A DNA stretch of 64,000 nt, taken from assembly GCF_900143005.1 (NCBI RefSeq), contig NZ_FRCS01000003.1, forward strand, positions 372,001-436,000, written 5' to 3'. The notes beneath the pieces were generated by a model. The model was not told the DNA's origin, searched no databases, and saw nothing but the letters and a program-made list of their open reading frames with translations. Both the position numbers and the translations under genes were made by a program. Shown here one piece after another: positions 1 through 64,000 of the stretch (positions are counted from its first letter, which is position 1; the number at the start of each line of letters is the position of its first letter). The DNA comes from Cryptosporangium aurantiacum (GTDB lineage Bacteria > Actinomycetota > Actinomycetes > Mycobacteriales > Cryptosporangiaceae).

Positions 1-2
1 GC

Positions 3-830
3 AGGTTCCTGGCGTTCTGCTACTACTACCGCCATCACCTCATGGAGGACGCCTACTTCGATTTCCTCCGGCTCGACGGCGCCCCGATCTACGCGCAGCA
101 CCCCGTGCCGACCATGTCGCCATTGATGGGCGTCGCCTACTCCGGCCAGTACGAGGGCAAACTGCTCTGGGTGCACCACACGCACGACGCGTCGCTGTGG
201 CCGCCGCAGGGCACCATGTACGAGACCGCCGTCCATCGCGCCCAGGGCCCGGACTCGGCCGCCGAGAAGTTCCGGCTGCGCTGGACCGAGAACGCCGAAC
301 ACATCCCGTCGCAGTACTTGCCCTCGGCGCCGGATCGCGCGACGACCACGTGGCTGATCGACTACCTGCCGGTCATCGAACAGAGCCTCGCCGACCTGAT
401 CGACTGGGTGGAGAACGGCGTCGAGCCGGCCGACACCCGATACGACTACCGCGACGGCAAGGTGATCCTCGCCGCCGACGCTGTCGAACGCGGCGGTATC
501 CAGCCGGTGGTCTCCGTGACGGCGAACGGCGGGGCCCGCGCCGAGATCGCCGCCGGAGACGCGGTGAGCCTCACCGCCACCGTCCGAGTTCCGCCGGGCG
601 CCGGAACGCTGGTCGCCCTCGACTGGGACTTCGCCGGGACCGGCGAGTTTCCGCACCACCACGACCTGGAGCCCGGCCGGACCACGGCCGAGGTCACGAC
701 CGTGCACACCTACGGTCGCCCCGGTACTTACTACGCCACCGCGCGAGTCGCGTCGCACCGGGACGGTGACGTGAGCGACCCACACCGGCGGATTCCCAAC
801 CTCGCCTCGGCCCGGATAGTCGTCCACTGA
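3..830 (+). CDS. PKD-domain protein, C-terminal part (5' end outside window)
   Basis: The reading frame is open from the first bases of the window, so this is the 3' part of a longer gene; an internal ATG at 42 is not the true start. The last 100 or so residues look like a PKD (immunoglobulin-like) domain, with a WDFAGTGEF core, then HTYGRPGTYYATARV. The upstream part is rich in His, Trp and Tyr and resembles the C-terminal half of large actinobacterial proteins annotated as PKD-domain or tannase/esterase-like; I cannot identify a catalytic site. PKD domains are normally extracytoplasmic, so secretion is likely, but the signal region lies outside. No partner gene is evident downstream. Confidence 0.75.
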   Translation, partial: RFLAFCYYYRHHLMEDAYFDFLRLDGAPIYAQHPVPTMSPLMGVAYSGQYEGKLLWVHHTHDASLWPPQGTMYETAVHRAQGPDSAAEKFRLRWTENAEHIPSQYLPSAPDRATTTWLIDYLPVIEQSLADLIDWVENGVEPADTRYDYRDGKVILAADAVERGGIQPVVSVTANGGARAEIAAGDAVSLTATVRVPPGAGTLVALDWDFAGTGEFPHHHDLEPGRTTAEVTTVHTYGRPGTYYATARVASHRDGDVSDPHRRIPNLASARIVVH

Positions 831-872
831 CTCGCGCGGCCCTTCGCGCGATGCCGGCCGGAATGCACCTGA

Positions 873-1070
873 TCACCGCTGGCGGGCGAGGAGGGCACGC
901 AGTCCGTCCACGACGTCCCGGGTGAACTCGTGCAGGTCCGACCGGTGCAGGTCGGCCCGCTCGCCCTCGACCGCCCGGAGGGCGGGCCACTCGATGCGCT
1001 GCTCGGCGCGCTTGCCTCCGCGATCGGCGTCGGCGAGTCCCGACGAGCGTGCGTCCGTACGGGCCGTCAA
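873..1070 (-). pseudogene. Remnant of a TetR-family regulator (C-terminal tail only)
   Basis: The 65 codons encode a tail that closely matches the end of the intact TetR regulator at 11184-11828: both carry DADRG, WPALR, ADLHRSDLH and a final LLARQ, in the same order and spacing. The DNA of 880-1030 also visibly aligns with 11190-11340. No DNA-binding domain can be read upstream on this strand: the frame stays open past the TTG at 1070, but the translation loses similarity. It is therefore most likely the decayed end of a former TetR gene. A functional short protein is unlikely. Confidence 0.6.
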
Positions 1071-1234
1071 AGGACCGGGGCCCGCTACGTCACCGAGCGA
1101 GCCGGCGTTCGACCTCCTGCTACGGCTACTCGGACCAAGGCCGACAGCGTGATAGACCCCGCTTAACTGGCTCCGGGTCAGTCACCGCGGCTGTTCCGTC
1201 GCGGCCGAACCGGTGGCAGCACCCGTCGGCACGA

Positions 1235-1828
1235 TCAGAGGACGGTGTGGCTCGGCGCAAGTTCGGCGAGCGCAGCGAGCCCTCGGCGGATCGCGTCCGG
1301 GGCGGATTCCGAGGGCGGTCCCGAGGCCCAGGTGAGGAGCGAGAAGAACACCGCCGCGGTCACCGCCGCGGCCTGGGCACGGACCTCCAACTGCGCCCGA
1401 TCGGCCCCGGCACGGCCGGACAGGAACGTGACCAGTTCCTCGTACACAGCGAGCAGCCCCGGACGCTCACCGTGCGCCAGCGCCGGGTGCTCGGCGATGA
1501 TCCGCAGCCGGATCCGCGTCATCGCCAGGTCCGGACCGAGGTCCACGATCGCACTGCTGATCGCGGCGACCAACGCGGTTCCGACCTGTTCGGCCTCTCG
1601 GCCCGCGAGGTGGCGGCGCAAGGACGAGAGGAAGGGTTCGACGCCGGTCCACAGCAGGTCGGACTTGCTAGGAAAGTGGTTGAACAGTGCACGTCGGCTG
1701 ATTCCCGCCGCCGCTGCCACCTCGTTCATCGTGATCGCGTCGTAGCCTCTGGCGTCGAACAGTTCCGTCGCGACCCGGCAGACACGCATCGGTTCAACCG
1801 TCTGGGGTCTGCCCCGTGCGCCGCTCAC
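1235..1828 (-). CDS. TetR/AcrR family transcriptional regulator
   Basis: This 197-residue protein has the usual TetR length. An N-terminal helix-turn-helix lies at about residues 15-60 (ATELFDARGYDAITMNEVAAAAGIS, then the recognition helix and FNHFPSKSDLL). The C-terminal two thirds is a variable, Ala-rich ligand and dimer domain, so the ligand cannot be told. The start is GTG at 1828 with only a weak ribosome site. A 19-bp pseudo-palindrome just upstream (1841-1859) is a reasonable autoregulatory operator. It is divergent from the MarR gene at 1902, so the shared 73-bp gap may control both. Repressor of a neighbouring transport or catabolic gene is the family expectation. Confidence 0.88.
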   Translation of the reverse strand: MSGARGRPQTVEPMRVCRVATELFDARGYDAITMNEVAAAAGISRRALFNHFPSKSDLLWTGVEPFLSSLRRHLAGREAEQVGTALVAAISSAIVDLGPDLAMTRIRLRIIAEHPALAHGERPGLLAVYEELVTFLSGRAGADRAQLEVRAQAAAVTAAVFFSLLTWASGPPSESAPDAIRRGLAALAELAPSHTVL

Positions 1829-1840
1829 CCTTGCACGATT

Positions 1841-1859
1841 TACTGCACTGGGTGCACTA
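1841..1859. promoter_or_regulatory. Candidate TetR operator (pseudo-palindrome)
   Basis: TACTGCAC and GTGCACTA flank a 3-bp centre; the arms match in 7 of 8 positions. It lies 13 bp upstream of the TetR start and 43 bp upstream of the MarR start. Placement and symmetry fit a TetR dimer site; binding is inferred. Confidence 0.4.
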
Positions 1860-1901
1860 TGTCAAGGAGGGCTTCGGCGAGAACAACGAGGTGACGAGGA
1901 C

Positions 1902-2459
1902 ATGGGCACACTCAACGACGAGCTCGTCGTGCCCGCCGGCAACTCGATCGGCACTGCGGGGTCCGACGGAGGCGATCCGCCCGCGCACGCCGAGCCGCTG
2001 CCCGCGCTTCGCGATCACATCCGCACGTTCTCGCGCGACCTCCGGTTAACCCGCCACCACCTGAACCGAGAGACCGCGGTTCCTCTCGGGGGTCTCGGCG
2101 TCCTGACCGCCATCGGCCGCACCCCGCCGGGCGGCCTCTGCCGGGGCAAGGATCTGGCGACCGCATGCGCGCTGGACGCCTCGACGATCAGCCGGTTCGT
2201 CGGGGCCCTGGTCGAGCGCGGCCTGGTCGAGCGTCGACCGGACCCGATCGACGGACGGGTGGCCGTCCTGGCAGTGACCCCCGCCGGCCAGCGGGTGCTG
2301 CACGAGGCCGAGATGTGGGGCGAGGACCTGCTGACCGCGGTCTTGGCCTCATGGTCGGACAGCGAGGTCGACGTTCTGGTGGGGTCGCTCGGCAGGTTTC
2401 TGAGCGATCTTGAGACCGAACTCGCTCAGCGGTCCGGCAACGGCCGGGCTCCTCGCTAG
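1902..2459 (+). CDS. MarR-family transcriptional regulator
   Basis: A 185-residue protein with a winged helix-turn-helix in the middle: residues about 68-125 carry GKDLATACALDASTISRFV (recognition region), then LVERGLVERRPDPIDGRVAVLAVTPAG, the typical MarR wing. The N-terminal 35 residues are a low-complexity extension unlike the compact family core, so translation could begin further in, but the ATG at 1902 follows a purine-rich GACGAGGAC. It is transcribed away from the TetR gene at 1828. MarR proteins usually respond to phenolic or other small acids; the ligand is not visible here. Confidence 0.88.
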   Translation: MGTLNDELVVPAGNSIGTAGSDGGDPPAHAEPLPALRDHIRTFSRDLRLTRHHLNRETAVPLGGLGVLTAIGRTPPGGLCRGKDLATACALDASTISRFVGALVERGLVERRPDPIDGRVAVLAVTPAGQRVLHEAEMWGEDLLTAVLASWSDSEVDVLVGSLGRFLSDLETELAQRSGNGRAPR

Positions 2460-2549
2460 GCACCGCGGTTGAGCCCGGGCGCCTCGCGGCGGCAGAGAAG
2501 TGCGTGGAGATCCCGACGCTCGGCCCGAGCAGGCCGAGGACCTGTCGGC

Positions 2550-2575
2550 CGGGCCCGGCCGCAGGGCCGGGCCCG
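2550..2575. terminator. GC-rich hairpin, probable terminator
   Basis: An 11-bp perfect stem (2550-2560 with 2565-2575) and 4-base loop lies between the convergent MarR and GntR genes. There is no T tract, as is common in actinobacteria. Confidence 0.5.
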
Positions 2576-2625
2576 AGCGGGGGTCAAGCCGTGTAGAGAC
2601 GCCGCGTCAGGCCGGACGCGGCACC

Positions 2626-3390
2626 CTACGGGGTCCCCGTCCGGCCTGAAGACCGGGTCGCGGGAGTGTCATCCGTCTCGGCGGGCCCCCAGTCATGGCT
2701 CAATTCACAGAGCTGGAGCATGGTCCGCGCCGCCCGTTCTGAGTCCCGTTCCAGCACTGCGGTCGCAATGGCGAGGTGCGCCTCCCGGATAGCCAGGGCA
2801 CGGTCGGGACCGAGGGGTGGCCTGGACGGATCGAAGCTGCCGGCGCCTCCGGCGACCAGAGTGCTGAGCACGTCGGCCACCAGCGCCAGCGCCGGATTGC
2901 CGGACAGGCGGCCCAACGCCCGCCCGAACTCGACGGCGACCCCGAGAACCTCTCCGTCGGTCAGGTCGGGCCGGCCGGCCCACGCGTCTTCGACGAACGC
3001 GAACAACCGGGACCGCTGTCCCGCGTCCGGATTCGCCGCGGCCAGGGCGGCGACTTCGGGCGCCACGAAACGCACTACCGCGCGAATGTCGTCGAGCGTC
3101 GCACCTTGATGGCGCAGCAGCGTGGACGCGGCTCGAGCCACCGCCGCCGCGGACGGGGCGGCGGCGAAGAACCCACCGTTGACCCCTCGCCGTACCGAGA
3201 CCAGACCCTCCGCCTGCAATACCCGCATGGCCTGGCGCAACGTCGGAGGGCTCACGCCGTGCCTACGTACCAGATCGCTCTCCGAGCCCAGCAGTTCGCC
3301 GACCGCAGAGCGGGACAGCACCTCCTCGCGCAGTTCGTCGGCCAGCGCCATGGCGGCGGACTTCCGGGGGCCCGCCGTCGAGTCGGTCAT
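2626..3390 (-). CDS. GntR/FadR-family transcriptional regulator
   Basis: A FadR-type regulator of 254 residues from the ATG at 3390; a TTG at 3450 would add 20 residues but has no better ribosome site. The N-terminal winged helix reads GSESDLVRRHGVSPPTLRQAMRVLQAEGLVSVRRG, the standard GntR DNA-binding signature, at about residues 34-70. An all-helical FCD-like effector domain follows. It differs clearly from the three other GntR proteins of the window and so may have a separate target, perhaps the 342-residue gene that starts divergently at 3508. FadR-type regulators typically sense organic acids or acyl-CoAs. Confidence 0.85.
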   Translation of the reverse strand: MTDSTAGPRKSAAMALADELREEVLSRSAVGELLGSESDLVRRHGVSPPTLRQAMRVLQAEGLVSVRRGVNGGFFAAAPSAAAVARAASTLLRHQGATLDDIRAVVRFVAPEVAALAAANPDAGQRSRLFAFVEDAWAGRPDLTDGEVLGVAVEFGRALGRLSGNPALALVADVLSTLVAGGAGSFDPSRPPLGPDRALAIREAHLAIATAVLERDSERAARTMLQLCELSHDWGPAETDDTPATRSSGRTGTP

Positions 3391-3507
3391 GCCGGCGATT
3401 ATCCGGTGCCTCCCCGACACCCGGTATTCCGATATCGGATTCACCAACAAACTTTGAATACTGCTAGCAGAATCAAGGACTCCCTGCTGCGGATCGAAGG
3501 GATCAAA

Positions 3508-4536
3508 ATGCTTCCGTTCTTCCCCGCCATGGCCGAGGCCATGGACCCCGCACCCGACCTGTTACGCAGCCTCGCCGATGAGTTCCACCCGATCGCCGAG
3601 CAACGACGACTCGACCCCACCGCCAGCTGGATCGGGTTCCACTTCTGGCTCGCTGACAGATTCAACGCCGCCGCGATGCGGAACGGATTCACCTCCGGGG
3701 TGACCCTCCGGCAAGCGCGCTGGCTGCTCTACGCCACCTGCTACTGGGGCGGTGCCGAACAGCGGAAGTACGTGGCCCAACCGCTACCACCCGAGATCTT
3801 CACCCCGCCGACGGCGGAGTCGACCAGCGGGATGTCCGCCGCCCTGGCCGCGCTCGACGCCGCGGTGGCCGGCTCCGCCGCCGACAAGTTCGACCTGATC
3901 ACCACGTTGCTCCGGACCGCCCCCGAAGCGATGAAGGGCGACACGGCCATCATCGGAAGCCTGCTCTTCGGCGCCGCTTACGACACCTTCTACCTGATCA
4001 CGATCGGCGAGGCACCGCCGCTCGGGCAGAGAAACCCTCTCCTGCGGCCCTACCAGGCCGACAACGTGGTCGCCGACCCCACGCAGTTCCTGGAGGTCGG
4101 TTACGCCGATCCCATACCCTCCTGGCTGGCTAGCGCCCGCCAGGCATTTGAGGAGGCCAAGGGCCGAAACCCCGCCGAGTTCGAGCGGATCCTCGTCGGC
4201 TCTGCTCCCGGTGACGTCCCCGGTGGGCCGAACGACCTGCGGACCCTCTGGGCTTCGGCGCCGGCGACGGCGAGCACGAATTGGGGCGGCGATGCCACCG
4301 GAGGCTGGACTCAGGGCTACTTCAACGCGAGCATGCACGGCAACGTCCGGTGGAACTGGGGTCTCGAAGCGATCGCCCTGACCGCGCTGACCGGTCTCCT
4401 GCAGCGCGACGCACAGCTGGCCGACCGAGCGCTCGTCGGCAACAGCCTCTACGTGACGGCTTGGAGTGCCTTCTTCTTCGGTTTCATCTCCGCGTCCCCC
4501 GACCGGATCACGCTGCCCACACCGACGACCGGCTGA
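3508..4536 (+). CDS. Protein of unknown function (342 residues)
   Basis: I do not recognise this family. The start at 3508 is chosen because GAAGGG sits just upstream and codon bias begins here; the open frame extends much further 5' only as antisense of the GntR gene. The protein starts MLPFFPAMAEAMDPAP, has no signal peptide or clear membrane segment, and is rich in aromatic residues (WIGFHFWLADRF, YATCYWGGAEQRKY, NVRWNWGLEAIAL). No cofactor or catalytic motif is evident. It is divergent from the GntR gene at 3390, which suggests regulation by it. A substrate-binding or catabolic role is possible but unsupported. Confidence 0.75.
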   Translation: MLPFFPAMAEAMDPAPDLLRSLADEFHPIAEQRRLDPTASWIGFHFWLADRFNAAAMRNGFTSGVTLRQARWLLYATCYWGGAEQRKYVAQPLPPEIFTPPTAESTSGMSAALAALDAAVAGSAADKFDLITTLLRTAPEAMKGDTAIIGSLLFGAAYDTFYLITIGEAPPLGQRNPLLRPYQADNVVADPTQFLEVGYADPIPSWLASARQAFEEAKGRNPAEFERILVGSAPGDVPGGPNDLRTLWASAPATASTNWGGDATGGWTQGYFNASMHGNVRWNWGLEAIALTALTGLLQRDAQLADRALVGNSLYVTAWSAFFFGFISASPDRITLPTPTTG

Positions 4537-4556
4537 CGAGCGACGACGGCGAGCGT

Positions 4557-4590
4557 GAGGGCATCCGGCGGCCGGCCGCCGGATGCCCTC
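4557..4590. terminator. Perfect 34-bp palindrome, bidirectional terminator
   Basis: Two 17-base arms (GAGGGCATCCGGCGGCC and its complement) abut at the centre, between the convergent genes ending at 4536 and 4596. It can form a strong hairpin in either transcript. Confidence 0.7.
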
Positions 4591-4595
4591 GACCC

Positions 4596-5411
4596 TCAGA
4601 ACTCGGTGTTGCCCGCGTCCGGCGCGAGTTCGTGTGCGGTGATGTACTTCGATTCGTCGGACGCGAGGAACAGCACCGTGTCGGCGACGTCCTCGGGCTC
4701 GGTGCCATCGACCGGCAGCATGTTCGTGAACATGCCACCCAGCCGCGGGTAGCCGGCGATCGCCGCGCCGATCGCGGCCTGCATGTCCCCGCCTCCCATC
4801 GGAGTGTTCACCCCGGTCGGGTGCACGCTGTTGACCCGAATGTTGTGCTGCCCGAGCTCAGCGGCGAACGCCTTCGCCATACCCCGGACCGCCCACTTAC
4901 TGGTCGTATAGGGAACCATGAACGGCTGCACCTTCAGCCCGGCCGCCGAGCTGATGATGATCACCGAACCACCGCCCGCGGTGACCAGATGCGGCGCTCC
5001 GCTGATCACCGTGTTCCACACACCGGTGACGTTGATGTCGATCGTGTCCTGGTAGATCTCCTGCGTGACCTGGTCCCAGGCCCGCGGAATACAAATCCCC
5101 GCGTTCGCGACGATCACGTCCAGGCGGCCGAGCTCCGCCACGCCCTCCTCGACCGCCGCGTGCAGCGCGGCCCGGTCACGCACGTCGACCTTCGCCGAGA
5201 CGATCCGCCGGTCGAGCTTCTCCACCTGGCGCACCGTCTCCGCCAGGTCCTCCGGAGTCGGCGAATCGTAGTCGACACCCGGGAGCTGCCCGGCGATGTC
5301 GACCGCGATGATATCCGCGCCTTCCTGCGCCAGGCGCACCGCGTGAGCGCGGCCCTGCCCGCGTGCCGCACCCGTGATCAGCGCGACTTTGCCCTCAACC
5401 CGTCCAGCCAT
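4596..5411 (-). CDS. Mycofactocin-type short-chain dehydrogenase/reductase
   Basis: This 271-residue enzyme has the full SDR fold: TGAARGQG nucleotide site near the N-terminus, NAG in the middle, and the YTTSK catalytic Tyr/Lys pair. The start of the protein (GKVALITGAARGQGRAHAVRLAQEGADI) and the insert around DYDSPTPEDLAETV match the subfamily described as mycofactocin-coupled, including carveol dehydrogenase, in which NAD is held tightly and electrons pass to mycofactocin. The ATG at 5411 is chosen over an upstream start because it begins at the conserved MAGRVEGKVALITG. It would oxidise an alcohol or hydroxyl of an alicyclic or aromatic substrate. The aldehyde and alcohol dehydrogenase genes upstream are in the same orientation. 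No mycofactocin biosynthesis gene is in the window. Confidence 0.85.
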   Translation of the reverse strand: MAGRVEGKVALITGAARGQGRAHAVRLAQEGADIIAVDIAGQLPGVDYDSPTPEDLAETVRQVEKLDRRIVSAKVDVRDRAALHAAVEEGVAELGRLDVIVANAGICIPRAWDQVTQEIYQDTIDINVTGVWNTVISGAPHLVTAGGGSVIIISSAAGLKVQPFMVPYTTSKWAVRGMAKAFAAELGQHNIRVNSVHPTGVNTPMGGGDMQAAIGAAIAGYPRLGGMFTNMLPVDGTEPEDVADTVLFLASDESKYITAHELAPDAGNTEF

Positions 5412-5512
5412 CGGAGTCTCATTTCTCGTGGTGCTCGTGCCTTCCACAGGAACAGTACGCCCGTTCTGACACCCAGTGCCATAAGGTGGGCCTTCGGCTC
5501 GGTTGAGCCCCC

Positions 5513-7009
5513 TCAGGGCGCCGCGAGCCGGTCTCGCGTGGCCTGGGCGGCTGCGGCGACCTTCTGACGCAGTCCGTCGAGAGCGTCGGGCGTGTAGGGC
5601 GGCATCGACCTCGGCGCGATACCGATCGGCAGTTCGCTGCCGGTGACGGTGCGCTGGTGGCTGAGGGCATCGAAGCCGGTCCGGCCGTGGTAGGCGCCGA
5701 TGCCGCTCTGCCCGACGCCACCGAACGGTGTGCCCTCGATACCGAAGTGCAGCGCCATGTCGTTGCGGGTCACCCCTCCGGACGTCGTACGCCGAAGGAA
5801 GTCCTGGAAATCAGCGGTGTCGGCGCCGTACCAGTAGGCGGCCAACGGCGAGGGCTTGGCGTTGATCGCTTCGATCGTCTCGTCGACCGTGTCGTACGGT
5901 CGGACGCTGATCACCGGGCCGAACACCTCGTCGTGGGCGATGTCCATCTCCTCAGTGACGCCGAGCACGAGAGTGGGCGGAATCCGTCGGGTCACCGGAT
6001 CGGGCAGCGCGCCCTGCTCCTCGTCCGGCGCGATCGGAACGATCGTGGCGCCCTTGGCCGCGGCGTCGTCGATCAAACCGACGACCCGGCTGTAGTTGGC
6101 GTCGTTGACGCTGGTCACGTAGTCGGGGTTGCCGAGCACGGTGGGGAAGTACCGCCTCGTACTCGCCCGGTAGGCGTCGACGAACTCGTCGAGACCGGCC
6201 CGGGGCACGAAGACCCAGTCCGGGCAGAGACAGAGCTGGCCGCCGTTCATCATCCGGGCGGCGGAGATGCGCTCGGCGGCGACGGCGACGTCCGCGTCGG
6301 GTGCCACGACGACGGGGTTCTTCCCGCCGAGTTCGAGCGTGACCGGCACCAGGTTGCGCCCCGCGGCGGCGGCCACGTGCCGGCCGACCCCGGGAGAGCC
6401 GGTGAAGAAGAGGTGGTCGAACGGCAGGCTCGAGAACGCCGCCGACGTCTCCGGGCCACCCCGGAGGACGGCGACCTCCTCGGAGTCGAGGCGCTCGGCG
6501 ACCGCGCGGGCGAACACCTCGGCGGTCCGGGCGGGAATCTCGGAGAACTTGAGCATCACCCGGTTGCCCGCGGCGAGCGCCTCGATCGCGGGGGTGACGA
6601 CGAGCGTCACCGGGAAGTTCCACGGCCCGATGACGCCGACCACGCCCTTCGGCCGGTTCTGGACGAACGTCGGCGTGCCGCGTTCGGCCGTGCCCTCGAT
6701 GATCCGCGGTTGCATCCACTCTTCGAGATGCGCGCGGACGTGCTCGATGTCGGGCAGCGAGCCAAGGATGTCGCTGCTGATCGAGTTGGCGAGCGGGCGG
6801 TTACCGAAGTCGGCCATGAGCGCCTCGGCCAACTCGTCGGCGTGCTCGAGGACGGCGAGCGACAGCCGGTCGATCCGATCGCGCCGGACCGCCGCGCTGG
6901 GCGGTCCTTCGCGCAGAAAGGCCGTGCGCTGGTCCTCGAGGATTTCGCGCATCCGGTGCGGCGAGAGGTCGGGGGCGAGGATCGCGGCGGTGCGCTCCAC
7001 ACTGGTCAT
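5513..7009 (-). CDS. Coniferyl-aldehyde-type aldehyde dehydrogenase
   Basis: A 498-residue NAD(P)-dependent aldehyde dehydrogenase. The catalytic Glu lies in LELGGKNPVVV and the nucleophilic Cys in NGGQLCLCPDWV; PWNFP and FTGSPGVGR mark the cofactor site. The FGIEGTPFGGVGQSG, HYGR-like YHGRTGFD and SHQRTV end resemble the coniferyl aldehyde and long-chain aldehyde subgroup rather than betaine-aldehyde enzymes. It would turn an aldehyde into the acid that CoA ligases can activate. The ATG at 7009 is preferred over an upstream TTG because it has GGAG nearby. The alcohol dehydrogenase at 8128-7040 lies 30 bp upstream on the same strand, so alcohol to aldehyde to acid could be encoded by one operon. 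Confidence 0.88.
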   Translation of the reverse strand: MTSVERTAAILAPDLSPHRMREILEDQRTAFLREGPPSAAVRRDRIDRLSLAVLEHADELAEALMADFGNRPLANSISSDILGSLPDIEHVRAHLEEWMQPRIIEGTAERGTPTFVQNRPKGVVGVIGPWNFPVTLVVTPAIEALAAGNRVMLKFSEIPARTAEVFARAVAERLDSEEVAVLRGGPETSAAFSSLPFDHLFFTGSPGVGRHVAAAAGRNLVPVTLELGGKNPVVVAPDADVAVAAERISAARMMNGGQLCLCPDWVFVPRAGLDEFVDAYRASTRRYFPTVLGNPDYVTSVNDANYSRVVGLIDDAAAKGATIVPIAPDEEQGALPDPVTRRIPPTLVLGVTEEMDIAHDEVFGPVISVRPYDTVDETIEAINAKPSPLAAYWYGADTADFQDFLRRTTSGGVTRNDMALHFGIEGTPFGGVGQSGIGAYHGRTGFDALSHQRTVTGSELPIGIAPRSMPPYTPDALDGLRQKVAAAAQATRDRLAAP

Positions 7010-7039
7010 CGGAGGCTCCAAAGGGGATGAGGACGCCAG

Positions 7040-8128
7040 TCAGGCGAACGTGAGGACGGGTTTGATCGTGCGACCGGAGGCGGCGTCTCGCGCCGCGGCT
7101 TCGATCTCGTCGAAGTGGTACTCGGTGATCAGCTTCTCGATCGGGAGCTTGCCCGCGCGCTGCAGGTCGATCAGGCGGGGGATGAAGTCCGCCGGAGTGG
7201 CGTCACCCTCGATGACCCCGCGGATGCGGATGCCGTTCGACATCACGGTCATGATGTCGAACTCGGCCTTCCCGCCGATCCCGACCAGGGCGAGGGTCCC
7301 CCGCCTGCGCAGCGCGCCGAGTGCCTGGTTGATCACGTCCGACCGGCCGGTGGTGTCGATCGCGTAGTGCGCGCCCCCACCGGTCAGCTCCCGCAACGCC
7401 GCGATCAGGTCCGGGTGGCCGACGGGGTCGAGGGTGTCGACGGCGCCCAGCTCGCGAGCGAGCTCCCGACGGGACGCGACCGGATCCACCGCGACCACCG
7501 CGCAGCCGTCCCCGTGAGCTGCCATCAACGCGCTGAGCCCGACGCCGCCGGCGCCGAAGATCACCAGCGTGGCGCCGGCCTCCGGACGCAACACGTTCAG
7601 GACGGTGCCCGCCCCGGTCTGGACCCCGCACCCCAGTGGTGCGGCCAGGACGGGTGAGAAGTCGTCGGGGATCTTCACCGTGTTGGTCTCGTAGGCCAAC
7701 GCGTAGGTGGCGAAGCTGGACTGGCCGAAGAAGTTTCCGTAGACGGGGACTCCGTCGCGGGACAGTGGCGTGCTGCCGTCGCCCCGGGTACCGCGGGCGT
7801 TGAGGTCACTGCGCAGGCAGTAGGCCGGGTGGCCGGCCAGGCACTCCGCGCATGCGCCGCAGTTGCGGTAGCTCAGGCAGACGACGTCACCAGGCTGGAC
7901 GGTCGTGACCGCATCACCGACGGCCTCGACGACGCCTGCGCCCTCGTGCCCGAAGACCATCGGCGAGAGGGCGGCGGGCCAGTTCTGCCGGAGACCGAGG
8001 TCGGTGTGGCAGATGCCGGCGGCGGTGATCCGGACCAGCACCTCGTCCGGACGGGGCTTGTCGAGATCGACCTCACCCACCGTGAACGGTCCACCCGATG
8101 ACTCCACCAGAGCTGCCTGAATACGCAT
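7040..8128 (-). CDS. Zinc-dependent NAD alcohol dehydrogenase (aryl-alcohol type)
   Basis: A 362-residue medium-chain dehydrogenase. Catalytic zinc ligands are Cys40 (GICHTD) and His61-Glu62 (GHEGAG); structural zinc is held by Cys90, Cys93, Cys96 and Cys104; the NAD site is GAGGVGLSA. The length and the NCGAC-ECLAGHPAYC lobe fit aryl- or benzyl-alcohol dehydrogenases and related class-III-like enzymes. It begins at ATG 8128 with AAGGAAG just upstream and heads the same-strand series alcohol dehydrogenase, aldehyde dehydrogenase, SDR. The upstream region with nested inverted repeats probably holds its promoter. Confidence 0.9.
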   Translation of the reverse strand: MRIQAALVESSGGPFTVGEVDLDKPRPDEVLVRITAAGICHTDLGLRQNWPAALSPMVFGHEGAGVVEAVGDAVTTVQPGDVVCLSYRNCGACAECLAGHPAYCLRSDLNARGTRGDGSTPLSRDGVPVYGNFFGQSSFATYALAYETNTVKIPDDFSPVLAAPLGCGVQTGAGTVLNVLRPEAGATLVIFGAGGVGLSALMAAHGDGCAVVAVDPVASRRELARELGAVDTLDPVGHPDLIAALRELTGGGAHYAIDTTGRSDVINQALGALRRRGTLALVGIGGKAEFDIMTVMSNGIRIRGVIEGDATPADFIPRLIDLQRAGKLPIEKLITEYHFDEIEAAARDAASGRTIKPVLTFA

Positions 8129-8468
8129 GGCTGTCTTCCTTGTGCCGGTCGGCCGCTACGCCGCGGCCGGGAATGGATAGGGCGGTCACCGGCGGCGTGA
8201 TGGTCGGAGGCGACACTGACAATTTACCTCTGGATTGTCGGAGTATCAGGGTCAGTGTGACCGGCGAGACTCCGGGATGAGTCGGCGATTAAGCTCCATC
8301 GAAGGCGATTTCTCCGAATCGCTAGCCAACAGAGACTGACACTACTGCCGGATTTCGTCAGTGGCTGCAGGTCCTCTCGTGTGTTCCCGCTCAGGACTGG
8401 TTCGCGCCAGTCGATAGGGGCACTAACAGTCGTCGGCCGCTCAGGCCCCGCCTCTGAGGACAGCATCG
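8129..8468. promoter_or_regulatory. 340-bp divergent control region with nested inverted repeats
   Basis: No gene is seen between the alcohol dehydrogenase and the chemotaxis receptor. ACACTGAC (8213-8220) is repeated inverted as GTCAGTGT (8251-8258), and inside this lie GACAAT (8218-8223) and ATTGTC (8234-8239). A further ACTGAC/GTCAGT pair is at 8335-8340 and 8357-8362. This is the more A+T-rich part of the gap and a likely regulator site; the regulator is unknown. Confidence 0.45.
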
Positions 8469-10106
8469 ATGACCGCTCCGCCGCTGAACCCACGCGCCAG
8501 CCGCTCCGGCCTCCTGGGCAACCTCTCGGTGGGAGCGAAGGTGCTCTCCGCCGTCCTCGTGGTGGCGCTGATCGCGATGGTCACCGGCGCGGTCGCGTGG
8601 TACCGGCTCGGGACGCTCGACGACCAGGTGCAGGGCCTGAAGAGCAGCAACATCTCCCGGCTGAACAACCTGGTGAAGATCGAAGGAACGCTCAAAGCGT
8701 TGAACTCCAACATCCTTCTCTACAGCATCGCGGCACCGACCGCTGAAGCGAAGACCACCTATGAGACCGCGATCAAGGCGAACCAGGCGACCGTCGACAC
8801 GGCGGGCCAGGCCTATGCCGCTACCCCGGACTCCTCTTCTACCTGGAAGACCCAGGTGCAGACATTCAGCGCGGCGTGGACGAAATACAAGGCCATGCTC
8901 AACTACCGGCTGTTCGGCGACGCGCTGCCGTCCGGAATCACGATGGGGACGAGCTCGGCAGAAGTCTCCGCCGCGTTCAGCGAGGTCCAGACCGCGATGA
9001 ACGACGCGGTCGCGGCACTCGTCGCGCTGGAGAAAAAGCAGACCGACGCCGCCGCCGACAAGGCGCACGACGACGCCAACGGCGCGAAGACGACGATGCT
9101 GATCGTGCTCGTCATCGGCCTGATCATCGCCGTGTCGCTCGCCGTGTGGATCGGCCGCAGTATCGCCCGGCGCGTCGCCCGCGTCCGGGACGTGTTGGAC
9201 GGCGTCGCCGACGGTGACCTGACCCGGCACGCGCCGGTGGACTCCCGCGACGAGGTCGGCGTGATGGCCGCCGCCGTCAACCGGGCGACCGAGTCGATCC
9301 GCCAGACGGTCGCGGCGCTGGCCAGTTCGGCCCGGACGCTGGCCGACTCCTCCCAGCAGCTGTCGGTCTCGGCCGAGGCGATCGCCGGAAACGCGCGGGA
9401 GACTTCGAGCCAGACCGGTCTTCTCGCGCAGGCGTCCGAGGAGGTCTCGCGGAGCGTGTCGACGGTCGCGGCGGGTACCGAGGAGATGGGTTCGGCGATC
9501 CGGGAGATCTCCCAGTCGGCCAACGACGCCGCCGGAGTGGCATCCAAGGCCGTGGACGCGGCTGCGCAGACGAACGCGACCGTGGCCAAGCTGGGTGAGT
9601 CGTCGGTGGAGATCGGCAACGTCGTCAAGGTCATCACGTCGATCGCGGAACAGACGAACCTGCTGGCGCTCAACGCGACGATCGAGGCCGCCCGTGCCGG
9701 CGAGGCGGGCAAGGGCTTCGCGGTCGTCGCGAACGAGGTCAAGGACCTGGCTCAGGAGACCGCGAAGGCGACCGAGGACATCTCCAAGCGGGTCGAGGCG
9801 ATCCAGGCCGACACGGATTCCGCGGTGGCGGCGATCGAGCAGATCTCCGGCATCATCGCCCAGATCAACGACTACCAGATGACGATCGCCTCGGCCGTCG
9901 AGGAGCAGACCGCCACCACGAACGAGATGAGCCGGTCGATCGCCGAAGCCTCGACCGGTTCCTCCAGCATCGCCGACAACATCTCCGGTGTGGCGGCCGC
10001 CGCGCAGACCACGACGGCGACCGTCTCCACGACTCAGCAGTCGGCCGAGGAGCTCGCGCGGATGTCGGCCGACCTGCAGGCCCTGGTCAGCCGCTTCCGG
10101 GTGTAG
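8469..10106 (+). CDS. Methyl-accepting chemotaxis protein
   Basis: A 545-residue transmembrane receptor. Membrane segment 1 is at about residues 24-45 and segment 2 at 208-230; the 160 residues between form an extracytoplasmic helical sensor of the four-helix-bundle type. A HAMP domain follows (about 231-283), then a long coiled-coil signalling domain with the conserved hairpin tip at about 391-420 ([20 protein letters not shown], then [15 protein letters not shown]) that contacts CheA/CheW. There is no C-terminal pentapeptide tether for CheR/CheB; the chain ends at VSRFRV. No other chemotaxis gene is in the window, so it is an orphan receptor placed beside catabolic genes, possibly to sense their substrate. 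That last link is inference. Confidence 0.95.
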
Positions 10107-10140
10107 AACCGACGGACATCCACCACCGCTGACCCCCGGC

Positions 10141-11142
10141 TCAGGCTCCGTCCTTGCGCAGCAGCGGCAGGATTTGTTCGCCGTAGAGCTTCAGGAAGCG
10201 GGCCTGGTCCGGGCCCGGGGCGTGAAAGACCAGGTGGGTGAACCCCAGGTCGATGTAGCGCTTGATCGCCGCGACGTGCTCCTCCGGCTCGTCCGAGACG
10301 ATGAACCGGGACGCGGTGCGCTCGGTGGGCAGCGCGTCGGCCAGCCGCTGCATCTCGATCGGGTCCTCGACGTCGCTCTTCTCCTCCGGCTTCAGAGCCA
10401 GCGCGCCCCAGAACCGCGTGTCCTCCAGTGCCTTGGCCCTGTCCGGGTCGAAGGACACCTTGACCTCAATCATCAGGTCCAGATCCTGGACGCTCCGGCC
10501 GGCCTTCTCCGCACCCTCGCGCAGCGCCGGAATCAGCGTGTCGGTGTAGAGCTCCGGAACCTTACCGGACGTCGTGATGTACCCGTCGCCGATCCGTCCG
10601 GCCATCCGGGTGGCCGCCGGACCCGACCCCGCCACGTACAGCGGCACCGGCTGCTCGGGCTTGTCGTAGATCGTGGCCTTCTCCAGATTCCAGAACCGGC
10701 CCTGATAATCGACGCGGTCCTCGGCCCAGAGCAGCTTGATGATCTCGATGGCTTCCTTCAGCCGGGCGAAGCGCTCCTTGTTGTCCGGCCACTCCACACC
10801 CAGCGGAACCTCGTTCATCGACTCCCCCGAGCCGACCCCGAGAATCACCCGACCCGGATAGAGCAGCCCGAGCGTCGCGAAGACCTGCGCGACCAGACCC
10901 GGGTGATACCGGAACGTCGGGGTCAGCACGCTGGTGCCCATCTGCACCCGCTCGGTACTCGCGCCCAGCGCCCCCAGCCACGCCAACGCGTTCGGCGCGT
11001 GACCACCGTCGTGCCGCCACGGCTGCAGATGATCACTCACCCACACCGAGTCGAACCCCACCTGCTCGGCCAGCACGCCGTAGTCGAGCAACTCACGCGG
11101 ACCGAACTGCTCCGCGGACGCCTTGTACCCGAACTTCAACAC
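10141..11142 (-). CDS. fgd: F420-dependent glucose-6-phosphate dehydrogenase
   Basis: The 333-residue sequence is strikingly like mycobacterial FGD1: it starts with GYKASAEQF and carries SDHLQPWRH, GTSVLTPTFRY, LGVGSGES and LVFHAPG. Residues equivalent to the catalytic His40, Trp44 and Glu109 of the Mycobacterium enzyme are His38, Trp42 and Glu107 here; Glu11 also matches. It oxidises glucose-6-phosphate to 6-phosphogluconolactone and so supplies reduced F420 in the cytoplasm, which the F420-type oxidoreductases at 11888 and 32736 could use. The gene follows a TetR gene with a 41-bp gap on the same strand. Convergent to the chemotaxis gene with only 34 bp between and no clear hairpin. Confidence 0.93.
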   Translation of the reverse strand: MLKFGYKASAEQFGPRELLDYGVLAEQVGFDSVWVSDHLQPWRHDGGHAPNALAWLGALGASTERVQMGTSVLTPTFRYHPGLVAQVFATLGLLYPGRVILGVGSGESMNEVPLGVEWPDNKERFARLKEAIEIIKLLWAEDRVDYQGRFWNLEKATIYDKPEQPVPLYVAGSGPAATRMAGRIGDGYITTSGKVPELYTDTLIPALREGAEKAGRSVQDLDLMIEVKVSFDPDRAKALEDTRFWGALALKPEEKSDVEDPIEMQRLADALPTERTASRFIVSDEPEEHVAAIKRYIDLGFTHLVFHAPGPDQARFLKLYGEQILPLLRKDGA

Positions 11143-11183
11143 ACGAGTCCCCTTTCACAGAGGCCCAGAGATGGACGCCCGGT

Positions 11184-11828
11184 CTACTGGCGGGCGAGAA
11201 GGTCCCGCAGCCCGTCCAGGACGACGTCCATAGCGAAATCGTGCAGATCCGACCGGTGGAGGTCGGCCCACACGTCCTCAACGACCCGCAACGCGGGCCA
11301 CTGCGCACGTTCCTCCGAGCGGTCGCTGCCGCGATCCGCGTCCTGCAGACGACGTTCGAACGCCACGCGGCTCATCCCGTAGGCGTGCAGGATGCTGAAC
11401 GCCTGGGCCGCGTTCCGCGGTGTGAACCCACCGTCCAGCAGGATCCGCAGGTAGCCGTCCATGAGCCGCAACCCGTGCGTGGTCGGCGGCCGCTCGAAGA
11501 CGAGCAGGTCGAGGCCGGCCCAGGGCTCCAGCGCCGCGGCCGAGCGGCCCTGCAACTCGCGGACGCGTGCGTCCCACGGCCCGAACTCGGGCGGCGGGAT
11601 CTCCACCGCCTCCAACCGGCTGTCGATGACGAGATCGAGCAGCGCGTTCTTGTTCGGCACGTGGTAGTACGCCGCCATCGGCGAAGTGCCCAACTCGTCC
11701 GCCAGCGACCGCATCGTCAGCGCCGAGAAGCCCTTGCTGACGCCGACGCGGAGGGCGGCGGCGACGATCTGCTCGATGCCGAGCGCGTGCGGCTCCGCCG
11801 GTGCCGAAGGACGGGACGGACGTGCCAC
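11184..11828 (-). CDS. TetR-family regulator with TetR_C-type effector domain
   Basis: A 214-residue regulator. The helix-turn-helix lies at about residues 20-60 (ALRVGVSKGFSALTMRSLADELGTSPMAAYYHVPNKNALLD). The rest matches the tetracycline-repressor-like C-terminal class, ending in ADLHRSDLHDFAMDVVLDGL. The GTG at 11828 is chosen because GAGGAGGG lies just upstream; the longer frame above it is antisense to the next gene. It sits between an F420-type oxidoreductase and fgd on the same strand, so it may control F420-linked reduction. A decayed copy of its 3' end is found at 873-1070. Confidence 0.87.
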   Translation of the reverse strand: MARPSRPSAPAEPHALGIEQIVAAALRVGVSKGFSALTMRSLADELGTSPMAAYYHVPNKNALLDLVIDSRLEAVEIPPPEFGPWDARVRELQGRSAAALEPWAGLDLLVFERPPTTHGLRLMDGYLRILLDGGFTPRNAAQAFSILHAYGMSRVAFERRLQDADRGSDRSEERAQWPALRVVEDVWADLHRSDLHDFAMDVVLDGLRDLLARQ

Positions 11829-11887
11829 CCATGCCCTCCTCGCTCCGTGCCGTGCGGCTGCCTCTTCCACCTTAGGATGCGTCGCGC

Positions 11888-12907
11888 TCACGGCGACGCG
11901 GCGCGGGCTGCGGCCAGGAATTCCGGCCAGACGTCCGCGTCGACTTTGTACGGCGCGTACGCAGTGGCCCGGTCGACGAAACCGCCGAACTTCTCGGCGA
12001 AGGCCCGGCCGGCGTCGGCAGGCGACCCGACGACGGCGAAGGCCGCCAGCATCGTGTCGTCGATGAGACCGGTCATGTCGTCCCACCTGCCCTGCTTGGA
12101 CAGGGTGGTCAGCTCCGGCTGGACGTCGCCCCAGCCGTGCAGATCCAGCACCGGGCGGTAGGCGGGGGTCGAGGCGTAGAACGCGATCTGCTTCTTCGTG
12201 CCCGCGATCGCGGTCGCCAGTTCGGCCTCGTCGCGACCGATCGCGACGAACGACGGCCCGGAAACGCTGAACCCGTCCAGGCCATCGCGGCCGGCCGCGG
12301 CCCGGCCACGAAGCAGCGCGGGCCGGGTGACCTCGTCCACGTAGCGGCTGGTCGTGAACGCGTGCAGGAAGAACCCGTCGCCCACTTCACCCGCGACCGC
12401 AGTCATCAGCTCTCCGACCCCCGCCAGGTAGACCGGCGGCGGTCCCCACTGGTGCGGGGCCGGGGAGAACATCGGTGTCATCAGCGTGTGGGAGTAGAAC
12501 TCGCCTTGGTAGTCGAGCCGGGTCCCCTCATGCCAAGTGGCCCAGATCGCTCGCAGTGCCAGCACGAACTCCCGCATGCGGGCCGCCGGGTGCGACCACG
12601 GCATCGAGAACCGCCGCTCGATGTGCGCCTTGATCTGTGAGCCGAGGCCGAGGACGAACCGGCCCCGGCTGTAGCGGGCCAGATCGTAGGCCGAGTTGGC
12701 CAGCGTCGTCGGTGTCCGGGCGAACGCGATCGCCACTGAGGTTCCGATCGCGACCCGCTCGGTCGCGTCGATCGCGCGCAGCGCCATCAGGAACGGGTCG
12801 TGGGCGAGCTCCCCCATCCACAGACCGTCGCAGCCCTCGGCCTCCAACGCGCGCGCGACCGACGGCGTCAGGTCGGGCTCGGGCGGCAGAGTCGCGTCGA
12901 ATCGCAT
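11888..12907 (-). CDS. F420-type LLM oxidoreductase (TIGR03617-like)
   Basis: A 339-residue luciferase-like TIM barrel starting at ATG 12907, which follows GAAGGAG. The sequence begins MRFDATLPPEPD and has LALYDLARYS-like barrel strands, GRFVLGLGSQIKAHIERRF and PPPVYLAGVG, all typical of the F420-dependent LLM subgroup with this signature. It would reduce or oxidise an unidentified substrate with F420. A same-fold protein is at 32736. Fgd (10141), two genes downstream, can supply reduced F420. The thioesterase gene ends 44 bp upstream on the same strand. Confidence 0.85.
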   Translation of the reverse strand: MRFDATLPPEPDLTPSVARALEAEGCDGLWMGELAHDPFLMALRAIDATERVAIGTSVAIAFARTPTTLANSAYDLARYSRGRFVLGLGSQIKAHIERRFSMPWSHPAARMREFVLALRAIWATWHEGTRLDYQGEFYSHTLMTPMFSPAPHQWGPPPVYLAGVGELMTAVAGEVGDGFFLHAFTTSRYVDEVTRPALLRGRAAAGRDGLDGFSVSGPSFVAIGRDEAELATAIAGTKKQIAFYASTPAYRPVLDLHGWGDVQPELTTLSKQGRWDDMTGLIDDTMLAAFAVVGSPADAGRAFAEKFGGFVDRATAYAPYKVDADVWPEFLAAARAASP

Positions 12908-12951
12908 GGTTCTCCTTCGAGCCGAAGCCGCTCGTTGCATCTCGGCCTGCG

Positions 12952-13419
12952 TCACACGGCGGGCTGCGGCACCGCCGCGGCGAAGCGGACGGTTTCGAGA
13001 AGCCTCCGACGCTCTTCGGGCAACGCCGTCGGACCGGCGTGATCCATGTTGACCTGCACCGTGTCGCACAGCCCCAGGCACTCGTCGCCCTGGAACAGGC
13101 CGCTGTTGAGGACGATCGACGAGCGGCCGATCCGGCCGACCCCGACGCCGATCCGGTACGCGCCCGGGTAGGCGACCTCGGCCAGATACGTGACCCGGAC
13201 CTCGGCGACGAGAAAGTGGTACTCCCCGCTGCGCAGAGCGATCTCGACGCCGAACAGCGAGCGGAGGAACGCGACCCGGGCGTCCTCGTGGAAGCGGGCG
13301 ATCGCCACGTTGTTGACGTGCTGGAAGCTGTCCATGTCGCCGTACCTGGCGTGGATCTCGTGCTGGAACGGGTAGCGCCAAACCTCCCGACGCTCGGACG
13401 CGTGCCGTTGTTCGCTCAT
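12952..13419 (-). CDS. Acyl-CoA thioesterase, hotdog fold (4HBT type)
   Basis: A 155-residue single hotdog protein. The motif ARYGDMDSFQHVNN near residue 25 contains the Asp of the 4-hydroxybenzoyl-CoA thioesterase/YbgC class, and the central strand region reads EVRVTYLAEVAYPGAYRIGVGV. It would hydrolyse an acyl-CoA to free acid and CoA, releasing blocked intermediates. It heads the same-strand series thioesterase, LLM oxidoreductase, TetR, fgd, with a palindromic TAGTGCACTA at 13458-13467 upstream of its start. Confidence 0.87.
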   Translation of the reverse strand: MSEQRHASERREVWRYPFQHEIHARYGDMDSFQHVNNVAIARFHEDARVAFLRSLFGVEIALRSGEYHFLVAEVRVTYLAEVAYPGAYRIGVGVGRIGRSSIVLNSGLFQGDECLGLCDTVQVNMDHAGPTALPEERRRLLETVRFAAAVPQPAV

Positions 13420-13457
13420 CAGCCCTCTTCCCCGGTTGACGCCCTCGCCCGTGAAGA

Positions 13458-13467
13458 TAGTGCACTA
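13458..13467. promoter_or_regulatory. Palindrome TAGTGCACTA upstream of the thioesterase gene
   Basis: A perfect 10-bp palindrome followed by GGTAGCTTT, about 39 bp upstream of the thioesterase start. The same palindrome, also followed by TAGCTTT, occurs at 51254-51263. It is a candidate operator; the binding protein is unknown. Confidence 0.4.
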
Positions 13468-13517
13468 AGGTAGCTTTCTCTCCTCGATGCTGGTGTGACC
13501 TGCGGCATGCGAGCCGG

Positions 13518-14489
13518 TCACGCCCCCTCCCGCACGAGGACCGCCTTTCCGAGGATCTCGCCGGCGCCCAGCTTCCGCAGCGCGTCCGCGCCCGCCGCCA
13601 TCGGAACGATGATCGGAGGCGGCGGACGAAGGCCGGCCCGGACCAGATCCGCGACCGCACCGGCTACGGCCCGGAGCGCATCGGGATCAGCCCGGACCAG
13701 TTCACCCCATCCGGCCCCCACCACGCTGACGTTGCGGAACAAGAGACGGTTGACCTTGACCGTGGGGATCGCACCGCCGGCGAATCCCAGCACCACCAAG
13801 CGCCCTTCGGGCGCCAGCACGCGAACCGCCTCGTCGAACGCCGCGCCGCCGACCGGATCGACGACGAGGTCGACGCCCCGTCCGCCGGTGAGTTCCTTGA
13901 CCTTCGCCGCCCACCCGGTCCGGAGCCGGACGACGTCGTCCGCCCCGATCCCGCGGAGGAAATCGTCGGCACCGTCGCGGTGCACGACGGCGATCACACG
14001 ATGGCCGAGAGCACGGGCGACCTGGATCGCCGCGGTGCCCACCCCACCCGCCGCGCCGAGCACGAGCACCGTCTCCCCGACTTCGATCCGGCCGCGCCGG
14101 ACGAGCGCGAAGTGGGCCGTGTAGTAGTTCGTCGGAAGCGCGGCGCCCTCGACGAAGCTCAGCTCCGGTGGCAGTGGCCAGACCCACGCCGGGTCGGCGA
14201 CGGCCGACTCGGCGTAACCCCCGAACGGCGTGGCCGCGCACACCCGGTCACCGGGTCGCCATGGCGATCCGGCTGGCGCGCTCACCACGACGCCGGCCAC
14301 TTCCGAGCCGGGAACGAAGGGGGCCTCGGCCTTCAGCTGATACCGGCCCTGGGTGAGTAGAAGATCCGGATAGCTGATCCCCGCGGCTCGGACATCGATC
14401 ACTACCCGTGTCGACGAAACGGGGGCCGCCACCTCGCTCCAGCGCAGTGCGTCCGGGCCGTCGAGCGCGGTGAGCACCAGCGCCCTCAT
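13518..14489 (-). CDS. Quinone-reductase-like zinc-independent oxidoreductase (MDR)
   Basis: A 323-residue medium-chain oxidoreductase of the NADPH:quinone reductase class. It has no catalytic zinc ligands; the cofactor motif is GAAGGVGTAAIQVA, preceded by ALPTNYYTAHFAL. Such enzymes reduce quinones or enoyl groups, so it could act as an enoyl-CoA or enone reductase in the surrounding pathway. The start is ATG 14489; the much longer open frame upstream runs antisense through the crotonase gene. It is divergent from that gene across a 103-bp gap holding a repeated TAGTTYACT element. Confidence 0.87.
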   Translation of the reverse strand: MRALVLTALDGPDALRWSEVAAPVSSTRVVIDVRAAGISYPDLLLTQGRYQLKAEAPFVPGSEVAGVVVSAPAGSPWRPGDRVCAATPFGGYAESAVADPAWVWPLPPELSFVEGAALPTNYYTAHFALVRRGRIEVGETVLVLGAAGGVGTAAIQVARALGHRVIAVVHRDGADDFLRGIGADDVVRLRTGWAAKVKELTGGRGVDLVVDPVGGAAFDEAVRVLAPEGRLVVLGFAGGAIPTVKVNRLLFRNVSVVGAGWGELVRADPDALRAVAGAVADLVRAGLRPPPPIIVPMAAGADALRKLGAGEILGKAVLVREGA

Positions 14490-14532
14490 CGGAGCATCCG
14501 CTTCTTGCCGCCCAGCAACCCAACTAGGTAAA

Positions 14533-14558
14533 GATAGTTCACTCAGATAGTTTACTTC
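14533..14558. promoter_or_regulatory. Tandem operator-like repeat GATAGTTCACT / GATAGTTTACT
   Basis: Two copies with a 13-bp period (14533-14543 and 14546-14556) lie between the divergent genes at 14489 and 14593. The second contains TAGTTTACT, a 9-mer that recurs in other promoter gaps of the window. The A+T content stands out from the surroundings. Confidence 0.5.
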
Positions 14559-14592
14559 GCAGACACAGTCCACGCGGCGAAAGGGCCCGACC

Positions 14593-15357
14593 ATGAGCGA
14601 CGAAGTCCAGGTGGAGTATGCCGACGGCGTGGTGGTCATCACGATCAACCGGCCGCAAGCCCGGAACGCGATCAACCACGCGGTCTCTGCCGGGGTGGCG
14701 GCCGCGCTCGACGAGTTGGACGCTCGTGCCGACCTGACGTTGGGCATCATCACCGGCGCCGGCGGCAGCTTCTGCTCCGGCATGGACCTCAAGGCGTTCC
14801 TGGCCGGGGAGGACGTCACGGTCGACGGCCGGGGGCTGGGCGGATTGACCCAGGCGCCACCACGGAAGCCGCTGATCGCCGCGGTCGAGGGCTGGGCACT
14901 GGCCGGCGGCTGCGAAATCGCGCTGGCTTGCGATCTGATCGTCGCCGCCGAGGATGCCAAGTTCGGCATCCCTGAGGTCAAGCGTGGGCTCGTGGCCGGT
15001 GCCGGCGGGCTCATCCGGCTCCCCCGCCGCATTCCCTCGGCGATCGCGATGGAGCTGGCCCTGACCGGTGACCCGCTCGCCGCACCGGACGCCCACCGCC
15101 TCGGTTTGGTCAACGCGCTCACCCCGTCGGGCGGCGCGCTGGACGGAGCGAAGGCCCTCGCCGCCCGGATCACTTCCAATGGTCCGCTGGCGGTCGCGAC
15201 CACCAAACAGATCATCGTGCGCTCCGCGGACTGGACGACCGAGAGTCAGTGGGACCAGCAGTGGTCGCTGGTGGAGCCGGTTCTCCACTCGGCGGACGCC
15301 AAGGAAGGCGCGCTCGCCTTCGCGGAGAAGCGCGCGCCGGTCTGGACCGGCCGCTGA
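14593..15357 (+). CDS. Enoyl-CoA hydratase/isomerase (crotonase)
   Basis: A 254-residue crotonase. Oxyanion-hole segments are FCSGMDLKAF and EGWALAGGCE, and both glutamates used by true hydratases are present (GGCEIALACD and GIPEVKRGLVAGAGG). It should hydrate a trans-2-enoyl-CoA. A close relative is encoded at 44672-45454, with the same GxPEVKRGL and EKRAPxW ending, so these two may act on related substrates. The gene is divergent from the quinone-reductase-like gene and probably shares its control site. Confidence 0.9.
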   Translation: MSDEVQVEYADGVVVITINRPQARNAINHAVSAGVAAALDELDARADLTLGIITGAGGSFCSGMDLKAFLAGEDVTVDGRGLGGLTQAPPRKPLIAAVEGWALAGGCEIALACDLIVAAEDAKFGIPEVKRGLVAGAGGLIRLPRRIPSAIAMELALTGDPLAAPDAHRLGLVNALTPSGGALDGAKALAARITSNGPLAVATTKQIIVRSADWTTESQWDQQWSLVEPVLHSADAKEGALAFAEKRAPVWTGR

Positions 15358-15364
15358 CGTCGGC

Positions 15365-15396
15365 GTGCGGGAGCGGGCCGGGACCCGCTTCCGCAC
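15365..15396. terminator. Hairpin between convergent crotonase genes
   Basis: A 13-bp stem with one G-T pair (15365-15377 and 15384-15396) lies between genes ending at 15357 and 15410. Confidence 0.55.
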
Positions 15397-15409
15397 GGCC
15401 GTCAGCCGG

Positions 15410-16180
15410 TCAGCGGAATCGTGCGGTCCGCTCACGGAAGTCCGGGCCGGTGAGCAGCGTGCCCTGCACGGCGCCCAGCGTGGCGAGTTCCTCCGTGAGG
15501 CCGGCCTGCGCAGCCCGGCGGAGACTCGCCTTGCTGCGAGCCACCGCGGTCGCTGGAAGGGACACCACTCGATCGGTCACCTCCGCGACCGCGCCGGGCA
15601 GCGCGTCTGGTTCGACCACCCGGTTCACCAGGCCCCAGTCGGACGCGGTCACGGCGTCGATGGTGTGTCCCAGCAGCACCAACTCGTGTGCCCGGCTCGA
15701 CCCGATGCTCCGCGTCAGCAGATGCGCGCCGCCCATCCCCGGAACGAGACCGACGCCGATCCAGGAGCTGGCGAACGTCGAGCGGCCGGTGGCCACCCGC
15801 AGATCACAGCAGAGCGCGAGATCCAGGCCGGCGCCGAGTGCCGCGCCGTCGATCGCCGCGATCACCGGGTACGGCACGGTGCTCAGCGCGCTCACCAGAC
15901 GGTGGAACTGCGTGTACACGACCTCGTTGACCGCGATCGGTCCCTCGTCGGCGACGGCCCCGAGATCGACGAGATCCCCGCCCGCACAGAACACCGGCGG
16001 GCCACCGGCGATCACGGCCGCGCGGACACCCTGCGCGCCCGCCGCCAACAGTCGATCGGCGAGCGCGGACACGAGCGCGACGGTCAGCGCGTTGCGTCGC
16101 GCCGGCCGGTCGATCGTGAACTCGACCACGTGTCCGCGCCGCTGTTCCCGTAACCCGCTCTCGGTTGCCGCATCGCTCAC
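15410..16180 (-). CDS. Crotonase-family protein lacking hydratase glutamates
   Basis: A 256-residue crotonase fold with the oxyanion-hole motifs FCAGGDL and GAALGAGLDLAL. At the position of the first catalytic Glu there is Asp/Leu (GAGLDLALCCD) and at the second there is no Glu (SSWIGVGLVPGMGG), so a simple hydratase reaction is doubtful; an isomerase or hydrolase role is more likely. It is divergent from the CoA-transferase gene at 16437 across a 256-bp gap with the TAGTTTACT element. Start ATG 16180. Confidence 0.85.
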   Translation of the reverse strand: MSDAATESGLREQRRGHVVEFTIDRPARRNALTVALVSALADRLLAAGAQGVRAAVIAGGPPVFCAGGDLVDLGAVADEGPIAVNEVVYTQFHRLVSALSTVPYPVIAAIDGAALGAGLDLALCCDLRVATGRSTFASSWIGVGLVPGMGGAHLLTRSIGSSRAHELVLLGHTIDAVTASDWGLVNRVVEPDALPGAVAEVTDRVVSLPATAVARSKASLRRAAQAGLTEELATLGAVQGTLLTGPDFRERTARFR

Positions 16181-16237
16181 CGATCGCTCCCTTCGGTTCT
16201 CGTGCGCTCACTCCAGCACTCTCGATGCTAGATGTCT

Positions 16238-16246
16238 TAGTTTACT
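16238..16246. promoter_or_regulatory. TAGTTTACT element
   Basis: One copy of the recurring element, 58 bp upstream of the crotonase start on the minus strand, in an A+T-rich patch. A second A+T-rich patch (about 16335-16363) lies nearer the CoA-transferase start. Confidence 0.4.
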
Positions 16247-16436
16247 ATGTTGGTCATTCGTGATGTTTAGGTGACGTCGACCCTCGTCGAGCAGGGATGG
16301 CTTCGGAGCTGCGGCGACGCTTCGTCCGCGACCAAAACGAAGCTAAAGAATCTAGACTCTTGACCGCTTGCTGCGAGCCACATCACACTACGGGGACCCG
16401 CGGAACGACGACGTTTCATCCACGTGGAGGTGGACG

Positions 16437-18911
16437 ATGACAGGCCCGAACTCCGGCCCTGCCCACGACGGCCCTGGAGGGGTTCGAATAGATCCCTTGG
16501 CCGGCCTTACCGTCGTCGACCTTTCGACGTCCACGCAGGGCCTGAGCGTCACCCAGTTCCTCGCTGACGCCGGAGCCGAAGTCATCGGGGTCGAGCCGCC
16601 CGGCGGCAACCCGATCCGCCGCCAGCCGGGCTGGCCCGCCCTGGCCCGTGGCCGCCGCAGCGTCGTGCTCGACCTCTCGGAGCCCGACGATCGGGGGCGG
16701 CTCGACGTCCTGCTGGCGGACGCCGATGTCCTGGTCACCACCCATCCGCGCGCGGTTTCCGAGGCACTCGGGCTGACCGCCGAGGCGCTCGGTGCGCGCT
16801 TCCCGCGTCTGATCAGCGCGGAGCTCACCGCCTGGGGAGCGACCGGCCCATGGGCGAACCTGAAGCCCTACGAGGGCCTGGTGATGGCCAAGATGGGGCT
16901 GTTCCAAAGCAAGAACCGCTCGATCACCCGCCGCGGCCCGGCGTTCATTTCCGTGCCTTACGCCTCCTGGGGGGCCGCGCAAGCCGCGTTGCACGGCATC
17001 CTCGCCGCGCTCATCGAGCGGGAGTCCAGTGGTCGCGGCCAGCACGTCGAGTCCGACATGGTCCGCGGCGTCACGCTGCTGGACACCTGGACCTGGTACA
17101 CGGAAATGGTCGGTATCCGCTGGCCCGAGGCGTACCACGTGGTCGACGCCTACGACGACAACGGCGAACCGCTCGCCGCCCTGGTCTATCCGCTGCTGGC
17201 GGCCCCCACCAAGGACGGCACCTGGTTACAGTTCGCCCAGGTCGAGCCGCGCCTGTTCGCCGGCATGATGCAGGAACTCGGCCTCGCCCACGTGTTCGCC
17301 GACCCGAAGTGGGCCGGGCTGCCCAACCTGCCCACGCAGGAGCTGCGCACCGAACTCTGGGAGCTGATGATCAGCCGGGTCCGGGAGCGGACCATCGCGG
17401 AGTGGGAGGAGGTGTTCCGCACCAACAAGAACATCAGCGCGGAGCCCTACCGCGCCGGTGTTGACGTCTTCGCGCATCCGCAACTCGTCCACGACGGGCG
17501 GGTCGTCACGGTCGACGATCCTGACCTCGGTCCGGTGACCCAGCCGTCGACCCTCGTCCACGTCGACGAGAAGCCGCTCTCCCCGCCCCGCCCCGCTCCT
17601 CGTCTCGACGCCGACGGCGCGGCGCTGCGCTCGCGGCCCGCCCCGGCACCCCAGGAGGAAACCGCCCCCGACGCCGGGCGCGGGCTTCCGCTCGAGGGGC
17701 TCACGATCCTCGACTTCGGCCTCATGTTCGCCGGGCCGTTCGGCGCCACCGTGCTGACCGACCTGGGCGCCCGGGTGATCAAGGTGGAGACGCTGGAGGG
17801 CGACACGATCCGCCGCGTCTTCCCGTTCCCCGAGGCCGGCGGCATGAAGGTCATGCAGGGCAAGGAGAGCATCTCCGTCGACGTGCGCACGGACGAGGGC
17901 CGGGCGATCGTCCACGAACTGGCGCGGCGCAGCGATGTGGTGCTGCAGAGCTTCCGCGCCGGAGCGGCCGCGCGGGCCGGCATCGACGCCGAGACGCTGA
18001 AGGCGATCAACCCGGACCTGGTGTACGTCAACGCCCCCGGTTACGGCACCGACGGGCCCTACGGCTCGCGCCCGGCCTACGCCCCGTCGATCGGCGCGGC
18101 GATGGGTTTCGCGTTGACCGACGCGCCGGACGCCGCCTCGGCGACCGAGACGATGGACCAGATCAAAGCCGCCGCCGTCCGCCTCAACGCGGCCTCGGCG
18201 ATCCCGTCGATCCAGGCCGACGGGGTGGCCGCGCTGGCCGTGGCGTCGGCGATGCTGCTCGGCGTTCTCGCCCGGCGGCGCGGGCGGGCGCTGGGGAACC
18301 TGACCGCGACGATGATCGGCAGCGCCACCCACGCCCTCGTGCACCAGTTGGTCGACTACCCCGGTCGGCCGCCCGCACCGACCGTGGATCTCGGCGGCCA
18401 CGGCTTCGCCGCTCTGTACCGGATGTACCCGGCGGCCGAGGGGTGGGTGTACCTGGCCGCGCTCGCCCCGGAGGAGTGGGACGAGCTGGTCGCCGCGCTA
18501 CCCGCCGACGCCGGGCTCGACGACCCCCGTTTTGCCACCCCGGAGTCCCGGACCGAGAACGACGCGGCTCTGGCGGAGGTGCTCGGCACACTGTTCACCG
18601 GCCGGGCGGCGTCCGACTGGGAACGCGAGCTGGTCGCGGCGGGCGTCGGGCTCGTGCAGGTGCACGAGGGCTTGCCCGAGGTGCACCTGCAGACCGACAA
18701 GGCGCTGGCTGACGAATACTGCACGACCGCGGTCAGCCCGATCTTCGAGGAGCACCTCCGGCCGCAGCCGGCCGTGCGGTTCTCCCGCTCATCCACCCGG
18801 GCGCTGGGCGGTGTGCTGGCCGGCCACCACACCGACGCCATCCTCACCGAACTGGGTTACGACGCCGACCGCATCGCCGACCTGCGGGAGCGGAACATCG
18901 TCGCCGGCTGA
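16437..18911 (+). CDS. Double-domain CaiB/BaiF (family III) CoA-transferase
   Basis: An 824-residue chain holding two complete family III CoA-transferase domains, about residues 15-390 and 420-810; the family norm is one domain of about 400. Each begins with the usual strand-loop motif (LTVVDLSTSTQGLSVTQFLADAGAEVI, and LTILDFGLMFAGPFGATVLTDLGARVIKVE). The linker is rich in Pro and Ala. These enzymes move CoA between carboxylic acids without ATP or act as racemases. As the family works as interlocked dimers, the fusion may form an internal heterodimer. The ATG at 16437 follows GTGGAGGTGG, a strong ribosome site. A second double-domain protein is at 45451. Confidence 0.92.
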   Translation: MTGPNSGPAHDGPGGVRIDPLAGLTVVDLSTSTQGLSVTQFLADAGAEVIGVEPPGGNPIRRQPGWPALARGRRSVVLDLSEPDDRGRLDVLLADADVLVTTHPRAVSEALGLTAEALGARFPRLISAELTAWGATGPWANLKPYEGLVMAKMGLFQSKNRSITRRGPAFISVPYASWGAAQAALHGILAALIERESSGRGQHVESDMVRGVTLLDTWTWYTEMVGIRWPEAYHVVDAYDDNGEPLAALVYPLLAAPTKDGTWLQFAQVEPRLFAGMMQELGLAHVFADPKWAGLPNLPTQELRTELWELMISRVRERTIAEWEEVFRTNKNISAEPYRAGVDVFAHPQLVHDGRVVTVDDPDLGPVTQPSTLVHVDEKPLSPPRPAPRLDADGAALRSRPAPAPQEETAPDAGRGLPLEGLTILDFGLMFAGPFGATVLTDLGARVIKVETLEGDTIRRVFPFPEAGGMKVMQGKESISVDVRTDEGRAIVHELARRSDVVLQSFRAGAAARAGIDAETLKAINPDLVYVNAPGYGTDGPYGSRPAYAPSIGAAMGFALTDAPDAASATETMDQIKAAAVRLNAASAIPSIQADGVAALAVASAMLLGVLARRRGRALGNLTATMIGSATHALVHQLVDYPGRPPAPTVDLGGHGFAALYRMYPAAEGWVYLAALAPEEWDELVAALPADAGLDDPRFATPESRTENDAALAEVLGTLFTGRAASDWERELVAAGVGLVQVHEGLPEVHLQTDKALADEYCTTAVSPIFEEHLRPQPAVRFSRSSTRALGGVLAGHHTDAILTELGYDADRIADLRERNIVAG

Positions 18912-18921
18912 TCAGCGGCTC

Positions 18922-18953
18922 AGCGGGCGTGGGGCAGCCGCCCCACGCCCGCT
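18922..18953 (+). terminator. Hairpin terminator after CoA-transferase gene
   Basis: A 14-bp perfect stem (18922-18935 with 18940-18953) and a 4-base loop lie 11 bp beyond the stop codon. Confidence 0.65.
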
Positions 18954-18989
18954 ACTACACTGGCGCCGATCAGACGCCGTGGGGGTGAC

Positions 18990-19766
18990 GTGCCAGCACT
19001 GGGGCAGGGCGCACGGGACGCGGTCCGGCCCAAGAAGACCGCCGATCTCCTGGCCGACCGGATCCGCAGGCAGATCGTCGACGGCGAGCTGCGTGAGGGC
19101 GACTGGCTACCGACCGAGGCGGAACTAATCGAGCGGTACGGCGTGTCCCGTCCCACGCTGCGTGAGGCCTTCCGGCTCCTCGAAGCCGACTCACTGGTCC
19201 GGGTCCGGCGTGGGCCACCCGGCGGCGCCCAGGTGAGTATCCCCGGCCCGGCCGCCGCGGCACCGCTGTTCGGCCTGGTCCTGACGATGGCCGGCACCAC
19301 GCTCGGCGACGTCTACGACGCGCGCCTGACCATCGAGCCCGCCGCCGCCCGCCGCCTGGCCGAGCAGGGCAGCGACGCCGACCACGACGCGTTCGCCGCC
19401 GAGATCGACCGAGCGGCCACCTCCACCGACACGCGGCTCCCGTTCGGCGCCGCCACCGTGGACCTGCACCGGCGGCTGGTCGAGCTCGCGGGCAACCGGA
19501 CGCTGGCCACCGTGATCACCATGCTGGGCACGATCACGTCCCGGCACGTCGAGGCCGCCTATCGGGAGAGCCCGCGCAGCCCGGAGGAGATCGCTGCCGA
19601 CAACCGGCGGGCCGTCCGTTCCTACCGACGGTTGCTCGCGTTCCTCCGGCAGCGCGACGGTGAGGGCGCCGAGCGGCACTGGATCGCTCATATGCGGGCC
19701 GCCCGCGAGCGGCTGACTCGGGACACCGGCGTGACCGATCGTCACGTCATCGACCTGCTGCCCTGA
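18990..19766 (+). CDS. GntR/FadR-family transcriptional regulator
   Basis: A 258-residue FadR-type regulator. The winged helix covers about residues 12-75 (PTEAELIERYGVSRPTLREAFRLLEADSLVRVRRG), followed by a helical FCD domain that begins near TLGDVYDARLTIEPAAARRL. Start is GTG 18990 after GGGGGTGAC. It shares layout and many residues with the GntR proteins at 33782 and 59848. The ligand is probably an acyl-CoA or organic acid given the neighbours. It may regulate the adjacent CoA-transferase or the small-protein/ligase group downstream. Confidence 0.88.
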   Translation: MPALGQGARDAVRPKKTADLLADRIRRQIVDGELREGDWLPTEAELIERYGVSRPTLREAFRLLEADSLVRVRRGPPGGAQVSIPGPAAAAPLFGLVLTMAGTTLGDVYDARLTIEPAAARRLAEQGSDADHDAFAAEIDRAATSTDTRLPFGAATVDLHRRLVELAGNRTLATVITMLGTITSRHVEAAYRESPRSPEEIAADNRRAVRSYRRLLAFLRQRDGEGAERHWIAHMRAARERLTRDTGVTDRHVIDLLP

Positions 19767-19807
19767 CCTGGGTTCTTCCCTCGACCTGTTCCCCAAGATG
19801 GTTATCT

Positions 19808-19817
19808 AAGGTACCTT
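19808..19817. promoter_or_regulatory. Palindrome AAGGTACCTT in A+T-rich patch
   Basis: A perfect 10-bp palindrome within GTTATCTAAGGTACCTTTATCC, about 107 bp upstream of the next gene (19924). This is the only A+T-rich segment in the gap and is a candidate promoter or operator. Confidence 0.3.
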
Positions 19818-19923
19818 TATCCGAACGACGGCCCCCCATCCCGCTCGCTGTCCCCGGACGTCTCACCGGACGAAGTACCGCGCTGCAGCGGGCGACGGAT
19901 TCCGTGACTTTCGGAGGACGACC

Positions 19924-20238
19924 TTGACCAAACCGCGCGTTGGCCAGTCACTGGCGAGCCTCGTCGACGGGACCACCGTCGTCGTCGTACGGGCGCCGAA
20001 CGAAGACCTGACGATCACCTGCGGCGGCGTCGAGATGCTCGACCCGAAGTCGGTCAAGGCGGAGGACCGCCTTCCGATCGCGCCCGACCAGCAGGAACCC
20101 ACGCTCATCGGAAAGCGCTACGCCGATGCCGCCGACACCCTGGAGGTGCTCTGCACCAAGCCCGGACAGGGTCGGCTGGCCGTCAACGGCAACCCGCTCT
20201 CGGTGAAGGCCGCCAAGCCGCTGCCGGCCTCGGACTGA
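19924..20238 (+). CDS. Small conserved-looking protein of unknown function
   Basis: A 104-residue soluble protein with no signal peptide or membrane segment. It starts at TTG 19924, supported by TTCGGAGGACGACC directly upstream. Two cysteines sit in short motifs, Cys33 (TITCGGVEML) and Cys77 (EVLCTKPGQGRL); the C-terminus is AKPLPASD. I do not recognise a named family. The stop codon is only 4 bp before the GTG of the acyl-CoA ligase gene, so the two are almost certainly co-translated, which suggests an accessory role for that ligase or its product. Confidence 0.72.
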   Translation: MTKPRVGQSLASLVDGTTVVVVRAPNEDLTITCGGVEMLDPKSVKAEDRLPIAPDQQEPTLIGKRYADAADTLEVLCTKPGQGRLAVNGNPLSVKAAKPLPASD

Positions 20239-20242
20239 ACCG

Positions 20243-21745
20243 GTGAACCTCACCCTGCTCCTGGACATGGCCGCCGACGGGTTCGGCGACCGCAGAATCG
20301 TCGGCCGCGGAGACACCGCGTTCACGGCGGGGACGCTGCGCGACCTCAGCAGCGGCGGGGCGGACCTCTTCCGTGAGGTCGGCGCTCGTGCGGTGATCTA
20401 CCTCGGCGTCAACGGTCCGGCGTTCCCGCTCGCGCTGTTCGCCGCCGCTCGGGCCGGAATACCACTGGTTCCGCTGAACTACCGCCTGTCCGCCGAGGCG
20501 CTGACGGCGCTCGTGGCCAACCACCCCGACGCGTACGGCATCGCCGGAGCGAAAGAGGCGGAGCTCCTGCGCGACGCCGGCGTGGCGAACGTCGTCACCA
20601 CCGAGGAGTGGTTGGAGAAGGCCGCGGCCCGCGCCGCGGAGGTCGGTGAGGGAGCCGAGCCCGTCGAGTCCGACGCACCGGCGGTGCTGATCTACACGTC
20701 CGGCACCACCTCGGCACCGAAGGGTGTCGTGCTGCGCCACCACAACCTCGTCTCCTACGTCCTCGGGACCGTTGAGTTCGCCTCGGCGGACGCCGAGGAG
20801 GCCTGCCTGATCAGCGTCCCGCCGTACCACATCGCCGCGGTCGCGAATGCGATCAGCAACCTCTACGCGGGTCGGCGGACGATCGTGCTGGAGCAGTTCA
20901 CCCCGGTCGAGTGGCTGGAGGTGGCGCGGCAGGAGAACGTCACGCACGCGATGGTCGTCCCGACGATGCTGTCCCGGATCATGGAGGCCGACGACGCGCA
21001 CCTCGCGGTGCCGACGCTGCGCAGCCTGGCCTACGGCGGCGCCAGCATGCCCGCCGTCGTCATCGAACGGGCTCTGACCCGCTGGCCGGACGTCGCGTTC
21101 GTCAACGCCTACGGGCTCACCGAGACCAGCTCGACGATCGCGGTGCTCGGCCCGGACGACCACCGTGCCGCGATCGGCAGCGACGACCCGGCCGTCCGGG
21201 CCCGGCTGTCCTCGGCGGGCCGGATCGTGCCGAGCATCGAGTTGCAGGTCCGGGACTTCGATGGGCGGCCGGCCCCGCCCGGCGTGCCGGGGCGAATCTG
21301 GGTGCGCGGCGATCAGGTCTCCGGGGAGTACGCCGGGAGCGGCACTGCGCTCGACGACGACGGCTGGTTCGACACCCGCGACCAGGGCTACCTCGACGCC
21401 GACGGCTACCTGTTCATCGGCGGGCGCGCGGACGACACGATCATCCGGGGCGCGGAGAACATCGCTCCGGCCGAGATCGAGGAGGTTCTCCTCCGCCACG
21501 GCCAGGTCGCGGACGCGGTCGTCGTCGGGATACCGGACGACGAGTGGGGGCAGCGGATCGAGGCCGCGGTCGTCCGACGCACCGGCTCCGACGTCGACGC
21601 TGACGAGCTCCGCGCCTACGTCCGCTCGCACCTACGCGGGTCGAAAACGCCGGAGCGTATCGTTTTCTGGTCCGAGCTTCCACGCACGGAGACGGGGAAG
21701 CTCGTTCGCCGCCGAGCCGTCGAACGAATCGTGCGGGAATCCTGA
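20243..21745 (+). CDS. Acyl-CoA ligase (class I adenylate-forming enzyme)
   Basis: A 500-residue AMP-forming ligase. The phosphate-binding loop is YTSGTTSAPKGVV, the aromatic/adenine motif is NAYGLTETSS, the hinge region is DQGYLDADGYLFIGGRADDTIIRGAENI, and the C-terminal lysine is in TETGKLVRRR. It activates a carboxylic acid as acyl-AMP and joins it to CoA in the cytoplasm; the substrate is not readable. GTG start 20243 lies 4 bp after the small-protein gene, and the thioesterase frame follows at once, giving a three-gene operon. Confidence 0.9.
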   Translation: MNLTLLLDMAADGFGDRRIVGRGDTAFTAGTLRDLSSGGADLFREVGARAVIYLGVNGPAFPLALFAAARAGIPLVPLNYRLSAEALTALVANHPDAYGIAGAKEAELLRDAGVANVVTTEEWLEKAAARAAEVGEGAEPVESDAPAVLIYTSGTTSAPKGVVLRHHNLVSYVLGTVEFASADAEEACLISVPPYHIAAVANAISNLYAGRRTIVLEQFTPVEWLEVARQENVTHAMVVPTMLSRIMEADDAHLAVPTLRSLAYGGASMPAVVIERALTRWPDVAFVNAYGLTETSSTIAVLGPDDHRAAIGSDDPAVRARLSSAGRIVPSIELQVRDFDGRPAPPGVPGRIWVRGDQVSGEYAGSGTALDDDGWFDTRDQGYLDADGYLFIGGRADDTIIRGAENIAPAEIEEVLLRHGQVADAVVVGIPDDEWGQRIEAAVVRRTGSDVDADELRAYVRSHLRGSKTPERIVFWSELPRTETGKLVRRRAVERIVRES

Positions 21746-21775
21746 CCGCCCGGCTCACTTCGGAGAGGACCCACG

Positions 21776-22408
21776 ATCGCCACCGAGGACATCAATCCGG
21801 CCGCAGGCAGCATTCCGCGCTGGAATGACAGCCGTCCGCCGGACCCCGAGTCCGCGGCGGCGTTCGTGGGCCTCGTCGAGGAACTCCGGGCTCTGCAGAA
21901 CGCCGTGGCCGGGGCACGCCCGTCGACCGCTGAGGCGAAGACCGCAGCCGATCTGCTCGCCCGCGCGACGGCCCTGCTCGACACCGTACGGACCGACGAG
22001 GGCGGACAGTTGTCCGGCCGGCTCGTCGACGTTCCCGGCCGTGCGCAGGCGCTGATCCCGGCGCTGCACTACGACCGCCACGAGCCCGATCACGTCTCGG
22101 GGACCGTGACCTTCGGACGCTTCTACCTCGGTGGCGGCGGCGCAGTGCACGGCGGCGGGCTGCCCTTGCTCTTCGACGAGATCCTCGGCCGGCTGGCCGG
22201 CAACGGTGGCCGTGCGCGCTCGCGTACGGCCTACCTGCACGTCAACTTCCGCAAGATCACGCCGCTGGACCGGGAACTCCGGTTCACCGGCTCGGTCGAC
22301 CGGACCGAGGGGCGGAAGCTGTTCCTGAGCGGCACCCTCACCGACGGCGCCGACGTGCTCGCCGACGCCGACGGCCTGTTCGTCTACCTGCGTCCCGGCC
22401 AGCCCTGA
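21776..22408 (+). CDS. PaaI-type thioesterase; start codon probably non-standard
   Basis: The C-terminal 130 residues form a PaaI-like hotdog thioesterase: FGRFYLGGGGAVHGGGLPLLFDE carries the family HGG motif, followed by the RTAYLHVNFRKITPLDREL strand. It would cleave an acyl-CoA. The first standard start is GTG 21866, which has no ribosome site. The frame is open upstream to the ligase stop (21743-21745), the 30 codons from 21776 show the same strong G/C third-position bias, and GGAGAGG lies 7-10 bp before an ATC codon at 21776. I therefore place the start at ATC 21776, tentatively; 21866 is the conservative alternative. Confidence 0.75.
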   Translation: MATEDINPAAGSIPRWNDSRPPDPESAAAFVGLVEELRALQNAVAGARPSTAEAKTAADLLARATALLDTVRTDEGGQLSGRLVDVPGRAQALIPALHYDRHEPDHVSGTVTFGRFYLGGGGAVHGGGLPLLFDEILGRLAGNGGRARSRTAYLHVNFRKITPLDRELRFTGSVDRTEGRKLFLSGTLTDGADVLADADGLFVYLRPGQP

Positions 22409-22419
22409 TCGCACAACTC

Positions 22420-22458
22420 GTGAGAGCCGGGCCCGGAAGTTCCGGGCCCGGCTCTCAC
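22420..22458. terminator. Bidirectional hairpin terminator
   Basis: An 18-bp perfect stem (22420-22437 with 22441-22458) and 3-base loop sits between convergent genes ending at 22408 and 22467. Confidence 0.75.
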
Positions 22459-22466
22459 GTCTGCGC

Positions 22467-23738
22467 CTACGGCAGCGGATCGACCCCGGGGATCTCCTCG
22501 CCGCAGATCGGACTGGCCCCCTCGATCGGGACGAACTTCTTGCCGGTCAGCTTCAGGATGTTGACGCACCCGTCCGGACCGAGACCCGGCGTCGAGTGCG
22601 TGATGTTCGAGAAGTCGGTCGGCTTCGCCATGCCGGCGCCGTCCCACGTGCTCTTGCGGGTGTTCTCGATGAACGACTTCTGCGAGATCTCGTCACCGGC
22701 CTGCTTGAGCCCATGGATGAACAAGTCCGCGGTGACCCATCCGACATACGCACCGAAGTCCGGCGGGGCGGTGTCGCCCGCGTACTTCACCAGCGCCTCC
22801 TGGAACGCCTTGGTCTGCGGGGTGTTCGCCTCGATCGGGGTGAACGCGGAGCCGAAGTTGATGCCCTGGCCCACCGCCACCGCGGCTTCGCTCTGGAGCA
22901 GCGCGCCGCCGTAGCCGGTCGCCAGCACCGAGGATTTGAGCGTGACGCCCGCCTGACGCAACCCGGCGATCACCGCGAACGCCGTCGCCGGCGGAACGGC
23001 CATGTAGACCGCGTCGGACTTGGAGTTCTTGATCGCCAGGACGATCGGGCCGACGTCCGTCGTGCCCGGCTGGAGCTTGGTGTTGAGGTAGCCCCGCTGC
23101 AGGCCGGCCTTCTCGGCGGAGATGACGACACCCGCGGCCGAGGCCGCCGAGGACGGCGAGACGTTCCCGAGCGCGGCGACCTTCGTCGCTCCCTGGCTCT
23201 TGAAGAACTTCCCGTACGTGGTGAAGGCCTTGTCCGGGTCGCCGTAGCCGTAGGCGTCGAACAGGTTGGTGTAGCTGTCGTCGAGCCAGGCCGGCGAGCC
23301 GTCGAAACTGGCACCGGACACCGGTATGCCGGCCTGCTTGGTCAGCGGGGCCGCTCCGTAGAACACCGGGCTGGCGTCGATGATGCCGAACACCTTGTCC
23401 TGCTGGGTCAGCTTGCGGACCGCCTTCGCGGCCCCGTCCGGCGTGGAGGTGTCGTCGGCCGTCGTGAAGGTGAGCTTGTGCCCGTTGACGCCGCCCTTCG
23501 CGTTCTCCAGTTCCAGACGAGCCTTGACGCCTTTCTCGGCCCGGACGAATCCCGACGAGTAACCACCGGACAGCGACGTCAGCAGGCCGAGGTTGATCGG
23601 GGCGCCCTCGGCGAGGGCATCGCCGTCCTCGTTGCCGCTACTGCCGGACCCCGAGCCGCAGGCGGCGAGCCCGACGACGAGTAACGCCGCGGTGGCCGTT
23701 CGCAGCAGGTTCCGGACACGATTCGCTCGTGTTCTCAC
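22467..23738 (-). CDS. ABC transporter substrate-binding lipoprotein (branched-chain type)
   Basis: A 423-residue periplasmic-binding-type lipoprotein. The signal peptide ends in a lipobox VVGLAAC with Cys27 as the lipid anchor, followed by a Gly/Ser-rich linker. The mature part is a LivK-like Leu/Ile/Val-binding fold starting INLGLLTSLSGGYSSGFVRAEKGVKARLE. GTG start 23738 has GAAGGAG upstream. It lies 54 bp downstream of livF on the same strand and completes a transporter with livHM, livG and livF. Given the neighbours, the ligand may be an organic acid rather than an amino acid; this class is often recruited for aromatic and other acids. Confidence 0.92.
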   Translation of the reverse strand: MRTRANRVRNLLRTATAALLVVGLAACGSGSGSSGNEDGDALAEGAPINLGLLTSLSGGYSSGFVRAEKGVKARLELENAKGGVNGHKLTFTTADDTSTPDGAAKAVRKLTQQDKVFGIIDASPVFYGAAPLTKQAGIPVSGASFDGSPAWLDDSYTNLFDAYGYGDPDKAFTTYGKFFKSQGATKVAALGNVSPSSAASAAGVVISAEKAGLQRGYLNTKLQPGTTDVGPIVLAIKNSKSDAVYMAVPPATAFAVIAGLRQAGVTLKSSVLATGYGGALLQSEAAVAVGQGINFGSAFTPIEANTPQTKAFQEALVKYAGDTAPPDFGAYVGWVTADLFIHGLKQAGDEISQKSFIENTRKSTWDGAGMAKPTDFSNITHSTPGLGPDGCVNILKLTGKKFVPIEGASPICGEEIPGVDPLP

Positions 23739-23792
23739 TCACAGCTCCTTCATCGCAACAGCGAGTAATGTAGGAAAACTTGGATGTGGCAG

Positions 23793-24509
23793 CTAGGCAG
23801 CACTCGTCCCGAGGAAGCGGGCGAGTACGTCGTCGGTGGCCTCGGCCACCGGGCCGCTCCAGGCCGCCGCGCCGCGGTGCAGCACCACGCAGTGGTCGGC
23901 GAAGGCCAGGGCTCGATGTACGTACTGTTCGATCAGGACGATCGTGACGCCGGCCCCCCGCGCCTCAGAGAGCCCCTCGAAGACGACGTCGACCATCTTC
24001 GGGGCGAGTCCCAGTGACATCTCGTCCGCCACCAGCACGCGCGGCGAGACGATCAGCCCACGCGCGAGCGAGATCATCTGCTGCTCGCCACCGGACAGCG
24101 AACCCGCGAGCTGCCGCCGCCGCTCGGCCAGCACCGGGAACAGCGTGTAGGCCCGGCCGACGGCGTCCGCGCGTTCGCTACGCGGCACGATCGCGGCGGC
24201 CATCCGCAGGTTCTCGGCGACGGTGAGGCCGGTGAAGACGCCCCGCCCCTCGGGGAGGTGGACGAGACCGGCCTGGCGCGCCCGGTGGGCGCCCCAACCG
24301 GTGACGTCCCGACCCGCGAACCGGATCGTGCCGGCCGTCGGCCGGACCAGACCGCCCAGCACGCGCGCGAGGCTGCTCTTGCCCGCGCCGTTCGGCCCGA
24401 CGACGGCCAGGACCGAACCCTCGGCCACGGTCAGGGACAGTCCCGCCAGGGCGAGCGCTGCGCCGTACCGGACCTCGACGGCGTCAACGGTGAGCAGCGG
24501 GTCGGTCAT
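23793..24509 (-). CDS. livF: ABC transporter ATP-binding protein, LivF type
   Basis: A 238-residue ATPase with Walker A GPNGAGKSS, signature LSGGEQQM, and Walker B LVADEMSLGL. Size and order identify it as the LivF subunit of a branched-chain-type importer. The start is ATG 24509 and overlaps the livG stop in an ATGA, so translation is coupled. The longer open frame upstream is antisense-like spill into livG and is not used. Confidence 0.92.
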   Translation of the reverse strand: MTDPLLTVDAVEVRYGAALALAGLSLTVAEGSVLAVVGPNGAGKSSLARVLGGLVRPTAGTIRFAGRDVTGWGAHRARQAGLVHLPEGRGVFTGLTVAENLRMAAAIVPRSERADAVGRAYTLFPVLAERRRQLAGSLSGGEQQMISLARGLIVSPRVLVADEMSLGLAPKMVDVVFEGLSEARGAGVTIVLIEQYVHRALAFADHCVVLHRGAAAWSGPVAEATDDVLARFLGTSAA

Positions 24510-25291
24510 CGCGCCTCCTCGAGGTTCTCGCCCAGGTAGGCCGCGCGGACGATCGGGTCCGCGCGGATCTCCGCCGGCGTGCCGTGCGCGATCCGCGCCC
24601 CGAAGTCCAGGACGCAGACCTGGTCGGACAACCGGAGCACGAGGTCGACGTCGTGCTCGACCATCAGCACCGAGATGCCGCGCTCGGCGACCACCCGGCG
24701 GAGCACCTCGGCGAGTTCTTCGGTCTCCGCGACGTCGAGCCCGGAGGACGCCTCGTCGAGCAGGAGCACGCTGGGCTCCCGGGCCAGCGCGCGGGCGATC
24801 TCCACCACCCGGGCCGACCCCAGCGGCAGCCCGCGGACCGTCCGATCGGCGAGCGGCTGCAGCCGCAGACCGGACAACAACTGGTCGACACGGTCCCGCT
24901 CCTCGGCCCGCGGGCGGCGGAAGCCGCCCGCGGTCAGCGGATCGGTCCACACCCGCAGCGGCGTGTGCTTGAGCCGATAGGCGAGGGTGACGTGCTCGCG
25001 AACGGTCAGCCCGCTGAACAGCTCGGGGTGCTGGAACGTGCGCGCCAGCCCGGCGCGGGCACGCGACTGCGGGGTCGACGCCGTCACGTCGAGTCCATCC
25101 AGGAACACCCGGCCGGCGTTCGGGCGCCGCAGCCCGGACAGGACGCTGAACAGCGTGCTCTTTCCGGCCCCGTTCGGTCCGACCAGGCCGACGGTGCTTG
25201 CCGCCGGCACATCCAGGTCGACGCCGTCCAGCGCGGTGATGCCTCCGAATCGGACCGTGATCCCACGAGCAGAGAGACGAGGCTCGGTCAT
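24506..25291 (-). CDS. livG: ABC transporter ATP-binding protein, LivG type
   Basis: A 261-residue ATPase with Walker A GPNGAGKSTLFS, Walker B VLLLDEASSGLD and the switch His in LMVEHDVDLVL. The signature is degenerate: VRGLPLGSARVVEIARAL stands where LivG proteins usually read LSYGQQRRLEIARAL, so this subunit may depend on LivF for a canonical composite site. It overlaps the fused permease gene by 4 bp upstream and livF by 4 bp downstream. Confidence 0.92.
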   Translation of the reverse strand: MTEPRLSARGITVRFGGITALDGVDLDVPAASTVGLVGPNGAGKSTLFSVLSGLRRPNAGRVFLDGLDVTASTPQSRARAGLARTFQHPELFSGLTVREHVTLAYRLKHTPLRVWTDPLTAGGFRRPRAEERDRVDQLLSGLRLQPLADRTVRGLPLGSARVVEIARALAREPSVLLLDEASSGLDVAETEELAEVLRRVVAERGISVLMVEHDVDLVLRLSDQVCVLDFGARIAHGTPAEIRADPIVRAAYLGENLEEAR

Positions 25292-27264
25292 CGGACGCCC
25301 CCCACGGGAGCCGGGGTCGCTGGTGCGGACGGTTGCGGATCAGGTTCGTCGGGGCGCCGTCGGGAGAACAGGCCCACCAGCTGGCGCCCCTGTGCCACGA
25401 CTACCCCTTCCGGGTGGATGGCGACGCCGAGCGCGCCCAGCCCGAACAGCAGCGGCGGCAGCGAGCCCCAATGCGTCGGCAGATAGGTCGCGACGACACC
25501 GGGGAGCACGGCGAACAGCAGCGCGGCGCCCGCCGCCGCGAGTACGGAGCGGGCTCCGACCGTCACCAGTACAGCGACCCAGACCAGCCCGGTGAACGTC
25601 TCGAAGTTGTCCGGGACCGCGGCCTGGTTGTACAGCGCGAGCAGGCCGCCGCCCAGCCCGGCGACGAAGGCCGCGAAGCCGGCCAGCACGGACTTGGTCC
25701 GGAGGACATCCAGGCCCAGGGTCCGCGCGGCCGGCTCGCTCCAGCGCACCGCGCTGATCGCCAGACCGGTGGTGGAGCGCCGCAGGTTGATCGTGAGGAA
25801 CGCGACCACGGCGAACACCGCGATCGCCAGGTACGCGAACGTCCGGTCCTGGGCGAGGAAGGCCGGCCGCTCCAGCGTGACGCCCGCGCCGTACTGGTAG
25901 AAGCGGTCGCGGGTGAAGACCTGTGTCTGGGCGAGTAGCCCGAGACTCAGCGTCACCAGCGCGACGTACAACTCGCCGAGCCGAATCGTCAGTGCTCCGA
26001 CCAGGACACCCACGGGCGCCATCACCGCTGCGGCCACCAGCACGGCCAGTAGTGGATCCATGCCCGCGGCCGTCGCCAGTTGCGCGGCGAGGATGGCCGC
26101 GGCGCCGGCGAATCCGATCTGACAGAGCCAGATCATGCCGCCCTCACCGGTGACCAGCGTGATCGACAGGAACGCGACCGCGAGCGCGCAGGACTGCGCC
26201 ACCAGGCCGAGCCAGTAGCCGGTGGTCAGCGCCGGAAGCAGAACGAGCAGCACCACGATCGCCGACACCAGCAGGGACTGCGCCATCGGCCGGTGCCCGG
26301 TGCCGGCCGTCGAGGGTGGACCGTCCGTCGCGTCGACCCGAATCGCCCGGTCGAGCGCTCCTCCCGCCGCCACCTCCTGCCCGACGGCACCACCGCGGGC
26401 CAGGAAGTAGAGCAGGAACGCCGTCATGAAGGCGAACGGGACGCCGGCGACAATGGCCGCGGTGACCGTCGAGTCGGCGGGCAGCCACATCTGGATGACG
26501 TCGGTGACCACGCCGAGTGTGAGCGCGGCGAGGACGGCGATCGGCAGGCTGCGCAGGCGTGCCGCGACGACGGCGGCGAACGCGATGGCCATCAGCAGCG
26601 TCATCGAGCCGAGCGTCAGACCGGCCGTCGGTGCGATCAGGACGCCGGCCAGCCCTGCGAGTACGCCGCTGACCGCCCACACGCCGACCGCGAGCCGTCC
26701 GGTGTCGACACCCATCGAGCGGGTCAGCGCCTCACTGTCGACCATCGCGCGGATCTTCAGGCCGACGTCGGTGCGGCGCAGGACCACGGTGCCGACGACG
26801 ACCACCGCCAGCAGGATCGCGTAGGTGATCAGCTGATCCAGCGAGAGCGCCGTACCGAGGACGGTGTACACCGGCACCGGCTGCGGGGAGAGCCCTGGTG
26901 CCGCGGCGATCGCTTCGTCGCCGAAGAGCAGGTTCGCCAGCGGCGGCAGAGCGACCGACAGGCCGATCGTCGCCACCAGCTTGATGAGCGTCGACCGGTC
27001 GCGGAGATGCCGGAAGACCAGGACGTAGAGCCCCACGCTCAGGATCGGTGCTGCGAGGCCGAGAGTGACCAGCGCGGCCGGGAGCGTGTCCCAGCCCTGC
27101 TGGGTGTCCAGCCAGTAGAAGAGGCGGGCGAGGAAGAACGCCATCGAGCCGAAAGCGAAGTTCAGCACACCCGTCGAGATGTAGGTGACGACGAGCCCGG
27201 CGGCCGCGAGCGCGTAGATCGCGCCAAGAGCCAGGCCCGCTAGGAGGTAAGGAACCATCGACAC
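25288..27264 (-). CDS. Fused LivH-LivM permease of branched-chain-type ABC transporter
   Basis: A 658-residue membrane protein that joins the two permease subunits normally encoded separately. Residues about 1-290 are LivH-like (GAIYALAAAGLVVTYISTGVLNFAFGSMAFF), and about 320-620 are LivM-like (GYWLGLVAQSCALAVAFLSITLVTGEGGMIWLCQIGFAGAAA), each with many membrane helices. A charged linker near 295-325 lies between, and the tail is Pro-rich and cytoplasmic. Start is GTG 27264 after GGAGAAAG; an ATG two codons on is the alternative. It leads the operon livHM-livG-livF-livK. Confidence 0.92.
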   Translation of the reverse strand: MSMVPYLLAGLALGAIYALAAAGLVVTYISTGVLNFAFGSMAFFLARLFYWLDTQQGWDTLPAALVTLGLAAPILSVGLYVLVFRHLRDRSTLIKLVATIGLSVALPPLANLLFGDEAIAAAPGLSPQPVPVYTVLGTALSLDQLITYAILLAVVVVGTVVLRRTDVGLKIRAMVDSEALTRSMGVDTGRLAVGVWAVSGVLAGLAGVLIAPTAGLTLGSMTLLMAIAFAAVVAARLRSLPIAVLAALTLGVVTDVIQMWLPADSTVTAAIVAGVPFAFMTAFLLYFLARGGAVGQEVAAGGALDRAIRVDATDGPPSTAGTGHRPMAQSLLVSAIVVLLVLLPALTTGYWLGLVAQSCALAVAFLSITLVTGEGGMIWLCQIGFAGAAAILAAQLATAAGMDPLLAVLVAAAVMAPVGVLVGALTIRLGELYVALVTLSLGLLAQTQVFTRDRFYQYGAGVTLERPAFLAQDRTFAYLAIAVFAVVAFLTINLRRSTTGLAISAVRWSEPAARTLGLDVLRTKSVLAGFAAFVAGLGGGLLALYNQAAVPDNFETFTGLVWVAVLVTVGARSVLAAAGAALLFAVLPGVVATYLPTHWGSLPPLLFGLGALGVAIHPEGVVVAQGRQLVGLFSRRRPDEPDPQPSAPATPAPVGGVR

Positions 27265-27405
27265 CGCTCTTTCTCCGTCGGCGCGTCGCTGCGCCGGAGG
27301 GCGGGCTGTGATCGACCGCAGGTGCCGGATGTGACCCCGGCCACCAGGCGGTTCGCGTCAGCGTGCCACGCGTCACCATCCCGACAGAAGGGGTTCAGTT
27401 AAGAA

Positions 27406-27438
27406 AGATCACTTATTCGATTCACTAGGAGTACCTAG
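27406..27438. promoter_or_regulatory. Candidate control site upstream of liv operon
   Basis: AGATCACTTATT (27406-27417) is the exact inverse complement of a 12-mer at 34610-34621 beside a GntR gene. CTAGGAGTACCTAG (27425-27438) is a near-palindrome. The patch is A+T-rich and lies 140-175 bp upstream of the liv start. Confidence 0.4.
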
Positions 27439-27524
27439 ATGACGTAGATGACTATCTTTGGGGCGTGCGGATATCGTCGTCGTGAATGCCGGTGGTCGTC
27501 CCGGCCGTCGAGACGGAGTGAGCC

Positions 27525-28356
27525 ATGACCGGTCCGCTCGCAGGTGTCCGCGTCGTGGAACTCGGTGTCGTGATCGCCGGACCGGCCGCGGGTGGCCTGC
27601 TCGCGGACTGGGGTGCCGATGTCGTGAAGGTGACCACCGACCGGTGATGTTGGTGACCAATCTGCGTCTGGGTGCCCTGGCCCGGCTCGGGCTCGACTAC
27701 GAGAGTCTTGCCCCGCAGTTCCCCCGCTTGATCTACGCGTCGATCAGCGGCTACGGCCCGGACGGAGAGGGTGGCGCCAAGGCGGGATACGACGTCGGCG
27801 CATTCTGGTCACGGTCGGGCCTGGCCTTGTCGCTCACCCCTGAGGGCGCCGAGCCGCCGGTCCCGCGGCCGGGCCTGGGTGATCATCCGACCGGTCTGGC
27901 GCTGGCCGCCGGTGTCTGCGCGGCGCTGGTCGAGCGTCAGCGCACCGGACGGGGCCAGTTCGTCTCCACCTCGCTGTTGCGGACCGGCGCGTACGTCGCA
28001 GGTTCGATCTGGCCAGTCGCGCGAACGGTGGACTTCTGAAGCAGGGCCTGCGGCGGATGATGTTCAACCCGCTGCTCGCCGTCTACCGCTCGGCCGACGG
28101 ACGCTGGTTCTGGCTCCCGGGGTTGCAAGCCACCCGGCACTGGCCACGCGTCACCCGCGCGATCGGCCGTCCGGAGCTGGCCGACGACCCGCGTTTCGCC
28201 AGTATGCCCGCGATCCTGCAGCATCGCGACGACGTCCTCGCCCTGCTCGACGACGCGTTCAGCGGAGAGCCGATGTCGTACTGGGAGGACGTCTTCGCCC
28301 GCGAGGACGTCTGGGACGACATCGCAGCGGCGAAGGGGGCGGGCAGCATTCCCTGA
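27525..28356 (+). pseudogene. Broken CaiB/BaiF CoA-transferase gene
   Basis: Three frames must be joined to read the protein. Codons from ATG 27525 give the normal N-terminus (MTGPLAGVRVVELGVVIAGP, then ADWGADVVKV) and stop at 27645. The next frame resumes at VLVTNLRLGALARLGLDYESL, so about 60 family residues are missing, and runs through YGPDGEGGAKAGYD and a GRGQF motif to a stop at 28037. The third frame gives NPLLAVYRSADGRWFWLPGLQATRHWPR and ends at 28354, well short of the family C-terminus. One deletion, one small indel and a 3' truncation are the simplest account. No function is expected. Confidence 0.85.
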
Positions 28357-28371
28357 CCGCCCCCTCCGGCC

Positions 28372-29412
28372 TCATGCGCTGAGCAACCGGGCGAGCCTCT
28401 CGCGGTGCCAGCGCGGCGTCCCGAGCACCAGCTCGTCGGTCTTCACCCGACGAACCAACACGTGGACGTCGTGCTCCCAGGTGAATCCCATGCCCCCGTG
28501 GAGTTGGATGGCCGTGCCCGCGATCCGGCTACAGGCGGGCTTGGCGTAGGCGGCGGCGACGGAGACGGCGTGGGCCCGCGCGGCGGCGTCTCCGTCGTCC
28601 AGCGCCAGTACGGCGGCCCTGGTGATGGAGTACGCGGCCTCCCACTCGGTCGCCATCGTCGCGGCATGGTGCTTGACCGCCTGGAACCTGCCGACGACCT
28701 GGCCGAACTGCTCGCGTTCCTTGACGTACCCAACGGACTTCTCCAGCAGCGCTCCGGCCGCGCCTACGGCGTCCATCACCGCGTACGCGGCCAGGGTGTC
28801 GAAGAGCAGACCGGTGTCCGGCGTCCAGGCGGACGCCACGACGCCGTCCAGATCCACGGAGGAGAACTCCCGCGTGATGTCCAGCGTCACACGCGGGGTC
28901 ACGGTCACCCCGGAGGCGGACGCCGGGACGAGTGCCAGCGCCGGGCCCGCCTCACCGTCGGCCGCCACTAGGAGCCAGTGGGCCGCTCCGGCGCCGGTGA
29001 CCGACGCGAGGTGCCCGGTGAGCACCAGGCCACCACTGCCGTCCGGTTTGGCCTCGATACCGCGCTGCTCCGGGTTGCCGACCGCCGGCACCAGCAGCGT
29101 GGCACCCGACTCGAGCCCCCCGGCGTCGAGATCGCCGGAGAAGGCCGCCACCGCGGCGGCGGCCTCCCCGACCGGGGAGTTCGCTCCGGCGCGGCCCAGT
29201 TCGGCGACGACGACCGCGAGGTCAGCCGGGCTTCCGCCACCGTCGGGTAGCAAGATGCCCAGCAGGCCCAGCTCCGCTGCGGACGCGGCCGATTCGCGCA
29301 CGGAGACCGGCGCACCGGGATGCTCCCGCGCGGCGGCGAGGAAATCGTGCGCCGAGGCCCAGCCCTGGACCGCCTCGGCGAGGCTGACCTGCTCGTCGGT
29401 GAGTGACAGCAC
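28372..29412 (-). CDS. Acyl-CoA dehydrogenase, one subunit of a heteromeric pair
   Basis: A 346-residue acyl-CoA dehydrogenase-fold protein. It has the YVKEREQFGQVVGRFQAVKHH signature and ends in LHGGMGFTWEHDVHVLVRRV, the pattern of the half that pairs with a second subunit in the alpha2beta2 enzymes known from mycobacterial steroid breakdown. GTG start 29412 has TAGGAG upstream, overlapping the stop region of the partner gene, 8 bp away. With the protein at 29421 it would oxidise an acyl-CoA to the enoyl-CoA with FAD. Confidence 0.9.
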   Translation of the reverse strand: MLSLTDEQVSLAEAVQGWASAHDFLAAAREHPGAPVSVRESAASAAELGLLGILLPDGGGSPADLAVVVAELGRAGANSPVGEAAAAVAAFSGDLDAGGLESGATLLVPAVGNPEQRGIEAKPDGSGGLVLTGHLASVTGAGAAHWLLVAADGEAGPALALVPASASGVTVTPRVTLDITREFSSVDLDGVVASAWTPDTGLLFDTLAAYAVMDAVGAAGALLEKSVGYVKEREQFGQVVGRFQAVKHHAATMATEWEAAYSITRAAVLALDDGDAAARAHAVSVAAAYAKPACSRIAGTAIQLHGGMGFTWEHDVHVLVRRVKTDELVLGTPRWHRERLARLLSA

Positions 29413-29420
29413 AGCCGCTC

Positions 29421-30575
29421 CTAACGGGGTAGTCCGAGACCGCGCTCGGCGATGAGATTGCGCATGATCTCGGAGCTGCCGCCGGCGATCGTGTAGGCGC
29501 GGGCATAGAGGTACTCGTCCTGCCACCGGCCGTCGACGGCCGCCCCCCTGTCACCCTCGACGAAGATCCCGTCGGGGCCGAGCAGCTCGACCGCCGTCTC
29601 GGCGATCGCCAGGTTGACCTCGCTGAACATCAGCTTCGCCATCGGCGCATCGGCGGCCTTCGGCGTTCCGGCGCGCCACCGCTCGGTGCCCATCTGCACG
29701 AGCGCGGCCAGCGCCTCGACGTCGGCGTGCAGGGCGAGCAGCCGCTGCCGGACGTCCGCGTCGGGGTTGGTGCCGGACACCTGGTCCCACAGCGCGCGCC
29801 AGAGCTCCCGCAGCGTGACCACGTTGGCCGCGACTCCGCTGCGCTCGTGCGCGAGGCTGGTGTTGGCGATCGTCCAGCCTTCGCCCGCGCGGCCGATCAT
29901 CCGGGACGCCGGGACGCGGACCTCGTCGAAGAAGACCTCGTTGAAATCCGCCGTGCCGGTCATCTCCCGCAGCGGCCGGACGGTGAGTCCGGGCGAGCGC
30001 ATGTCCATCGCGAACGCGGTGATGCCTTTGTGCTTCGGCGCGTCCGGTTCGGTACGGGCCAGGAGGTAGCCGAAGTCGGCCCACTGCCCGTTGGTCGTCC
30101 AGACCTTCTGCCCGGTGACCAGATAGTCGCCGGACCCGTCCGGCGCCGGCACCGCCCGGGTGCGGAGACCAGCCAGGTCGCTGCCCGCGTCGGGCTCGCT
30201 GAACAGCTGGCACCACACCTCGGCGCCGCTGCGGATGGCCGGCAGGTGCGTCGCCTTCTGTGCGGCCGAGCCGAACCCGAGGATCGCAGCCGCGGCCAGC
30301 GTGCTCCCGCCCGGCGGGAGCGGCGCGAACGCGCGCGCCAGCTCCTCGGCGACGATCTGATCGCGATCGGCGGAGTCTTCGCCGCTGCCGCCGTACTCCA
30401 CCGGCCAGTCCGCGCCGAGGTACCCGGCGTCGAACAGCTCGCGGGTCCAGCGGCGCAGCTCCTCCTGGTCTTCCTCGGTCTCCGGGCTGCGCACTCCGGC
30501 CCTGACCGGGAACCGCGGGGCGCGAGCGTCGATGAACGCTCGCACCTCCGCACGGAACTCGTCGAGGTCGCTCAC
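29421..30575 (-). CDS. Acyl-CoA dehydrogenase, partner subunit
   Basis: A 384-residue acyl-CoA dehydrogenase. Motifs are LFSEPDAGSDLA, TGQKVWTTNGQWAD, FNEVFFDEVRVP and the end AGGSSEIMRNLIAERGLGLPR, matching the other half of heteromeric FadE pairs. GTG start 30575 is 5 bp after the thiolase stop. The order thiolase, subunit one, subunit two in one tight operon suggests a complete beta-oxidation step pair; the hydratase could be the crotonase at 31866. Confidence 0.9.
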   Translation of the reverse strand: MSDLDEFRAEVRAFIDARAPRFPVRAGVRSPETEEDQEELRRWTRELFDAGYLGADWPVEYGGSGEDSADRDQIVAEELARAFAPLPPGGSTLAAAAILGFGSAAQKATHLPAIRSGAEVWCQLFSEPDAGSDLAGLRTRAVPAPDGSGDYLVTGQKVWTTNGQWADFGYLLARTEPDAPKHKGITAFAMDMRSPGLTVRPLREMTGTADFNEVFFDEVRVPASRMIGRAGEGWTIANTSLAHERSGVAANVVTLRELWRALWDQVSGTNPDADVRQRLLALHADVEALAALVQMGTERWRAGTPKAADAPMAKLMFSEVNLAIAETAVELLGPDGIFVEGDRGAAVDGRWQDEYLYARAYTIAGGSSEIMRNLIAERGLGLPR

Positions 30576-30580
30576 CCCGA

Positions 30581-31726
30581 TCAGAGCAACTCGAAGATGG
30601 TGGCGTTGGCCTGGCCGCCGCCCTCGCACATCGTCTGCAGGCCGTAGCGAATGCCGTTGGCGCGCATGTGGTTGAGGAGCGTCGCGGTGATCCGGGTACC
30701 GGAGCCGCCCAGCGGGTGGCCGAGCGCGATCGCGCCTCCGTTGGGGTTGAGCCGCGCCGGGTCCGCACCGGTCTCGACCAGCCACGCCAGCGGCACCGGG
30801 GCGAAGGCCTCGTTGACCTCGAAGGCGCCGATCTCGTCGATCGAGAGACCACTCTTCTTCAGGGCCTTGGCGGTGGCCGGGATCGGACCGGTGAGCATGA
30901 TGACGGGGTCGTCGCCGGTGACCACCGCGGTGTGCACCCGCGCGATCGGGGTCAGGCCCAGCTCGGCGGCCTTCTCGCTGGTGGTGATCGCGACCGCCGA
31001 GGCGCCGTCGCTGATCTGCGAGCTATTGCCGGCGGTGATCACGCCATCGGGCTTGAACGCGGTTCGGATGGTGCCCATCGACTCCAGCGTCCCGCCGCGG
31101 CGGATGCCCTCGTCGGCTTCGATCTTGTCACCGGCCGGATTGGTCACGGCGGAGATCTCGTTCACGAACCGGCCGTCGTCCTGGGCGGCCGCGGCCTTCG
31201 CGTGGGACGCGAGGCTGAACTCGTCGACCTGGGTCCGGCTGAAGCCCCACCGCTCGGCGATCATCTCCGCGCCGACGCCCTGGTTGGGGGCGGTGTCGCC
31301 GTAGCGGCCCCGGAATCCCTCACCGAACGGCCACGCGCCCGCCGTCGAGGAGCCCATCGGCACTCGGCTCATCGACTCCACGCCACCGGCGACCACGAAG
31401 TCGTAGTGCCCGGCGATCACGCTCGCCGCCGCGAAGCTGACCGCCTGCTGCGAGGAACCACATTGCCGGTCGACCGTGACCCCAGGGATCTGCTCCGGCC
31501 AGCCCGCGCCGAGCACGGCGTTGCGGGCGATGTCGATCGACTGCTCCCCCACCTGCCCCACACAGCCCCAGATGACGTCATCCACGATCGCCGGGTCCAC
31601 CCCCGTGCGCTCCGCCAGTGCCCGCAGGACGTGCGCGGACAGGTCCGTCGGGTGGATGCCGGACAGCCCTCCGTTGCGCTTGCCGACCGGTGTGCGAACC
31701 GCCTCGACGATGACTGCGTCACGCAT
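30581..31726 (-). CDS. Acetyl-CoA C-acyltransferase (degradative thiolase)
   Basis: A 381-residue classical thiolase with all catalytic residues: Cys89 (DRQCGSSQQA), His337 (GHPLGGSGTR) and Cys367 (MCEGGGQANA), plus NEAFA. It cleaves a 3-ketoacyl-CoA with CoA to release acetyl- or propionyl-CoA. ATG 31726 follows GAGGAGAAG. It leads the operon with the paired dehydrogenases. Unlike the thiolase-fold proteins at 43524 and 48812 it has no DUF35 partner. Confidence 0.93.
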   Translation of the reverse strand: MRDAVIVEAVRTPVGKRNGGLSGIHPTDLSAHVLRALAERTGVDPAIVDDVIWGCVGQVGEQSIDIARNAVLGAGWPEQIPGVTVDRQCGSSQQAVSFAAASVIAGHYDFVVAGGVESMSRVPMGSSTAGAWPFGEGFRGRYGDTAPNQGVGAEMIAERWGFSRTQVDEFSLASHAKAAAAQDDGRFVNEISAVTNPAGDKIEADEGIRRGGTLESMGTIRTAFKPDGVITAGNSSQISDGASAVAITTSEKAAELGLTPIARVHTAVVTGDDPVIMLTGPIPATAKALKKSGLSIDEIGAFEVNEAFAPVPLAWLVETGADPARLNPNGGAIALGHPLGGSGTRITATLLNHMRANGIRYGLQTMCEGGGQANATIFELL

Positions 31727-31804
31727 GGACTTCTCCTCGGTACCTCGGGGGCGCACGGCCCGGCGCACGGCCGGTCGAGCACGGGAATCAAGGGTCTAGA
31801 TAGC

Positions 31805-31814
31805 AAACTAGTTT
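31805..31814. promoter_or_regulatory. Palindrome AAACTAGTTT upstream of thiolase operon
   Basis: A 10-bp perfect palindrome within TAGCAAACTAGTTTAACC, 79 bp upstream of the thiolase start, in an A+T-rich patch that contains part of the recurring TAGTTTA element. Confidence 0.4.
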
Positions 31815-31865
31815 AACCATCTTTTGCGACGGGCGCCTAGCAGATACGGGTGAACCGCGCGCCCC

Positions 31866-32651
31866 TCAGCGCCCGCGGAAGACGGCCTTGCGCGGGCCGT
31901 TCGTCAGGAGCGACTCGATCCCGGCCGGCAGGTCTTCGGTAGCGAAGACGCGGCCGGTCACCTCCGGCGTTCGCGCGTCGGCGACCGCGGTGCCATGATC
32001 CCGCGCGGCCTTGAGCAGTGCCTTTCCGGCCGCCGCGGCCTTCGTGGGCCCGGCGGCGAGCCGGTCGGCGAACGCTCGGACATCCTCCAGGAGTGTCGCA
32101 GCGGGCCGGAGCCGGTTGACCACGCCCCACTCGTACATCTCGCGGGCCGGATAGATGTCGCCGGTCAGCACGAACTCGGCGGCGCGGGCGACGCCTGCCC
32201 TGGCAACCAGCCGCTGCGTCCCGCCGGCACCGGGCGTCAGACCGACGGTCGGTTCGACCAGCCCGAATGACGCCTCCTCGGCGGCCCAGAGGAGGTCGGT
32301 GGCGAGCGCGATCTCCATGCCGATCGTCAGGTTCAACGCGTGCACGGCGGTGACCGTCGGGACGGGCAGGGACTCGAGCAGCGCCCCGAGGCCGAGGAAG
32401 CGGGCCATCAGCTGCGCACCGGCCGCCTGGCCGAGTCCCCGGAACTCGTGGACGTCGACGCCGCCGCAGAACACGCTGCCCTCGGCCCGTACCAGCACCG
32501 CGCGCGTCTCCCCGGCCTCCGCCCGCGCCCGCACGTCCTCCAGCACCTGCTCCAAGTCGGCGACGAGGGCCAGATCGAAAAGGTTGAGCTTCGGGGCGTC
32601 GAGAACGATCTCGCTGACAGCATCTCGCTGTTCCAGACGGACTTTCGACAT
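31866..32651 (-). CDS. Enoyl-CoA hydratase/isomerase (crotonase)
   Basis: A 261-residue crotonase with the oxyanion-hole segment FCGGVDVHEF, a Glu in NLTIGMEIALATD and a Glu in GLVEPTVGLTPGAGGTQRL, so both hydratase glutamates appear to be kept. It would hydrate an enoyl-CoA, perhaps the product of the dehydrogenase pair downstream. ATG start 32651 follows GAGGAGG. It is divergent from the F420-type oxidoreductase gene and shares an 84-bp control gap. Confidence 0.9.
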   Translation of the reverse strand: MSKVRLEQRDAVSEIVLDAPKLNLFDLALVADLEQVLEDVRARAEAGETRAVLVRAEGSVFCGGVDVHEFRGLGQAAGAQLMARFLGLGALLESLPVPTVTAVHALNLTIGMEIALATDLLWAAEEASFGLVEPTVGLTPGAGGTQRLVARAGVARAAEFVLTGDIYPAREMYEWGVVNRLRPAATLLEDVRAFADRLAAGPTKAAAAGKALLKAARDHGTAVADARTPEVTGRVFATEDLPAGIESLLTNGPRKAVFRGR

Positions 32652-32680
32652 CCGGCCTCCTCGCCATCGAGTACACGTGC

Positions 32681-32705
32681 GATAGTAAAGCTAGTAAACT
32701 ACGTT
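32681..32705. promoter_or_regulatory. TAGTTTACT element (minus orientation) in divergent promoter
   Basis: GATAGTAAAGCTAGTAAACT continues into ACGTT; the reverse strand reads TAGTTTACTAGCTTTACT, two imperfect copies of the recurring 9-mer. It lies 35-55 bp upstream of the gene at 32736 and 30-54 bp upstream of that at 32651. Confidence 0.5.
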
Positions 32706-32735
32706 GCCCATCTCGCCACCACCCAGGGAGCCCCG

Positions 32736-33743
32736 ATGACCGGTCCGAAGTTCGGTCTGCCGTGGAACGGCGCCGCCGTGGCCGCCGAGGCCGAGGCCGC
32801 CGGTGTCACCGCGTTCTGCAGCGGCGAGTTCGCCGACCACGATGCGTACGTGACCACCGCGCAGATGGCCGCGGCGACGACGAACGCCCAGGTCGGGCCG
32901 GGGATCGCGTACGCGTTCAGCCGGACGCCGTTCGCGCACGCGGCGGCGATGCGCAACCTGTCGAAGTCGGCACCCGACCGGCTCTTCCTCGGCCTCGGCT
33001 CCGGCGCCCACCGGATCAACCGCGACTGGTTCGGGGTGCCGGCCGACCGGCCGGTGGCCCGCATCGCCGAACTCGTCTCCGTGATCCGCGCGTTCCTCAA
33101 CGCCGAGAACGGTGAGCCGATCACCTTCTCCGGCGAGTTCTACTCCATCGACGCCGACGTCCGGGCCCCCGTCCTCGGCAAGCTGGACGTGCCGGTACTG
33201 CTGGGCTCGTTCAACCAGGTGATGTGCTCGGCCGCGGGCCGGGTCGCCGACGGCATCATCGGCCACGGGCTCTTCACCACCCGATGGTGGAACGAGGTCG
33301 TCCGCCCGGCCGTGGCGCGCGGCGCCGCCAAGGCCGACCGCGACCCCGCCGACCTGCTGGAGCACGGCTGGATCATCACTGCGATCAACGACGAGGACCC
33401 CGAGCGCGCGGTCCAGGACGCGCGCCGGATGATCGCCTTCTACCTGACCGTCCGCACCTACGACCCGATGGTGGAGCTGTTCGGCTGGACCTCGGCCGTC
33501 GAGGACATCCGGAACGCGTTCCGCAAGGGTGACATGAAGGCGATGACGGCGGCGGTCACCGACGAGATGCTGCGGGAGATCGCGGTGTGCGGGAGCACCT
33601 CGGACGCGCAGACCGCGCTGAAGGCCCGCGGCACGGACGGGCTCCCGAAGGACGTCGCGTTCTTGGCCCCGCCCTCGTTCCTGGTCAGCGAGCGCCGCCG
33701 CGAGGCCTACGCTCGCGCGAGCCTGGCTCTCGTCCGGTCCTAG
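32736..33743 (+). CDS. F420-type LLM oxidoreductase
   Basis: A 335-residue luciferase-like barrel starting at ATG 32736 after AGGGAG. Motifs GPGIAYAFSRTPFAHAAAMRNLSKSA and RLFLGLGSGAHRINRDWFG are typical of F420-dependent LLM proteins and parallel those of the protein at 11888. The reaction is unknown; reduction of an enone or oxidation of an alcohol linked to F420 is usual. It is divergent from the crotonase at 32651 and convergent with the GntR gene. Confidence 0.87.
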   Translation: MTGPKFGLPWNGAAVAAEAEAAGVTAFCSGEFADHDAYVTTAQMAAATTNAQVGPGIAYAFSRTPFAHAAAMRNLSKSAPDRLFLGLGSGAHRINRDWFGVPADRPVARIAELVSVIRAFLNAENGEPITFSGEFYSIDADVRAPVLGKLDVPVLLGSFNQVMCSAAGRVADGIIGHGLFTTRWWNEVVRPAVARGAAKADRDPADLLEHGWIITAINDEDPERAVQDARRMIAFYLTVRTYDPMVELFGWTSAVEDIRNAFRKGDMKAMTAAVTDEMLREIAVCGSTSDAQTALKARGTDGLPKDVAFLAPPSFLVSERRREAYARASLALVRS

Positions 33744-33781
33744 GTTCCCGCGGCCCGGCCGCGCGGCGGCGGCCCGGCGGC

Positions 33782-34576
33782 TCAGGCGAACAGGTCGAGC
33801 ACCGTCGTCGAGTCCATGCCATCGCGCAGGAGGCTGCGCCCCGCGGCCTCCATGTGCGCGCGCCAGTGTTGTTCGGCTCCCTCCGCGTCGCGAGCCTCGA
33901 GCAACTCGATCAGCCGGCGGTAGGAGCGGACCAGCGCGCGGAACTCGCGGACGGTCGTCGTCCGGTTCGCCGGTCGGTGCAGCGCGACGGCCAGGTGCGT
34001 CGAGACCACCTCGTCCAGGACGCTGGACTGGATCGCCAGCGTGTTGTTACCGGCCCGCCGGAGCACCAACGTGTGGAATTCGGTCGTCACCCGCGACCAG
34101 CCGGCGAGGTCGGAGGCCGGGCTGCCCGCCTCGATAGCGGCTTCCAGGTCGTCGACCACACGGTTCAGGACGGCCAGGTCCTGCTCGGTCCGGCGGGTGG
34201 CCAGCCGGCCGGCGGCGGCGGGCTCGATCACCGATCGGGCCGCGTAGACGTCACCCATCGTGGTGTTGGTGACCTGGAGTAACAGACCGACGTATCGGGC
34301 GGCTACCGCGGGATCCGGCGCGAGGATGCGGGCCCCGCGGGCTCCGCGCCGGATCACGATCAGCGACTCGGCCTCGAGGATGCGAAACGCCTCACGCAGC
34401 GTCGGCCGGGAGACGTCGAACTGCTCCAGGAGGGCCTGCTCCGACGGAAGGCTCTCACCCTCGACCAGTTCGCCACGGACGATCTTGCCGCGAAGATGGG
34501 CGGCGATCAGCTCGCTCGTCTTCGCCGCGCGCAGACTGCGGCCGACCAGCGACTCGCCGTCCAGTGGTATGACCAT
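33782..34576 (-). CDS. GntR/FadR-family transcriptional regulator
   Basis: A 264-residue FadR-type regulator starting at ATG 34576 behind GGAGG. The winged helix (PSEQALLEQFDVSRPTLREAFRILEAESLIVIRRG) is at about residues 40-85 and the FCD domain begins at TMGDVYAARSVIEPAAAGRL. It is a close paralogue of the regulator at 59848: long blocks such as VSRPTLREAFRILEAESLI and RAHMEAA are identical and the layout matches to the last residues (TVLDLF). It is divergent from the ligase gene at 34681; the gap has TAGTTTACT and AATAAGTGATCT, candidate autoregulatory sites. Confidence 0.9.
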   Translation of the reverse strand: MVIPLDGESLVGRSLRAAKTSELIAAHLRGKIVRGELVEGESLPSEQALLEQFDVSRPTLREAFRILEAESLIVIRRGARGARILAPDPAVAARYVGLLLQVTNTTMGDVYAARSVIEPAAAGRLATRRTEQDLAVLNRVVDDLEAAIEAGSPASDLAGWSRVTTEFHTLVLRRAGNNTLAIQSSVLDEVVSTHLAVALHRPANRTTTVREFRALVRSYRRLIELLEARDAEGAEQHWRAHMEAAGRSLLRDGMDSTTVLDLFA

Positions 34577-34609
34577 GAGCGCCTCCGCCAACCAACCATG
34601 ATCTGTAAG

Positions 34610-34631
34610 AATAAGTGATCTCAGTAAACTA
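34610..34631. promoter_or_regulatory. Candidate GntR operator between regulator and ligase genes
   Basis: AATAAGTGATCT (34610-34621) matches exactly, inverted, the 12-mer upstream of the liv operon at 27406-27417; AAGTGATCT also occurs at 41081-41089. AGTAAACTA (34623-34631) is the inverse of TAGTTTACT. Both lie between divergent starts at 34576 and 34681. Confidence 0.5.
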
Positions 34632-34680
34632 CGTTTGGGTGCACTGCGCCTGGACTGTGCGAGGTCCGACAGGAGCGACG

Positions 34681-36180
34681 ATGCGAATCGGACAGAACGT
34701 CGACCCGGGTAAGACGGCTCTGATCATGGGCGGCGGCAGCAGGCTGGACTTCGCTGACCTGGAGGAGCGGTCGCTCGCGTGGGCCCGCCTCTTCCGCGCC
34801 CATCAGATCACCGAGGGTGATCACATCGCGCTGTTGCTGGTCAATAGCGTGGCCATGTTCGACGTGGCCTGGGCGGCGCAACGAACCGGTCTCTACTACA
34901 CCCCGGTCAACTACCACCTCTCCGCCGACGAAGCAGCGCACATCGTCGCGGATTGCGGGGCGACGGCCCTGATCGCGAGCGCGGAGCTGGCCGAACTCGC
35001 CACCGACGTCGTCGCACGCACTCCCGGGCTGGCCCTCACCGTGCTGGTCGACGGTGCCGCGCCGGGGTTCCGCACGGCGGCGGACGCACTCGCCGAGATC
35101 GGGGACGCGCCGGTCGAGGACCAGCGCGACGGGACGTTCATGTTCTACTCGTCCGGCACCAGCGGATACCCGAAGGGGATCGTCCGGCAACTGTCCGGCG
35201 AGGCGTTCACCGGCCTGACCCCGATGGCTCCGATCCTGAGCGGTCTGTTCGGCATGACCGCCGACACCGTCTACCTCTCCCCCGGGCCGCTGTACCACGC
35301 GGCCCCGCTCGGATGGTCGATGGGCGTTCAAGGGCTGGGCGGCACCGCGGTGGTCATGGAACGGTTCGACGCCGAACGCGCGCTGGCGTTGATCGAGGAG
35401 CACCGAGTCACCCACGCCCAGTTCGTGCCGACCATGCTCCGGCGGATGCTCGCCCTGCCGGACGCGGTCCGCGGCAAGTACGACCTGTCCAGCTTGAAGG
35501 TCGTCGTCCACGCGGCGGCACCGTGTCCGGTGGAGCTCAAACGCGCGGTGATCGACTGGCTCGGTCCGATCGTCCACGAGTTCTACGCCGGTAGCGAGGG
35601 CACTGGCTTCTTCGTCATCGACACCCCGAACTGGCTGGCGCATCCGGGTTCGGTCGGCCGCCCCGCGATCGGCACCGTCCACATCTGCGATGACGACGGC
35701 ACCGAGTTGGCGCCCGGCGAGACCGGCACGATCTGGTTCGAAGGCACGCCGGATTTTGCGTACCACAACGACCCGGAGAAGACCGCCGGCGCCTTCAACG
35801 ACCGCGGGTGGAGCACCCTGGGAGACCTGGGCACGGTGGACGAGGAGGGCTACCTCTACCTCACCGACCGGCGTGGCGACCTCATCCTCTCCGGGGGCGT
35901 GAACATCTACCCGCAAGAGGTGGAGAACGCGATGTCGCTCCACCCGGCGATCGCCGACGTCGCCGTGATCGGCGCTCCGGATCCCGACTTCGGCGAGCGG
36001 GTCGTCGCGGTGGTCCAGTTGGAGCCCGGAGCGACGGCCGACGCCGACGAACTCATCACCTGGACGCGCGACCGGCTGGCCCACTTCAAGTGCCCCCGAG
36101 TCATCGCGTTCACCGACGAGTTGCCACGACTGCCGACGGGCAAGCTGCTCCGGCGTCGCGTCCGCGAGCAGTTCGTCTGA
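34681..36180 (+). CDS. Acyl-CoA ligase (class I adenylate-forming enzyme)
   Basis: A 499-residue ligase from ATG 34681, placed behind AGGAGCGACG; a longer frame upstream crosses the control gap. The phosphate loop is FYSSGTSGYPKGIV, the adenine motif is EFYAGSEGTGFF, and the C-terminal Lys lies in LPTGKLLRRRV. Its VRQ after the loop and YHAAPLGWSM are seen in long or cyclic acid ligases of actinobacteria. It would activate an entry acid of the pathway. Control by the divergent GntR regulator is likely. Confidence 0.9.
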   Translation: MRIGQNVDPGKTALIMGGGSRLDFADLEERSLAWARLFRAHQITEGDHIALLLVNSVAMFDVAWAAQRTGLYYTPVNYHLSADEAAHIVADCGATALIASAELAELATDVVARTPGLALTVLVDGAAPGFRTAADALAEIGDAPVEDQRDGTFMFYSSGTSGYPKGIVRQLSGEAFTGLTPMAPILSGLFGMTADTVYLSPGPLYHAAPLGWSMGVQGLGGTAVVMERFDAERALALIEEHRVTHAQFVPTMLRRMLALPDAVRGKYDLSSLKVVVHAAAPCPVELKRAVIDWLGPIVHEFYAGSEGTGFFVIDTPNWLAHPGSVGRPAIGTVHICDDDGTELAPGETGTIWFEGTPDFAYHNDPEKTAGAFNDRGWSTLGDLGTVDEEGYLYLTDRRGDLILSGGVNIYPQEVENAMSLHPAIADVAVIGAPDPDFGERVVAVVQLEPGATADADELITWTRDRLAHFKCPRVIAFTDELPRLPTGKLLRRRVREQFV

Positions 36181-36190
36181 AAGGCAGAAA

Positions 36191-36221
36191 CGGACGCCCG
36201 GCCTTCCCGGCCGGGCGTCCG
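36191..36221. terminator. Bidirectional hairpin terminator
   Basis: A 13-bp perfect stem (36191-36203 with 36209-36221) and 5-base loop lies between convergent genes ending at 36180 and 36237. Confidence 0.75.
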
Positions 36222-36236
36222 TATGCTGTCGCGGGC

Positions 36237-37478
36237 TCAGCCCGACGCCGCGATCCGGGCCATCTCCACCTGGACGATGCCGTCGAGCGAGTCGGCAGGC
36301 GGCGTCGGCAGCGTCACCGGGGCGCTCCTTGTCGGCAGCAGCACGATCGCGGTGGCCGGCGAGGTCACCACGCCTCGCTGGTTCGTGCACCGCAGCGCGA
36401 TCTCTACCTCGTGACGCCCGTCGACCTGCCGCTTGTCGACGACTTCACCGGTGAGGAACGTCGTGTCGCCGACGAAGTTGAAGCGGCGGTGCTGGACGGA
36501 GAGCTTCCACAGCCACCCGTCGTCCCCGATCCAGTCGGTGAGCAGGTGCGTCAGCCAGGTCTCGCGCATCGCGCCGTAGTCGTAGGAGGTGGGCAGGCCC
36601 AGCTCCTGCGCCCTGGCCGGCTCCCAGTGCAGGCGTTGAACCGTGTCAGGGACGTTGAGACCGTTCGCCGGGTACAGGCCGGGTGCCTTGGCCCGGACCC
36701 GCGCGGCGATCTTGAACGCGCCGGGCGGTGTGAGCTGCATTCCCCAGCCCGCGTGCCAGACCACGACGTCGGTCGTGGTCAGCGGCCCCTTGGCCTTCTT
36801 CTGCAGCTCCTCGCCGACGACGACGTCCTCCCAGTACCGGACCTCGGCACCGCGGCGGGTCTCGGCGGCGTACAGCGCGTCGATCTCGGCCAGCTGCTCG
36901 GGCGTGTAGGGCTCGGCAACCTCCTGCTCCTTCTTGCGTTCCCGGGTGGTGTGCCGCTCCGCGTTGATCCAGGTGCCGCGCTGGAGGCAGACCGGCTCGC
37001 CGTGCTGGTTGGCGAAGATGAAGTCGTGCGTCACGTGCGCGGTCCGCTTGCCGAACTGGCTGTCCTTCGGCACGACGCCGACCTGCGTGCGGAGACACTT
37101 CGCGCGATCGCCGAGTACGAACGGCCGCCAGAACTCGAACTCCATGACGGCCTGGTACGAGCCCAGGCCGGCGAACGGATCACCCTTGAGCAGTGCCTTC
37201 GTCTCCGGGTCCGGTTTGGGGGCGGCGTCCTCCCCCATCGTGTAGAGGAACGTGGGGGGCGCGATCAGCGATCCCCATCGAGTGCTCCGCGCGTACTCCG
37301 GATCGCAGTACAGGGGATTGTCGTCCCCGTACCCGAAAGCGAAGTGCCGGGTCGCGTCCCAGGTGACCTCGTAGTTGTGCGGGGGGTTCGGCAGCGGCTG
37401 CGGGATCCCGATCCGACGGCGGGAGCGATCGATCGCCTCGTCGGTCAGGACGCCGAAACGCTCAGCAGTCTCGGTCAT
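36237..37478 (-). CDS. MaoC-like acyl dehydratase with FAS1-type N-terminal domain
   Basis: A 413-residue protein with an N-terminal hotdog of the MaoC/FAS1 dehydratase type (residues about 15-170, with HFAFGYGDDNPLYCDPEYARSTRWGSLIAPPTFL) and a second, weaker hotdog-like half. The GDDNPLY segment with a following small residue is where hydratases of this class hold the substrate; an Asp-His pair as in classic R-hydratases is not plain. It would hydrate an enoyl-CoA or act as a substrate-binding hydratase half. Upstream, GTTATACC ends about 9 bp before the ATG, so the mRNA may be leaderless. It is divergent from the FadE34-like gene. Confidence 0.85.
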   Translation of the reverse strand: MTETAERFGVLTDEAIDRSRRRIGIPQPLPNPPHNYEVTWDATRHFAFGYGDDNPLYCDPEYARSTRWGSLIAPPTFLYTMGEDAAPKPDPETKALLKGDPFAGLGSYQAVMEFEFWRPFVLGDRAKCLRTQVGVVPKDSQFGKRTAHVTHDFIFANQHGEPVCLQRGTWINAERHTTRERKKEQEVAEPYTPEQLAEIDALYAAETRRGAEVRYWEDVVVGEELQKKAKGPLTTTDVVVWHAGWGMQLTPPGAFKIAARVRAKAPGLYPANGLNVPDTVQRLHWEPARAQELGLPTSYDYGAMRETWLTHLLTDWIGDDGWLWKLSVQHRRFNFVGDTTFLTGEVVDKRQVDGRHEVEIALRCTNQRGVVTSPATAIVLLPTRSAPVTLPTPPADSLDGIVQVEMARIAASG

Positions 37479-37504
37479 GAACCAGGTATAACAGATATCT
37501 AACT

Positions 37505-37513
37505 TGGCTTACT
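37505..37513. promoter_or_regulatory. TGGCTTACT, variant of the recurring element
   Basis: One mismatch from TAGCTTACT, located between the divergent MaoC-like (37478) and dehydrogenase (37562) starts in an A+T-rich patch (about 37488-37520). Confidence 0.35.
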
Positions 37514-37561
37514 AGGTTTGCGTAGACCACTTCGCCTGCACCGCTGCTCTCGGAGGCATCC

Positions 37562-39706
37562 ATGCCCATCGCTCTCACCGACGACCATCGTCAGCTGGCC
37601 GATGTCGTCCGCTCGTTCGCGGCCGCCCAGGACCTGCGTCACGCCACACGCGATGCGTTGGCCGACGCCCCGGCCGGTCCGGGCGCGTCGTGGAAGCAGG
37701 TCGCCGATCTCGGGTGGGTCGGACTGCACCTGCCGGAGGAGTACGGCGGTTCGGACGCCGGCCTGCCAGAGTTGGCGGTGGTCGCCGAACAGCTCGGCAC
37801 CGCGGTCGCTCCTGGCCCCTTTCTCACCGCCGTGGCGGGCGCCGCCGTGGTGAACGCCGTCGCGTCCGACGCGGTGAGGTCAGCGCTCCTGCCCGCGCTC
37901 GCCGACGGGTCGGAGATCGCGGCCCTCGGCCTGGTCGGATCCCTGGACCTCACCGACGGCACGCTGTCCGGAACGGTCGGGCCGGTGCCGGGGGCGGTGT
38001 GGGCGGATCACGTCGTCCTGCGAGTGGGGACGGACGACCTCGTGGTGCTGTCCACCGCGAACATCGCGGTCGAGCCCACCCCTGGGCTGGACCCGGCACT
38101 GGGCGCAGCCCGGATCTCCGTCTCCGGGGTGGCCGCGCCGGTTCTGCCCGGTGCGGCCCGGGTCGCGATCCGGATCGGACGGGCGCTGGCCGCCGCCGAG
38201 GCCGCCGGAGGTGCCCAGGCCACCCTGGCGATGGCTCTCGAGTACGCCAAGGTTCGGCAGCAGTTCGGACGGACCATCGGGAGCTTCCAGGCGGTCAAAC
38301 ACCACCTGGCGAACATGCTGGTGGACGCTGAAGCCGCCACCGCCTCGGCCTGGGACGCGGCTCGCGCCTCCGGAGGGGACGCGGCGCAAGCCGACCTGGC
38401 GTCCGCAGTGGCCGCCGCGGTCGCACTGCGCGCGTACCAGACGAACGCGCAGAAGGCGATCCAGGTTCTCGGCGGTATCGGGTTCACCTGGGAGCACGAC
38501 GCCCACCTCTACCTGCGACGCGCGATCGCGCTGGCCGCTCTCTGGGGCCCGGTCGCCGAGGCCGAGGACGACGTCTCGGCACTGGCCCGGGCCGGCGTGC
38601 ACCGGGAGTACGCGGTCGACCTGCCCCCCGAGGCCGAGACGTTTCGGGTCGAGGCGCGGGCCTTCGTCGAGTCGTTCCGCGCCGCCCCTGCCGCCGACCG
38701 GCGACAGCTGCTCGTCGACTCCGGCTACCTAGTGCCGCACTGGCAGAAGCCGTGGGGCCGGGCTGCCGGAGCGGTCGAGCAGCTGGTGATCGAGGAGGAG
38801 CTCGCCGACATCGAGATTCCGGCGCTCGGCATCGGCGGGTGGGTCACGCTGACGATCGCACAGCACGCCACCCCCGAGCAGATCGAGCGCTGGATCCCGG
38901 CCAGCCTTCGCGGCGACCTGGTCTGGTGCCAGCTGTTCAGCGAGCCGAACGCCGGTTCCGACGCCGCGGCCGTACAGAGCCGGGCGACGAAGGTCGACGG
39001 CGGGTGGCGGGTCACCGGCCAGAAGGTCTGGACCAGCAACGCGCACCTGTGCAACCGCGGTCTGGCGACCGTGCGCACCGATCCGCAGGCGGCCAAGCAC
39101 AAGGGCATCACGACCGTGGTGGTCGACCTGACCGCGCCGGGCGTCGAGGTACGGCCGCTGCGCGAGATCACCGGGGAGGCGATCTTCAACGAGGTGTTCT
39201 TCGACGACGTCTTCGTCCCCGACGAGGACGTCGTCGGTGCGGTCAACGCGGGCTGGACCGTGGCCAGGGCCACGCTGGGCAACGAGCGGGTGTCGATCGG
39301 CGGTGACGCGAACCTGCGGACCGGCGCGGCCTCGCTGGCCGACCCGATCGCCAAGTACCGCGTCACCGATGCCGGCCTGCTGCGTGCCTACGGCCGGCTG
39401 ATCGCCGACGAGCAGGCCGGACGCCTGCTCAACCTGCGCATGGTGGTGCGTGCGGTCGCCGGGAGCACCGAGCCGAGCATCGAGGGCGCGATCACCAAGC
39501 TCATCGTCGCCGAGTTGTCACAGTCGATCAGCGAGCTCAGCCTGCTCCTGGCCGGACCGGCGGCGATCGACGGGTCGGAGCCGGCGCTCGCCGCCAACTA
39601 CCTGATGTCCCGGGCGATGACGATCGCCGGCGGAACGTCGGAGATCAGCCGTAACGTCATCTCCGAGCGGATCCTCGGTCTCCCCCGCGACCCGCTCAAC
39701 CGCTGA
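37562..39706 (+). CDS. Double-domain acyl-CoA dehydrogenase (FadE34-like)
   Basis: A 714-residue chain with two acyl-CoA dehydrogenase domains. The first half (about 1-350) has YAKVRQQFGRTIGSFQAVKHH and GGIGFTWEHDAHLYLRRA; the second (about 360-714) has LFSEPNAGSDAA, TGQKVWTSN, FNEVFFDDVFVP and GGTSEISRNVISERILGLPRD. Mycobacterial FadE34, about 711 residues, has the same fusion and acts on a steroid side-chain CoA ester. These halves equal the two separate genes of the pairs at 28372/29421 and 55515/54328. It would dehydrogenate a bulky branched or cyclic acyl-CoA with FAD. Start ATG 37562 follows CGGAGGC. Confidence 0.92.
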   Translation: MPIALTDDHRQLADVVRSFAAAQDLRHATRDALADAPAGPGASWKQVADLGWVGLHLPEEYGGSDAGLPELAVVAEQLGTAVAPGPFLTAVAGAAVVNAVASDAVRSALLPALADGSEIAALGLVGSLDLTDGTLSGTVGPVPGAVWADHVVLRVGTDDLVVLSTANIAVEPTPGLDPALGAARISVSGVAAPVLPGAARVAIRIGRALAAAEAAGGAQATLAMALEYAKVRQQFGRTIGSFQAVKHHLANMLVDAEAATASAWDAARASGGDAAQADLASAVAAAVALRAYQTNAQKAIQVLGGIGFTWEHDAHLYLRRAIALAALWGPVAEAEDDVSALARAGVHREYAVDLPPEAETFRVEARAFVESFRAAPAADRRQLLVDSGYLVPHWQKPWGRAAGAVEQLVIEEELADIEIPALGIGGWVTLTIAQHATPEQIERWIPASLRGDLVWCQLFSEPNAGSDAAAVQSRATKVDGGWRVTGQKVWTSNAHLCNRGLATVRTDPQAAKHKGITTVVVDLTAPGVEVRPLREITGEAIFNEVFFDDVFVPDEDVVGAVNAGWTVARATLGNERVSIGGDANLRTGAASLADPIAKYRVTDAGLLRAYGRLIADEQAGRLLNLRMVVRAVAGSTEPSIEGAITKLIVAELSQSISELSLLLAGPAAIDGSEPALAANYLMSRAMTIAGGTSEISRNVISERILGLPRDPLNR

Positions 39707-39720
39707 ACCACTGAACCGCG

Positions 39721-39754
39721 GTGGCCCGCTCCCGGAGTTCGTGGAGCGGGCCAC
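39721..39754. terminator. Bidirectional hairpin terminator
   Basis: A 12-bp perfect stem (39721-39732 with 39743-39754) and 10-base loop between convergent genes ending at 39706 and 39759. Confidence 0.65.
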
Positions 39755-39758
39755 TGTT

Positions 39759-40250
39759 CTATCGCGACGGTCGCCACGTGGCGGCCAGCAGCAGCGCGGC
39801 GCCGCCGACGCCGCCGACGACTGCGATCGCCAGCCCCAACGGCCCGCGAGCCACGATGTCCAGCGCGTCGTCGAGCGACGCCGCGCCCGGGCCGATCAGC
39901 GCGATCGCCGCTGCGACGACCGCGATCATCAGCACGTACTCCCAGCCGTCCTTGAAGACGAAGAACCCGTTCTTCCGATGCGCGGTGATTCCGGCGACGA
40001 GCATCGGCCCGATCGCGGCCGCGCATGCGAGCGGCGTGAGCAAGCCGAGGATCAGGCCGAGCCCGGCGGCGATCTCGGTGGCGACGCTCGCCCAGGCCTG
40101 CATGCGGCCGGGGCGTAACCCCAGGCTCTCGAACCAGCCGGCGGTCCCGGCGATCTTCCCGCCGCCGAACCAGTGGTTCCACGCGTGCATCAGCAGCGTG
40201 GCACCGACGATCAGCCGAATCAGCAGGACACCGGCATCGACCGAGTTCAC
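39759..40250 (-). CDS. DoxX-family membrane protein
   Basis: A 163-residue protein with four hydrophobic helices (from VDAGVLLIRLIVGATLLMHA through ATEIAAGLGLILGLLT, LMIAVVAAAIALIG and LAIAVVGGVGGAALLLAA) and a conserved-looking HAWNHWFGGGKI loop and KDGWEY motif, as in DoxX/DoxD-like proteins. Members are linked to quinone or thiol redox in the membrane but most have no assigned role. GTG start 40250 overlaps the stop of the SDR gene (GTGA), so translation is coupled to that enzyme. Confidence 0.87.
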   Translation of the reverse strand: MNSVDAGVLLIRLIVGATLLMHAWNHWFGGGKIAGTAGWFESLGLRPGRMQAWASVATEIAAGLGLILGLLTPLACAAAIGPMLVAGITAHRKNGFFVFKDGWEYVLMIAVVAAAIALIGPGAASLDDALDIVARGPLGLAIAVVGGVGGAALLLAATWRPSR

Positions 40251-41017
40251 TTCAGGCCGAAGCGCTGCGCGCCGTCGAGCCGGATGACCTCGCCGTTGAG
40301 ATAGTCGTTGCGAGCGATATGCTCGACCAGGGCACCGAACTCGGCCGGACGGCCCATTCGGCGGGGGTTCGGAACCGCCTTGCCCCAACGCTCCTGAGCC
40401 TCTTCCTCGGGCAGCCGGAAGGCCGGCGTGAAAAACGTACCGGGAGCGATCGTCATCACCCGGACGCCCAGCGGCGCGAGGTCACGGGCGGCGACCAGGC
40501 CGAGCCCGACGACACCGCCCTTGGCCGCCGAGTAGTCGGTCTGCCCGACCTGTCCCTCGAACGCGGCGATGCTCGCGGTGTTGACGACGACGCCGCGCTG
40601 GCCGGACTCCAGCGGCTCGGTGGCGGCGATCGCGGCCGCAGCGAGCCGGAGGACGTTGAACGTACCGGTCAGGTAGATCTCGACCGTGCGCCGGAAGGTA
40701 TCCAGGGGGTACGGCGTGCCGTCCCGGCCGATCAGGCGCGACGCCGCCACCGGGCCACCGTGCGCGCTCACCGCGATCCGCAGCGGGCCGAGCTCGGACG
40801 CGGCCGCGATCGCCTCCTGTACCGACGCTTCGTCGGTTACATCGGTACGGACGAACCGCACCCGGTCGCCCACCTCGTCGGCGAGCACCATTCCCTTGTC
40901 CTCGGCGAGGTCGGCGACGACCACACCCACACCGGCGTTCGCCAGCGCCCGGACCGTGGCCTCGCCCAGGCCACCGGCTCCACCGGTGACGATCGCCGAT
41001 ACACCCTCGAGTTCCAT
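40247..41017 (-). CDS. SDR, 3-hydroxyacyl-CoA dehydrogenase type II-like
   Basis: A 256-residue short-chain dehydrogenase: TGGAGGLG nucleotide site, catalytic YSAAKGG, and APGTFFTP after the last beta strand, as in 17-beta-hydroxysteroid dehydrogenase 10 and bacterial 3-hydroxy-2-methylbutyryl-CoA dehydrogenases. The usual NAG motif reads SAHGG. It probably oxidises a 3-hydroxyacyl-CoA with NAD, the step between crotonase and thiolase. ATG 41017 is behind GAAGGAG; the longer frame starts in the control region. The A+T-rich gap upstream has TAGCTATC and AAGTGATCT. Confidence 0.88.
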
Positions 41018-41092
41018 GCCGTCTCCTTCAGGACACCACATCGTGATCCCTGAAGGTTAACCTAGCTATCTATCTAAACGAAGTGATCTCAC

Positions 41093-42001
41093 TCAGAACC
41101 GCTGCAGCGTCGCCCTCCGGAGCTCCGCCAACACCTCCGCCAACACCGGGTCACGCAGGGCGCGTTCGGCCGGCCAGGCTACGCCTACCTCGAACAGCGG
41201 ACCGGGGTCCCGGAGCGGGACCACCGCGTACTCCGGCCCGTCGAACACCCGCGCACCCGGCTGCCGCGGGTCGCCGAGCACCAACGACAGGCTCCGGTAG
41301 CGGGTGATGTGCGCGGCGACCTGCACGGCGTCGTCGTGCGGGAGATCAACGATCCGGGTGATGCCCGCGTCGATCAGGAACCGGCGGAGGTTACCCACGG
41401 CCGCCGGGTGGACCTTGCCGGAGATCATCAACACCTGACGCCGCGTCAGCTCGCCGATGTCCACCGAGTCCCGGCCCGCGAACTCGTCATCCGCGCGCAT
41501 CGCGACCGCGAACCGGTACCGGCCGATCGGCAACGAGTCGAGCCCCGGCACGTCCACCGGCAGATGCACGACGGCCAGGTCGAGTCTGCCCGCCGCGAGC
41601 CGCCCGAAGAGCTGCTGGGACGGCTCGAGCGTCAGATCGGCATCGACCGCGGGACGCACCGCCGCCAGCGTGTCCAGCACGAGGTCGAGAGCGCCCGGCG
41701 GTGCGAGCGGCGTCGCGCCGATCCGACGCGTCGGGACGGCGTCGGCGGCCAGGGAGCCGAACGCGCGAAGCGCGTCGAAACGCTCCAGGACATCCCGGGC
41801 GGCCGGGAGGAACTCCGTGGCGACGGCGGTCAGCTCGACCGTGTGGTAGCCGCGGACGAACAGATCGGCGCCGAGCTCGCGTTCGAGTTCGCGGATCCGG
41901 CGGGAGAGCGGCGATGCCGTCAGGTGCAGCCGCTCGGCGGCTCGCCCGAAGTGGCGTTCCTCGGCGACCGCGACGAAGTAGCGAAGCTGCTGGATATCCA
42001 T
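41093..42001 (-). CDS. LysR-family transcriptional regulator
   Basis: A 302-residue LysR protein. The N-terminal helix-turn-helix reads MDIQQLRYFVAVAEERHFGRAAERLHLTASPLSRRIRELE, and the C-terminal substrate-binding domain begins near RRIGATPLA. It is divergent from the aldo/keto reductase gene at 42081 with a 79-bp gap, the normal LysR arrangement for a regulator and its target. Effector unknown. Confidence 0.92.
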   Translation of the reverse strand: MDIQQLRYFVAVAEERHFGRAAERLHLTASPLSRRIRELERELGADLFVRGYHTVELTAVATEFLPAARDVLERFDALRAFGSLAADAVPTRRIGATPLAPPGALDLVLDTLAAVRPAVDADLTLEPSQQLFGRLAAGRLDLAVVHLPVDVPGLDSLPIGRYRFAVAMRADDEFAGRDSVDIGELTRRQVLMISGKVHPAAVGNLRRFLIDAGITRIVDLPHDDAVQVAAHITRYRSLSLVLGDPRQPGARVFDGPEYAVVPLRDPGPLFEVGVAWPAERALRDPVLAEVLAELRRATLQRF

Positions 42002-42080
42002 GCCGTACCCAGTTTAGGGAGCACCCGGGCCGCCTCAGCGGCTAGCCTCGACGACACAAACAAAGGAAGCTAGGTACACC

Positions 42081-43118
42081 ATGCGCTACCGCAAGCTCGG
42101 CCGCACCGGGGTCGAGGTCAGCGTGCAGTGCCTCGGCGCCATGATGTTCGGCGCCATCGGCAACCGCGACCACGACGAGTCGGAGCGGATCATTCACCGC
42201 GCGCTGGACGCCGGGATCAACTTCGTCGACACCGCCGACGTGTACTCCCGCGGCGAGAGCGAACAGATCGTCGGCAAGGCCCTCCGCGGCCGGCGCGACG
42301 ACGTCGTGCTCGCCACCAAGTGCTTCAACCCCATGGGTGACGACCGCAACCAACGCGGCGGCTCCCGGCGCTGGATCACCCGGGCCATCGAGGACAGCCT
42401 GCGGCGGCTCGGCACCGACTACATCGACCTCTACCAGGTGCACCGCCACGACTGGGACACCGACCTGGAGGAGACACTCGGCGCGCTGACCGACCTCGTC
42501 CGCGCCGGGAAGGTCCGCTACCTCGGCTCCTCGACGTTTCCCGCGGACTGGATCGTCGAGGCGCAGTGGGCGGCGCACCGTCGACGCAGCGAGCGGTTCG
42601 TCTGTGAGCAGCCGCAGTACTCGATCTTCGCCCGCTCGGTGGAGAAGGCCGTGCTGCCGGCCACCCTGCGGCACGGGATGGGCGTCATTCCGTGGAGCCC
42701 GCTCGCGGGCGGATGGCTCACCGGAAAGTACCGGCGCGGAGCGGACGCACCGGCCGGTTCCCGGTATGCCGAGGGTGGCGCGATGGCCCGGATGCGTCGC
42801 CACAGCCTCGAAGACGATCCGGCCACACCGATCCGCTACGAAGCCGTCGAGGCGCTGCAGAAGATCGCCGACGACGCCGGGCTCTCCCTCACCCACCTGT
42901 CGCTGGCCTTCGTCGACGCCCACCCGGCGGTGACGTCGACGATCATCGGCCCGAAGACGAAGGAGCAACTCGACGACGTCCTCGGTGCCGCCGAGGTGAC
43001 GCTGGACGCCGGCGTCCTGGACGCGATCGACGAGGTCGTGCGGCCCGGCACGGACATCGCCGGCACCGCCCACATGACCGGCGACCCCTCTCTCAAGCCC
43101 GGGAACCGACGACGCTAA
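42081..43118 (+). CDS. Aldo/keto reductase
   Basis: A 345-residue NADPH-dependent aldo/keto reductase of the YghZ/potassium-channel-beta-like branch. The catalytic tetrad is visible: Asp and Tyr in VDTADVYSRGESE, Lys in LATKCFNP and His in VHRHDWD. The C-terminus carries the phosphate-binding SLAFVDAHPAVTSTIIGPKT. It would reduce an aldehyde or ketone to the alcohol. Its last 4 bases overlap the convergent DUF35 gene. Control by the divergent LysR protein is probable. Confidence 0.92.
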   Translation: MRYRKLGRTGVEVSVQCLGAMMFGAIGNRDHDESERIIHRALDAGINFVDTADVYSRGESEQIVGKALRGRRDDVVLATKCFNPMGDDRNQRGGSRRWITRAIEDSLRRLGTDYIDLYQVHRHDWDTDLEETLGALTDLVRAGKVRYLGSSTFPADWIVEAQWAAHRRRSERFVCEQPQYSIFARSVEKAVLPATLRHGMGVIPWSPLAGGWLTGKYRRGADAPAGSRYAEGGAMARMRRHSLEDDPATPIRYEAVEALQKIADDAGLSLTHLSLAFVDAHPAVTSTIIGPKTKEQLDDVLGAAEVTLDAGVLDAIDEVVRPGTDIAGTAHMTGDPSLKPGNRRR

Positions 43119-43522
43119 GTCTTCGACGGCCGGGAGGGGGCCGCGCTGCGAAAGACCGGAACGGCTTCGGCGTCGGGCTCGGGGCGTTCGAAGGCGACGG
43201 TGACCCGCTGTCCGCCGGTGATCGCATCCGGGTCGACGTCGACGAGCTGGGTGTGTAGCCACGGTCCCTCGTCCAGCTCGACGATCGCCACGACCGTGCA
43301 CTCCCCGTCGCGGCCGTGCACGACCGACCAGCTCACCACCGATCCGGTTCCGTTCGCCGGCGTCCAGGCCAGCCGGTCGGATCCGCAGGCGTCACACGTC
43401 CGGGACTGCGGAGCCAACAGGTCCCCGGAGTCCTCGCAACGCCGGATCAGCAGGTGGCCGGCGGCCGTTCCGTCGAAGAACTCCGCAGTCGCCGCGTCGC
43501 GGTGCACGCTTCCGACAGCCAT
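43115..43522 (-). CDS. DUF35 OB-fold protein with incomplete zinc ribbon
   Basis: A 135-residue acyl-CoA-binding OB-fold protein of the DUF35 class. The rubredoxin-like knuckle near the N-terminus has one intact pair (CDAC) while the other reads RCEDSG, with Ser where the second Cys is expected, so zinc binding is doubtful. DUF35 proteins form complexes with the neighbouring thiolase-fold enzyme and hold its acyl-CoA substrate, as ChsH2 does with Ltp2. ATG 43522 lies one base after the stop of that partner (43524), so they are co-translated. Confidence 0.88.
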   Translation of the reverse strand: MAVGSVHRDAATAEFFDGTAAGHLLIRRCEDSGDLLAPQSRTCDACGSDRLAWTPANGTGSVVSWSVVHGRDGECTVVAIVELDEGPWLHTQLVDVDPDAITGGQRVTVAFERPEPDAEAVPVFRSAAPSRPSKT

Positions 43523-43523
43523 G

Positions 43524-44675
43524 TCACGCTCCCAGAATCAGCGTCGAGTGATGGTCGAGGACGCCGCCGTTGCCGCTCACCAGCACGAGGTCGTGCCGGT
43601 CGGCCTGTCGGTCGCCGCCCTGGCCGCGGGCCTGGATGATCGCCTCCGAGAGCGGCGTCATGCCCCACATGTAGTACGAGGACAGCTGGCCCCCGCCGGT
43701 GTTCACCTTCAGCGGCCCGTTCGGGCCCAGCGCGCCGCCGGCCACGAACTCACCGCCCTCGCCCTTCGCGCAGAACCCGTAGTCCTCCAGCGAGATCAGC
43801 ACCGTGAACGTGTAGCAGTCGTACAGCTCGACCACGTCGATGTCCGCGAGCGTCACCCCGGCCATCTTCAGCGCTGCCGGCCCCGACTGGGCGGCGCCGC
43901 TGACCAGGCCGAACTCGCTGCCGCGAGCCATCGGGTATCCGGGGTGCGACTGCCCCCAGCCGAGCACGCTCACGGCCGGCTGCCGCAGATCCGCGGCCCG
44001 CTCGGCCGAGGTCACGATCACCGCGACGCCGCCGTTGCTGACCAGGCAGCAGTCGAAGAGGTGGAACGGGTCGGCGATCATCCGGGAGGCCTGGTGGTCT
44101 TCCAGCGTGATCGGCGTCCGCATCTGAGCCAGCGGGTTGCGCACGGCCCACTCCCGCTGCGCGACCGCGATCGCGCCGAGCTGCTCGCTGGTCGTCCCGT
44201 AGGTCAGCATGTGACGCCGGGCGGCGAGCGCGTACATCGGGTTGGCGCCGAGGATCCCGCTGGCCGCCGTCAGCCCGCGCCAGCCCTTCAGCCGCGTTCC
44301 GCGGCCGGCGTACGCGGCCCCTCCGCCGACCTTCTCCTTGAGGGGGGCGTCCGCGAAGACGCAGGCGACGACGTCGGCCATGCCTGCGGCGACGGCCATC
44401 GACGCGTACTGCACCATGGCGCCTGCCGAGGACCCGTACGCCTGGATCTCCGACAGCAGCCGCAGGTTGAGGAGGCCCAGATCGCGCTGAAGCCCCAGGC
44501 TGACGTCGCTGGCCAGCCCGGCATTGGTCAGCAGACCGTCGACGTCGGACAGTGCCAGACCGGCGTCGGCGACGGCGAGACGAATCGCCTCGGCGCCGAA
44601 GTCCGCGGCCGTGCGCCCGTAGATCTTGCCCATCGGGGTGATGCCGAGACCGGCGATCGCGGCGCCCGCGCTCAT
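43524..44675 (-). CDS. Thiolase-fold enzyme, SCP-x/Ltp2-like
   Basis: A 383-residue thiolase-superfamily protein without the classical Cys-His-Cys triad. It belongs to the lipid-transfer/Ltp2 branch (AARRHMLTYGTTSEQLG, ELYDCYTFTVLISLEDYGFCAKGEGG). Near the C-terminus it reads NTGGGQLSSYYMWGM, whereas the paralogue at 48812 has NTHGGQLSEAYIIGM. The known Ltp2-DUF35 complex is a retro-aldolase, so carbon-carbon cleavage of a 3-hydroxyacyl-CoA is the best guess; acyl transfer is possible. ATG 44675 behind CTGGAGGG overlaps the crotonase stop (ATGA). Confidence 0.88.
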   Translation of the reverse strand: MSAGAAIAGLGITPMGKIYGRTAADFGAEAIRLAVADAGLALSDVDGLLTNAGLASDVSLGLQRDLGLLNLRLLSEIQAYGSSAGAMVQYASMAVAAGMADVVACVFADAPLKEKVGGGAAYAGRGTRLKGWRGLTAASGILGANPMYALAARRHMLTYGTTSEQLGAIAVAQREWAVRNPLAQMRTPITLEDHQASRMIADPFHLFDCCLVSNGGVAVIVTSAERAADLRQPAVSVLGWGQSHPGYPMARGSEFGLVSGAAQSGPAALKMAGVTLADIDVVELYDCYTFTVLISLEDYGFCAKGEGGEFVAGGALGPNGPLKVNTGGGQLSSYYMWGMTPLSEAIIQARGQGGDRQADRHDLVLVSGNGGVLDHHSTLILGA

Positions 44676-45454
44676 CGTGCCCTCCAGATCGGGGCCCGCT
44701 TCTCGGCGAACGCCCGTGGCCCCTCGGCGGCGTCCTCGGACCGCAGGATCGCCGCCGTTTCCGCGTCGTTCTGGGCCCAGGCCGCCTCCTCCGCCGCGAC
44801 CTGTCCGTCCCGGATGCCCCGGGCGATCCGCTTGCTGGCCTGAACCGCCAGTGGCGCGTTGGCCGCGATCCGGTCGGCCAGCGCCAGCGCCTCGTCCACG
44901 ACTTTGTCGGCGGCGACCACCCGGTTGACCAGACCGAGACGCTGCGCGGTCGGCGCGTCGATCGGCTCGCCGGTGAGCATGAGTTCCATGGCGATTTTGG
45001 GCGGAACCTGCGCGGGCATCCGGAACACACCGCCGGCCGCGGCGATCAGGCCGCGCTTGACCTCGGGCAGCCCGAACCGGGCGGTCTCGGCCGCGACGAC
45101 CAGGTCGCTGGCCAGCGCCAGCTCGGTGCCGCCGCCGAGCGCGAAGCCGTTCACCGCGGCGATCGTCGGGACGCTCACCGGATGGGCGACGTAGCCGGCG
45201 AAGCCCCAAGCGGCGCGGCCCTCGGGGATCAGCCGCTCGCCCCGAGCCAGGGCCTTGAGGTCGGCCCCGGCGCAGAACGCCTTGTCCCCGGCACCGGTGA
45301 GCACGAACGCGCGGATCTCCGGGTCGCGGTCGGCTTCGTCCAACGCGTCGCCGAGCAGTTCGGCGACCTCGAGGTTGATGGCGTTCCGGGCGTCCGGCCG
45401 GTTGAGCGTAGCGAGGAGGACGTGTCCCCTCCGCTCCACCAGTACAGCGGTCAT
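44672..45454 (-). CDS. Enoyl-CoA hydratase (crotonase)
   Basis: A 260-residue crotonase with both catalytic Glu residues (GGGTELALASD and GLPEVKRGLIAAAGG) and oxyanion-hole FCAGADLKAL. It most resembles the crotonase at 14593, including the EKRAPIW end. It overlaps the CoA-transferase stop by ATGA upstream and the thiolase start by ATGA downstream, so hydration feeding a following cleavage step is implied by order: CoA transfer, hydration, retro-aldol cleavage. Confidence 0.92.
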   Translation of the reverse strand: MTAVLVERRGHVLLATLNRPDARNAINLEVAELLGDALDEADRDPEIRAFVLTGAGDKAFCAGADLKALARGERLIPEGRAAWGFAGYVAHPVSVPTIAAVNGFALGGGTELALASDLVVAAETARFGLPEVKRGLIAAAGGVFRMPAQVPPKIAMELMLTGEPIDAPTAQRLGLVNRVVAADKVVDEALALADRIAANAPLAVQASKRIARGIRDGQVAAEEAAWAQNDAETAAILRSEDAAEGPRAFAEKRAPIWRAR

Positions 45455-47877
45455 GAAGGCTCTCCTTCGGAAATCTCGCTCTCCTCGAGGACCCCGGCCG
45501 CGAGCAACGCCTCGATGCGGGCGTCGTCGAGGCCGAGGAGCTCGCGGGCGATCTCGCGGGTGTGCTGACCGGCCAGCGGGGCGGGCCGGAGTTCGGGCTC
45601 GGCGACGTGCTCGAACCGCGCCGGACCGGCCTCGGTGAGGAATTCGTGGCCGATGAACGGATGGGTCACCGGCCGGAGGAAACCGCGTGCGGCGAGCTGG
45701 GGATCCGCCGGATATTCGGTCAGCCGCTGCATCGCGCCCGCCGGCACTCCGGCGTCCTGAAGTAACGCCATGACCTCGCGCGGAGCGAGGGTGGCGGTCC
45801 ACTCGGCCAGCTGCGCGTCGAGCTTCTCCCTGGCGGCGATCCGGCCGGCCGCGGTGGCCAGCGCCGGGTCCGCGGCCCAGTCGAGCCGGCCGAGGACACC
45901 GCACAGCCGCTGCCAGTCGTCGTCGGTCCGGACCGTGATCGCGCACCACTCGTCCTCACCGAGGCACGGGTAGACACCGTAGGGAGCGTTCCACTCGCCG
46001 GCGTTGCCGAGCGCCCGGAAGGTTGCCGGTTCCAGCGACTCGCGGAGGAACTCGGGTGCGAACTGAGTGAACGTCGTCTCGGCCTGGGCGATGCTCACCG
46101 TGCCGCCGGTACCGGTCCGCACGCGCTCGATCAGCAGGGCCAGCACCGCGGTGGCGCCGACCCGGGCGGCGATGTGGTCGGGGTAGATGGTGCTGGCGTC
46201 GCTGAAGCTGCCTTCGACGTCGGGATAGCGCCAGAGTTCGGTCAGCCCGACGGATGCGCGGACGAGCGGGCCGTAGCCCATCCGCTTCGCCCACGGTCCG
46301 GTGGATCCGAGCGCGCTGCTGTCGGCCATGATCAGCCGCGGGTTGAGCGCCTTCAGGTCCGTGTACCCTAGACCGAGCGACTCGAGCGTCCCCGGCTTGA
46401 AGTTCGACAGGATGACGTCCGCGTCGGTGGCCAGCCGGCGGAACAGGTTCGCACCCTCCGGGCTGCGCAGGTCGAGGCCGAGGCTGCGCTTGTTGCGGTG
46501 TCCCCAGGCGAACGTCACCGAGAGGCGTTCGCCGCGGGCCGACTGGCGGCTGCCGTCAGGGAACGCGCGGTTCTCCACCTTGATCACGTCCGCACCCTGA
46601 TCGGCGAGCAACCGGCCGAGTTCGGCGCCGACGACGATGACACCCAGGTCCAGAACCCGCAGCCCGGCCAGTGGCCGGCGACGGCCCGGAACCGGGGCAG
46701 GCTCGGGAGTCGGGCGTGGCTGCCACTCGGCCAGGACGGCCGCGGTGTGCTCACCGGGCGCCGGAGCGCGGTGACGGAAACCGGCGTGGACGCCGTCCAG
46801 CTCGGCCGGGCCGGTCGGCATCCGAGCCGACAGACCAGCGGCGATCTCCGCGTCGACGAACCCGCCGCGGACGGCGAAATGGTCGCCGTGCAGGACCTCT
46901 CCGGGGCTCAGCAGCGCCGCGATCGGCACCCCGTGGCGCTGCCCCTCGGCCACCAGTTCGTCCCGCGAGCGGTCACGGAAGAGGTCGCCGATCAGCGCGT
47001 ACAGCTGCTTCGCCGCGCGGAAGCGGACGTGCGTCGCGTCGTACTTCGGGTCGGCGAACTCGGCCGGCTCTCCCAGCCAGGTGAACATCCCCCGCCACTG
47101 CCGCTTGGCCAGCAGGCAGATCCGGACGTATCCGTCCGCGCACGGGAAGATCGGGTAGAGATGGCGCGCGTCCGGCCGCCCCCGGGGCATTTCCGGCGCC
47201 GGCACCCCGCCGGTGGCCGATCCGGCGATGCCGTAACCCGGGTCGACGACCTGCGCGGTCATCTCGTAGACCGCCGCGTCGACGTGGTCGCCGACGCCGG
47301 TGTCGAGACGGTTCCGATACGCGACCAGCGCCGCCCACGCCGCCTGCAGCGCGGCCGACTCCCCCGCCAGGTGCCCTGGCGGCATCAGCGGCGGCAGACC
47401 GGGCAGCCCGTTGCGTGCCAGGACACCGCCCATCGCCAGCTGGGTCCAGTCGGTGGCCACCCAGTCGCGGTACGGGCCGTCCTGGCCGAAGTCGGTGATC
47501 GAGACGACGATCACCCGGGGGTTACGGGCTCGCAGCTCGTCGGGGCCCAGCCCGACCGCAGCTAACTCGCCCGGCCGACCGGACTCGATCAGCAGGTCCG
47601 CCGCGTCGACCAACCGGAGGAAGGCGTCCCGGTCGTCACGGAGGTCGAGCGTGATCCCGCGCTTGTTGGCGTTGTAGGCCGCGAAGTAGAGGCTCACGCC
47701 CTGGTGGAGCGGCACCTTCCGGCGAGCGCCGGCACCGCCCGGCGGTTCGAGAAGGACGACATCCGCGCCGAGGTCCGCGAGATAGCGTCCGCAGAGCTCA
47801 CCGGAGCCGTCGGTCAGGTCGAGAACCCGTACACCCGCTAGGGGCTGACGGATGGGTACGCCGGCGAACTCGCTCAT
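45451..47877 (-). CDS. Double-domain CaiB/BaiF (family III) CoA-transferase
   Basis: An 808-residue chain with two family III CoA-transferase domains (about 10-385 and 400-790), each with the DLTDGSGELCGRYLADLGADV or DLGVIVVGAELGRLLADQGADV start motif. It parallels the 824-residue protein at 16437. It should exchange CoA between an acid and a donor such as succinyl-CoA. It leads the operon that continues with crotonase, thiolase-fold enzyme and DUF35 protein, all overlapping or 1 bp apart. ATG 47877. Confidence 0.92.
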   Translation of the reverse strand: MSEFAGVPIRQPLAGVRVLDLTDGSGELCGRYLADLGADVVLLEPPGGAGARRKVPLHQGVSLYFAAYNANKRGITLDLRDDRDAFLRLVDAADLLIESGRPGELAAVGLGPDELRARNPRVIVVSITDFGQDGPYRDWVATDWTQLAMGGVLARNGLPGLPPLMPPGHLAGESAALQAAWAALVAYRNRLDTGVGDHVDAAVYEMTAQVVDPGYGIAGSATGGVPAPEMPRGRPDARHLYPIFPCADGYVRICLLAKRQWRGMFTWLGEPAEFADPKYDATHVRFRAAKQLYALIGDLFRDRSRDELVAEGQRHGVPIAALLSPGEVLHGDHFAVRGGFVDAEIAAGLSARMPTGPAELDGVHAGFRHRAPAPGEHTAAVLAEWQPRPTPEPAPVPGRRRPLAGLRVLDLGVIVVGAELGRLLADQGADVIKVENRAFPDGSRQSARGERLSVTFAWGHRNKRSLGLDLRSPEGANLFRRLATDADVILSNFKPGTLESLGLGYTDLKALNPRLIMADSSALGSTGPWAKRMGYGPLVRASVGLTELWRYPDVEGSFSDASTIYPDHIAARVGATAVLALLIERVRTGTGGTVSIAQAETTFTQFAPEFLRESLEPATFRALGNAGEWNAPYGVYPCLGEDEWCAITVRTDDDWQRLCGVLGRLDWAADPALATAAGRIAAREKLDAQLAEWTATLAPREVMALLQDAGVPAGAMQRLTEYPADPQLAARGFLRPVTHPFIGHEFLTEAGPARFEHVAEPELRPAPLAGQHTREIARELLGLDDARIEALLAAGVLEESEISEGEPS

Positions 47878-48098
47878 CGCGGTGCCGCCTCTCTGCGTCG
47901 CTGGAAGGAACCGACGTCAGACCGGCCGCGAGAAAGCGGGCCGGGACGTCGGTGTCCCGGGGGGAGATGGTGGTGGACGGTGGCGATCTCGTCCGATGTC
48001 CTCACTGTCGCACTCGTTCCCGGAGGTGCCCAGGTCCGATTCGGCGACGTACACGTGACGCGAACGGCAATGCGCACCCCTCGACTGAGACACCGCGA

Positions 48099-48127
48099 GG
48101 GCCGCCACCGTCCAACGGTGGCGGCCC
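48099..48127 (-). terminator. Hairpin terminator of the amidohydrolase operon
   Basis: A 13-bp perfect stem (48099-48111 with 48115-48127), 3-base loop, just beyond the stop of the small gene at 48140. Confidence 0.7.
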
Positions 48128-48139
48128 CGTCGCGGCCGG

Positions 48140-48358
48140 TCAGAAACCGATCGATTCCTTGGTGTGCTTCTGGGCCATCAGCAGGCCGTCCGCCTGCGAG
48201 ATCGCTGTGACGTCCCACTCGCCGCAGGTGCAGTGGCAGGCGTAGCTGCCATCGTCCTGCGGCAGCACCGACTGGGCGTCGCACCCGCCGCCGACGTTGG
48301 CCAGCGCGGAGATGAACTCCTTCGGCGAATCGTGGAGAGTGCTCTCCTCTTCCTCCAT
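48140..48358 (-). CDS. Tiny CxC-motif protein of unknown function
   Basis: A 72-residue acidic protein from ATG 48358 (MEEEESTLHDSPKEF). That start is chosen because GAAGGAGG ends 9 bp upstream; a further ATG at 48367 has no spacing from it, and a longer frame would overlap the DUF35 gene. The only motif is YACHCTCGEWDV, with Cys-His-Cys-Thr-Cys close together, which could bind metal, plus one further Cys (GGGCDAQS). No membrane or secretion signal. It is the last gene of the amidohydrolase-thiolase-DUF35 operon and is followed by a terminator. I cannot assign a family. Confidence 0.7.
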   Translation of the reverse strand: MEEEESTLHDSPKEFISALANVGGGCDAQSVLPQDDGSYACHCTCGEWDVTAISQADGLLMAQKHTKESIGF

Positions 48359-48389
48359 GCGGTCCATCCTCCTTCGGACTCTGCGCGTT

Positions 48390-48815
48390 TCAGGCTGGGA
48401 CACTGCGGAACAACGGCAACTTCCAGCCGTCGGAGATCGGCCCGAACGTCACGTGCAACGGCATTCCGATGTAGACGTCGTCCGGCGCGACGTCGATGAC
48501 GTTGCTGACAAGCCGGGCACCGGGCGCGTCCGGCAGGTCGACGACGACCGGCACCAGCGTGATGTCCGGCAGGCCGGGGAACCCGTGCACGACCGCGAAA
48601 CTGAACACGGTCGCCTGGCCGGACAGCTCCACCCACTCGACGTCGGTCGACCGGCACTCCGGGCAGAACGGGGTCGGCGGCAACCGGAAATGGCCGCAGC
48701 GGGCGCACTTCGGGGCCACCAGCCGCTCGTCCTTGGCCGCGTTCCAGAACGGTTCGGTCGCCGGGTCGGTCGCGATCCGGACGTACTCCGGCGGCAGCGC
48801 CGTCGCGGTGGTCAC
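48390..48815 (-). CDS. DUF35 OB-fold protein with zinc ribbon
   Basis: A 141-residue DUF35 protein with an intact N-terminal zinc knuckle (KCARCGHFRLPPTPFCPEC, two CxxC pairs) and an OB-fold C-terminal part (GQATVFSFAVVHGFPGLPD, DVYIGMPLHVTFGP). It is the partner of the thiolase-fold enzyme at 48812, whose stop overlaps its GTG start (GTGA). Expected role: bind the acyl-CoA substrate in the complex. Confidence 0.9.
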   Translation of the reverse strand: MTTATALPPEYVRIATDPATEPFWNAAKDERLVAPKCARCGHFRLPPTPFCPECRSTDVEWVELSGQATVFSFAVVHGFPGLPDITLVPVVVDLPDAPGARLVSNVIDVAPDDVYIGMPLHVTFGPISDGWKLPLFRSVPA

Positions 48816-50005
48816 GAGTCCCTCCCCAGGATCAGGCCGCTGACCGGCAGCGCCGCCGGCCCACCGGTGACCAGCGCCAGCTCCGCTCCAGCGACCTGGT
48901 TGACCGCCTCGCCGCGCATCTGCTCGACGGCTTCCTTGATGTGCGTCATGCCGATGATGTACGCCTCGGACAGCTGACCACCGTGGGTGTTGACCGGGAG
49001 CGAGCCACCGTCGTAACGGATCGCGCCGCTCTCCACGAAGTCGCCGCCCTCACCCTTCTTGCAGAACCCGTAGTCCTCCAGCTGCATGAGAACCATCGGC
49101 GTGAAGTGGTCGTAGAGCAAGGCGACGTCGATGTCGGCCGGGGTCACCCCCGCCCGCTGGTAGAGCCGGTCGGCGATCGCGGCGTGCCCGGAGGAGGCGA
49201 ACGTGTCGTCCGGCATTCCCATCCACGCGAACGCCCGGCCCCAGTCCTTGTGGCCGCCGTGAGCAGCCGCGATCACCGGCACCGGCTTCTGCCGCAGATC
49301 GCGGGCACGCTCCAGGCTGGTGGTGACCACCGCGACCGCGCCGTCGGTCTCCAGGCAGAAGTCGAACAGGCAGAGCGGCTCGGCGATCATCCGCGCGTTG
49401 AAGTAGTCGTCCAGCGTGATCGGATCGCGCTTGAGCGCCGTCGGCCGGTTGGCAGCGTTGAGACGCTGCGAGATCGCGATTTCGGCGAACGCCTCCCGCC
49501 GGGTGCCGTAGTTGTGCATGTGCCTGCGGGCCAGCACCGACATCAGATGACCGGGGCCGGACAGTCCGGACGGCTGGAGGAACGAGCCCAGCGGCGTCGG
49601 CGGAACCGCGGCGAAGACGCTGCCCAGCCGCTGGCGGGCCTGCTGCAGCGTCATCACGGTGACGACCACGGTGGCGTCGCCGGCGACGATCGCCGCGCGG
49701 GCCAGACCGATCGAACCGGCGGAACCACCGCCGCCCGAGGTCAGCGCGGCGCTGAATGTCACCTCGGGAATGCCGAGGGTCTCCATGAACGTCGCGGTGT
49801 CCATCGTCTCGCCGTAGCCGGCGCCCGCGCCGGAGTAGTAGGCGAAGCCGTCGATGTCGGCGACCGAGAGGCCGGCGTCCTCGCACGCGGCGAGGATCGC
49901 CTTGCCTGCCATCTCGGTGCTCGTCTGCGGCCAGGAGGTCCCACGCTTGTAGTACGGCGTGGCACCGACCCCGACGATCGCGACGTCCGGAACCGTCCGG
50001 GTCAT
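48812..50005 (-). CDS. Thiolase-fold enzyme, SCP-x/Ltp2-like
   Basis: A 397-residue thiolase-superfamily protein of the lipid-transfer/Ltp2 branch, with ARRHMHNYGTRREAFAEIA, LYDHFTPMVLMQLEDYGFCKKGEGG and NTHGGQLSEAYIIGM. The classical catalytic Cys is absent. With its DUF35 partner it probably catalyses retro-aldol cleavage of a hydroxyacyl-CoA, as shown for Ltp2-ChsH2. ATG 50005 overlaps the stop of the amidohydrolase gene (ATGA). A second such pair is at 43115-44675. Confidence 0.9.
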   Translation of the reverse strand: MTRTVPDVAIVGVGATPYYKRGTSWPQTSTEMAGKAILAACEDAGLSVADIDGFAYYSGAGAGYGETMDTATFMETLGIPEVTFSAALTSGGGGSAGSIGLARAAIVAGDATVVVTVMTLQQARQRLGSVFAAVPPTPLGSFLQPSGLSGPGHLMSVLARRHMHNYGTRREAFAEIAISQRLNAANRPTALKRDPITLDDYFNARMIAEPLCLFDFCLETDGAVAVVTTSLERARDLRQKPVPVIAAAHGGHKDWGRAFAWMGMPDDTFASSGHAAIADRLYQRAGVTPADIDVALLYDHFTPMVLMQLEDYGFCKKGEGGDFVESGAIRYDGGSLPVNTHGGQLSEAYIIGMTHIKEAVEQMRGEAVNQVAGAELALVTGGPAALPVSGLILGRDS

Positions 50006-51177
50006 GCCTGGCTCTGCGGAGCCGGTGCGCCGACGGCCGGCGGTTCGCCGATGACGCCGGGGAACAGCTCGTTGAACGTGCCGATCGTGATGCGGTGCCG
50101 CACGTCGTCCGGTACACCGTCGAAGAGCTCGTGCAGCGTCTCCTGGGTGTGGCCGAAAGTGCCTTCCATGTGCGGGTAGTCGCTGCCCCACATGACGTTG
50201 CGGTACCCGTGGTGCATCACCGTCGGGATCGCCGACTTGTCGTGCTGGAACGAGGCGTAGACCTGCTCGTAGAGGATCTCTGCCGGCGCCCGGGACAGCT
50301 TCGGCCGCACCGCCATCGAGTGCTGCCGGTAACCCTCGGTCATCCGGTCGGCCAGGAACGGGACCCAGGAGGCGCCACCCTCGGCGATCAGCACCTTCAG
50401 GTTGGGGTGCTGGTCGAGCGCGCCGCTGGTGACCAGCTTCATCGCGGCCCGCTGGCCGGAGAACGTGGTCTCGGTGTAGTTGAGCACCGCGCCGCCGGGG
50501 CCGCGATAGGTGACGCCGACGGCCTGACCGGACGCGAGGTCGACCGGGTCGGTGCCGACATGGAAGGCCAGCACCATGTTGGCTTCCTGCGCCGCGGCCC
50601 AGAACGGCATCCAGTACTTGTTGTTCCAATCCGGCTGCGCCGGGTGCGGCGTCGTCGGCAGGAAGACGGCCCGGTAGCCCAGGCCCGCCGCACGCTGCAG
50701 CTCGGCGATCGCGTCCTCGACCAGCAGCGTCGAGACCTGCGCGGTCGGCACCAGGCGCGGCGAGACCTTCATGATCGCGTCGATCGCCCAGTCGTTGCTG
50801 ACCTTCAGCGCCTCGCGCAACACCTCCGGCGTGCGGAACGACGAGCTCCACATGCCCAGCGACGGGAAGACGACCTCGGCCCAGACGCCTTCCTGGTCCA
50901 GGTCGGCGAGGCGGAGCTTCGCGTCCTTCGCACCCGGCGCCCGGTTGGACAGGTCGTAGAACTCCTGCTGCGCGACGTTCGGCAGCCGACGGCGGAACGA
51001 CTGTCCATCGATGTGCACGGTCTCCCAGAGCCCGTCGGGGTCCTTCTCGGCCCGCGGCACCAGGTCGGCGAGGCGCTTGGGCAGGTTGGACGACCAGAGG
51101 TCATCGGGCTCCAGGAAATGCGAGTCCCCGGAGTTGGCCCAGATCTTCGCCGGTGCTTCGGTGGCTGTCGCCGTCAT
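50002..51177 (-). CDS. Metal-dependent amidohydrolase (COG2159 type)
   Basis: A 391-residue TIM-barrel hydrolase of the ACMS-decarboxylase-like amidohydrolase group. The first metal site is in SGDSHFLEPDD (Asp18, His20, Glu23), further ligands are likely His in LAFHVGTDP and the Asp in MWGSDYPHMEG; the typical HPNLKVLIAEGGASWVP lies between. This group hydrolyses, hydrates or decarboxylates ring-opened acids. It leads the operon with the thiolase-fold enzyme and DUF35 protein, which suggests action on the same carbon skeleton. The upstream gap carries palindrome TAGTGCACTA. Confidence 0.9.
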   Translation of the reverse strand: MTATATEAPAKIWANSGDSHFLEPDDLWSSNLPKRLADLVPRAEKDPDGLWETVHIDGQSFRRRLPNVAQQEFYDLSNRAPGAKDAKLRLADLDQEGVWAEVVFPSLGMWSSSFRTPEVLREALKVSNDWAIDAIMKVSPRLVPTAQVSTLLVEDAIAELQRAAGLGYRAVFLPTTPHPAQPDWNNKYWMPFWAAAQEANMVLAFHVGTDPVDLASGQAVGVTYRGPGGAVLNYTETTFSGQRAAMKLVTSGALDQHPNLKVLIAEGGASWVPFLADRMTEGYRQHSMAVRPKLSRAPAEILYEQVYASFQHDKSAIPTVMHHGYRNVMWGSDYPHMEGTFGHTQETLHELFDGVPDDVRHRITIGTFNELFPGVIGEPPAVGAPAPQSQA

Positions 51178-51253
51178 GGCTTCCTCCAGATCGGTGTCGC
51201 AACGTGCGCGTTACGTACGAGGCTGCCCGCGCCGGACGGCAATGTCAATAACT

Positions 51254-51263
51254 TAGTGCACTA
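51254..51263. promoter_or_regulatory. Palindrome TAGTGCACTA upstream of amidohydrolase operon
   Basis: A perfect 10-bp palindrome followed by GCTTTAC, 77 bp upstream of the amidohydrolase start and just beyond the DUF2889 stop. It is the second copy in the window (first at 13458). Confidence 0.4.
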
Positions 51264-51266
51264 GCT

Positions 51267-52247
51267 TTACAGCGTAAAAATGGTCGGCAAATCCGCGAGT
51301 GCCCGCATCTGGTCGTTGAGGTGCGTGCAGGTCGAGATGCCGATGAACTCCGCCCGCACCAGAGGCCGGACGGTGCGCACGTCCTGACCGACGAGTCGGC
51401 TCGCGCTCGCCGCCGCAGCCGGGCACTCGACCCACGGCAGCACCCGCGGCGTGGCCACCATCGCGCGGATCGTGAAGTCGACCGGATCGACCTGACCCCG
51501 AAGCGTGTATTCGTGGATGACGGTCTCCCCACCTTCCGGATCGACGTGCGAGTCGCGGTACAGGCTGTCCACCTCGATCACGCCGCCCGCCGACCAGACG
51601 TCCAGACGCCGGGCCCGCCGCACGGCGTGGGCCGTCAGCGGGGGCCGCGAATGCCAGGCGTCCGGGTCGGCGTCCAGCGACGGCGCCTCCGGCCCGGTCA
51701 CCACCGGGATCAGACGATCCCGCTCGATGCCGACCATGATCGTGCCGCCGCTGCGCCAGCCGGAACAGAGGTCCGCGGTCGTGCGGCGCTCGAGCGCCTC
51801 CTCGGTGGGGTGGATCCCGCCCGCGCCGAGCGCGTAACCACTGACCAGCGTCGCGACCGGGAAGTCGTCCAGGAGGAGGTGCAACCTCGTGGCCTGCTCG
51901 TACTGGTCGGGCAGGGCGGCCTGGACGCGTCGCCGGAATCCGCTGCCGACGGTGTCGCCGACCAGGCTTTCCAACCGTGGTTCGGCCGGGTCGCTCGCGA
52001 TGCGCCGGAGCGTCCAGCCACCGGTGAAGTCGATCTCCGCGTCGAGACTCGTCATGGCCCGCACCTCGACGTCGCCGTCGGCGCCCGTCCGGACGTCCCG
52101 CGCGCGTGCGTCGACCACGACACGGCCGAGCAGACCGTCCGGCCGGAGCATGTCCACGGTGCTGGTCCGCCGGACGGACCCCGGCCGTCGCGGAGGCGTG
52201 CCGGTGGTGGGCTCGTGGATCCCGTGGCGCGGGTGCAACGGACGCAC
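51267..52247 (-). CDS. DUF2889-like protein
   Basis: A 326-residue soluble protein. The N-terminal RRPGSVRRTSTVDMLRPDG and the C-terminal ISTCTHLNDQMRALADLP are hallmarks of the DUF2889 family, which has no established activity. A conserved Cys-His pair in CTHLND could bind metal or catalyse. The start GTG 52247 lies 4 bp after the crotonase stop, so the two are an operon. A role in the same acyl-CoA route is inferred only from position. Confidence 0.8.
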   Translation of the reverse strand: MRPLHPRHGIHEPTTGTPPRRPGSVRRTSTVDMLRPDGLLGRVVVDARARDVRTGADGDVEVRAMTSLDAEIDFTGGWTLRRIASDPAEPRLESLVGDTVGSGFRRRVQAALPDQYEQATRLHLLLDDFPVATLVSGYALGAGGIHPTEEALERRTTADLCSGWRSGGTIMVGIERDRLIPVVTGPEAPSLDADPDAWHSRPPLTAHAVRRARRLDVWSAGGVIEVDSLYRDSHVDPEGGETVIHEYTLRGQVDPVDFTIRAMVATPRVLPWVECPAAAASASRLVGQDVRTVRPLVRAEFIGISTCTHLNDQMRALADLPTIFTL

Positions 52248-52251
52248 GGCG

Positions 52252-53025
52252 CTACCGGATCTGAGGCTTGGGCTTGGTGAACCCGGTGCGCTGCGCCTGC
52301 GAGTCGACGATCATCGAGCCGAGCCGGGTGTAGACCATGCCTTGTTTCTGCCCGTCCAGCGGCGCCGAGCCGAGCGTCTCCCAAATGGCCCGCACGGTCC
52401 CCTGGATCGCCGCCGGTGGCTTGTCCGCGATGATCGCGGCCAGCTCCGCCGCCCGCTTCCACAAGTCCTCGCGGGGTAGCACCTCGCTGACCAGCCCGAC
52501 CTCGAGGGCACGGCGTGCCGAGATCCGCTCGTCGAGACCGAGCAGAGCCATCCGCAACACCTCACCCAGCGGGATCCGGTGCGCGAGACCAATCGGTTCG
52601 CAGGCCGCGACCATGCCGTAGCTGGTGTGCGGGTCGAAGAACGTCGCATCCTCGGAGCAGATCGCGATGTCGCACTCGTTGACCCAGTACAGCGCGCCGC
52701 CGGCGACCATTCCGTGGAGGGCGACGATCACCGGCTTCCAGACCGAGTTCTGCCGTGGGCCGAGCGAAACCCCCGGGTCGATCTGGCTCCAGATGTTGTC
52801 CGGCAGGAAGATGCCCTCCGATACGTCCACCCCAGTGGAGAACGCCCGCTCTCCCGCGGCCCGCAGGACGACCACCCGCACGTCGTCATCGACGCGAACC
52901 TGCTCCCAGACCCGGACGAACTCGTCCAGCATCGCCTGGTTGAACGAGTTCAGCTTGTCCGGGCGGTTCAGCGTCACCGTCGCGACGTGTTCGGCCACCT
53001 CGTAGGTGATCGTCTCGAAATCCAT
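52252..53025 (-). CDS. Crotonase-family protein without classical glutamates
   Basis: A 257-residue crotonase. Oxyanion-hole segments FSTGVDVSEG and HGMVAGGALYWVNECD are present, but the first catalytic Glu position is Leu/Tyr (GGALYW) and the second region reads DPHTSYGMVAACEP, unlike hydratases. Isomerisation, hydrolysis or ring chemistry is therefore as likely as hydration. ATG 53025 is divergent from the NTF2-like gene at 53093 with TAGCTTACT between. DUF2889 follows at once. Confidence 0.88.
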   Translation of the reverse strand: MDFETITYEVAEHVATVTLNRPDKLNSFNQAMLDEFVRVWEQVRVDDDVRVVVLRAAGERAFSTGVDVSEGIFLPDNIWSQIDPGVSLGPRQNSVWKPVIVALHGMVAGGALYWVNECDIAICSEDATFFDPHTSYGMVAACEPIGLAHRIPLGEVLRMALLGLDERISARRALEVGLVSEVLPREDLWKRAAELAAIIADKPPAAIQGTVRAIWETLGSAPLDGQKQGMVYTRLGSMIVDSQAQRTGFTKPKPQIR

Positions 53026-53059
53026 CGGGCGCTCCTTTGTGCCGCAGCTAGGCTGACTG

Positions 53060-53080
53060 TAGCTTACTTAGCTACCTACT
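53060..53080. promoter_or_regulatory. TAGCTTACT with second half-copy TAGCTACCTACT
   Basis: TAGCTTACT at 53060-53068 is followed by TAGCTACCTACT at 53069-53080, between divergent starts at 53025 and 53093. The first copy lies 35-43 bp and 25-33 bp from them. Confidence 0.5.
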
Positions 53081-53092
53081 TTGGGAGCCTCG

Positions 53093-53536
53093 ATGACCGC
53101 CGAACCGGCTAGTCTCGCCGCTAGGGAAGCCGTTCGGGACACGCTCGCCGCGTACACCCACGCCGGTGATCGGTATCGCCTCGACGACCTGGCGGCCCTG
53201 TTCACCGAGGACGGCGTCCTGGAAATCCGGGGGCGGGAACCCGCCCGGGGCCGGGCTGCGATCGTCGCCGCGTTGACCGCGCCGGGTGGCGAGTCGAGGA
53301 CCACTCGCTTCTTCGTTCGCCACTTCGTGACGAACGTCTGGTTCGAAGAGCTCACGGTGGACGTCGCCCGAGTCGCGTCGTACTTCGCGGTGCTCACGCC
53401 GTCCGGGCTCGACCACTGGGGCCGGTACCGCGACGAGTTGGTCCCGGTCGGCGATCGCTGGCTGTTCCGGCACCGCCGGGTCACCGTCGACGCGGCGGCA
53501 CCGGATTCCTCGGTTCCGGCGGAACTGCTGCGATGA
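53093..53536 (+). CDS. SnoaL/NTF2-like small protein
   Basis: A 147-residue cone-shaped NTF2-like fold: an N-terminal helix with YTHAGDRYRLDDLAALFTEDGVLE, then strands ending RVTVD. Members include ketosteroid isomerases, SnoaL-type cyclases and many scavenger or lyase enzymes. The Asp in GDRYRLDD lies where isomerase and hydroxylase-like members keep an acid. ATG 53093 behind TGGGAG; overlaps the next crotonase by ATGA. Confidence 0.87.
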   Translation: MTAEPASLAAREAVRDTLAAYTHAGDRYRLDDLAALFTEDGVLEIRGREPARGRAAIVAALTAPGGESRTTRFFVRHFVTNVWFEELTVDVARVASYFAVLTPSGLDHWGRYRDELVPVGDRWLFRHRRVTVDAAAPDSSVPAELLR

Positions 53537-54306
53537 CCGCGTTCTCGTTTCCGGACGTGCCGGGGCTGCGCCTGGACGAGCCCCGCCCCGGCGTCCTGCT
53601 CGTCACGCTCGACCGGCCGGAACAGCGCAACGCGCTGAACTACGACCTGCGCAGGGGGCTGGTGCGGCTGTGCCGTGGGCTCGCCGACGACAGGTCCGTG
53701 CGGGCGCTGGTGCTCACCGGCGCCGACCCGGCGTTCTGCGGTGGCGTCGACCTGCGCGAGCAGCTGGCCCCGGACGCGCGGCCTCGGCCCGAACGAACCA
53801 ACCCGGCGCAGACACTGCGCACGCTGGACCTGCCGGTGATCGGCGCGATCAACGGTCCGTGCGTGACCGGCGGCCTGGAGGTCGCGCTCTCGTGCGCGTT
53901 TCTGATCGCCTCCGAACGCGCGACGTTCGCCGACACCCATGCCCGGCTCGGCTTGGTCCCGGGCTGGGGCATGAGCGCTCTCCTGCCCCGCGCGGTCGGT
54001 GTCCGGACGGCCCGCAGGATGACGCTGACCGGCGAACCGATCGACGCGTCGACGGCCCTGGCCCTGGGGCTGGTGACCGAGGTGGTTCCGCATGCGGAGC
54101 TGCTCGGACGCGCGCTCGCGGTGGCCGAACAGGTCGCTTCCTGCGACGAACGCGCGGCACGGGCGTCGATGCGGCTCTACGCGAGCACCGACGGGACGAC
54201 GCTCGCGCATGCGCTGGGTGTCGAGGCAGACACCGCGGCGTCCTGGTCCCGGTCGGCCGACGGCACCCGCGACCGGTTCGCCGGGATGCTGCGCCGGGAC
54301 GGCTGA
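53533..54306 (+). CDS. Enoyl-CoA hydratase/isomerase (crotonase)
   Basis: A 257-residue crotonase, with FCGGVDLREQ and a Glu in TGGLEVALSC; the second acid position reads ADTHARLGLVPGWGMSALL, a variant seen in a common actinobacterial subgroup. It is translationally coupled to the NTF2-like protein, so the pair may act in sequence, for example isomerisation then hydration. Confidence 0.9.
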   Translation: MTAFSFPDVPGLRLDEPRPGVLLVTLDRPEQRNALNYDLRRGLVRLCRGLADDRSVRALVLTGADPAFCGGVDLREQLAPDARPRPERTNPAQTLRTLDLPVIGAINGPCVTGGLEVALSCAFLIASERATFADTHARLGLVPGWGMSALLPRAVGVRTARRMTLTGEPIDASTALALGLVTEVVPHAELLGRALAVAEQVASCDERAARASMRLYASTDGTTLAHALGVEADTAASWSRSADGTRDRFAGMLRRDG

Positions 54307-54322
54307 GCGGACCGTCCCGGCG
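54292..54322. terminator. Hairpin spanning the crotonase stop codon
   Basis: An 11-bp perfect stem (54292-54302 with 54312-54322) lies over the stop at 54304-54306 and before the convergent dehydrogenase stop at 54328. Confidence 0.55.
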
Positions 54323-54327
54323 ACCGC

Positions 54328-55500
54328 TCAGCGCGGTGGCATCGCCGGGTCGCGCGGGAGTCCGAGGACCTGCTCCGCGATCGTGTTCCGCTGGATCTCC
54401 GCGGTTCCCGCGCCGATCGTCGAGGCCCGGGTGCGGAGCATGCCACCCACCCAGCGGCCTCGCTGGACCGCGTCCTCGTCGTCGGTGGCCAACGCGCCGT
54501 ACCCGCCGAGGAGGTCCGTCGCGAAGACGTGCAGCTCCTTCTCGAACTCGCTGTTGTACAGGCGCGAGATCGACGACGACGGTCCGGGCTCACCGCTGAC
54601 CATGGTTTGCGCGATCGAGCGCAGTGCGTTGACCTCCATCAGACGCGCGCGGATGTCGAAGTCGACCAGCCTGCGACGGAGCCCGGCGTCGGCCGTGACC
54701 CCACGCTCCTTGGCCAGCGCGATCAGCTCGTCCATGATCCGGCGGTAGAACGCACCCTGATTCAGCGCGCCCGCGGAGCGCTCGTGGCCGAGCGTCGTGC
54801 GGGTGATGCGCCACCCGTCGTTCTCCTCACCGACCCGGTTCGCCACCGGGACCCGCACGTCGTCGAGGAAGATCTCGCAGAAGTGCGCCGCACCGGTCAG
54901 GTCACGCAGCGGCCGGACCTCGACGCCGGGTGCGTGCGCGTCGATCAGTAAATAGGTGATGCCGTGCTGCCGGGAGTCCGGCGCACCGGTCCGGACCAGC
55001 GCGAAGAACATGTCCGCGATCTCGGCGTTGCTGTTCCAGATCTTCTGCCCGGTCACCACGTAGTGGTCTCCGTCGGGGACGGCGGACGTCCGCAGCGAGG
55101 GCAGGTCGGAGCCGGCGCCCGGCTCGGAGAACGCCTGCGCCCAGAGCTCGTCGGCCCGGAGCATCGGCTTGATGAACCGCTCACGTTGCTCCGGCGTCCC
55201 GTGCTTGATGATCGTCGGACCGACCATCTCCATGCCCGTTCCCGGATGGCCGGGGACCCGGGCTCGGGCCATCTCCTGCTGGTAGATGACCTGCTGGGTG
55301 AACGGAAGATCCATCCCGCCGACCGCTAGTGGCCAGCTCGGACCGGCGAAGCCGTGGTCGAACTTGGTCGCCGCCCAGTCCCGGGCCCATCGCAGCCGGG
55401 CGTCCTTGCCCTTCGGTGGCTTGCCCGGCGCGTGTTCCGCCAGAAACGCCCGCAGCGTCGTGCGGAACTTCTCGTCCTCGTCGCTCCAGGTGAGCTGCAT
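54328..55500 (-). CDS. Acyl-CoA dehydrogenase, one subunit of a heteromeric pair
   Basis: A 390-residue dehydrogenase with AFSEPGAGSDLPS, TGQKIWNSNAEIAD, FCEIFLDDVRVP and the end GAGTAEIQRNTIAEQVLGLPRDP. It corresponds to the half of FadE pairs that carries these motifs (compare 29421 and the second half of 37562). It follows its partner gene by 14 bp on the same strand. Together they would oxidise the acyl-CoA made by the two ligases upstream. Confidence 0.9.
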   Translation of the reverse strand: MQLTWSDEDEKFRTTLRAFLAEHAPGKPPKGKDARLRWARDWAATKFDHGFAGPSWPLAVGGMDLPFTQQVIYQQEMARARVPGHPGTGMEMVGPTIIKHGTPEQRERFIKPMLRADELWAQAFSEPGAGSDLPSLRTSAVPDGDHYVVTGQKIWNSNAEIADMFFALVRTGAPDSRQHGITYLLIDAHAPGVEVRPLRDLTGAAHFCEIFLDDVRVPVANRVGEENDGWRITRTTLGHERSAGALNQGAFYRRIMDELIALAKERGVTADAGLRRRLVDFDIRARLMEVNALRSIAQTMVSGEPGPSSSISRLYNSEFEKELHVFATDLLGGYGALATDDEDAVQRGRWVGGMLRTRASTIGAGTAEIQRNTIAEQVLGLPRDPAMPPR

Positions 55501-55514
55501 GTCCGCGTCCTCCT

Positions 55515-56636
55515 TCAGATGCCGACGAGTGCGGCGAGCCGGTCACGGTGAGTTTCGGGGGTACCGAAGAGCAGCTGACTCGACTTCGCCCGCCGGAAGT
55601 AGAGGTGCGCGTCGTGCTCCCAGGTGTAGCCGATCCCGCCGTGGATCTGGATGTTCTCCGCCGCCACGTCGACGTAGGCATCAGCGCAGTAGGCCGCGGC
55701 CAACGCCGAGGCCAACGACGCCTCCGACGAGGAGTCCGCAGCGGCCCAGGCGGCGTAGTAGGCCGCCGATTTGGCCGTCTCGACCCGGACCATCATGTCG
55801 GCTGCCTTGTGCTTGATCGCCTGGAAGCTACCGATCGGCCGGCCGAACTGCTCGCGCACCTTCGCGTACTCCACCGCCATGTCGAGGCAGCGGGCGGCGC
55901 CGCCGGCCTGCTCGGCCGCGAGCGCAGCCACTGCCCGGTCCAACGCCACGCGCAGCCCGGGCTCGGCAGCGCCCTCGGCCCCGACCAAGCGGGCCGGCGT
56001 GCCCTCGAACCGGATCCGGGCCAGCGGGCGGGTCAGATCGAGCGGTGCCATGTTCTCCCGGGCCAGGTTCTCGGCGTCCCCCGCGACGGCGAACAGCCCG
56101 AGCCCGGCCTCACTCCGGGCGACGACCAGGACGAGGTCGGCGCTGACGCCGTCGGTGACGAACGCCTTCTCGCCGGTCAGCCGCCAGGTCCCGTCCCCGC
56201 CCGCCGCGGTCGTGGTCACCGCGGCCAGGTCGATGCCACCGTCGCCGCCCCGCTCGGAGATCGCGAGGGTGGCCAGGGTCGATCCGTCCGCGATTCCGGG
56301 CAGCAGGTCTTTGCGTGCCGCCTCGTCGTCCGCGGCCAGTAGCGCGTTCACGGCCAGCCCGATCGTGCTGAAGTAGGGAACGGCGGCCAACGCGCGGCCG
56401 AGTTCCTCGAACACGACCGTGGTCTCGACCGGCCCGAAGCCGGCGCCACCGTACTCCTCCGGGATCCCGAGGCCGAGCAACCCGAGTTGCCCGGCCAGCA
56501 GGCTCCAGAGTGTTCGGTCGACGCGGTCGTCGGTCTCCAGAATCTCGCGGAGTCGCTCGCTCGACGCGCGCTCGGAGAGGAGACGACGCAGCGTCGAGCG
56601 CAACTGCTCCTGTTCGTCGGAGAAGCTAAAGTTCAT
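55515..56636 (-). CDS. Acyl-CoA dehydrogenase, partner subunit
   Basis: A 373-residue dehydrogenase from ATG 56636 (MNFSFSDEQEQLRSTLRRLLSE); GGGAG lies upstream within the end of the ligase gene, which overlaps it by 11 bp. It has YAKVREQFGRPIGSFQAIKHKAADM and IHGGIGYTWEHDAHLYFRRAK, the pattern of the partner half (compare 28372 and the first half of 37562). Confidence 0.9.
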   Translation of the reverse strand: MNFSFSDEQEQLRSTLRRLLSERASSERLREILETDDRVDRTLWSLLAGQLGLLGLGIPEEYGGAGFGPVETTVVFEELGRALAAVPYFSTIGLAVNALLAADDEAARKDLLPGIADGSTLATLAISERGGDGGIDLAAVTTTAAGGDGTWRLTGEKAFVTDGVSADLVLVVARSEAGLGLFAVAGDAENLARENMAPLDLTRPLARIRFEGTPARLVGAEGAAEPGLRVALDRAVAALAAEQAGGAARCLDMAVEYAKVREQFGRPIGSFQAIKHKAADMMVRVETAKSAAYYAAWAAADSSSEASLASALAAAYCADAYVDVAAENIQIHGGIGYTWEHDAHLYFRRAKSSQLLFGTPETHRDRLAALVGI

Positions 56637-58170
56637 CGTTGGACTCCCTGAGCAGCGTGCGGAGAGCGAACTTCTGGACTTTCCCGGCGGGGGTTCGCGG
56701 GAGGTCGTCGACCACACGGATCACCTCCGGCGTCTTCTGCCGGGCCAGGCCGGCCGCGCGAACGTGCGCGTCGGCGTCGGCCACCGTGAACGCGGCTCCC
56801 GGCCGCAGCACGACGAACGCGCCGACCCGTTCGCCGTACCGCGGGTCGGGCACCCCGACGACGGCAGCGGCGAGTACGTCCGGGTGGGTGCCGAGGACGT
56901 CCTCGACCTCTTTGGATGAGATGTTCTCGCCGCCCCGGACGATGATGTCCTTCTTGCGATCGGTGACGGTGAGGTAGCCCTCGTCATCGAACCGGCCGAC
57001 GTCGCCGGTCCGGAGCCAGCCGCCCGGGAGGTACGCCGATTCGTTCAAGGACGCGTCGAGGTAGCCGAGGAACTGCTCCGGGCCGCGGACGACGATCTCG
57101 CCGTCCTGTCCGGTGGGGACGTCGGCTCCGTCGTCGTCGACCAGGCGCACCTCGTTGCCCGGCGTCACCCGGCCATCGGTGGTCAGCCGCTTCTCCTCCG
57201 GATCGGTCGCGCGACCGGAGCTGATCGTGGGGTGCTCGCTCGACCCGTAGCCGCGGTAGGCGACGATGCCGAGTTCGTTGGCCCGCGCGACGACGTGCGG
57301 CGGAACCTGAGCGGCCCCGAGCATGTAGTCGCGCAGTGACGAGAGGTCGTGACCGTGCTCGCGGGCGGCGTCCAGAATCGCCAGAAGGTGCACCGGCGCT
57401 CCCACCGAAACCGACACGCGGTACCGGCCGATCAACGCCGCGGCGGCCGCGGCGTCCCACTTCTCCAGCGACACGGTCGGGGTGGCACCGGCCAGCGCCC
57501 GGAGCAGTCCCAGGACGCCCGCGACGTGCCCGGCCGGAAAGACCGCCAGGTGTACGACGTCCGGACCTCCGGGGAAGAAGTCCGTCATTGCGGCGAGTTC
57601 GGCGAGAAGCGTCTCGGACGAGTGCTGGACGCCCTTCGGGTCGGCGGTGGTACCGGACGTGTACACGAGCAACGCCCGATCCGCGGGGTCGGCCGCGAGG
57701 CCTTCAGTCGCGTCGTGCCCGCCGAGGCGCTCCCAGGCGACGGCACCGGGCGGAACGTCCGCGTCGATCACGACGGTCGTCCGCAGCGCCGGGAGCGGAC
57801 CGATCCGTGCGAGCAGGTCGGCCGCCGGGGTCGTGCCCGGCGCCACCACGAACACGGACGCCCCCGACTGGCCGAGGATGAATCCCAACTCCTTCGGGCC
57901 GTAGATCGGGACGATCGGCAGGACGACCGCGCCAAGGAGCCATCCGGCTTGCTGCGCCAGGGCGCCCTCGATCCGGTGGGGAACCTGGATCGCCACGACG
58001 TCGCCGCGGCGCACGCCCAGCGTGTGCAGCCCTGCCGCCACCGCCTCCGCGCGACGGAGATGCTCGGCCAGGGTGATCTCCACGGTTCCCCGCGGCCCGT
58101 GGTAAACGACTCGGACGTCGGGGTGCTCGGCCGCCGCCCGACGGATCTGGTCGGCGATCGTGGCGCCCAT
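56626..58170 (-). CDS. Acyl-CoA ligase (cyclohexanecarboxylate-type AMP-forming)
   Basis: A 514-residue ligase with phosphate loop VYTSGTTADPKGVQ, adenine region YRGYGSSEHP and hinge DVGRFDDEGYLTVTDRKKDIIVRGGENI, C-terminal Lys in TPAGKVQKFA. The GSSEHPT motif recalls cyclic-acid ligases such as cyclohexanecarboxylate-CoA ligase. It lies 1 bp after the next ligase gene and overlaps the dehydrogenase. Two ligases and a dehydrogenase pair in one operon imply activation and first oxidation of an incoming acid. Confidence 0.9.
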   Translation of the reverse strand: MGATIADQIRRAAAEHPDVRVVYHGPRGTVEITLAEHLRRAEAVAAGLHTLGVRRGDVVAIQVPHRIEGALAQQAGWLLGAVVLPIVPIYGPKELGFILGQSGASVFVVAPGTTPAADLLARIGPLPALRTTVVIDADVPPGAVAWERLGGHDATEGLAADPADRALLVYTSGTTADPKGVQHSSETLLAELAAMTDFFPGGPDVVHLAVFPAGHVAGVLGLLRALAGATPTVSLEKWDAAAAAALIGRYRVSVSVGAPVHLLAILDAAREHGHDLSSLRDYMLGAAQVPPHVVARANELGIVAYRGYGSSEHPTISSGRATDPEEKRLTTDGRVTPGNEVRLVDDDGADVPTGQDGEIVVRGPEQFLGYLDASLNESAYLPGGWLRTGDVGRFDDEGYLTVTDRKKDIIVRGGENISSKEVEDVLGTHPDVLAAAVVGVPDPRYGERVGAFVVLRPGAAFTVADADAHVRAAGLARQKTPEVIRVVDDLPRTPAGKVQKFALRTLLRESNDEL

Positions 58171-58171
58171 G

Positions 58172-59683
58172 TCAGCCGGCCACCGGCTGTGGCGGGGCTC
58201 CGAGGACCTCCAGCAGGCGCACCCGGTCGACCTTCATCGCCGCGGTGCGCGGGAACTCGTCGAGGATCGTGATCCGGGTCGGCACCTCGTACGGCGTCAG
58301 GGTTTCGCGGCAGGCCGTGATCAGGACGTCGGACGTCGGACGGTCGACGTCGGCCCGCGGGATGACCGCGGCGATCGGGACGCTACCCAACCGCTCGTGC
58401 GGAACGCCGACGACCGCCGCCTCCCGCACGGCCGGGTGCCTCTCGAGCGCCGCCTTGACGACCGCCGGATGCACCTTGAAGCCACCACGGATGATCGCGT
58501 CGTCGGCGCGGCCCTCGATCCAGAGGAAGCCGTCGTGGTCGATACGGGCGAGATCGCTGGTGCGCACCCACTCGCGCCCGCCGTTGGCCGCCTGCGCGGT
58601 GCGGATCTCCAGGATGCCGGAGGAACCGACCGGCAGTTCGGCGCCCTGATCGGTGACCACGCGCAGCGAGACACCGGGGAACGCCCGCCCTGCGGCGCCC
58701 TGCTTGGCCGGCCACCACTGGACGTGGTCGGCCTTGGTCCAACCGGCGACCGCACCGGAGAACTCGGTGGCGCCGTAGGTCATCAGGACGCGGATGCCGT
58801 ACCGCTCGAGCATCGTGTCGGCCAGCGCCGGTGGGCAGGGGGCGGTGCCGGACGTCACCACCTGGAGGCTGGCCAGACGGTGCGGCGGAACGTCGGCGTC
58901 GATCAGCATCTGCATCGCCGCGGGCACCAGCCCGGCGGCCCGCGGTTTGTGCGTGTCGACCGCGTCGACCCACTCGGGGACCGTGAACCGGTCCAGCAGA
59001 ACGGTCCGCCGTCCGGCGTAGATGGACGTGATGACGCCCCAGAGACCTCCGATGTGCACCATCGGGGTGGACACGATGGTCGCACCCGTCCCGAGCACGA
59101 TCTTGCCGTTGCCATCGACCTTGCCGGGCATCCTCGCCGACCCGATCGACGTGGCGAGCTGGCCGTACGTCAACTGAACGCGCTTGGGCTTACCGGTCGT
59201 TCCGGACGTGAGCATCTCGATCGCGACGCCCGGGGCCGTGGGGCGATCGGTGGCGAGGATCGGCTCGACCGGCTCCATCGCGCACGTGCCGTCCCACCCC
59301 AGGACGATGATCCGGCCGTGCCGAACGATCGCGTCCCGGACGCCCGGGAGCGCCAGTGTGGTGGCTGACGCCACGACGACGGGTAGCGCGCTGGCGTCGA
59401 TGTCGGCGCAGAGGCGCTCCGGCGGCTGCAACGGGCTCAACGTCGTGAGGCAGCGGTCCGTGCTGAGCAGCGACGTCGCGACGGCCGCGAACTGCGGCCG
59501 GTTCTCCAGCACCACGCCGACGCGGGCGCCGGCCCCGAGCGCCACCGCGTTCAGGATGCCGTTCAGCTTCTGCGACAGCGTCGAGAGCTGTCCCCACGTC
59601 CACGCCGTGTCACTGTGCACGACCGCGACGGTCGCGGGGGCCGCCTGCGCGAGCAGCCCCGCGAGACGCTCCTGGATCGCCAT
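58172..59683 (-). CDS. Acyl-CoA ligase (class I adenylate-forming enzyme)
   Basis: A 503-residue ligase. Phosphate loop EMLTSGTTGKPKRVQL, adenine region MTYGATEFSGAV, hinge DLARIDHDGFLWIEGRADDAIIRGGFKV, and a C-terminal Lys region RTAAMKVDRV that lacks the usual TGK, so the second half-reaction lysine may differ in context. It leads the operon on the minus strand; upstream gap has TAGCTTACT at 59725. The substrate is not readable. Confidence 0.9.
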   Translation of the reverse strand: MAIQERLAGLLAQAAPATVAVVHSDTAWTWGQLSTLSQKLNGILNAVALGAGARVGVVLENRPQFAAVATSLLSTDRCLTTLSPLQPPERLCADIDASALPVVVASATTLALPGVRDAIVRHGRIIVLGWDGTCAMEPVEPILATDRPTAPGVAIEMLTSGTTGKPKRVQLTYGQLATSIGSARMPGKVDGNGKIVLGTGATIVSTPMVHIGGLWGVITSIYAGRRTVLLDRFTVPEWVDAVDTHKPRAAGLVPAAMQMLIDADVPPHRLASLQVVTSGTAPCPPALADTMLERYGIRVLMTYGATEFSGAVAGWTKADHVQWWPAKQGAAGRAFPGVSLRVVTDQGAELPVGSSGILEIRTAQAANGGREWVRTSDLARIDHDGFLWIEGRADDAIIRGGFKVHPAVVKAALERHPAVREAAVVGVPHERLGSVPIAAVIPRADVDRPTSDVLITACRETLTPYEVPTRITILDEFPRTAAMKVDRVRLLEVLGAPPQPVAG

Positions 59684-59710
59684 GGTCTTCCTCCCACCTC
59701 AAGCCAACGG

Positions 59711-59733
59711 GTAGTTCAAAAGGTTAGCTTACT
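59711..59733. promoter_or_regulatory. TAGTTCAAA and TAGCTTACT elements
   Basis: TAGCTTACT at 59725-59733 with a weaker TAGTTCAAA at 59712-59720, 29-50 bp upstream of the ligase start at 59683, in the only A+T-rich part of the gap. Spacing of 13 bp equals that of the tandem repeat at 14533-14558. Confidence 0.5.
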
Positions 59734-59792
59734 TTCCTTTCTTCGGTGAGCCGATCCCCCGCACTCCGGCCCTGACATCGGAAGACCGCAAA

Positions 59793-59833
59793 CGCCGGTG
59801 GCCCTACCCGTCGGACGGGTAGGGCCACCGGCG
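59793..59833 (-). terminator. Strong hairpin terminator of the GntR gene
   Basis: An 18-bp perfect stem (59793-59810 with 59816-59833) and a 5-base loop, 15 bp beyond the stop at 59848. No T tract. Confidence 0.75.
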
Positions 59834-59847
59834 TGGCAGTGCGCTGT

Positions 59848-60633
59848 CTAGTTGAAGAGGTCCAGGACCGTGGCGGACCGCAGATCGTCACGGAGCAGCG
59901 ACCGGGCGGCGGCCTCCATGTGGGCACGCCAATGCTTCTCCGCGCCCTCCGCGTCCTTGGCCTCGACCAGATCGACCAGCTTCCGGCTCGACCGCACCGA
60001 CTTACGGAATTCCCGTAGATTGCGCGCGGGATCGGTGGACCGGCGGGCGACGATCGCCAGGTGCATCGCGATGATCTCGCGCAGCACGGCCGACTGGAGA
60101 GCGAGCGTTTGGTTGCGGGAGCGCTCGAGCACGAGTTCGTGGAAAGTCGTGGTCGCCGTGCTCCAGACCGGAGCGTCGACCGACGGGTCCCCGGACTCCA
60201 CCAGGTTCTCCAGGCCGGCCACGCACTCGCGGAGATCTGCCACGTCTTGCGCGGTCCGGCGCTCGGCCAGCATCGCGGCGGCGGCCGTCTCGATCACTGA
60301 CCGCGCCTCGTACACATCGGCCAGCGTGGTCTTGGAGTGCTGGAGCAGGAGACCCACGTACCGCGCCGCCACGTCGACGCTCGGCGCGACGATGCGCGCA
60401 CCGCGCGAGCCGCGCCGGATCGCGATCAGCGATTCGGCCTCCAGAATGCGGAATGCCTCCCGGAGCGTCGGCCGGGAGACCTCGAACTGGTCCATCAAGT
60501 CGGCTTCGGAGGGCAGGCTGTCGCCTTCGACCAGCTCGCCGCGGACGATCCGGCCCCGCAGGTACGACGCGATGAGCTCGCCGGTTTTCGCGGCGCGCAT
60601 TCCGCGCCCCACCGGCTCGCTGGTGGTGACCAC
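59848..60633 (-). CDS. GntR/FadR-family transcriptional regulator
   Basis: A 261-residue FadR-type regulator from GTG 60633, which has AGGAGGG directly upstream; an upstream ATG adds a low-complexity extension. The winged helix reads PSEADLMDQFEVSRPTLREAFRILEAESLIAIRRG, the FCD domain starts at TLADVYEARSVIETAAAAML. It is a near-duplicate of the regulator at 33782. It lies between the ligase operon (59683) and the SDR gene (60846), both with A+T-rich elements upstream, and may regulate both and itself. Confidence 0.9.
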   Translation of the reverse strand: MVTTSEPVGRGMRAAKTGELIASYLRGRIVRGELVEGDSLPSEADLMDQFEVSRPTLREAFRILEAESLIAIRRGSRGARIVAPSVDVAARYVGLLLQHSKTTLADVYEARSVIETAAAAMLAERRTAQDVADLRECVAGLENLVESGDPSVDAPVWSTATTTFHELVLERSRNQTLALQSAVLREIIAMHLAIVARRSTDPARNLREFRKSVRSSRKLVDLVEAKDAEGAEKHWRAHMEAAARSLLRDDLRSATVLDLFN

Positions 60634-60789
60634 GTACCCTCCTGTGCCCCACGGGCGCGACGACCCTCGCCCGCACTGACGGGGCATAGTTCGCTGAGTT
60701 GACTAGGAGCGGTGAGTTTACCGCACCACCCACCAGTGGAGTGCTCGCGCGGCCACGCGTTGACTTTCGTCCCACCGGCGGATAGAAGG

Positions 60790-60820
60790 TAGTTAACTCA
60801 GCATCCTTCTTTATCTTACT
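60790..60820. promoter_or_regulatory. TAGTTAACT and TATCTTACT elements
   Basis: Two variants of the recurring 9-mer (60790-60798 and 60812-60820) lie 26-56 bp upstream of the SDR start at 60846. A further TAGTTCGCT is at 60687-60695, nearer the GntR start. Confidence 0.4.
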
Positions 60821-60845
60821 TCCTGCGTGTTTCTCGGGAGGACCG

Positions 60846-61610
60846 ATGTCCCCGTTCGATCTGACCGGCCGCGTCGCCGTCGTGACCGGCGGAAACGGTG
60901 GAATCGGCCTCGGCATGGCCGAAGCGCTCGCCGCCGCCGGTTCCGACGTCGCGATCTGGGGCACCAACCCGGCCAAGAACGAGGCCGCAGCCGAGGTTCT
61001 CGGCCAGTACCCCGGCAAGATCCTCACGCGGCGCTGCGACGTCGGCGACCCCGACCAGGTCACCGAGGCGTTCGCCGAGACCGTCGGCACGCTCGGCCGA
61101 GTCGACGCCTTCTTCGCCAACGCCGGGATCGGCGGTGCCGACCGGAAGTTCGTCGACCTGAGCCTGGACGAGTGGCGACAGGTCACCCGGATCAACCTCG
61201 ACGGGGTCTTCCTCACCTTCCAGGCCGCGGCCCGTCACATGGCCGAGAACGGCGGCGGGAGCCTGGTCGCGGTCTCCAGCATCATGGGCACGAACGTCGG
61301 CTTCCCCCGGGCCCAGGCCTATGCCGCCGCCAAGGCCGGCGTGGGCGGGCTGGTGCGTTCGTGCGCGGTGGAGCTGGCCCGGTACCAGATCCGCGTCAAC
61401 GCGATCCTGCCCGGTTACGTCCGGACGGCGCTGGCCGACGGGCTAACCACCAACGAGGCGTTCACCGCCCGGACCATGCCGCACTTGCCCGCCCGCCGCT
61501 GGGGCGTGCCCGCCGACCTCGGTGCCCTCGCGGTCTACCTGGCCTGCGACGCCTCGAAGTACCAGACCGGCACCGAGACGATCGTCGACGGCGGCTTCAC
61601 CCTTACCTGA
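60846..61610 (+). CDS. Short-chain dehydrogenase/reductase
   Basis: A 254-residue SDR with TGGNGGIG nucleotide site, ANAG, Ser in AVSSIMG and catalytic YAAAKAG, ending DGGFTLT. It should oxidise a secondary alcohol or hydroxyacyl-CoA. ATG 60846 follows CGGGAGG. It leads a small operon with the acyl-CoA dehydrogenase at 61655 (45-bp gap). Confidence 0.9.
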   Translation: MSPFDLTGRVAVVTGGNGGIGLGMAEALAAAGSDVAIWGTNPAKNEAAAEVLGQYPGKILTRRCDVGDPDQVTEAFAETVGTLGRVDAFFANAGIGGADRKFVDLSLDEWRQVTRINLDGVFLTFQAAARHMAENGGGSLVAVSSIMGTNVGFPRAQAYAAAKAGVGGLVRSCAVELARYQIRVNAILPGYVRTALADGLTTNEAFTARTMPHLPARRWGVPADLGALAVYLACDASKYQTGTETIVDGGFTLT

Positions 61611-61654
61611 TCCCGTGAGTGTCGTGCCCGCACGCACGAGAAGGAGCGACCGGC

Positions 61655-62803
61655 ATGCGCCGCAACCTGTTCGAGGCCGAGCACGACGACTTCCGGGAGA
61701 GCGTCCGGCGATTCCTGGAGAAGGAGGTCGTACCGCAGCAGGCCGCGTGGGACGCCGCCGGCATCGTGCCCCGTGACCTGTTCGCGCAGGCCGGCTCCCA
61801 CGGATTCCTCGGTTTCGCGGTGCCGGAGGAGTTCGGCGGCGGCGGAATCCGCGACTTCCGCTTCAACGTCGTCCTCAACGAGGAGATCCAGCGCGCGGGT
61901 GTCGCCTCCGCCTGTCTGGGCCTGACCCTGCAGACCGACGTGACACTGCCCTACTACCTCGACCTGGCGAACGCCGAGCAGCAGGCGCGATGGCTGCCGG
62001 GCATCGCCTCGGGCACGCTCATCACCGCGGTCGCCATGACCGAGCCCGGGATCGGATCCGACCTGGCCGGGATGAGCACCACCGCGGTACGGGACGGCGA
62101 CCACTACGTGGTCAACGGCGCGAAGACGTTCATCACCAACGGCATCAACTCCGATCTGGTGATCACCGCCGTCAAGACGGACCCGTCCAAGCGGCACGAC
62201 GGCATCAGTCTGCTGGTGATCGAACGGGGTATGCCCGGCTTCGAACGCGGCCGCAACCTCGACAAGCTCGGCCTGCACGGCCAGGACACCGCCGAACTCT
62301 CGTTCATCGACGTCCGGGTCCCGGTGGCGAACCTCCTCGGCGAGGAGGGCACGGGCTTCAGCCAGCTGGTGACCAACCTGCCGCAGGAGCGCCTGGGTAT
62401 CGCTACCGCGGCCCTCGCGGGCGCGACCGCGGCGTTTGATCTCACGCTCGAGTACGTCAAGGAACGCAAGGCCTTCGGCAAGCCGATCGGCTCGTTCCAG
62501 AACAGCAAGTTCGTGCTCGCCGAGCTGGCGACCGAGATCGCGATCGGCCAGCAGTACCTCGACAACTGCGTCACCGCGCACAACGCGGGCGAGCTGTCGG
62601 CCGCCGAAGCGTCGATGGCCAAGTGGTGGTGCACCGAGTTGCAGGGACGCGCGGTCGACAAGGGCGTCCAGCTGCACGGCGGCTACGGCTACATGTCCGA
62701 GTACCCGATCACGCGGGCCTACGCCGACGCCCGGATCACCCGGATCTACGGCGGCACCACCGAAATCATGAAAGAGGTCGTCGGCCGTTCGCTCGGTCTC
62801 TGA
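61655..62803 (+). CDS. Acyl-CoA dehydrogenase (classical homotetramer type)
   Basis: A 382-residue dehydrogenase with all classical motifs: MTEPGIGSDLAGM, NGAKTFITNG, YVKERKAFGKPIGSFQN and the end RIYGGTTEIMKEVVGRSLGL with Glu in the usual catalytic position. It does not belong to the split FadE pairs and should act alone on a short or medium acyl-CoA. ATG 61655 is behind GAAGGAG; the earlier GTG at 61619 is less likely. Confidence 0.92.
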   Translation: MRRNLFEAEHDDFRESVRRFLEKEVVPQQAAWDAAGIVPRDLFAQAGSHGFLGFAVPEEFGGGGIRDFRFNVVLNEEIQRAGVASACLGLTLQTDVTLPYYLDLANAEQQARWLPGIASGTLITAVAMTEPGIGSDLAGMSTTAVRDGDHYVVNGAKTFITNGINSDLVITAVKTDPSKRHDGISLLVIERGMPGFERGRNLDKLGLHGQDTAELSFIDVRVPVANLLGEEGTGFSQLVTNLPQERLGIATAALAGATAAFDLTLEYVKERKAFGKPIGSFQNSKFVLAELATEIAIGQQYLDNCVTAHNAGELSAAEASMAKWWCTELQGRAVDKGVQLHGGYGYMSEYPITRAYADARITRIYGGTTEIMKEVVGRSLGL

Positions 62804-62826
62804 CCCCCGACCGGGAGATCGCTGTC

Positions 62827-64000
62827 ATGCGCAACGACGCACTCACGCAACTCGGAAGACCACCGGCGCCGCCGCTCGTCGAGCGTCGCAGTCCCGGGCT
62901 GACCACGCGAGGGCTGGTGGTCCTGCTGGTCATGACCCACGCACCGCTGATCCTGGTCTGGGGCGCGATCCCGAGCGCCTACCAGTTCGGGGGCGTCGTG
63001 GCGACGCCGCTCGTGCTCGGGTTCGGCGGCCTGGTGCTGGTCGCCTACGCGATCGGCTTCGGCGGGATGGCCCGCCGGATAGTGCATCGCGGTGGCCACT
63101 ACGCGTTCGTCACGCACGGCCTGGGCGCCACCGCCGGTCTGGGCACCGCGGTCCTCGCCGCACTGTCCTACCTCGCCCTGCTCGCCTCCTTGCTGGTGCT
63201 GCTCGCCGGGAGCATCAAAGGGCTGACGGTCGGGGTGCTCGGCGTCGATGTTCCGGTCGGTCTTTGCGTGGTGCTCGCGGTCGCTGGGCTGGTCGTCTTG
63301 GAGCGGCTGCGCCTGGCGACGATGATCCGGGTCCTCGTCGCGATCTCCGTCACCCAGGCGGTCGTGCTGCTCTGGTTCGACGGGGCCGCGCTGACGAAGC
63401 CGGCCGGCGGTGACCTCACCTTTTCCGCGCTGGATCCGGCCTGGCTGCTGACCGGCTCGTTCGGGTTGGCCCTCTGCCTGGCCATCACCTCGTTCGTCGG
63501 GTCGGAGATGGGCGCGATGTACGCGGACGAGGTCGCCGATCCCCGCCGCACGATTCCCCGGTCCACTCTCGTCTCCTACCTGATCACCACCGTCGTCCTG
63601 GTGATCACCGGCTTCGCGGTGTCGGTCGCCGTCGGGCCGGAGGACGTCGTCGCCGCGGCCCAGGGCCAGCTGGAGTCGCAGACCGCCGGCGCCGGCCAGC
63701 CCTTCGTGGTCACGGTGGTGGCCCGGCTGATCGGCGCAGCGCACGTGGAGGTCGTCGTCGAGCTGATCACCGCGGCCCTGATCCTGGGTGCGCTGGCCAG
63801 CTGCGCGATGAGTTGCCACAGCCTCGCCCGGCAGGTCTCGGGGCTGGCGCGCGACGGCGTGCTTCCGCGCGTCCTGGCCCCGCGCAGAGATGCCAGGGCG
63901 CCGCTGGCGGCCGGGGTGCTCGCTCCGATCGCCGCCGGACTGATCGCGCTCGTCGCGGTCGCGGCGGACGCCTCGACCGTGACCCTGTACCTGGCGACGG
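62827..64000 (+). CDS. APC-superfamily amino acid permease (3' end outside window)
   Basis: The frame from ATG 62827 (behind GGGAG) is open to the end of the window, about 391 codons. The translation starts MRNDALTQLGRPPAPPLVE and then shows successive membrane helices (LVVLLVMTHAPLILVWGAIP, ATPLVLGFGGLVLVAYAIGF, LGTAVLAALSYLALLASLLV and so on). FVGSEMGAMYADEVADPRRTIPRS matches the conserved loop of APC amino acid and polyamine transporters. It begins 23 bp after the dehydrogenase and may share its promoter; a catabolic substrate is possible. Confidence 0.88.
   Translation, partial: MRNDALTQLGRPPAPPLVERRSPGLTTRGLVVLLVMTHAPLILVWGAIPSAYQFGGVVATPLVLGFGGLVLVAYAIGFGGMARRIVHRGGHYAFVTHGLGATAGLGTAVLAALSYLALLASLLVLLAGSIKGLTVGVLGVDVPVGLCVVLAVAGLVVLERLRLATMIRVLVAISVTQAVVLLWFDGAALTKPAGGDLTFSALDPAWLLTGSFGLALCLAITSFVGSEMGAMYADEVADPRRTIPRSTLVSYLITTVVLVITGFAVSVAVGPEDVVAAAQGQLESQTAGAGQPFVVTVVARLIGAAHVEVVVELITAALILGALASCAMSCHSLARQVSGLARDGVLPRVLAPRRDARAPLAAGVLAPIAAGLIALVAVAADASTVTLYLAT

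Follow-up and report, generated by a model that had tools for sequence, protein, structure and literature searches.

Operators of the FadR Subfamily

The operators described for GntR regulators of the FadR subfamily share the consensus NyGTNxACNy (x = 2–3), and a GT-NN-AC core is known for several of these regulators. According to PMC4494728, the 2-nt spacing between GT and AC occurs with GntR, HpxS, HypR, MdcY, PrpR and UxuR, and weaker boxes lie 7–12 nt from the centre in 13 groups of the subfamily. Atu1419 of Agrobacterium fabrum, an FCD-type GntR protein, binds a 10-bp palindrome (ATGTATACAT) with a GT-AT-AC core, the G being read by Arg45; identical 10-mers stand 190 bp apart there and can be looped by a tetramer (PMC7797058). 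In Corynebacterium glutamicum, two redundant GntR paralogs, GntR1 and GntR2, act on one operator set of the TNGTNNNACNA type at gluconate and glucose-uptake genes (PMC2230225).

The DNA considered here is a window of 64,000 nt, to which all five-digit positions refer, together with the 175-kb cluster of which it forms part. Its recurrent element resembles the operators of GntR, UxuR, PrpR and HypR in being an AT-rich palindrome with a GT-NN-AC core, sites in divergent gaps and extra boxes at 7–12 nt. It departs from them (PMC4494728) in its half-site (AASNTAGT here, TKGT there), in a second palindrome that half-overlaps the first at a fixed 9 bp, and in the gathering of 22 site groups in one 175-kb cluster. 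With Atu1419 it shares sites in the promoters of a catabolic region, whereas its palindromes overlap at 9 bp rather than standing 190 bp apart (PMC7797058). The likeness to the system of C. glutamicum (PMC2230225) lies in the paralogous regulators and the actinobacterial host, and the difference in what would here be a clustered acyl-CoA regulon. On the evidence of the sequence, I put at about three in four the probability that the element serves as operator for GntR regulators of the FCD type (FadR subfamily) whose genes belong to the cluster, the best candidates being the one at 33782 and its 65% identical paralog at 59848.

Confinement of the 9-mer to One Gene Cluster

A preliminary description of the window had reported six exact copies of TAGYTTACT (Y = C or T), and all six are present at the positions and on the strands it gave (Table 1). 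By comparison, 100 dinucleotide shuffles yielded a mean of 0.04 and a maximum of 1; the earlier estimate was about 0.1 chance occurrences per 64 kb. Overall the observation proves stronger than first put forward. At one mismatch the window has 13 matches, against 0.87 expected, and these include the four variants named earlier (14535, 37505, 60790 and 60812). Five of the six exact copies do lie in divergent gaps; the remaining one, 59725, is in the tandem gap between 58172 (−) and 59848 (−). The distance of 25–60 bp from a start codon that had been claimed for all of them fails at 16238, whose best palindrome is separated by 113 bp from the closest called start.

The 9.58-Mb genome holds 10 exact copies, all of them within C3:276034–431733 (156 kb of one contig), while the reversed control pattern occurs 7 times. 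The copy at 276034 may be a chance occurrence, since it lies inside the 5' end of a YceI-type ORF and is absent from the best 45 matches to the palindrome described below. The broader pattern TAGYWWRCT, which matches some sites on both strands, has 31 matches in the genome, 16 of them in C3:276034–432798 and 15 elsewhere, and its reversed control has 206. The 9-mer string also occurs in two papers on Thermus regulators.

Table 1 Candidate regulators and candidate operator sites in the window (scores in bits; palindromes named by their first position)
Feature	Position	Strand	Details
FCD-type GntR, first candidate reader	33782..34591	−	site in own promoter (20.3)
FCD-type GntR paralog	59848..60687	−	65% identical to 33782; own promoter site 14.0
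Third FCD-type GntR paralog	18990..19766	+	44% identical to 33782
Candidate operator	13454..13484		13454 (19.3), 13463 (10.9), 13467 (12.8); before thioesterase 12952–13419 (−)
Candidate operator	14531..14561		14531 (19.3), 14544 (14.1), 13 bp apart; exact 9-mer 14548; before crotonase 14593 (+)
Candidate operator	16225..16251		16225 (12.4), 16234 (21.7), overlapping, 9 bp apart; exact 9-mer 16238; divergent crotonase 15410 (−) / CoA-transferase 16368 (+)
Candidate operator	19795..19812		17.1; before 19924 (+) and CoA ligase 20243 (+)
Two palindromes	27401..27458		27401 (14.6), 27441 (14.9); divergent gap, Liv-type ABC transporter genes (27258 −) / 27525 (+)
Candidate operator	31797..31823		31797 (18.9), 31806 (11.6), 9 bp apart; before thiolase 30581–31768 (−)
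Candidate operator, strongest	32688..32705		23.7; exact 9-mer 32693 (−); divergent crotonase 31866–32651 (−) / luciferase-like monooxygenase (+, hand-set start)
Candidate operator	34609..34635		34609 (11.5), 34618 (20.3), 9 bp apart; exact 9-mer 34623 (−); divergent FCD-GntR 33782–34591 (−) / CoA ligase 34615 (+)
Candidate operator	37488..37518		37488 (14.6), 37501 (19.9), 13 bp apart; divergent 37478 (−) / acyl-CoA dehydrogenase 37562 (+)
Palindromes	41059..41094		41059 (19.1), 41077 (12.7); before SDR 40247–41017 (−)
Candidate operator	42059..42076		15.9; between LysR gene 41093–42001 (−) and aldo-keto reductase 42081 (+)
Candidate operator	51250..51267		21.8; before amidohydrolase 50002–51177 (−)
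Candidate operator	53056..53082		53056 (10.8), 53065 (17.5), 9 bp apart; exact 9-mer 53060; divergent crotonase 52252–53025 (−) / SnoaL-like 53093 (+)
Candidate operator	59717..59743		exact 9-mer 59725, 17.1 at 59721; before CoA ligase 58172–59683 (−)
Palindrome	60683..60700		14.0; at the FCD-GntR 59848 5' end, overlapping the longest-ORF start (60687); the called start, 60633, lies downstream
Candidate operator	60786..60812		60786 (18.0), 60795 (12.3), 9 bp apart; before SDR 60846 (+)

An 18-bp Palindrome Repeated at 9 bp

An 18-bp palindrome, AASNTAGTWWACTANSTT, contains the 9-mer; it was derived from 24 regions chosen from an earlier set of matches, with the isolated or weak matches at 216818, 228146, 251607, 375445, 388340 and 395773 omitted. 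Its G is present in 97% of cases and is followed by T (60%) or C (25%), a two-base centre and the mirror image. Bit scores throughout are from matrices that score their own training sites, except in the test on flanks and control DNA given below. The palindrome conforms to NyGTNxACNy with x = 2–3, and its inner bases, mostly T/A, differ from those of the published form GTM-N0-1-KAC (M/K).

A second, overlapping palindrome lies exactly 9 bp from the first in 11 of the 23 site groups. The score at that offset averages 7.6 bits, with 11 of 23 groups above 8 bits; in 500 rounds with shuffled flanks the corresponding values are −2.1 (sd 1.1) for the mean and 1.2 (at most 5) for the groups. This places extra boxes within the 7–12 nt from the centre that are common, though not defining, in the FadR subfamily. 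The 13-bp pairing noticed earlier does exist at 14535/14548, as the less frequent spacing (3 of 23 groups), and 13 bp was ruled out as the main period by the dominance of the 9-bp offset. GlnR/PhoP-type elements are 11-bp direct repeats, and an element of that type is ruled out by the spacing.

Sites scoring at least 12 bits form 22 groups in the 175-kb stretch, 21 of them intergenic, where intergenic DNA amounts to 15,137 of 175,000 bp. Among the gaps of at least 20 bp in the cluster, a site is found in 14 of 33 divergent, 6 of 43 tandem and none of 22 convergent ones, and from 13 to 61 kb of the window all nine divergent gaps carry one. A profile made from the 22 sites has six matches in the genome at E ≤ 10, all in the cluster and all training sites. 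Genes were called in this analysis; for the gap counts a gene was added and a start shifted, both by hand, after Pfam had shown 31866 (−) and 32340 (+) both to be genes. The start of the CoA ligase ORF at 34615 is probably over-extended.

Might the element be part of the promoter, either a −10 box (TANNNT) or the box of a special sigma factor, and no operator? TAGTTT and TAGCTT fit an actinobacterial −10 hexamer, and in 10 of the 16 groups of the window the best palindrome has its centre 19–60 bp from a start. The idea is barely credible, however, for a motif that is palindromic, recurs at a 9-bp pitch, stands as a single site in several divergent gaps and was not found in other parts of the genome. 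A plain −10 box was rejected on the grounds of palindromy and confinement to the cluster. Since the site is palindromic, its direction is undefined and orientation is uninformative.

The sites at 284667 and 286939 have long flanks in common and resemble one duplicated promoter, as copied repeats would. The flanks of the other sites, compared by eye, are unlike, and mobile repeats were rejected for that reason; chance is refuted by counts far above those in shuffles and control DNA. The probability that the sites are chance or copied repeats is practically nil.

Candidate Regulators

The likely readers of the palindrome are the FCD-type GntR proteins 33782 and 59848, whose genes each have a site in their own promoter. 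GntR 18990 is perhaps also a reader, and no palindrome was found in the gap preceding its gene. Within the 20 kb of a further paralog, C7:417080 (44%), no match of this kind was found, the best scoring 5.5 bits. The sequence VSRPTLREAFR is invariant in all 10 aligned proteins, three from this genome and seven from others. By FadR numbering, an Arg here presumably occupies the place that matches Arg45 of Atu1419.

Some observations run counter to the GntR reading. The common half-site in the FadR subfamily is TKGT, with G favored when Arg is at position 28 of the HTH, a common feature and not a defining one; here an A precedes the G, at the place of K. None of the 10 aligned proteins has Arg at the place taken for HTH position 28, which is consistent with the A, but the test is weak: in this genome such an Arg occurs in only 1 of the 16 pattern-readable loci among 30 FCD loci. 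A further observation against the GntR reading is that the genes of TetR 297714, 307447 and 450617, IclR 302002 and LysR 41093 likewise have a site upstream.

The proposal of the preliminary description, that the element is an operator for local FadR-type regulators, is nonetheless supported as a candidate by its palindromy, its confinement to the cluster, its placement almost always in promoter gaps, its GT-NN-AC core and its counterpart at orthologs. These features suggest that the GntR proteins of the cluster bind the palindrome and jointly control genes for the breakdown of fatty-acid-like compounds. Each dimer would cover one 18-bp palindrome, in which the near-invariant G of AGT would be recognized by the conserved Arg of SRPTLRE, and the overlapping copy, which shares a half-site, would be used by a second dimer or subunit. 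The bound protein would block nearby promoters until an acyl-CoA-type intermediate of the pathway released it, and ligases, acyl-CoA dehydrogenases, crotonases, thiolases, CoA-transferases and the transporter would be induced jointly. A more elaborate version, doubtful though conceivable, would have the operator be a phased array of two or three 9-bp units (AACTNAGTT-like) forming half-overlapping 18-bp palindromes, on which dimers of two or three GntR paralogs sit side by side, competing or co-operating, and thereby silence the 175 kb and control lower-level TetR, IclR and LysR switches.

Orthologous Loci in Other Genomes

Expectation maximization from random seeds, applied to 16 segments around GntR orthologs in three genomes, returned AAATNAGTATACTNATTT in 12 of the 16, with the AGT-NN-ACT core in common with the palindrome of this genome. 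The segments were picked by eye after similar elements had been noticed there, and come from L105, L107 and L108, three of the six loci retrieved together. A related palindrome is kept with orthologs of the regulator in three genomes of one genus, which are not independent; at one step of the comparison at most six candidates per genome were scored. In held-out flanks of 120 kb the AAATNAGTATACTNATTT matrix found 8 sites of at least 17 bits, whereas the best match in the control DNA (300 kb) is a single one of 13.1. Scored with the own-genome matrix, the 12 sites have a mean of 4.57 bits (−14.1, sd 2.3, when their letters are shuffled), and the excess found with that matrix is modest: at 9 bits or more, 3 sites in 60 kb, 5 in the 120 kb of flanks and 4 in the 300 kb of control.

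No convincing site of the own-genome type was found in L041, L097, L103, L106 or L109 (L097 and L103 being under 4 kb); L041, with a 57% GntR ortholog, has only weak sites (best 7.6 bits), and L110 has only one site, of 9.4 bits. Three genomes of the host's own genus yield no footprint, because they contain 0, 0 and 2 exact 9-mers and no GntR homolog at E ≤ 1e-40.

When 5 TetR, 1 IclR, 1 LysR and 3 GntR proteins were compared with the nine ortholog loci at E ≤ 1e-8, only the GntRs matched, in loci that were selected by GntR and gave other shared regulators less chance to appear. Of the 12 TetR genes of the stretch, three have weak matches (E ≤ 1e-3) in L041 or L109, and none matches the three motif-bearing loci, again chosen by GntR. 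These results bear on whether the site is read by one of the cluster's own TetR-family proteins (297714, 307447, 308509 or 450617), with two dimers on overlapping palindromes. Some TetR proteins do bind in that way, which the half-overlapping palindromes would suit, and strong sites lie directly upstream of three of these genes (298382, 307357 and 450528). I consider such a reader improbable, as no relative of any of the four turned up at E ≤ 1e-3 in the nine loci, three of which, in a set chosen by GntR, contain the related palindrome, and as the GT-NN-AC core would then be a coincidence. It is highly improbable that the site is read by IclR 302002, LysR 41093 or a regulator encoded elsewhere. 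Sites do precede the IclR gene (301977) and the LysR gene (42059), but each of these divergent gaps has another gene as possible target, neither protein has a relative in the nine loci, and the confinement of the exact 9-mer to the cluster argues against a global regulator.

Significance

The GntR reading provides an FCD-GntR group, for which no described operator was found, with a specific candidate; among the matches listed from the open-access literature, there was no earlier description of this operator or regulon. It also leads to a prediction of the operons that share control within a large cluster for acyl-CoA catabolism, and the sites allow tests of the way in which half-overlapping palindromes are used by GntR proteins. 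A wider actinobacterial regulon is suggested by the related palindrome in three other genomes, and the inducer of such a regulon would show what the substrate is. One of the three motif-bearing ortholog loci includes mce-type import genes.

Specificity and placement of the element

The element TAG[C/T]TTACT (TAGYTTACT) is a real, cluster-specific operator, and sequence comparison predicts that it most likely serves the FCD-type (FadR-subfamily) GntR regulators. The preliminary description had proposed a FadR-type operator; the operator stands, as one specific to the cluster, and an FCD-GntR protein is its most likely reader. That such a protein binds it, which way control runs and what the inducer is are points that I infer. 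The six exact matches it placed in the window (G000:C3:372001-436000) were all recovered by pattern scan, where 100 dinucleotide shuffles predict 0.04. Its four variants are all present among 13 one-mismatch matches (0.87 expected). Every one of the 10 exact matches in the 9.58-Mb genome (44 contigs) falls within C3:276034-431733; the reversed control pattern occurs 7 times. With one mismatch the genome-wide counts are 105 and, for the control, 409. TAGYWWRCT, some sites of which matched on both strands and were hence entered twice, gives 31 (16 in C3:276034-432798 and 15 elsewhere), its control 206.

The DNA scanned was 300 kb around the window, contig C1 supplied another 300 kb for background, and the genes are from my own calls. 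A matrix iterated from the ten 9-mer sites found more sites, mostly intergenic and mostly within C3:284-450.5 kb. The 175-kb cluster for catabolism of fatty-acid-like compounds (C3:276-451 kb) contains 22 site groups of at least 12 bits, 16 of them in the window. All except one (34618) are intergenic; intergenic DNA makes up 15,137 bp of the 175,000. Beyond the cluster, one such group lies in the remaining 125 kb of the C3 DNA scanned and none in the 300 kb of C1. Among gaps of at least 20 bp in the cluster, sites are carried by 14 of 33 divergent, 6 of 43 tandem and 0 of 22 convergent ones; between 13 and 61 kb of the window, all nine divergent gaps carry one. A profile from 22 sites, run genome-wide with a cut-off of E ≤ 10, found 6 places, none of them outside the cluster; these are training sites, and the informative point is the absence of other matches.

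Among the products of genes that adjoin sites are crotonases, CoA ligases, acyl-CoA dehydrogenases, thiolases, family III CoA-transferases, luciferase-like monooxygenases and SDRs, as well as an amidohydrolase and a Liv-type ABC transporter.

Features of the genome and of related loci
Position	Feature	Observation
13420-14592	divergent gap, 1.2 kb	own operator at either end; no gene called within
16368-18911	CoA-transferase family III, 847 aa	two matching stretches; apparent tandem fusion
45451-47877	CoA-transferase family III, 808 aa	two matching stretches; apparent tandem fusion
25288-27258	Liv permease, 656 aa	permease stretch twice
37562-39706	acyl-CoA dehydrogenase, 714 aa	C-terminal-domain stretch twice
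33782, 59848	FCD-GntR	site upstream
297714, 307447, 450617	TetR	site upstream
302002	IclR	site upstream
41093	LysR	site upstream
308509	TetR	only a one-mismatch 9-mer
34618	site group	within ORF start, probably over-extended
228142	site group, C3 outside cluster	inside gene
G000:C3:284667, 286939	operators outside window	very similar long flanks; apparently duplicated promoter
G000:C6:394583-395686, 428392-429495	long open frames	two GntR-FCD units each
L105:2408-3856, L107:15430-16887	long frames	two GntR-FCD units; within 8 kb of GntR ortholog

A palindrome often doubled at nine base pairs

EM on 24 site regions gave the 18-bp palindrome AASNTAGTWWACTANSTT, whose maximum score is 23.7 bits in the cluster versus 10.8 in background DNA. 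At an offset of exactly 9 bp a second palindrome is found in 11 of 23 groups, with a mean score of 7.6 bits; of the 26 offsets compared, all 25 others have a mean below zero, and the 13-bp offset gives a second palindrome in 3 of 23. The half-site is itself nearly symmetrical, so part of the 9-bp signal is built in; 500 rounds of flank shuffling bring the mean for this offset to -2.1 (sd 1.1) and leave 1.2 passing groups (maximum 5). Since palindromes 9 bp apart share a half-site, the element can be read as a row of two or three units of 9 bp, each AACTNAGTT-like, and this half-overlapping arrangement is the operator's most unusual feature.

Related sites and the choice of regulator

A comparison of 397 genomes from the order, this one among them, showed a GntR homolog (E ≤ 1e-55) in seven others. 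The motif search covered three of these, related to each other and of one genus (g9) that appears Mycobacterium-like from the mce genes in locus L107. EM with random seeds on 16 segments around GntR returned AAATNAGTATACTNATTT in 12 of them, including the GntR promoter of all three genomes; because the segments (intergenic or AT-rich) were chosen by eye after similar elements had been noticed, this step does not by itself count as independent. The matrix was then left unchanged and applied to 120 kb of held-out flanking DNA, which yielded 8 sites of at least 17 bits; 15 control stretches from these genomes, 20 kb each, yielded zero (best one 13.1). The matrix from C. aurantiacum sites gave only a modest excess at 9 bits or more (3 in 60 kb, 5 in the flanking 120 kb, 4 in the 300-kb control), but scored the 12 training sites of AAATNAGTATACTNATTT at 4.57 bits on average versus -14.1 (sd 2.3) when letter-shuffled. 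This comparative evidence is the strongest link suggested between palindrome and GntR.

In all, L105, L107, L108 and their flanks (L126-L131; 180 kb, three genomes) have the related palindrome at 20 sites, 15 outside every long ORF and 5 inside one; four of the latter have another long ORF start within 70 bp. The surrounding cluster includes mce-type import genes in L107.

A TetR, IclR or LysR protein of the cluster might instead read the site, which also lies upstream of genes of all three kinds, but these regulators lack relatives in the three motif-bearing loci at E ≤ 1e-3. At that threshold IclR and LysR have none in any of nine loci with GntR orthologs, and of the 12 TetR genes of the stretch three have weak matches in L041 or L109. 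Only the three GntRs, among ten cluster regulators compared, have relatives (E ≤ 1e-8) in the nine loci, which were selected by GntR; that selection counts against the GntR reading. So do the relatedness of the three supporting genomes and the want of a convincing own-type site in five ortholog loci (L041, L097, L103, L106, L109); the only own-type site in L110 has 9.4 bits.

FCD-GntR proteins as candidate readers

PMC4494728 describes FadR-subfamily operators as palindromes NyGTNxACNy; the spacing is 2 nt in several groups, and 13 groups have additional, weaker boxes at 7-12 nt from the centre. The FCD regulator Atu1419 uses Arg45 to bind a 10-bp palindrome with a GT-AT-AC core (PMC7797058). 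Unlike the usual FadR-subfamily TKGT, the cluster sites have A before G; the Arg favouring G at that place is absent in 10 of 10 aligned proteins, a weak argument, since only one of the FCD loci of this genome has it among those that the search pattern could read (16 of 30). The helix VSRPTLREAFR is invariant in all ten, and an Arg within it presumably occupies the place of Arg45 of Atu1419. Paralogs of 33782 are 59848 (65%), 18990 (44%) and one on contig C7 (44%).
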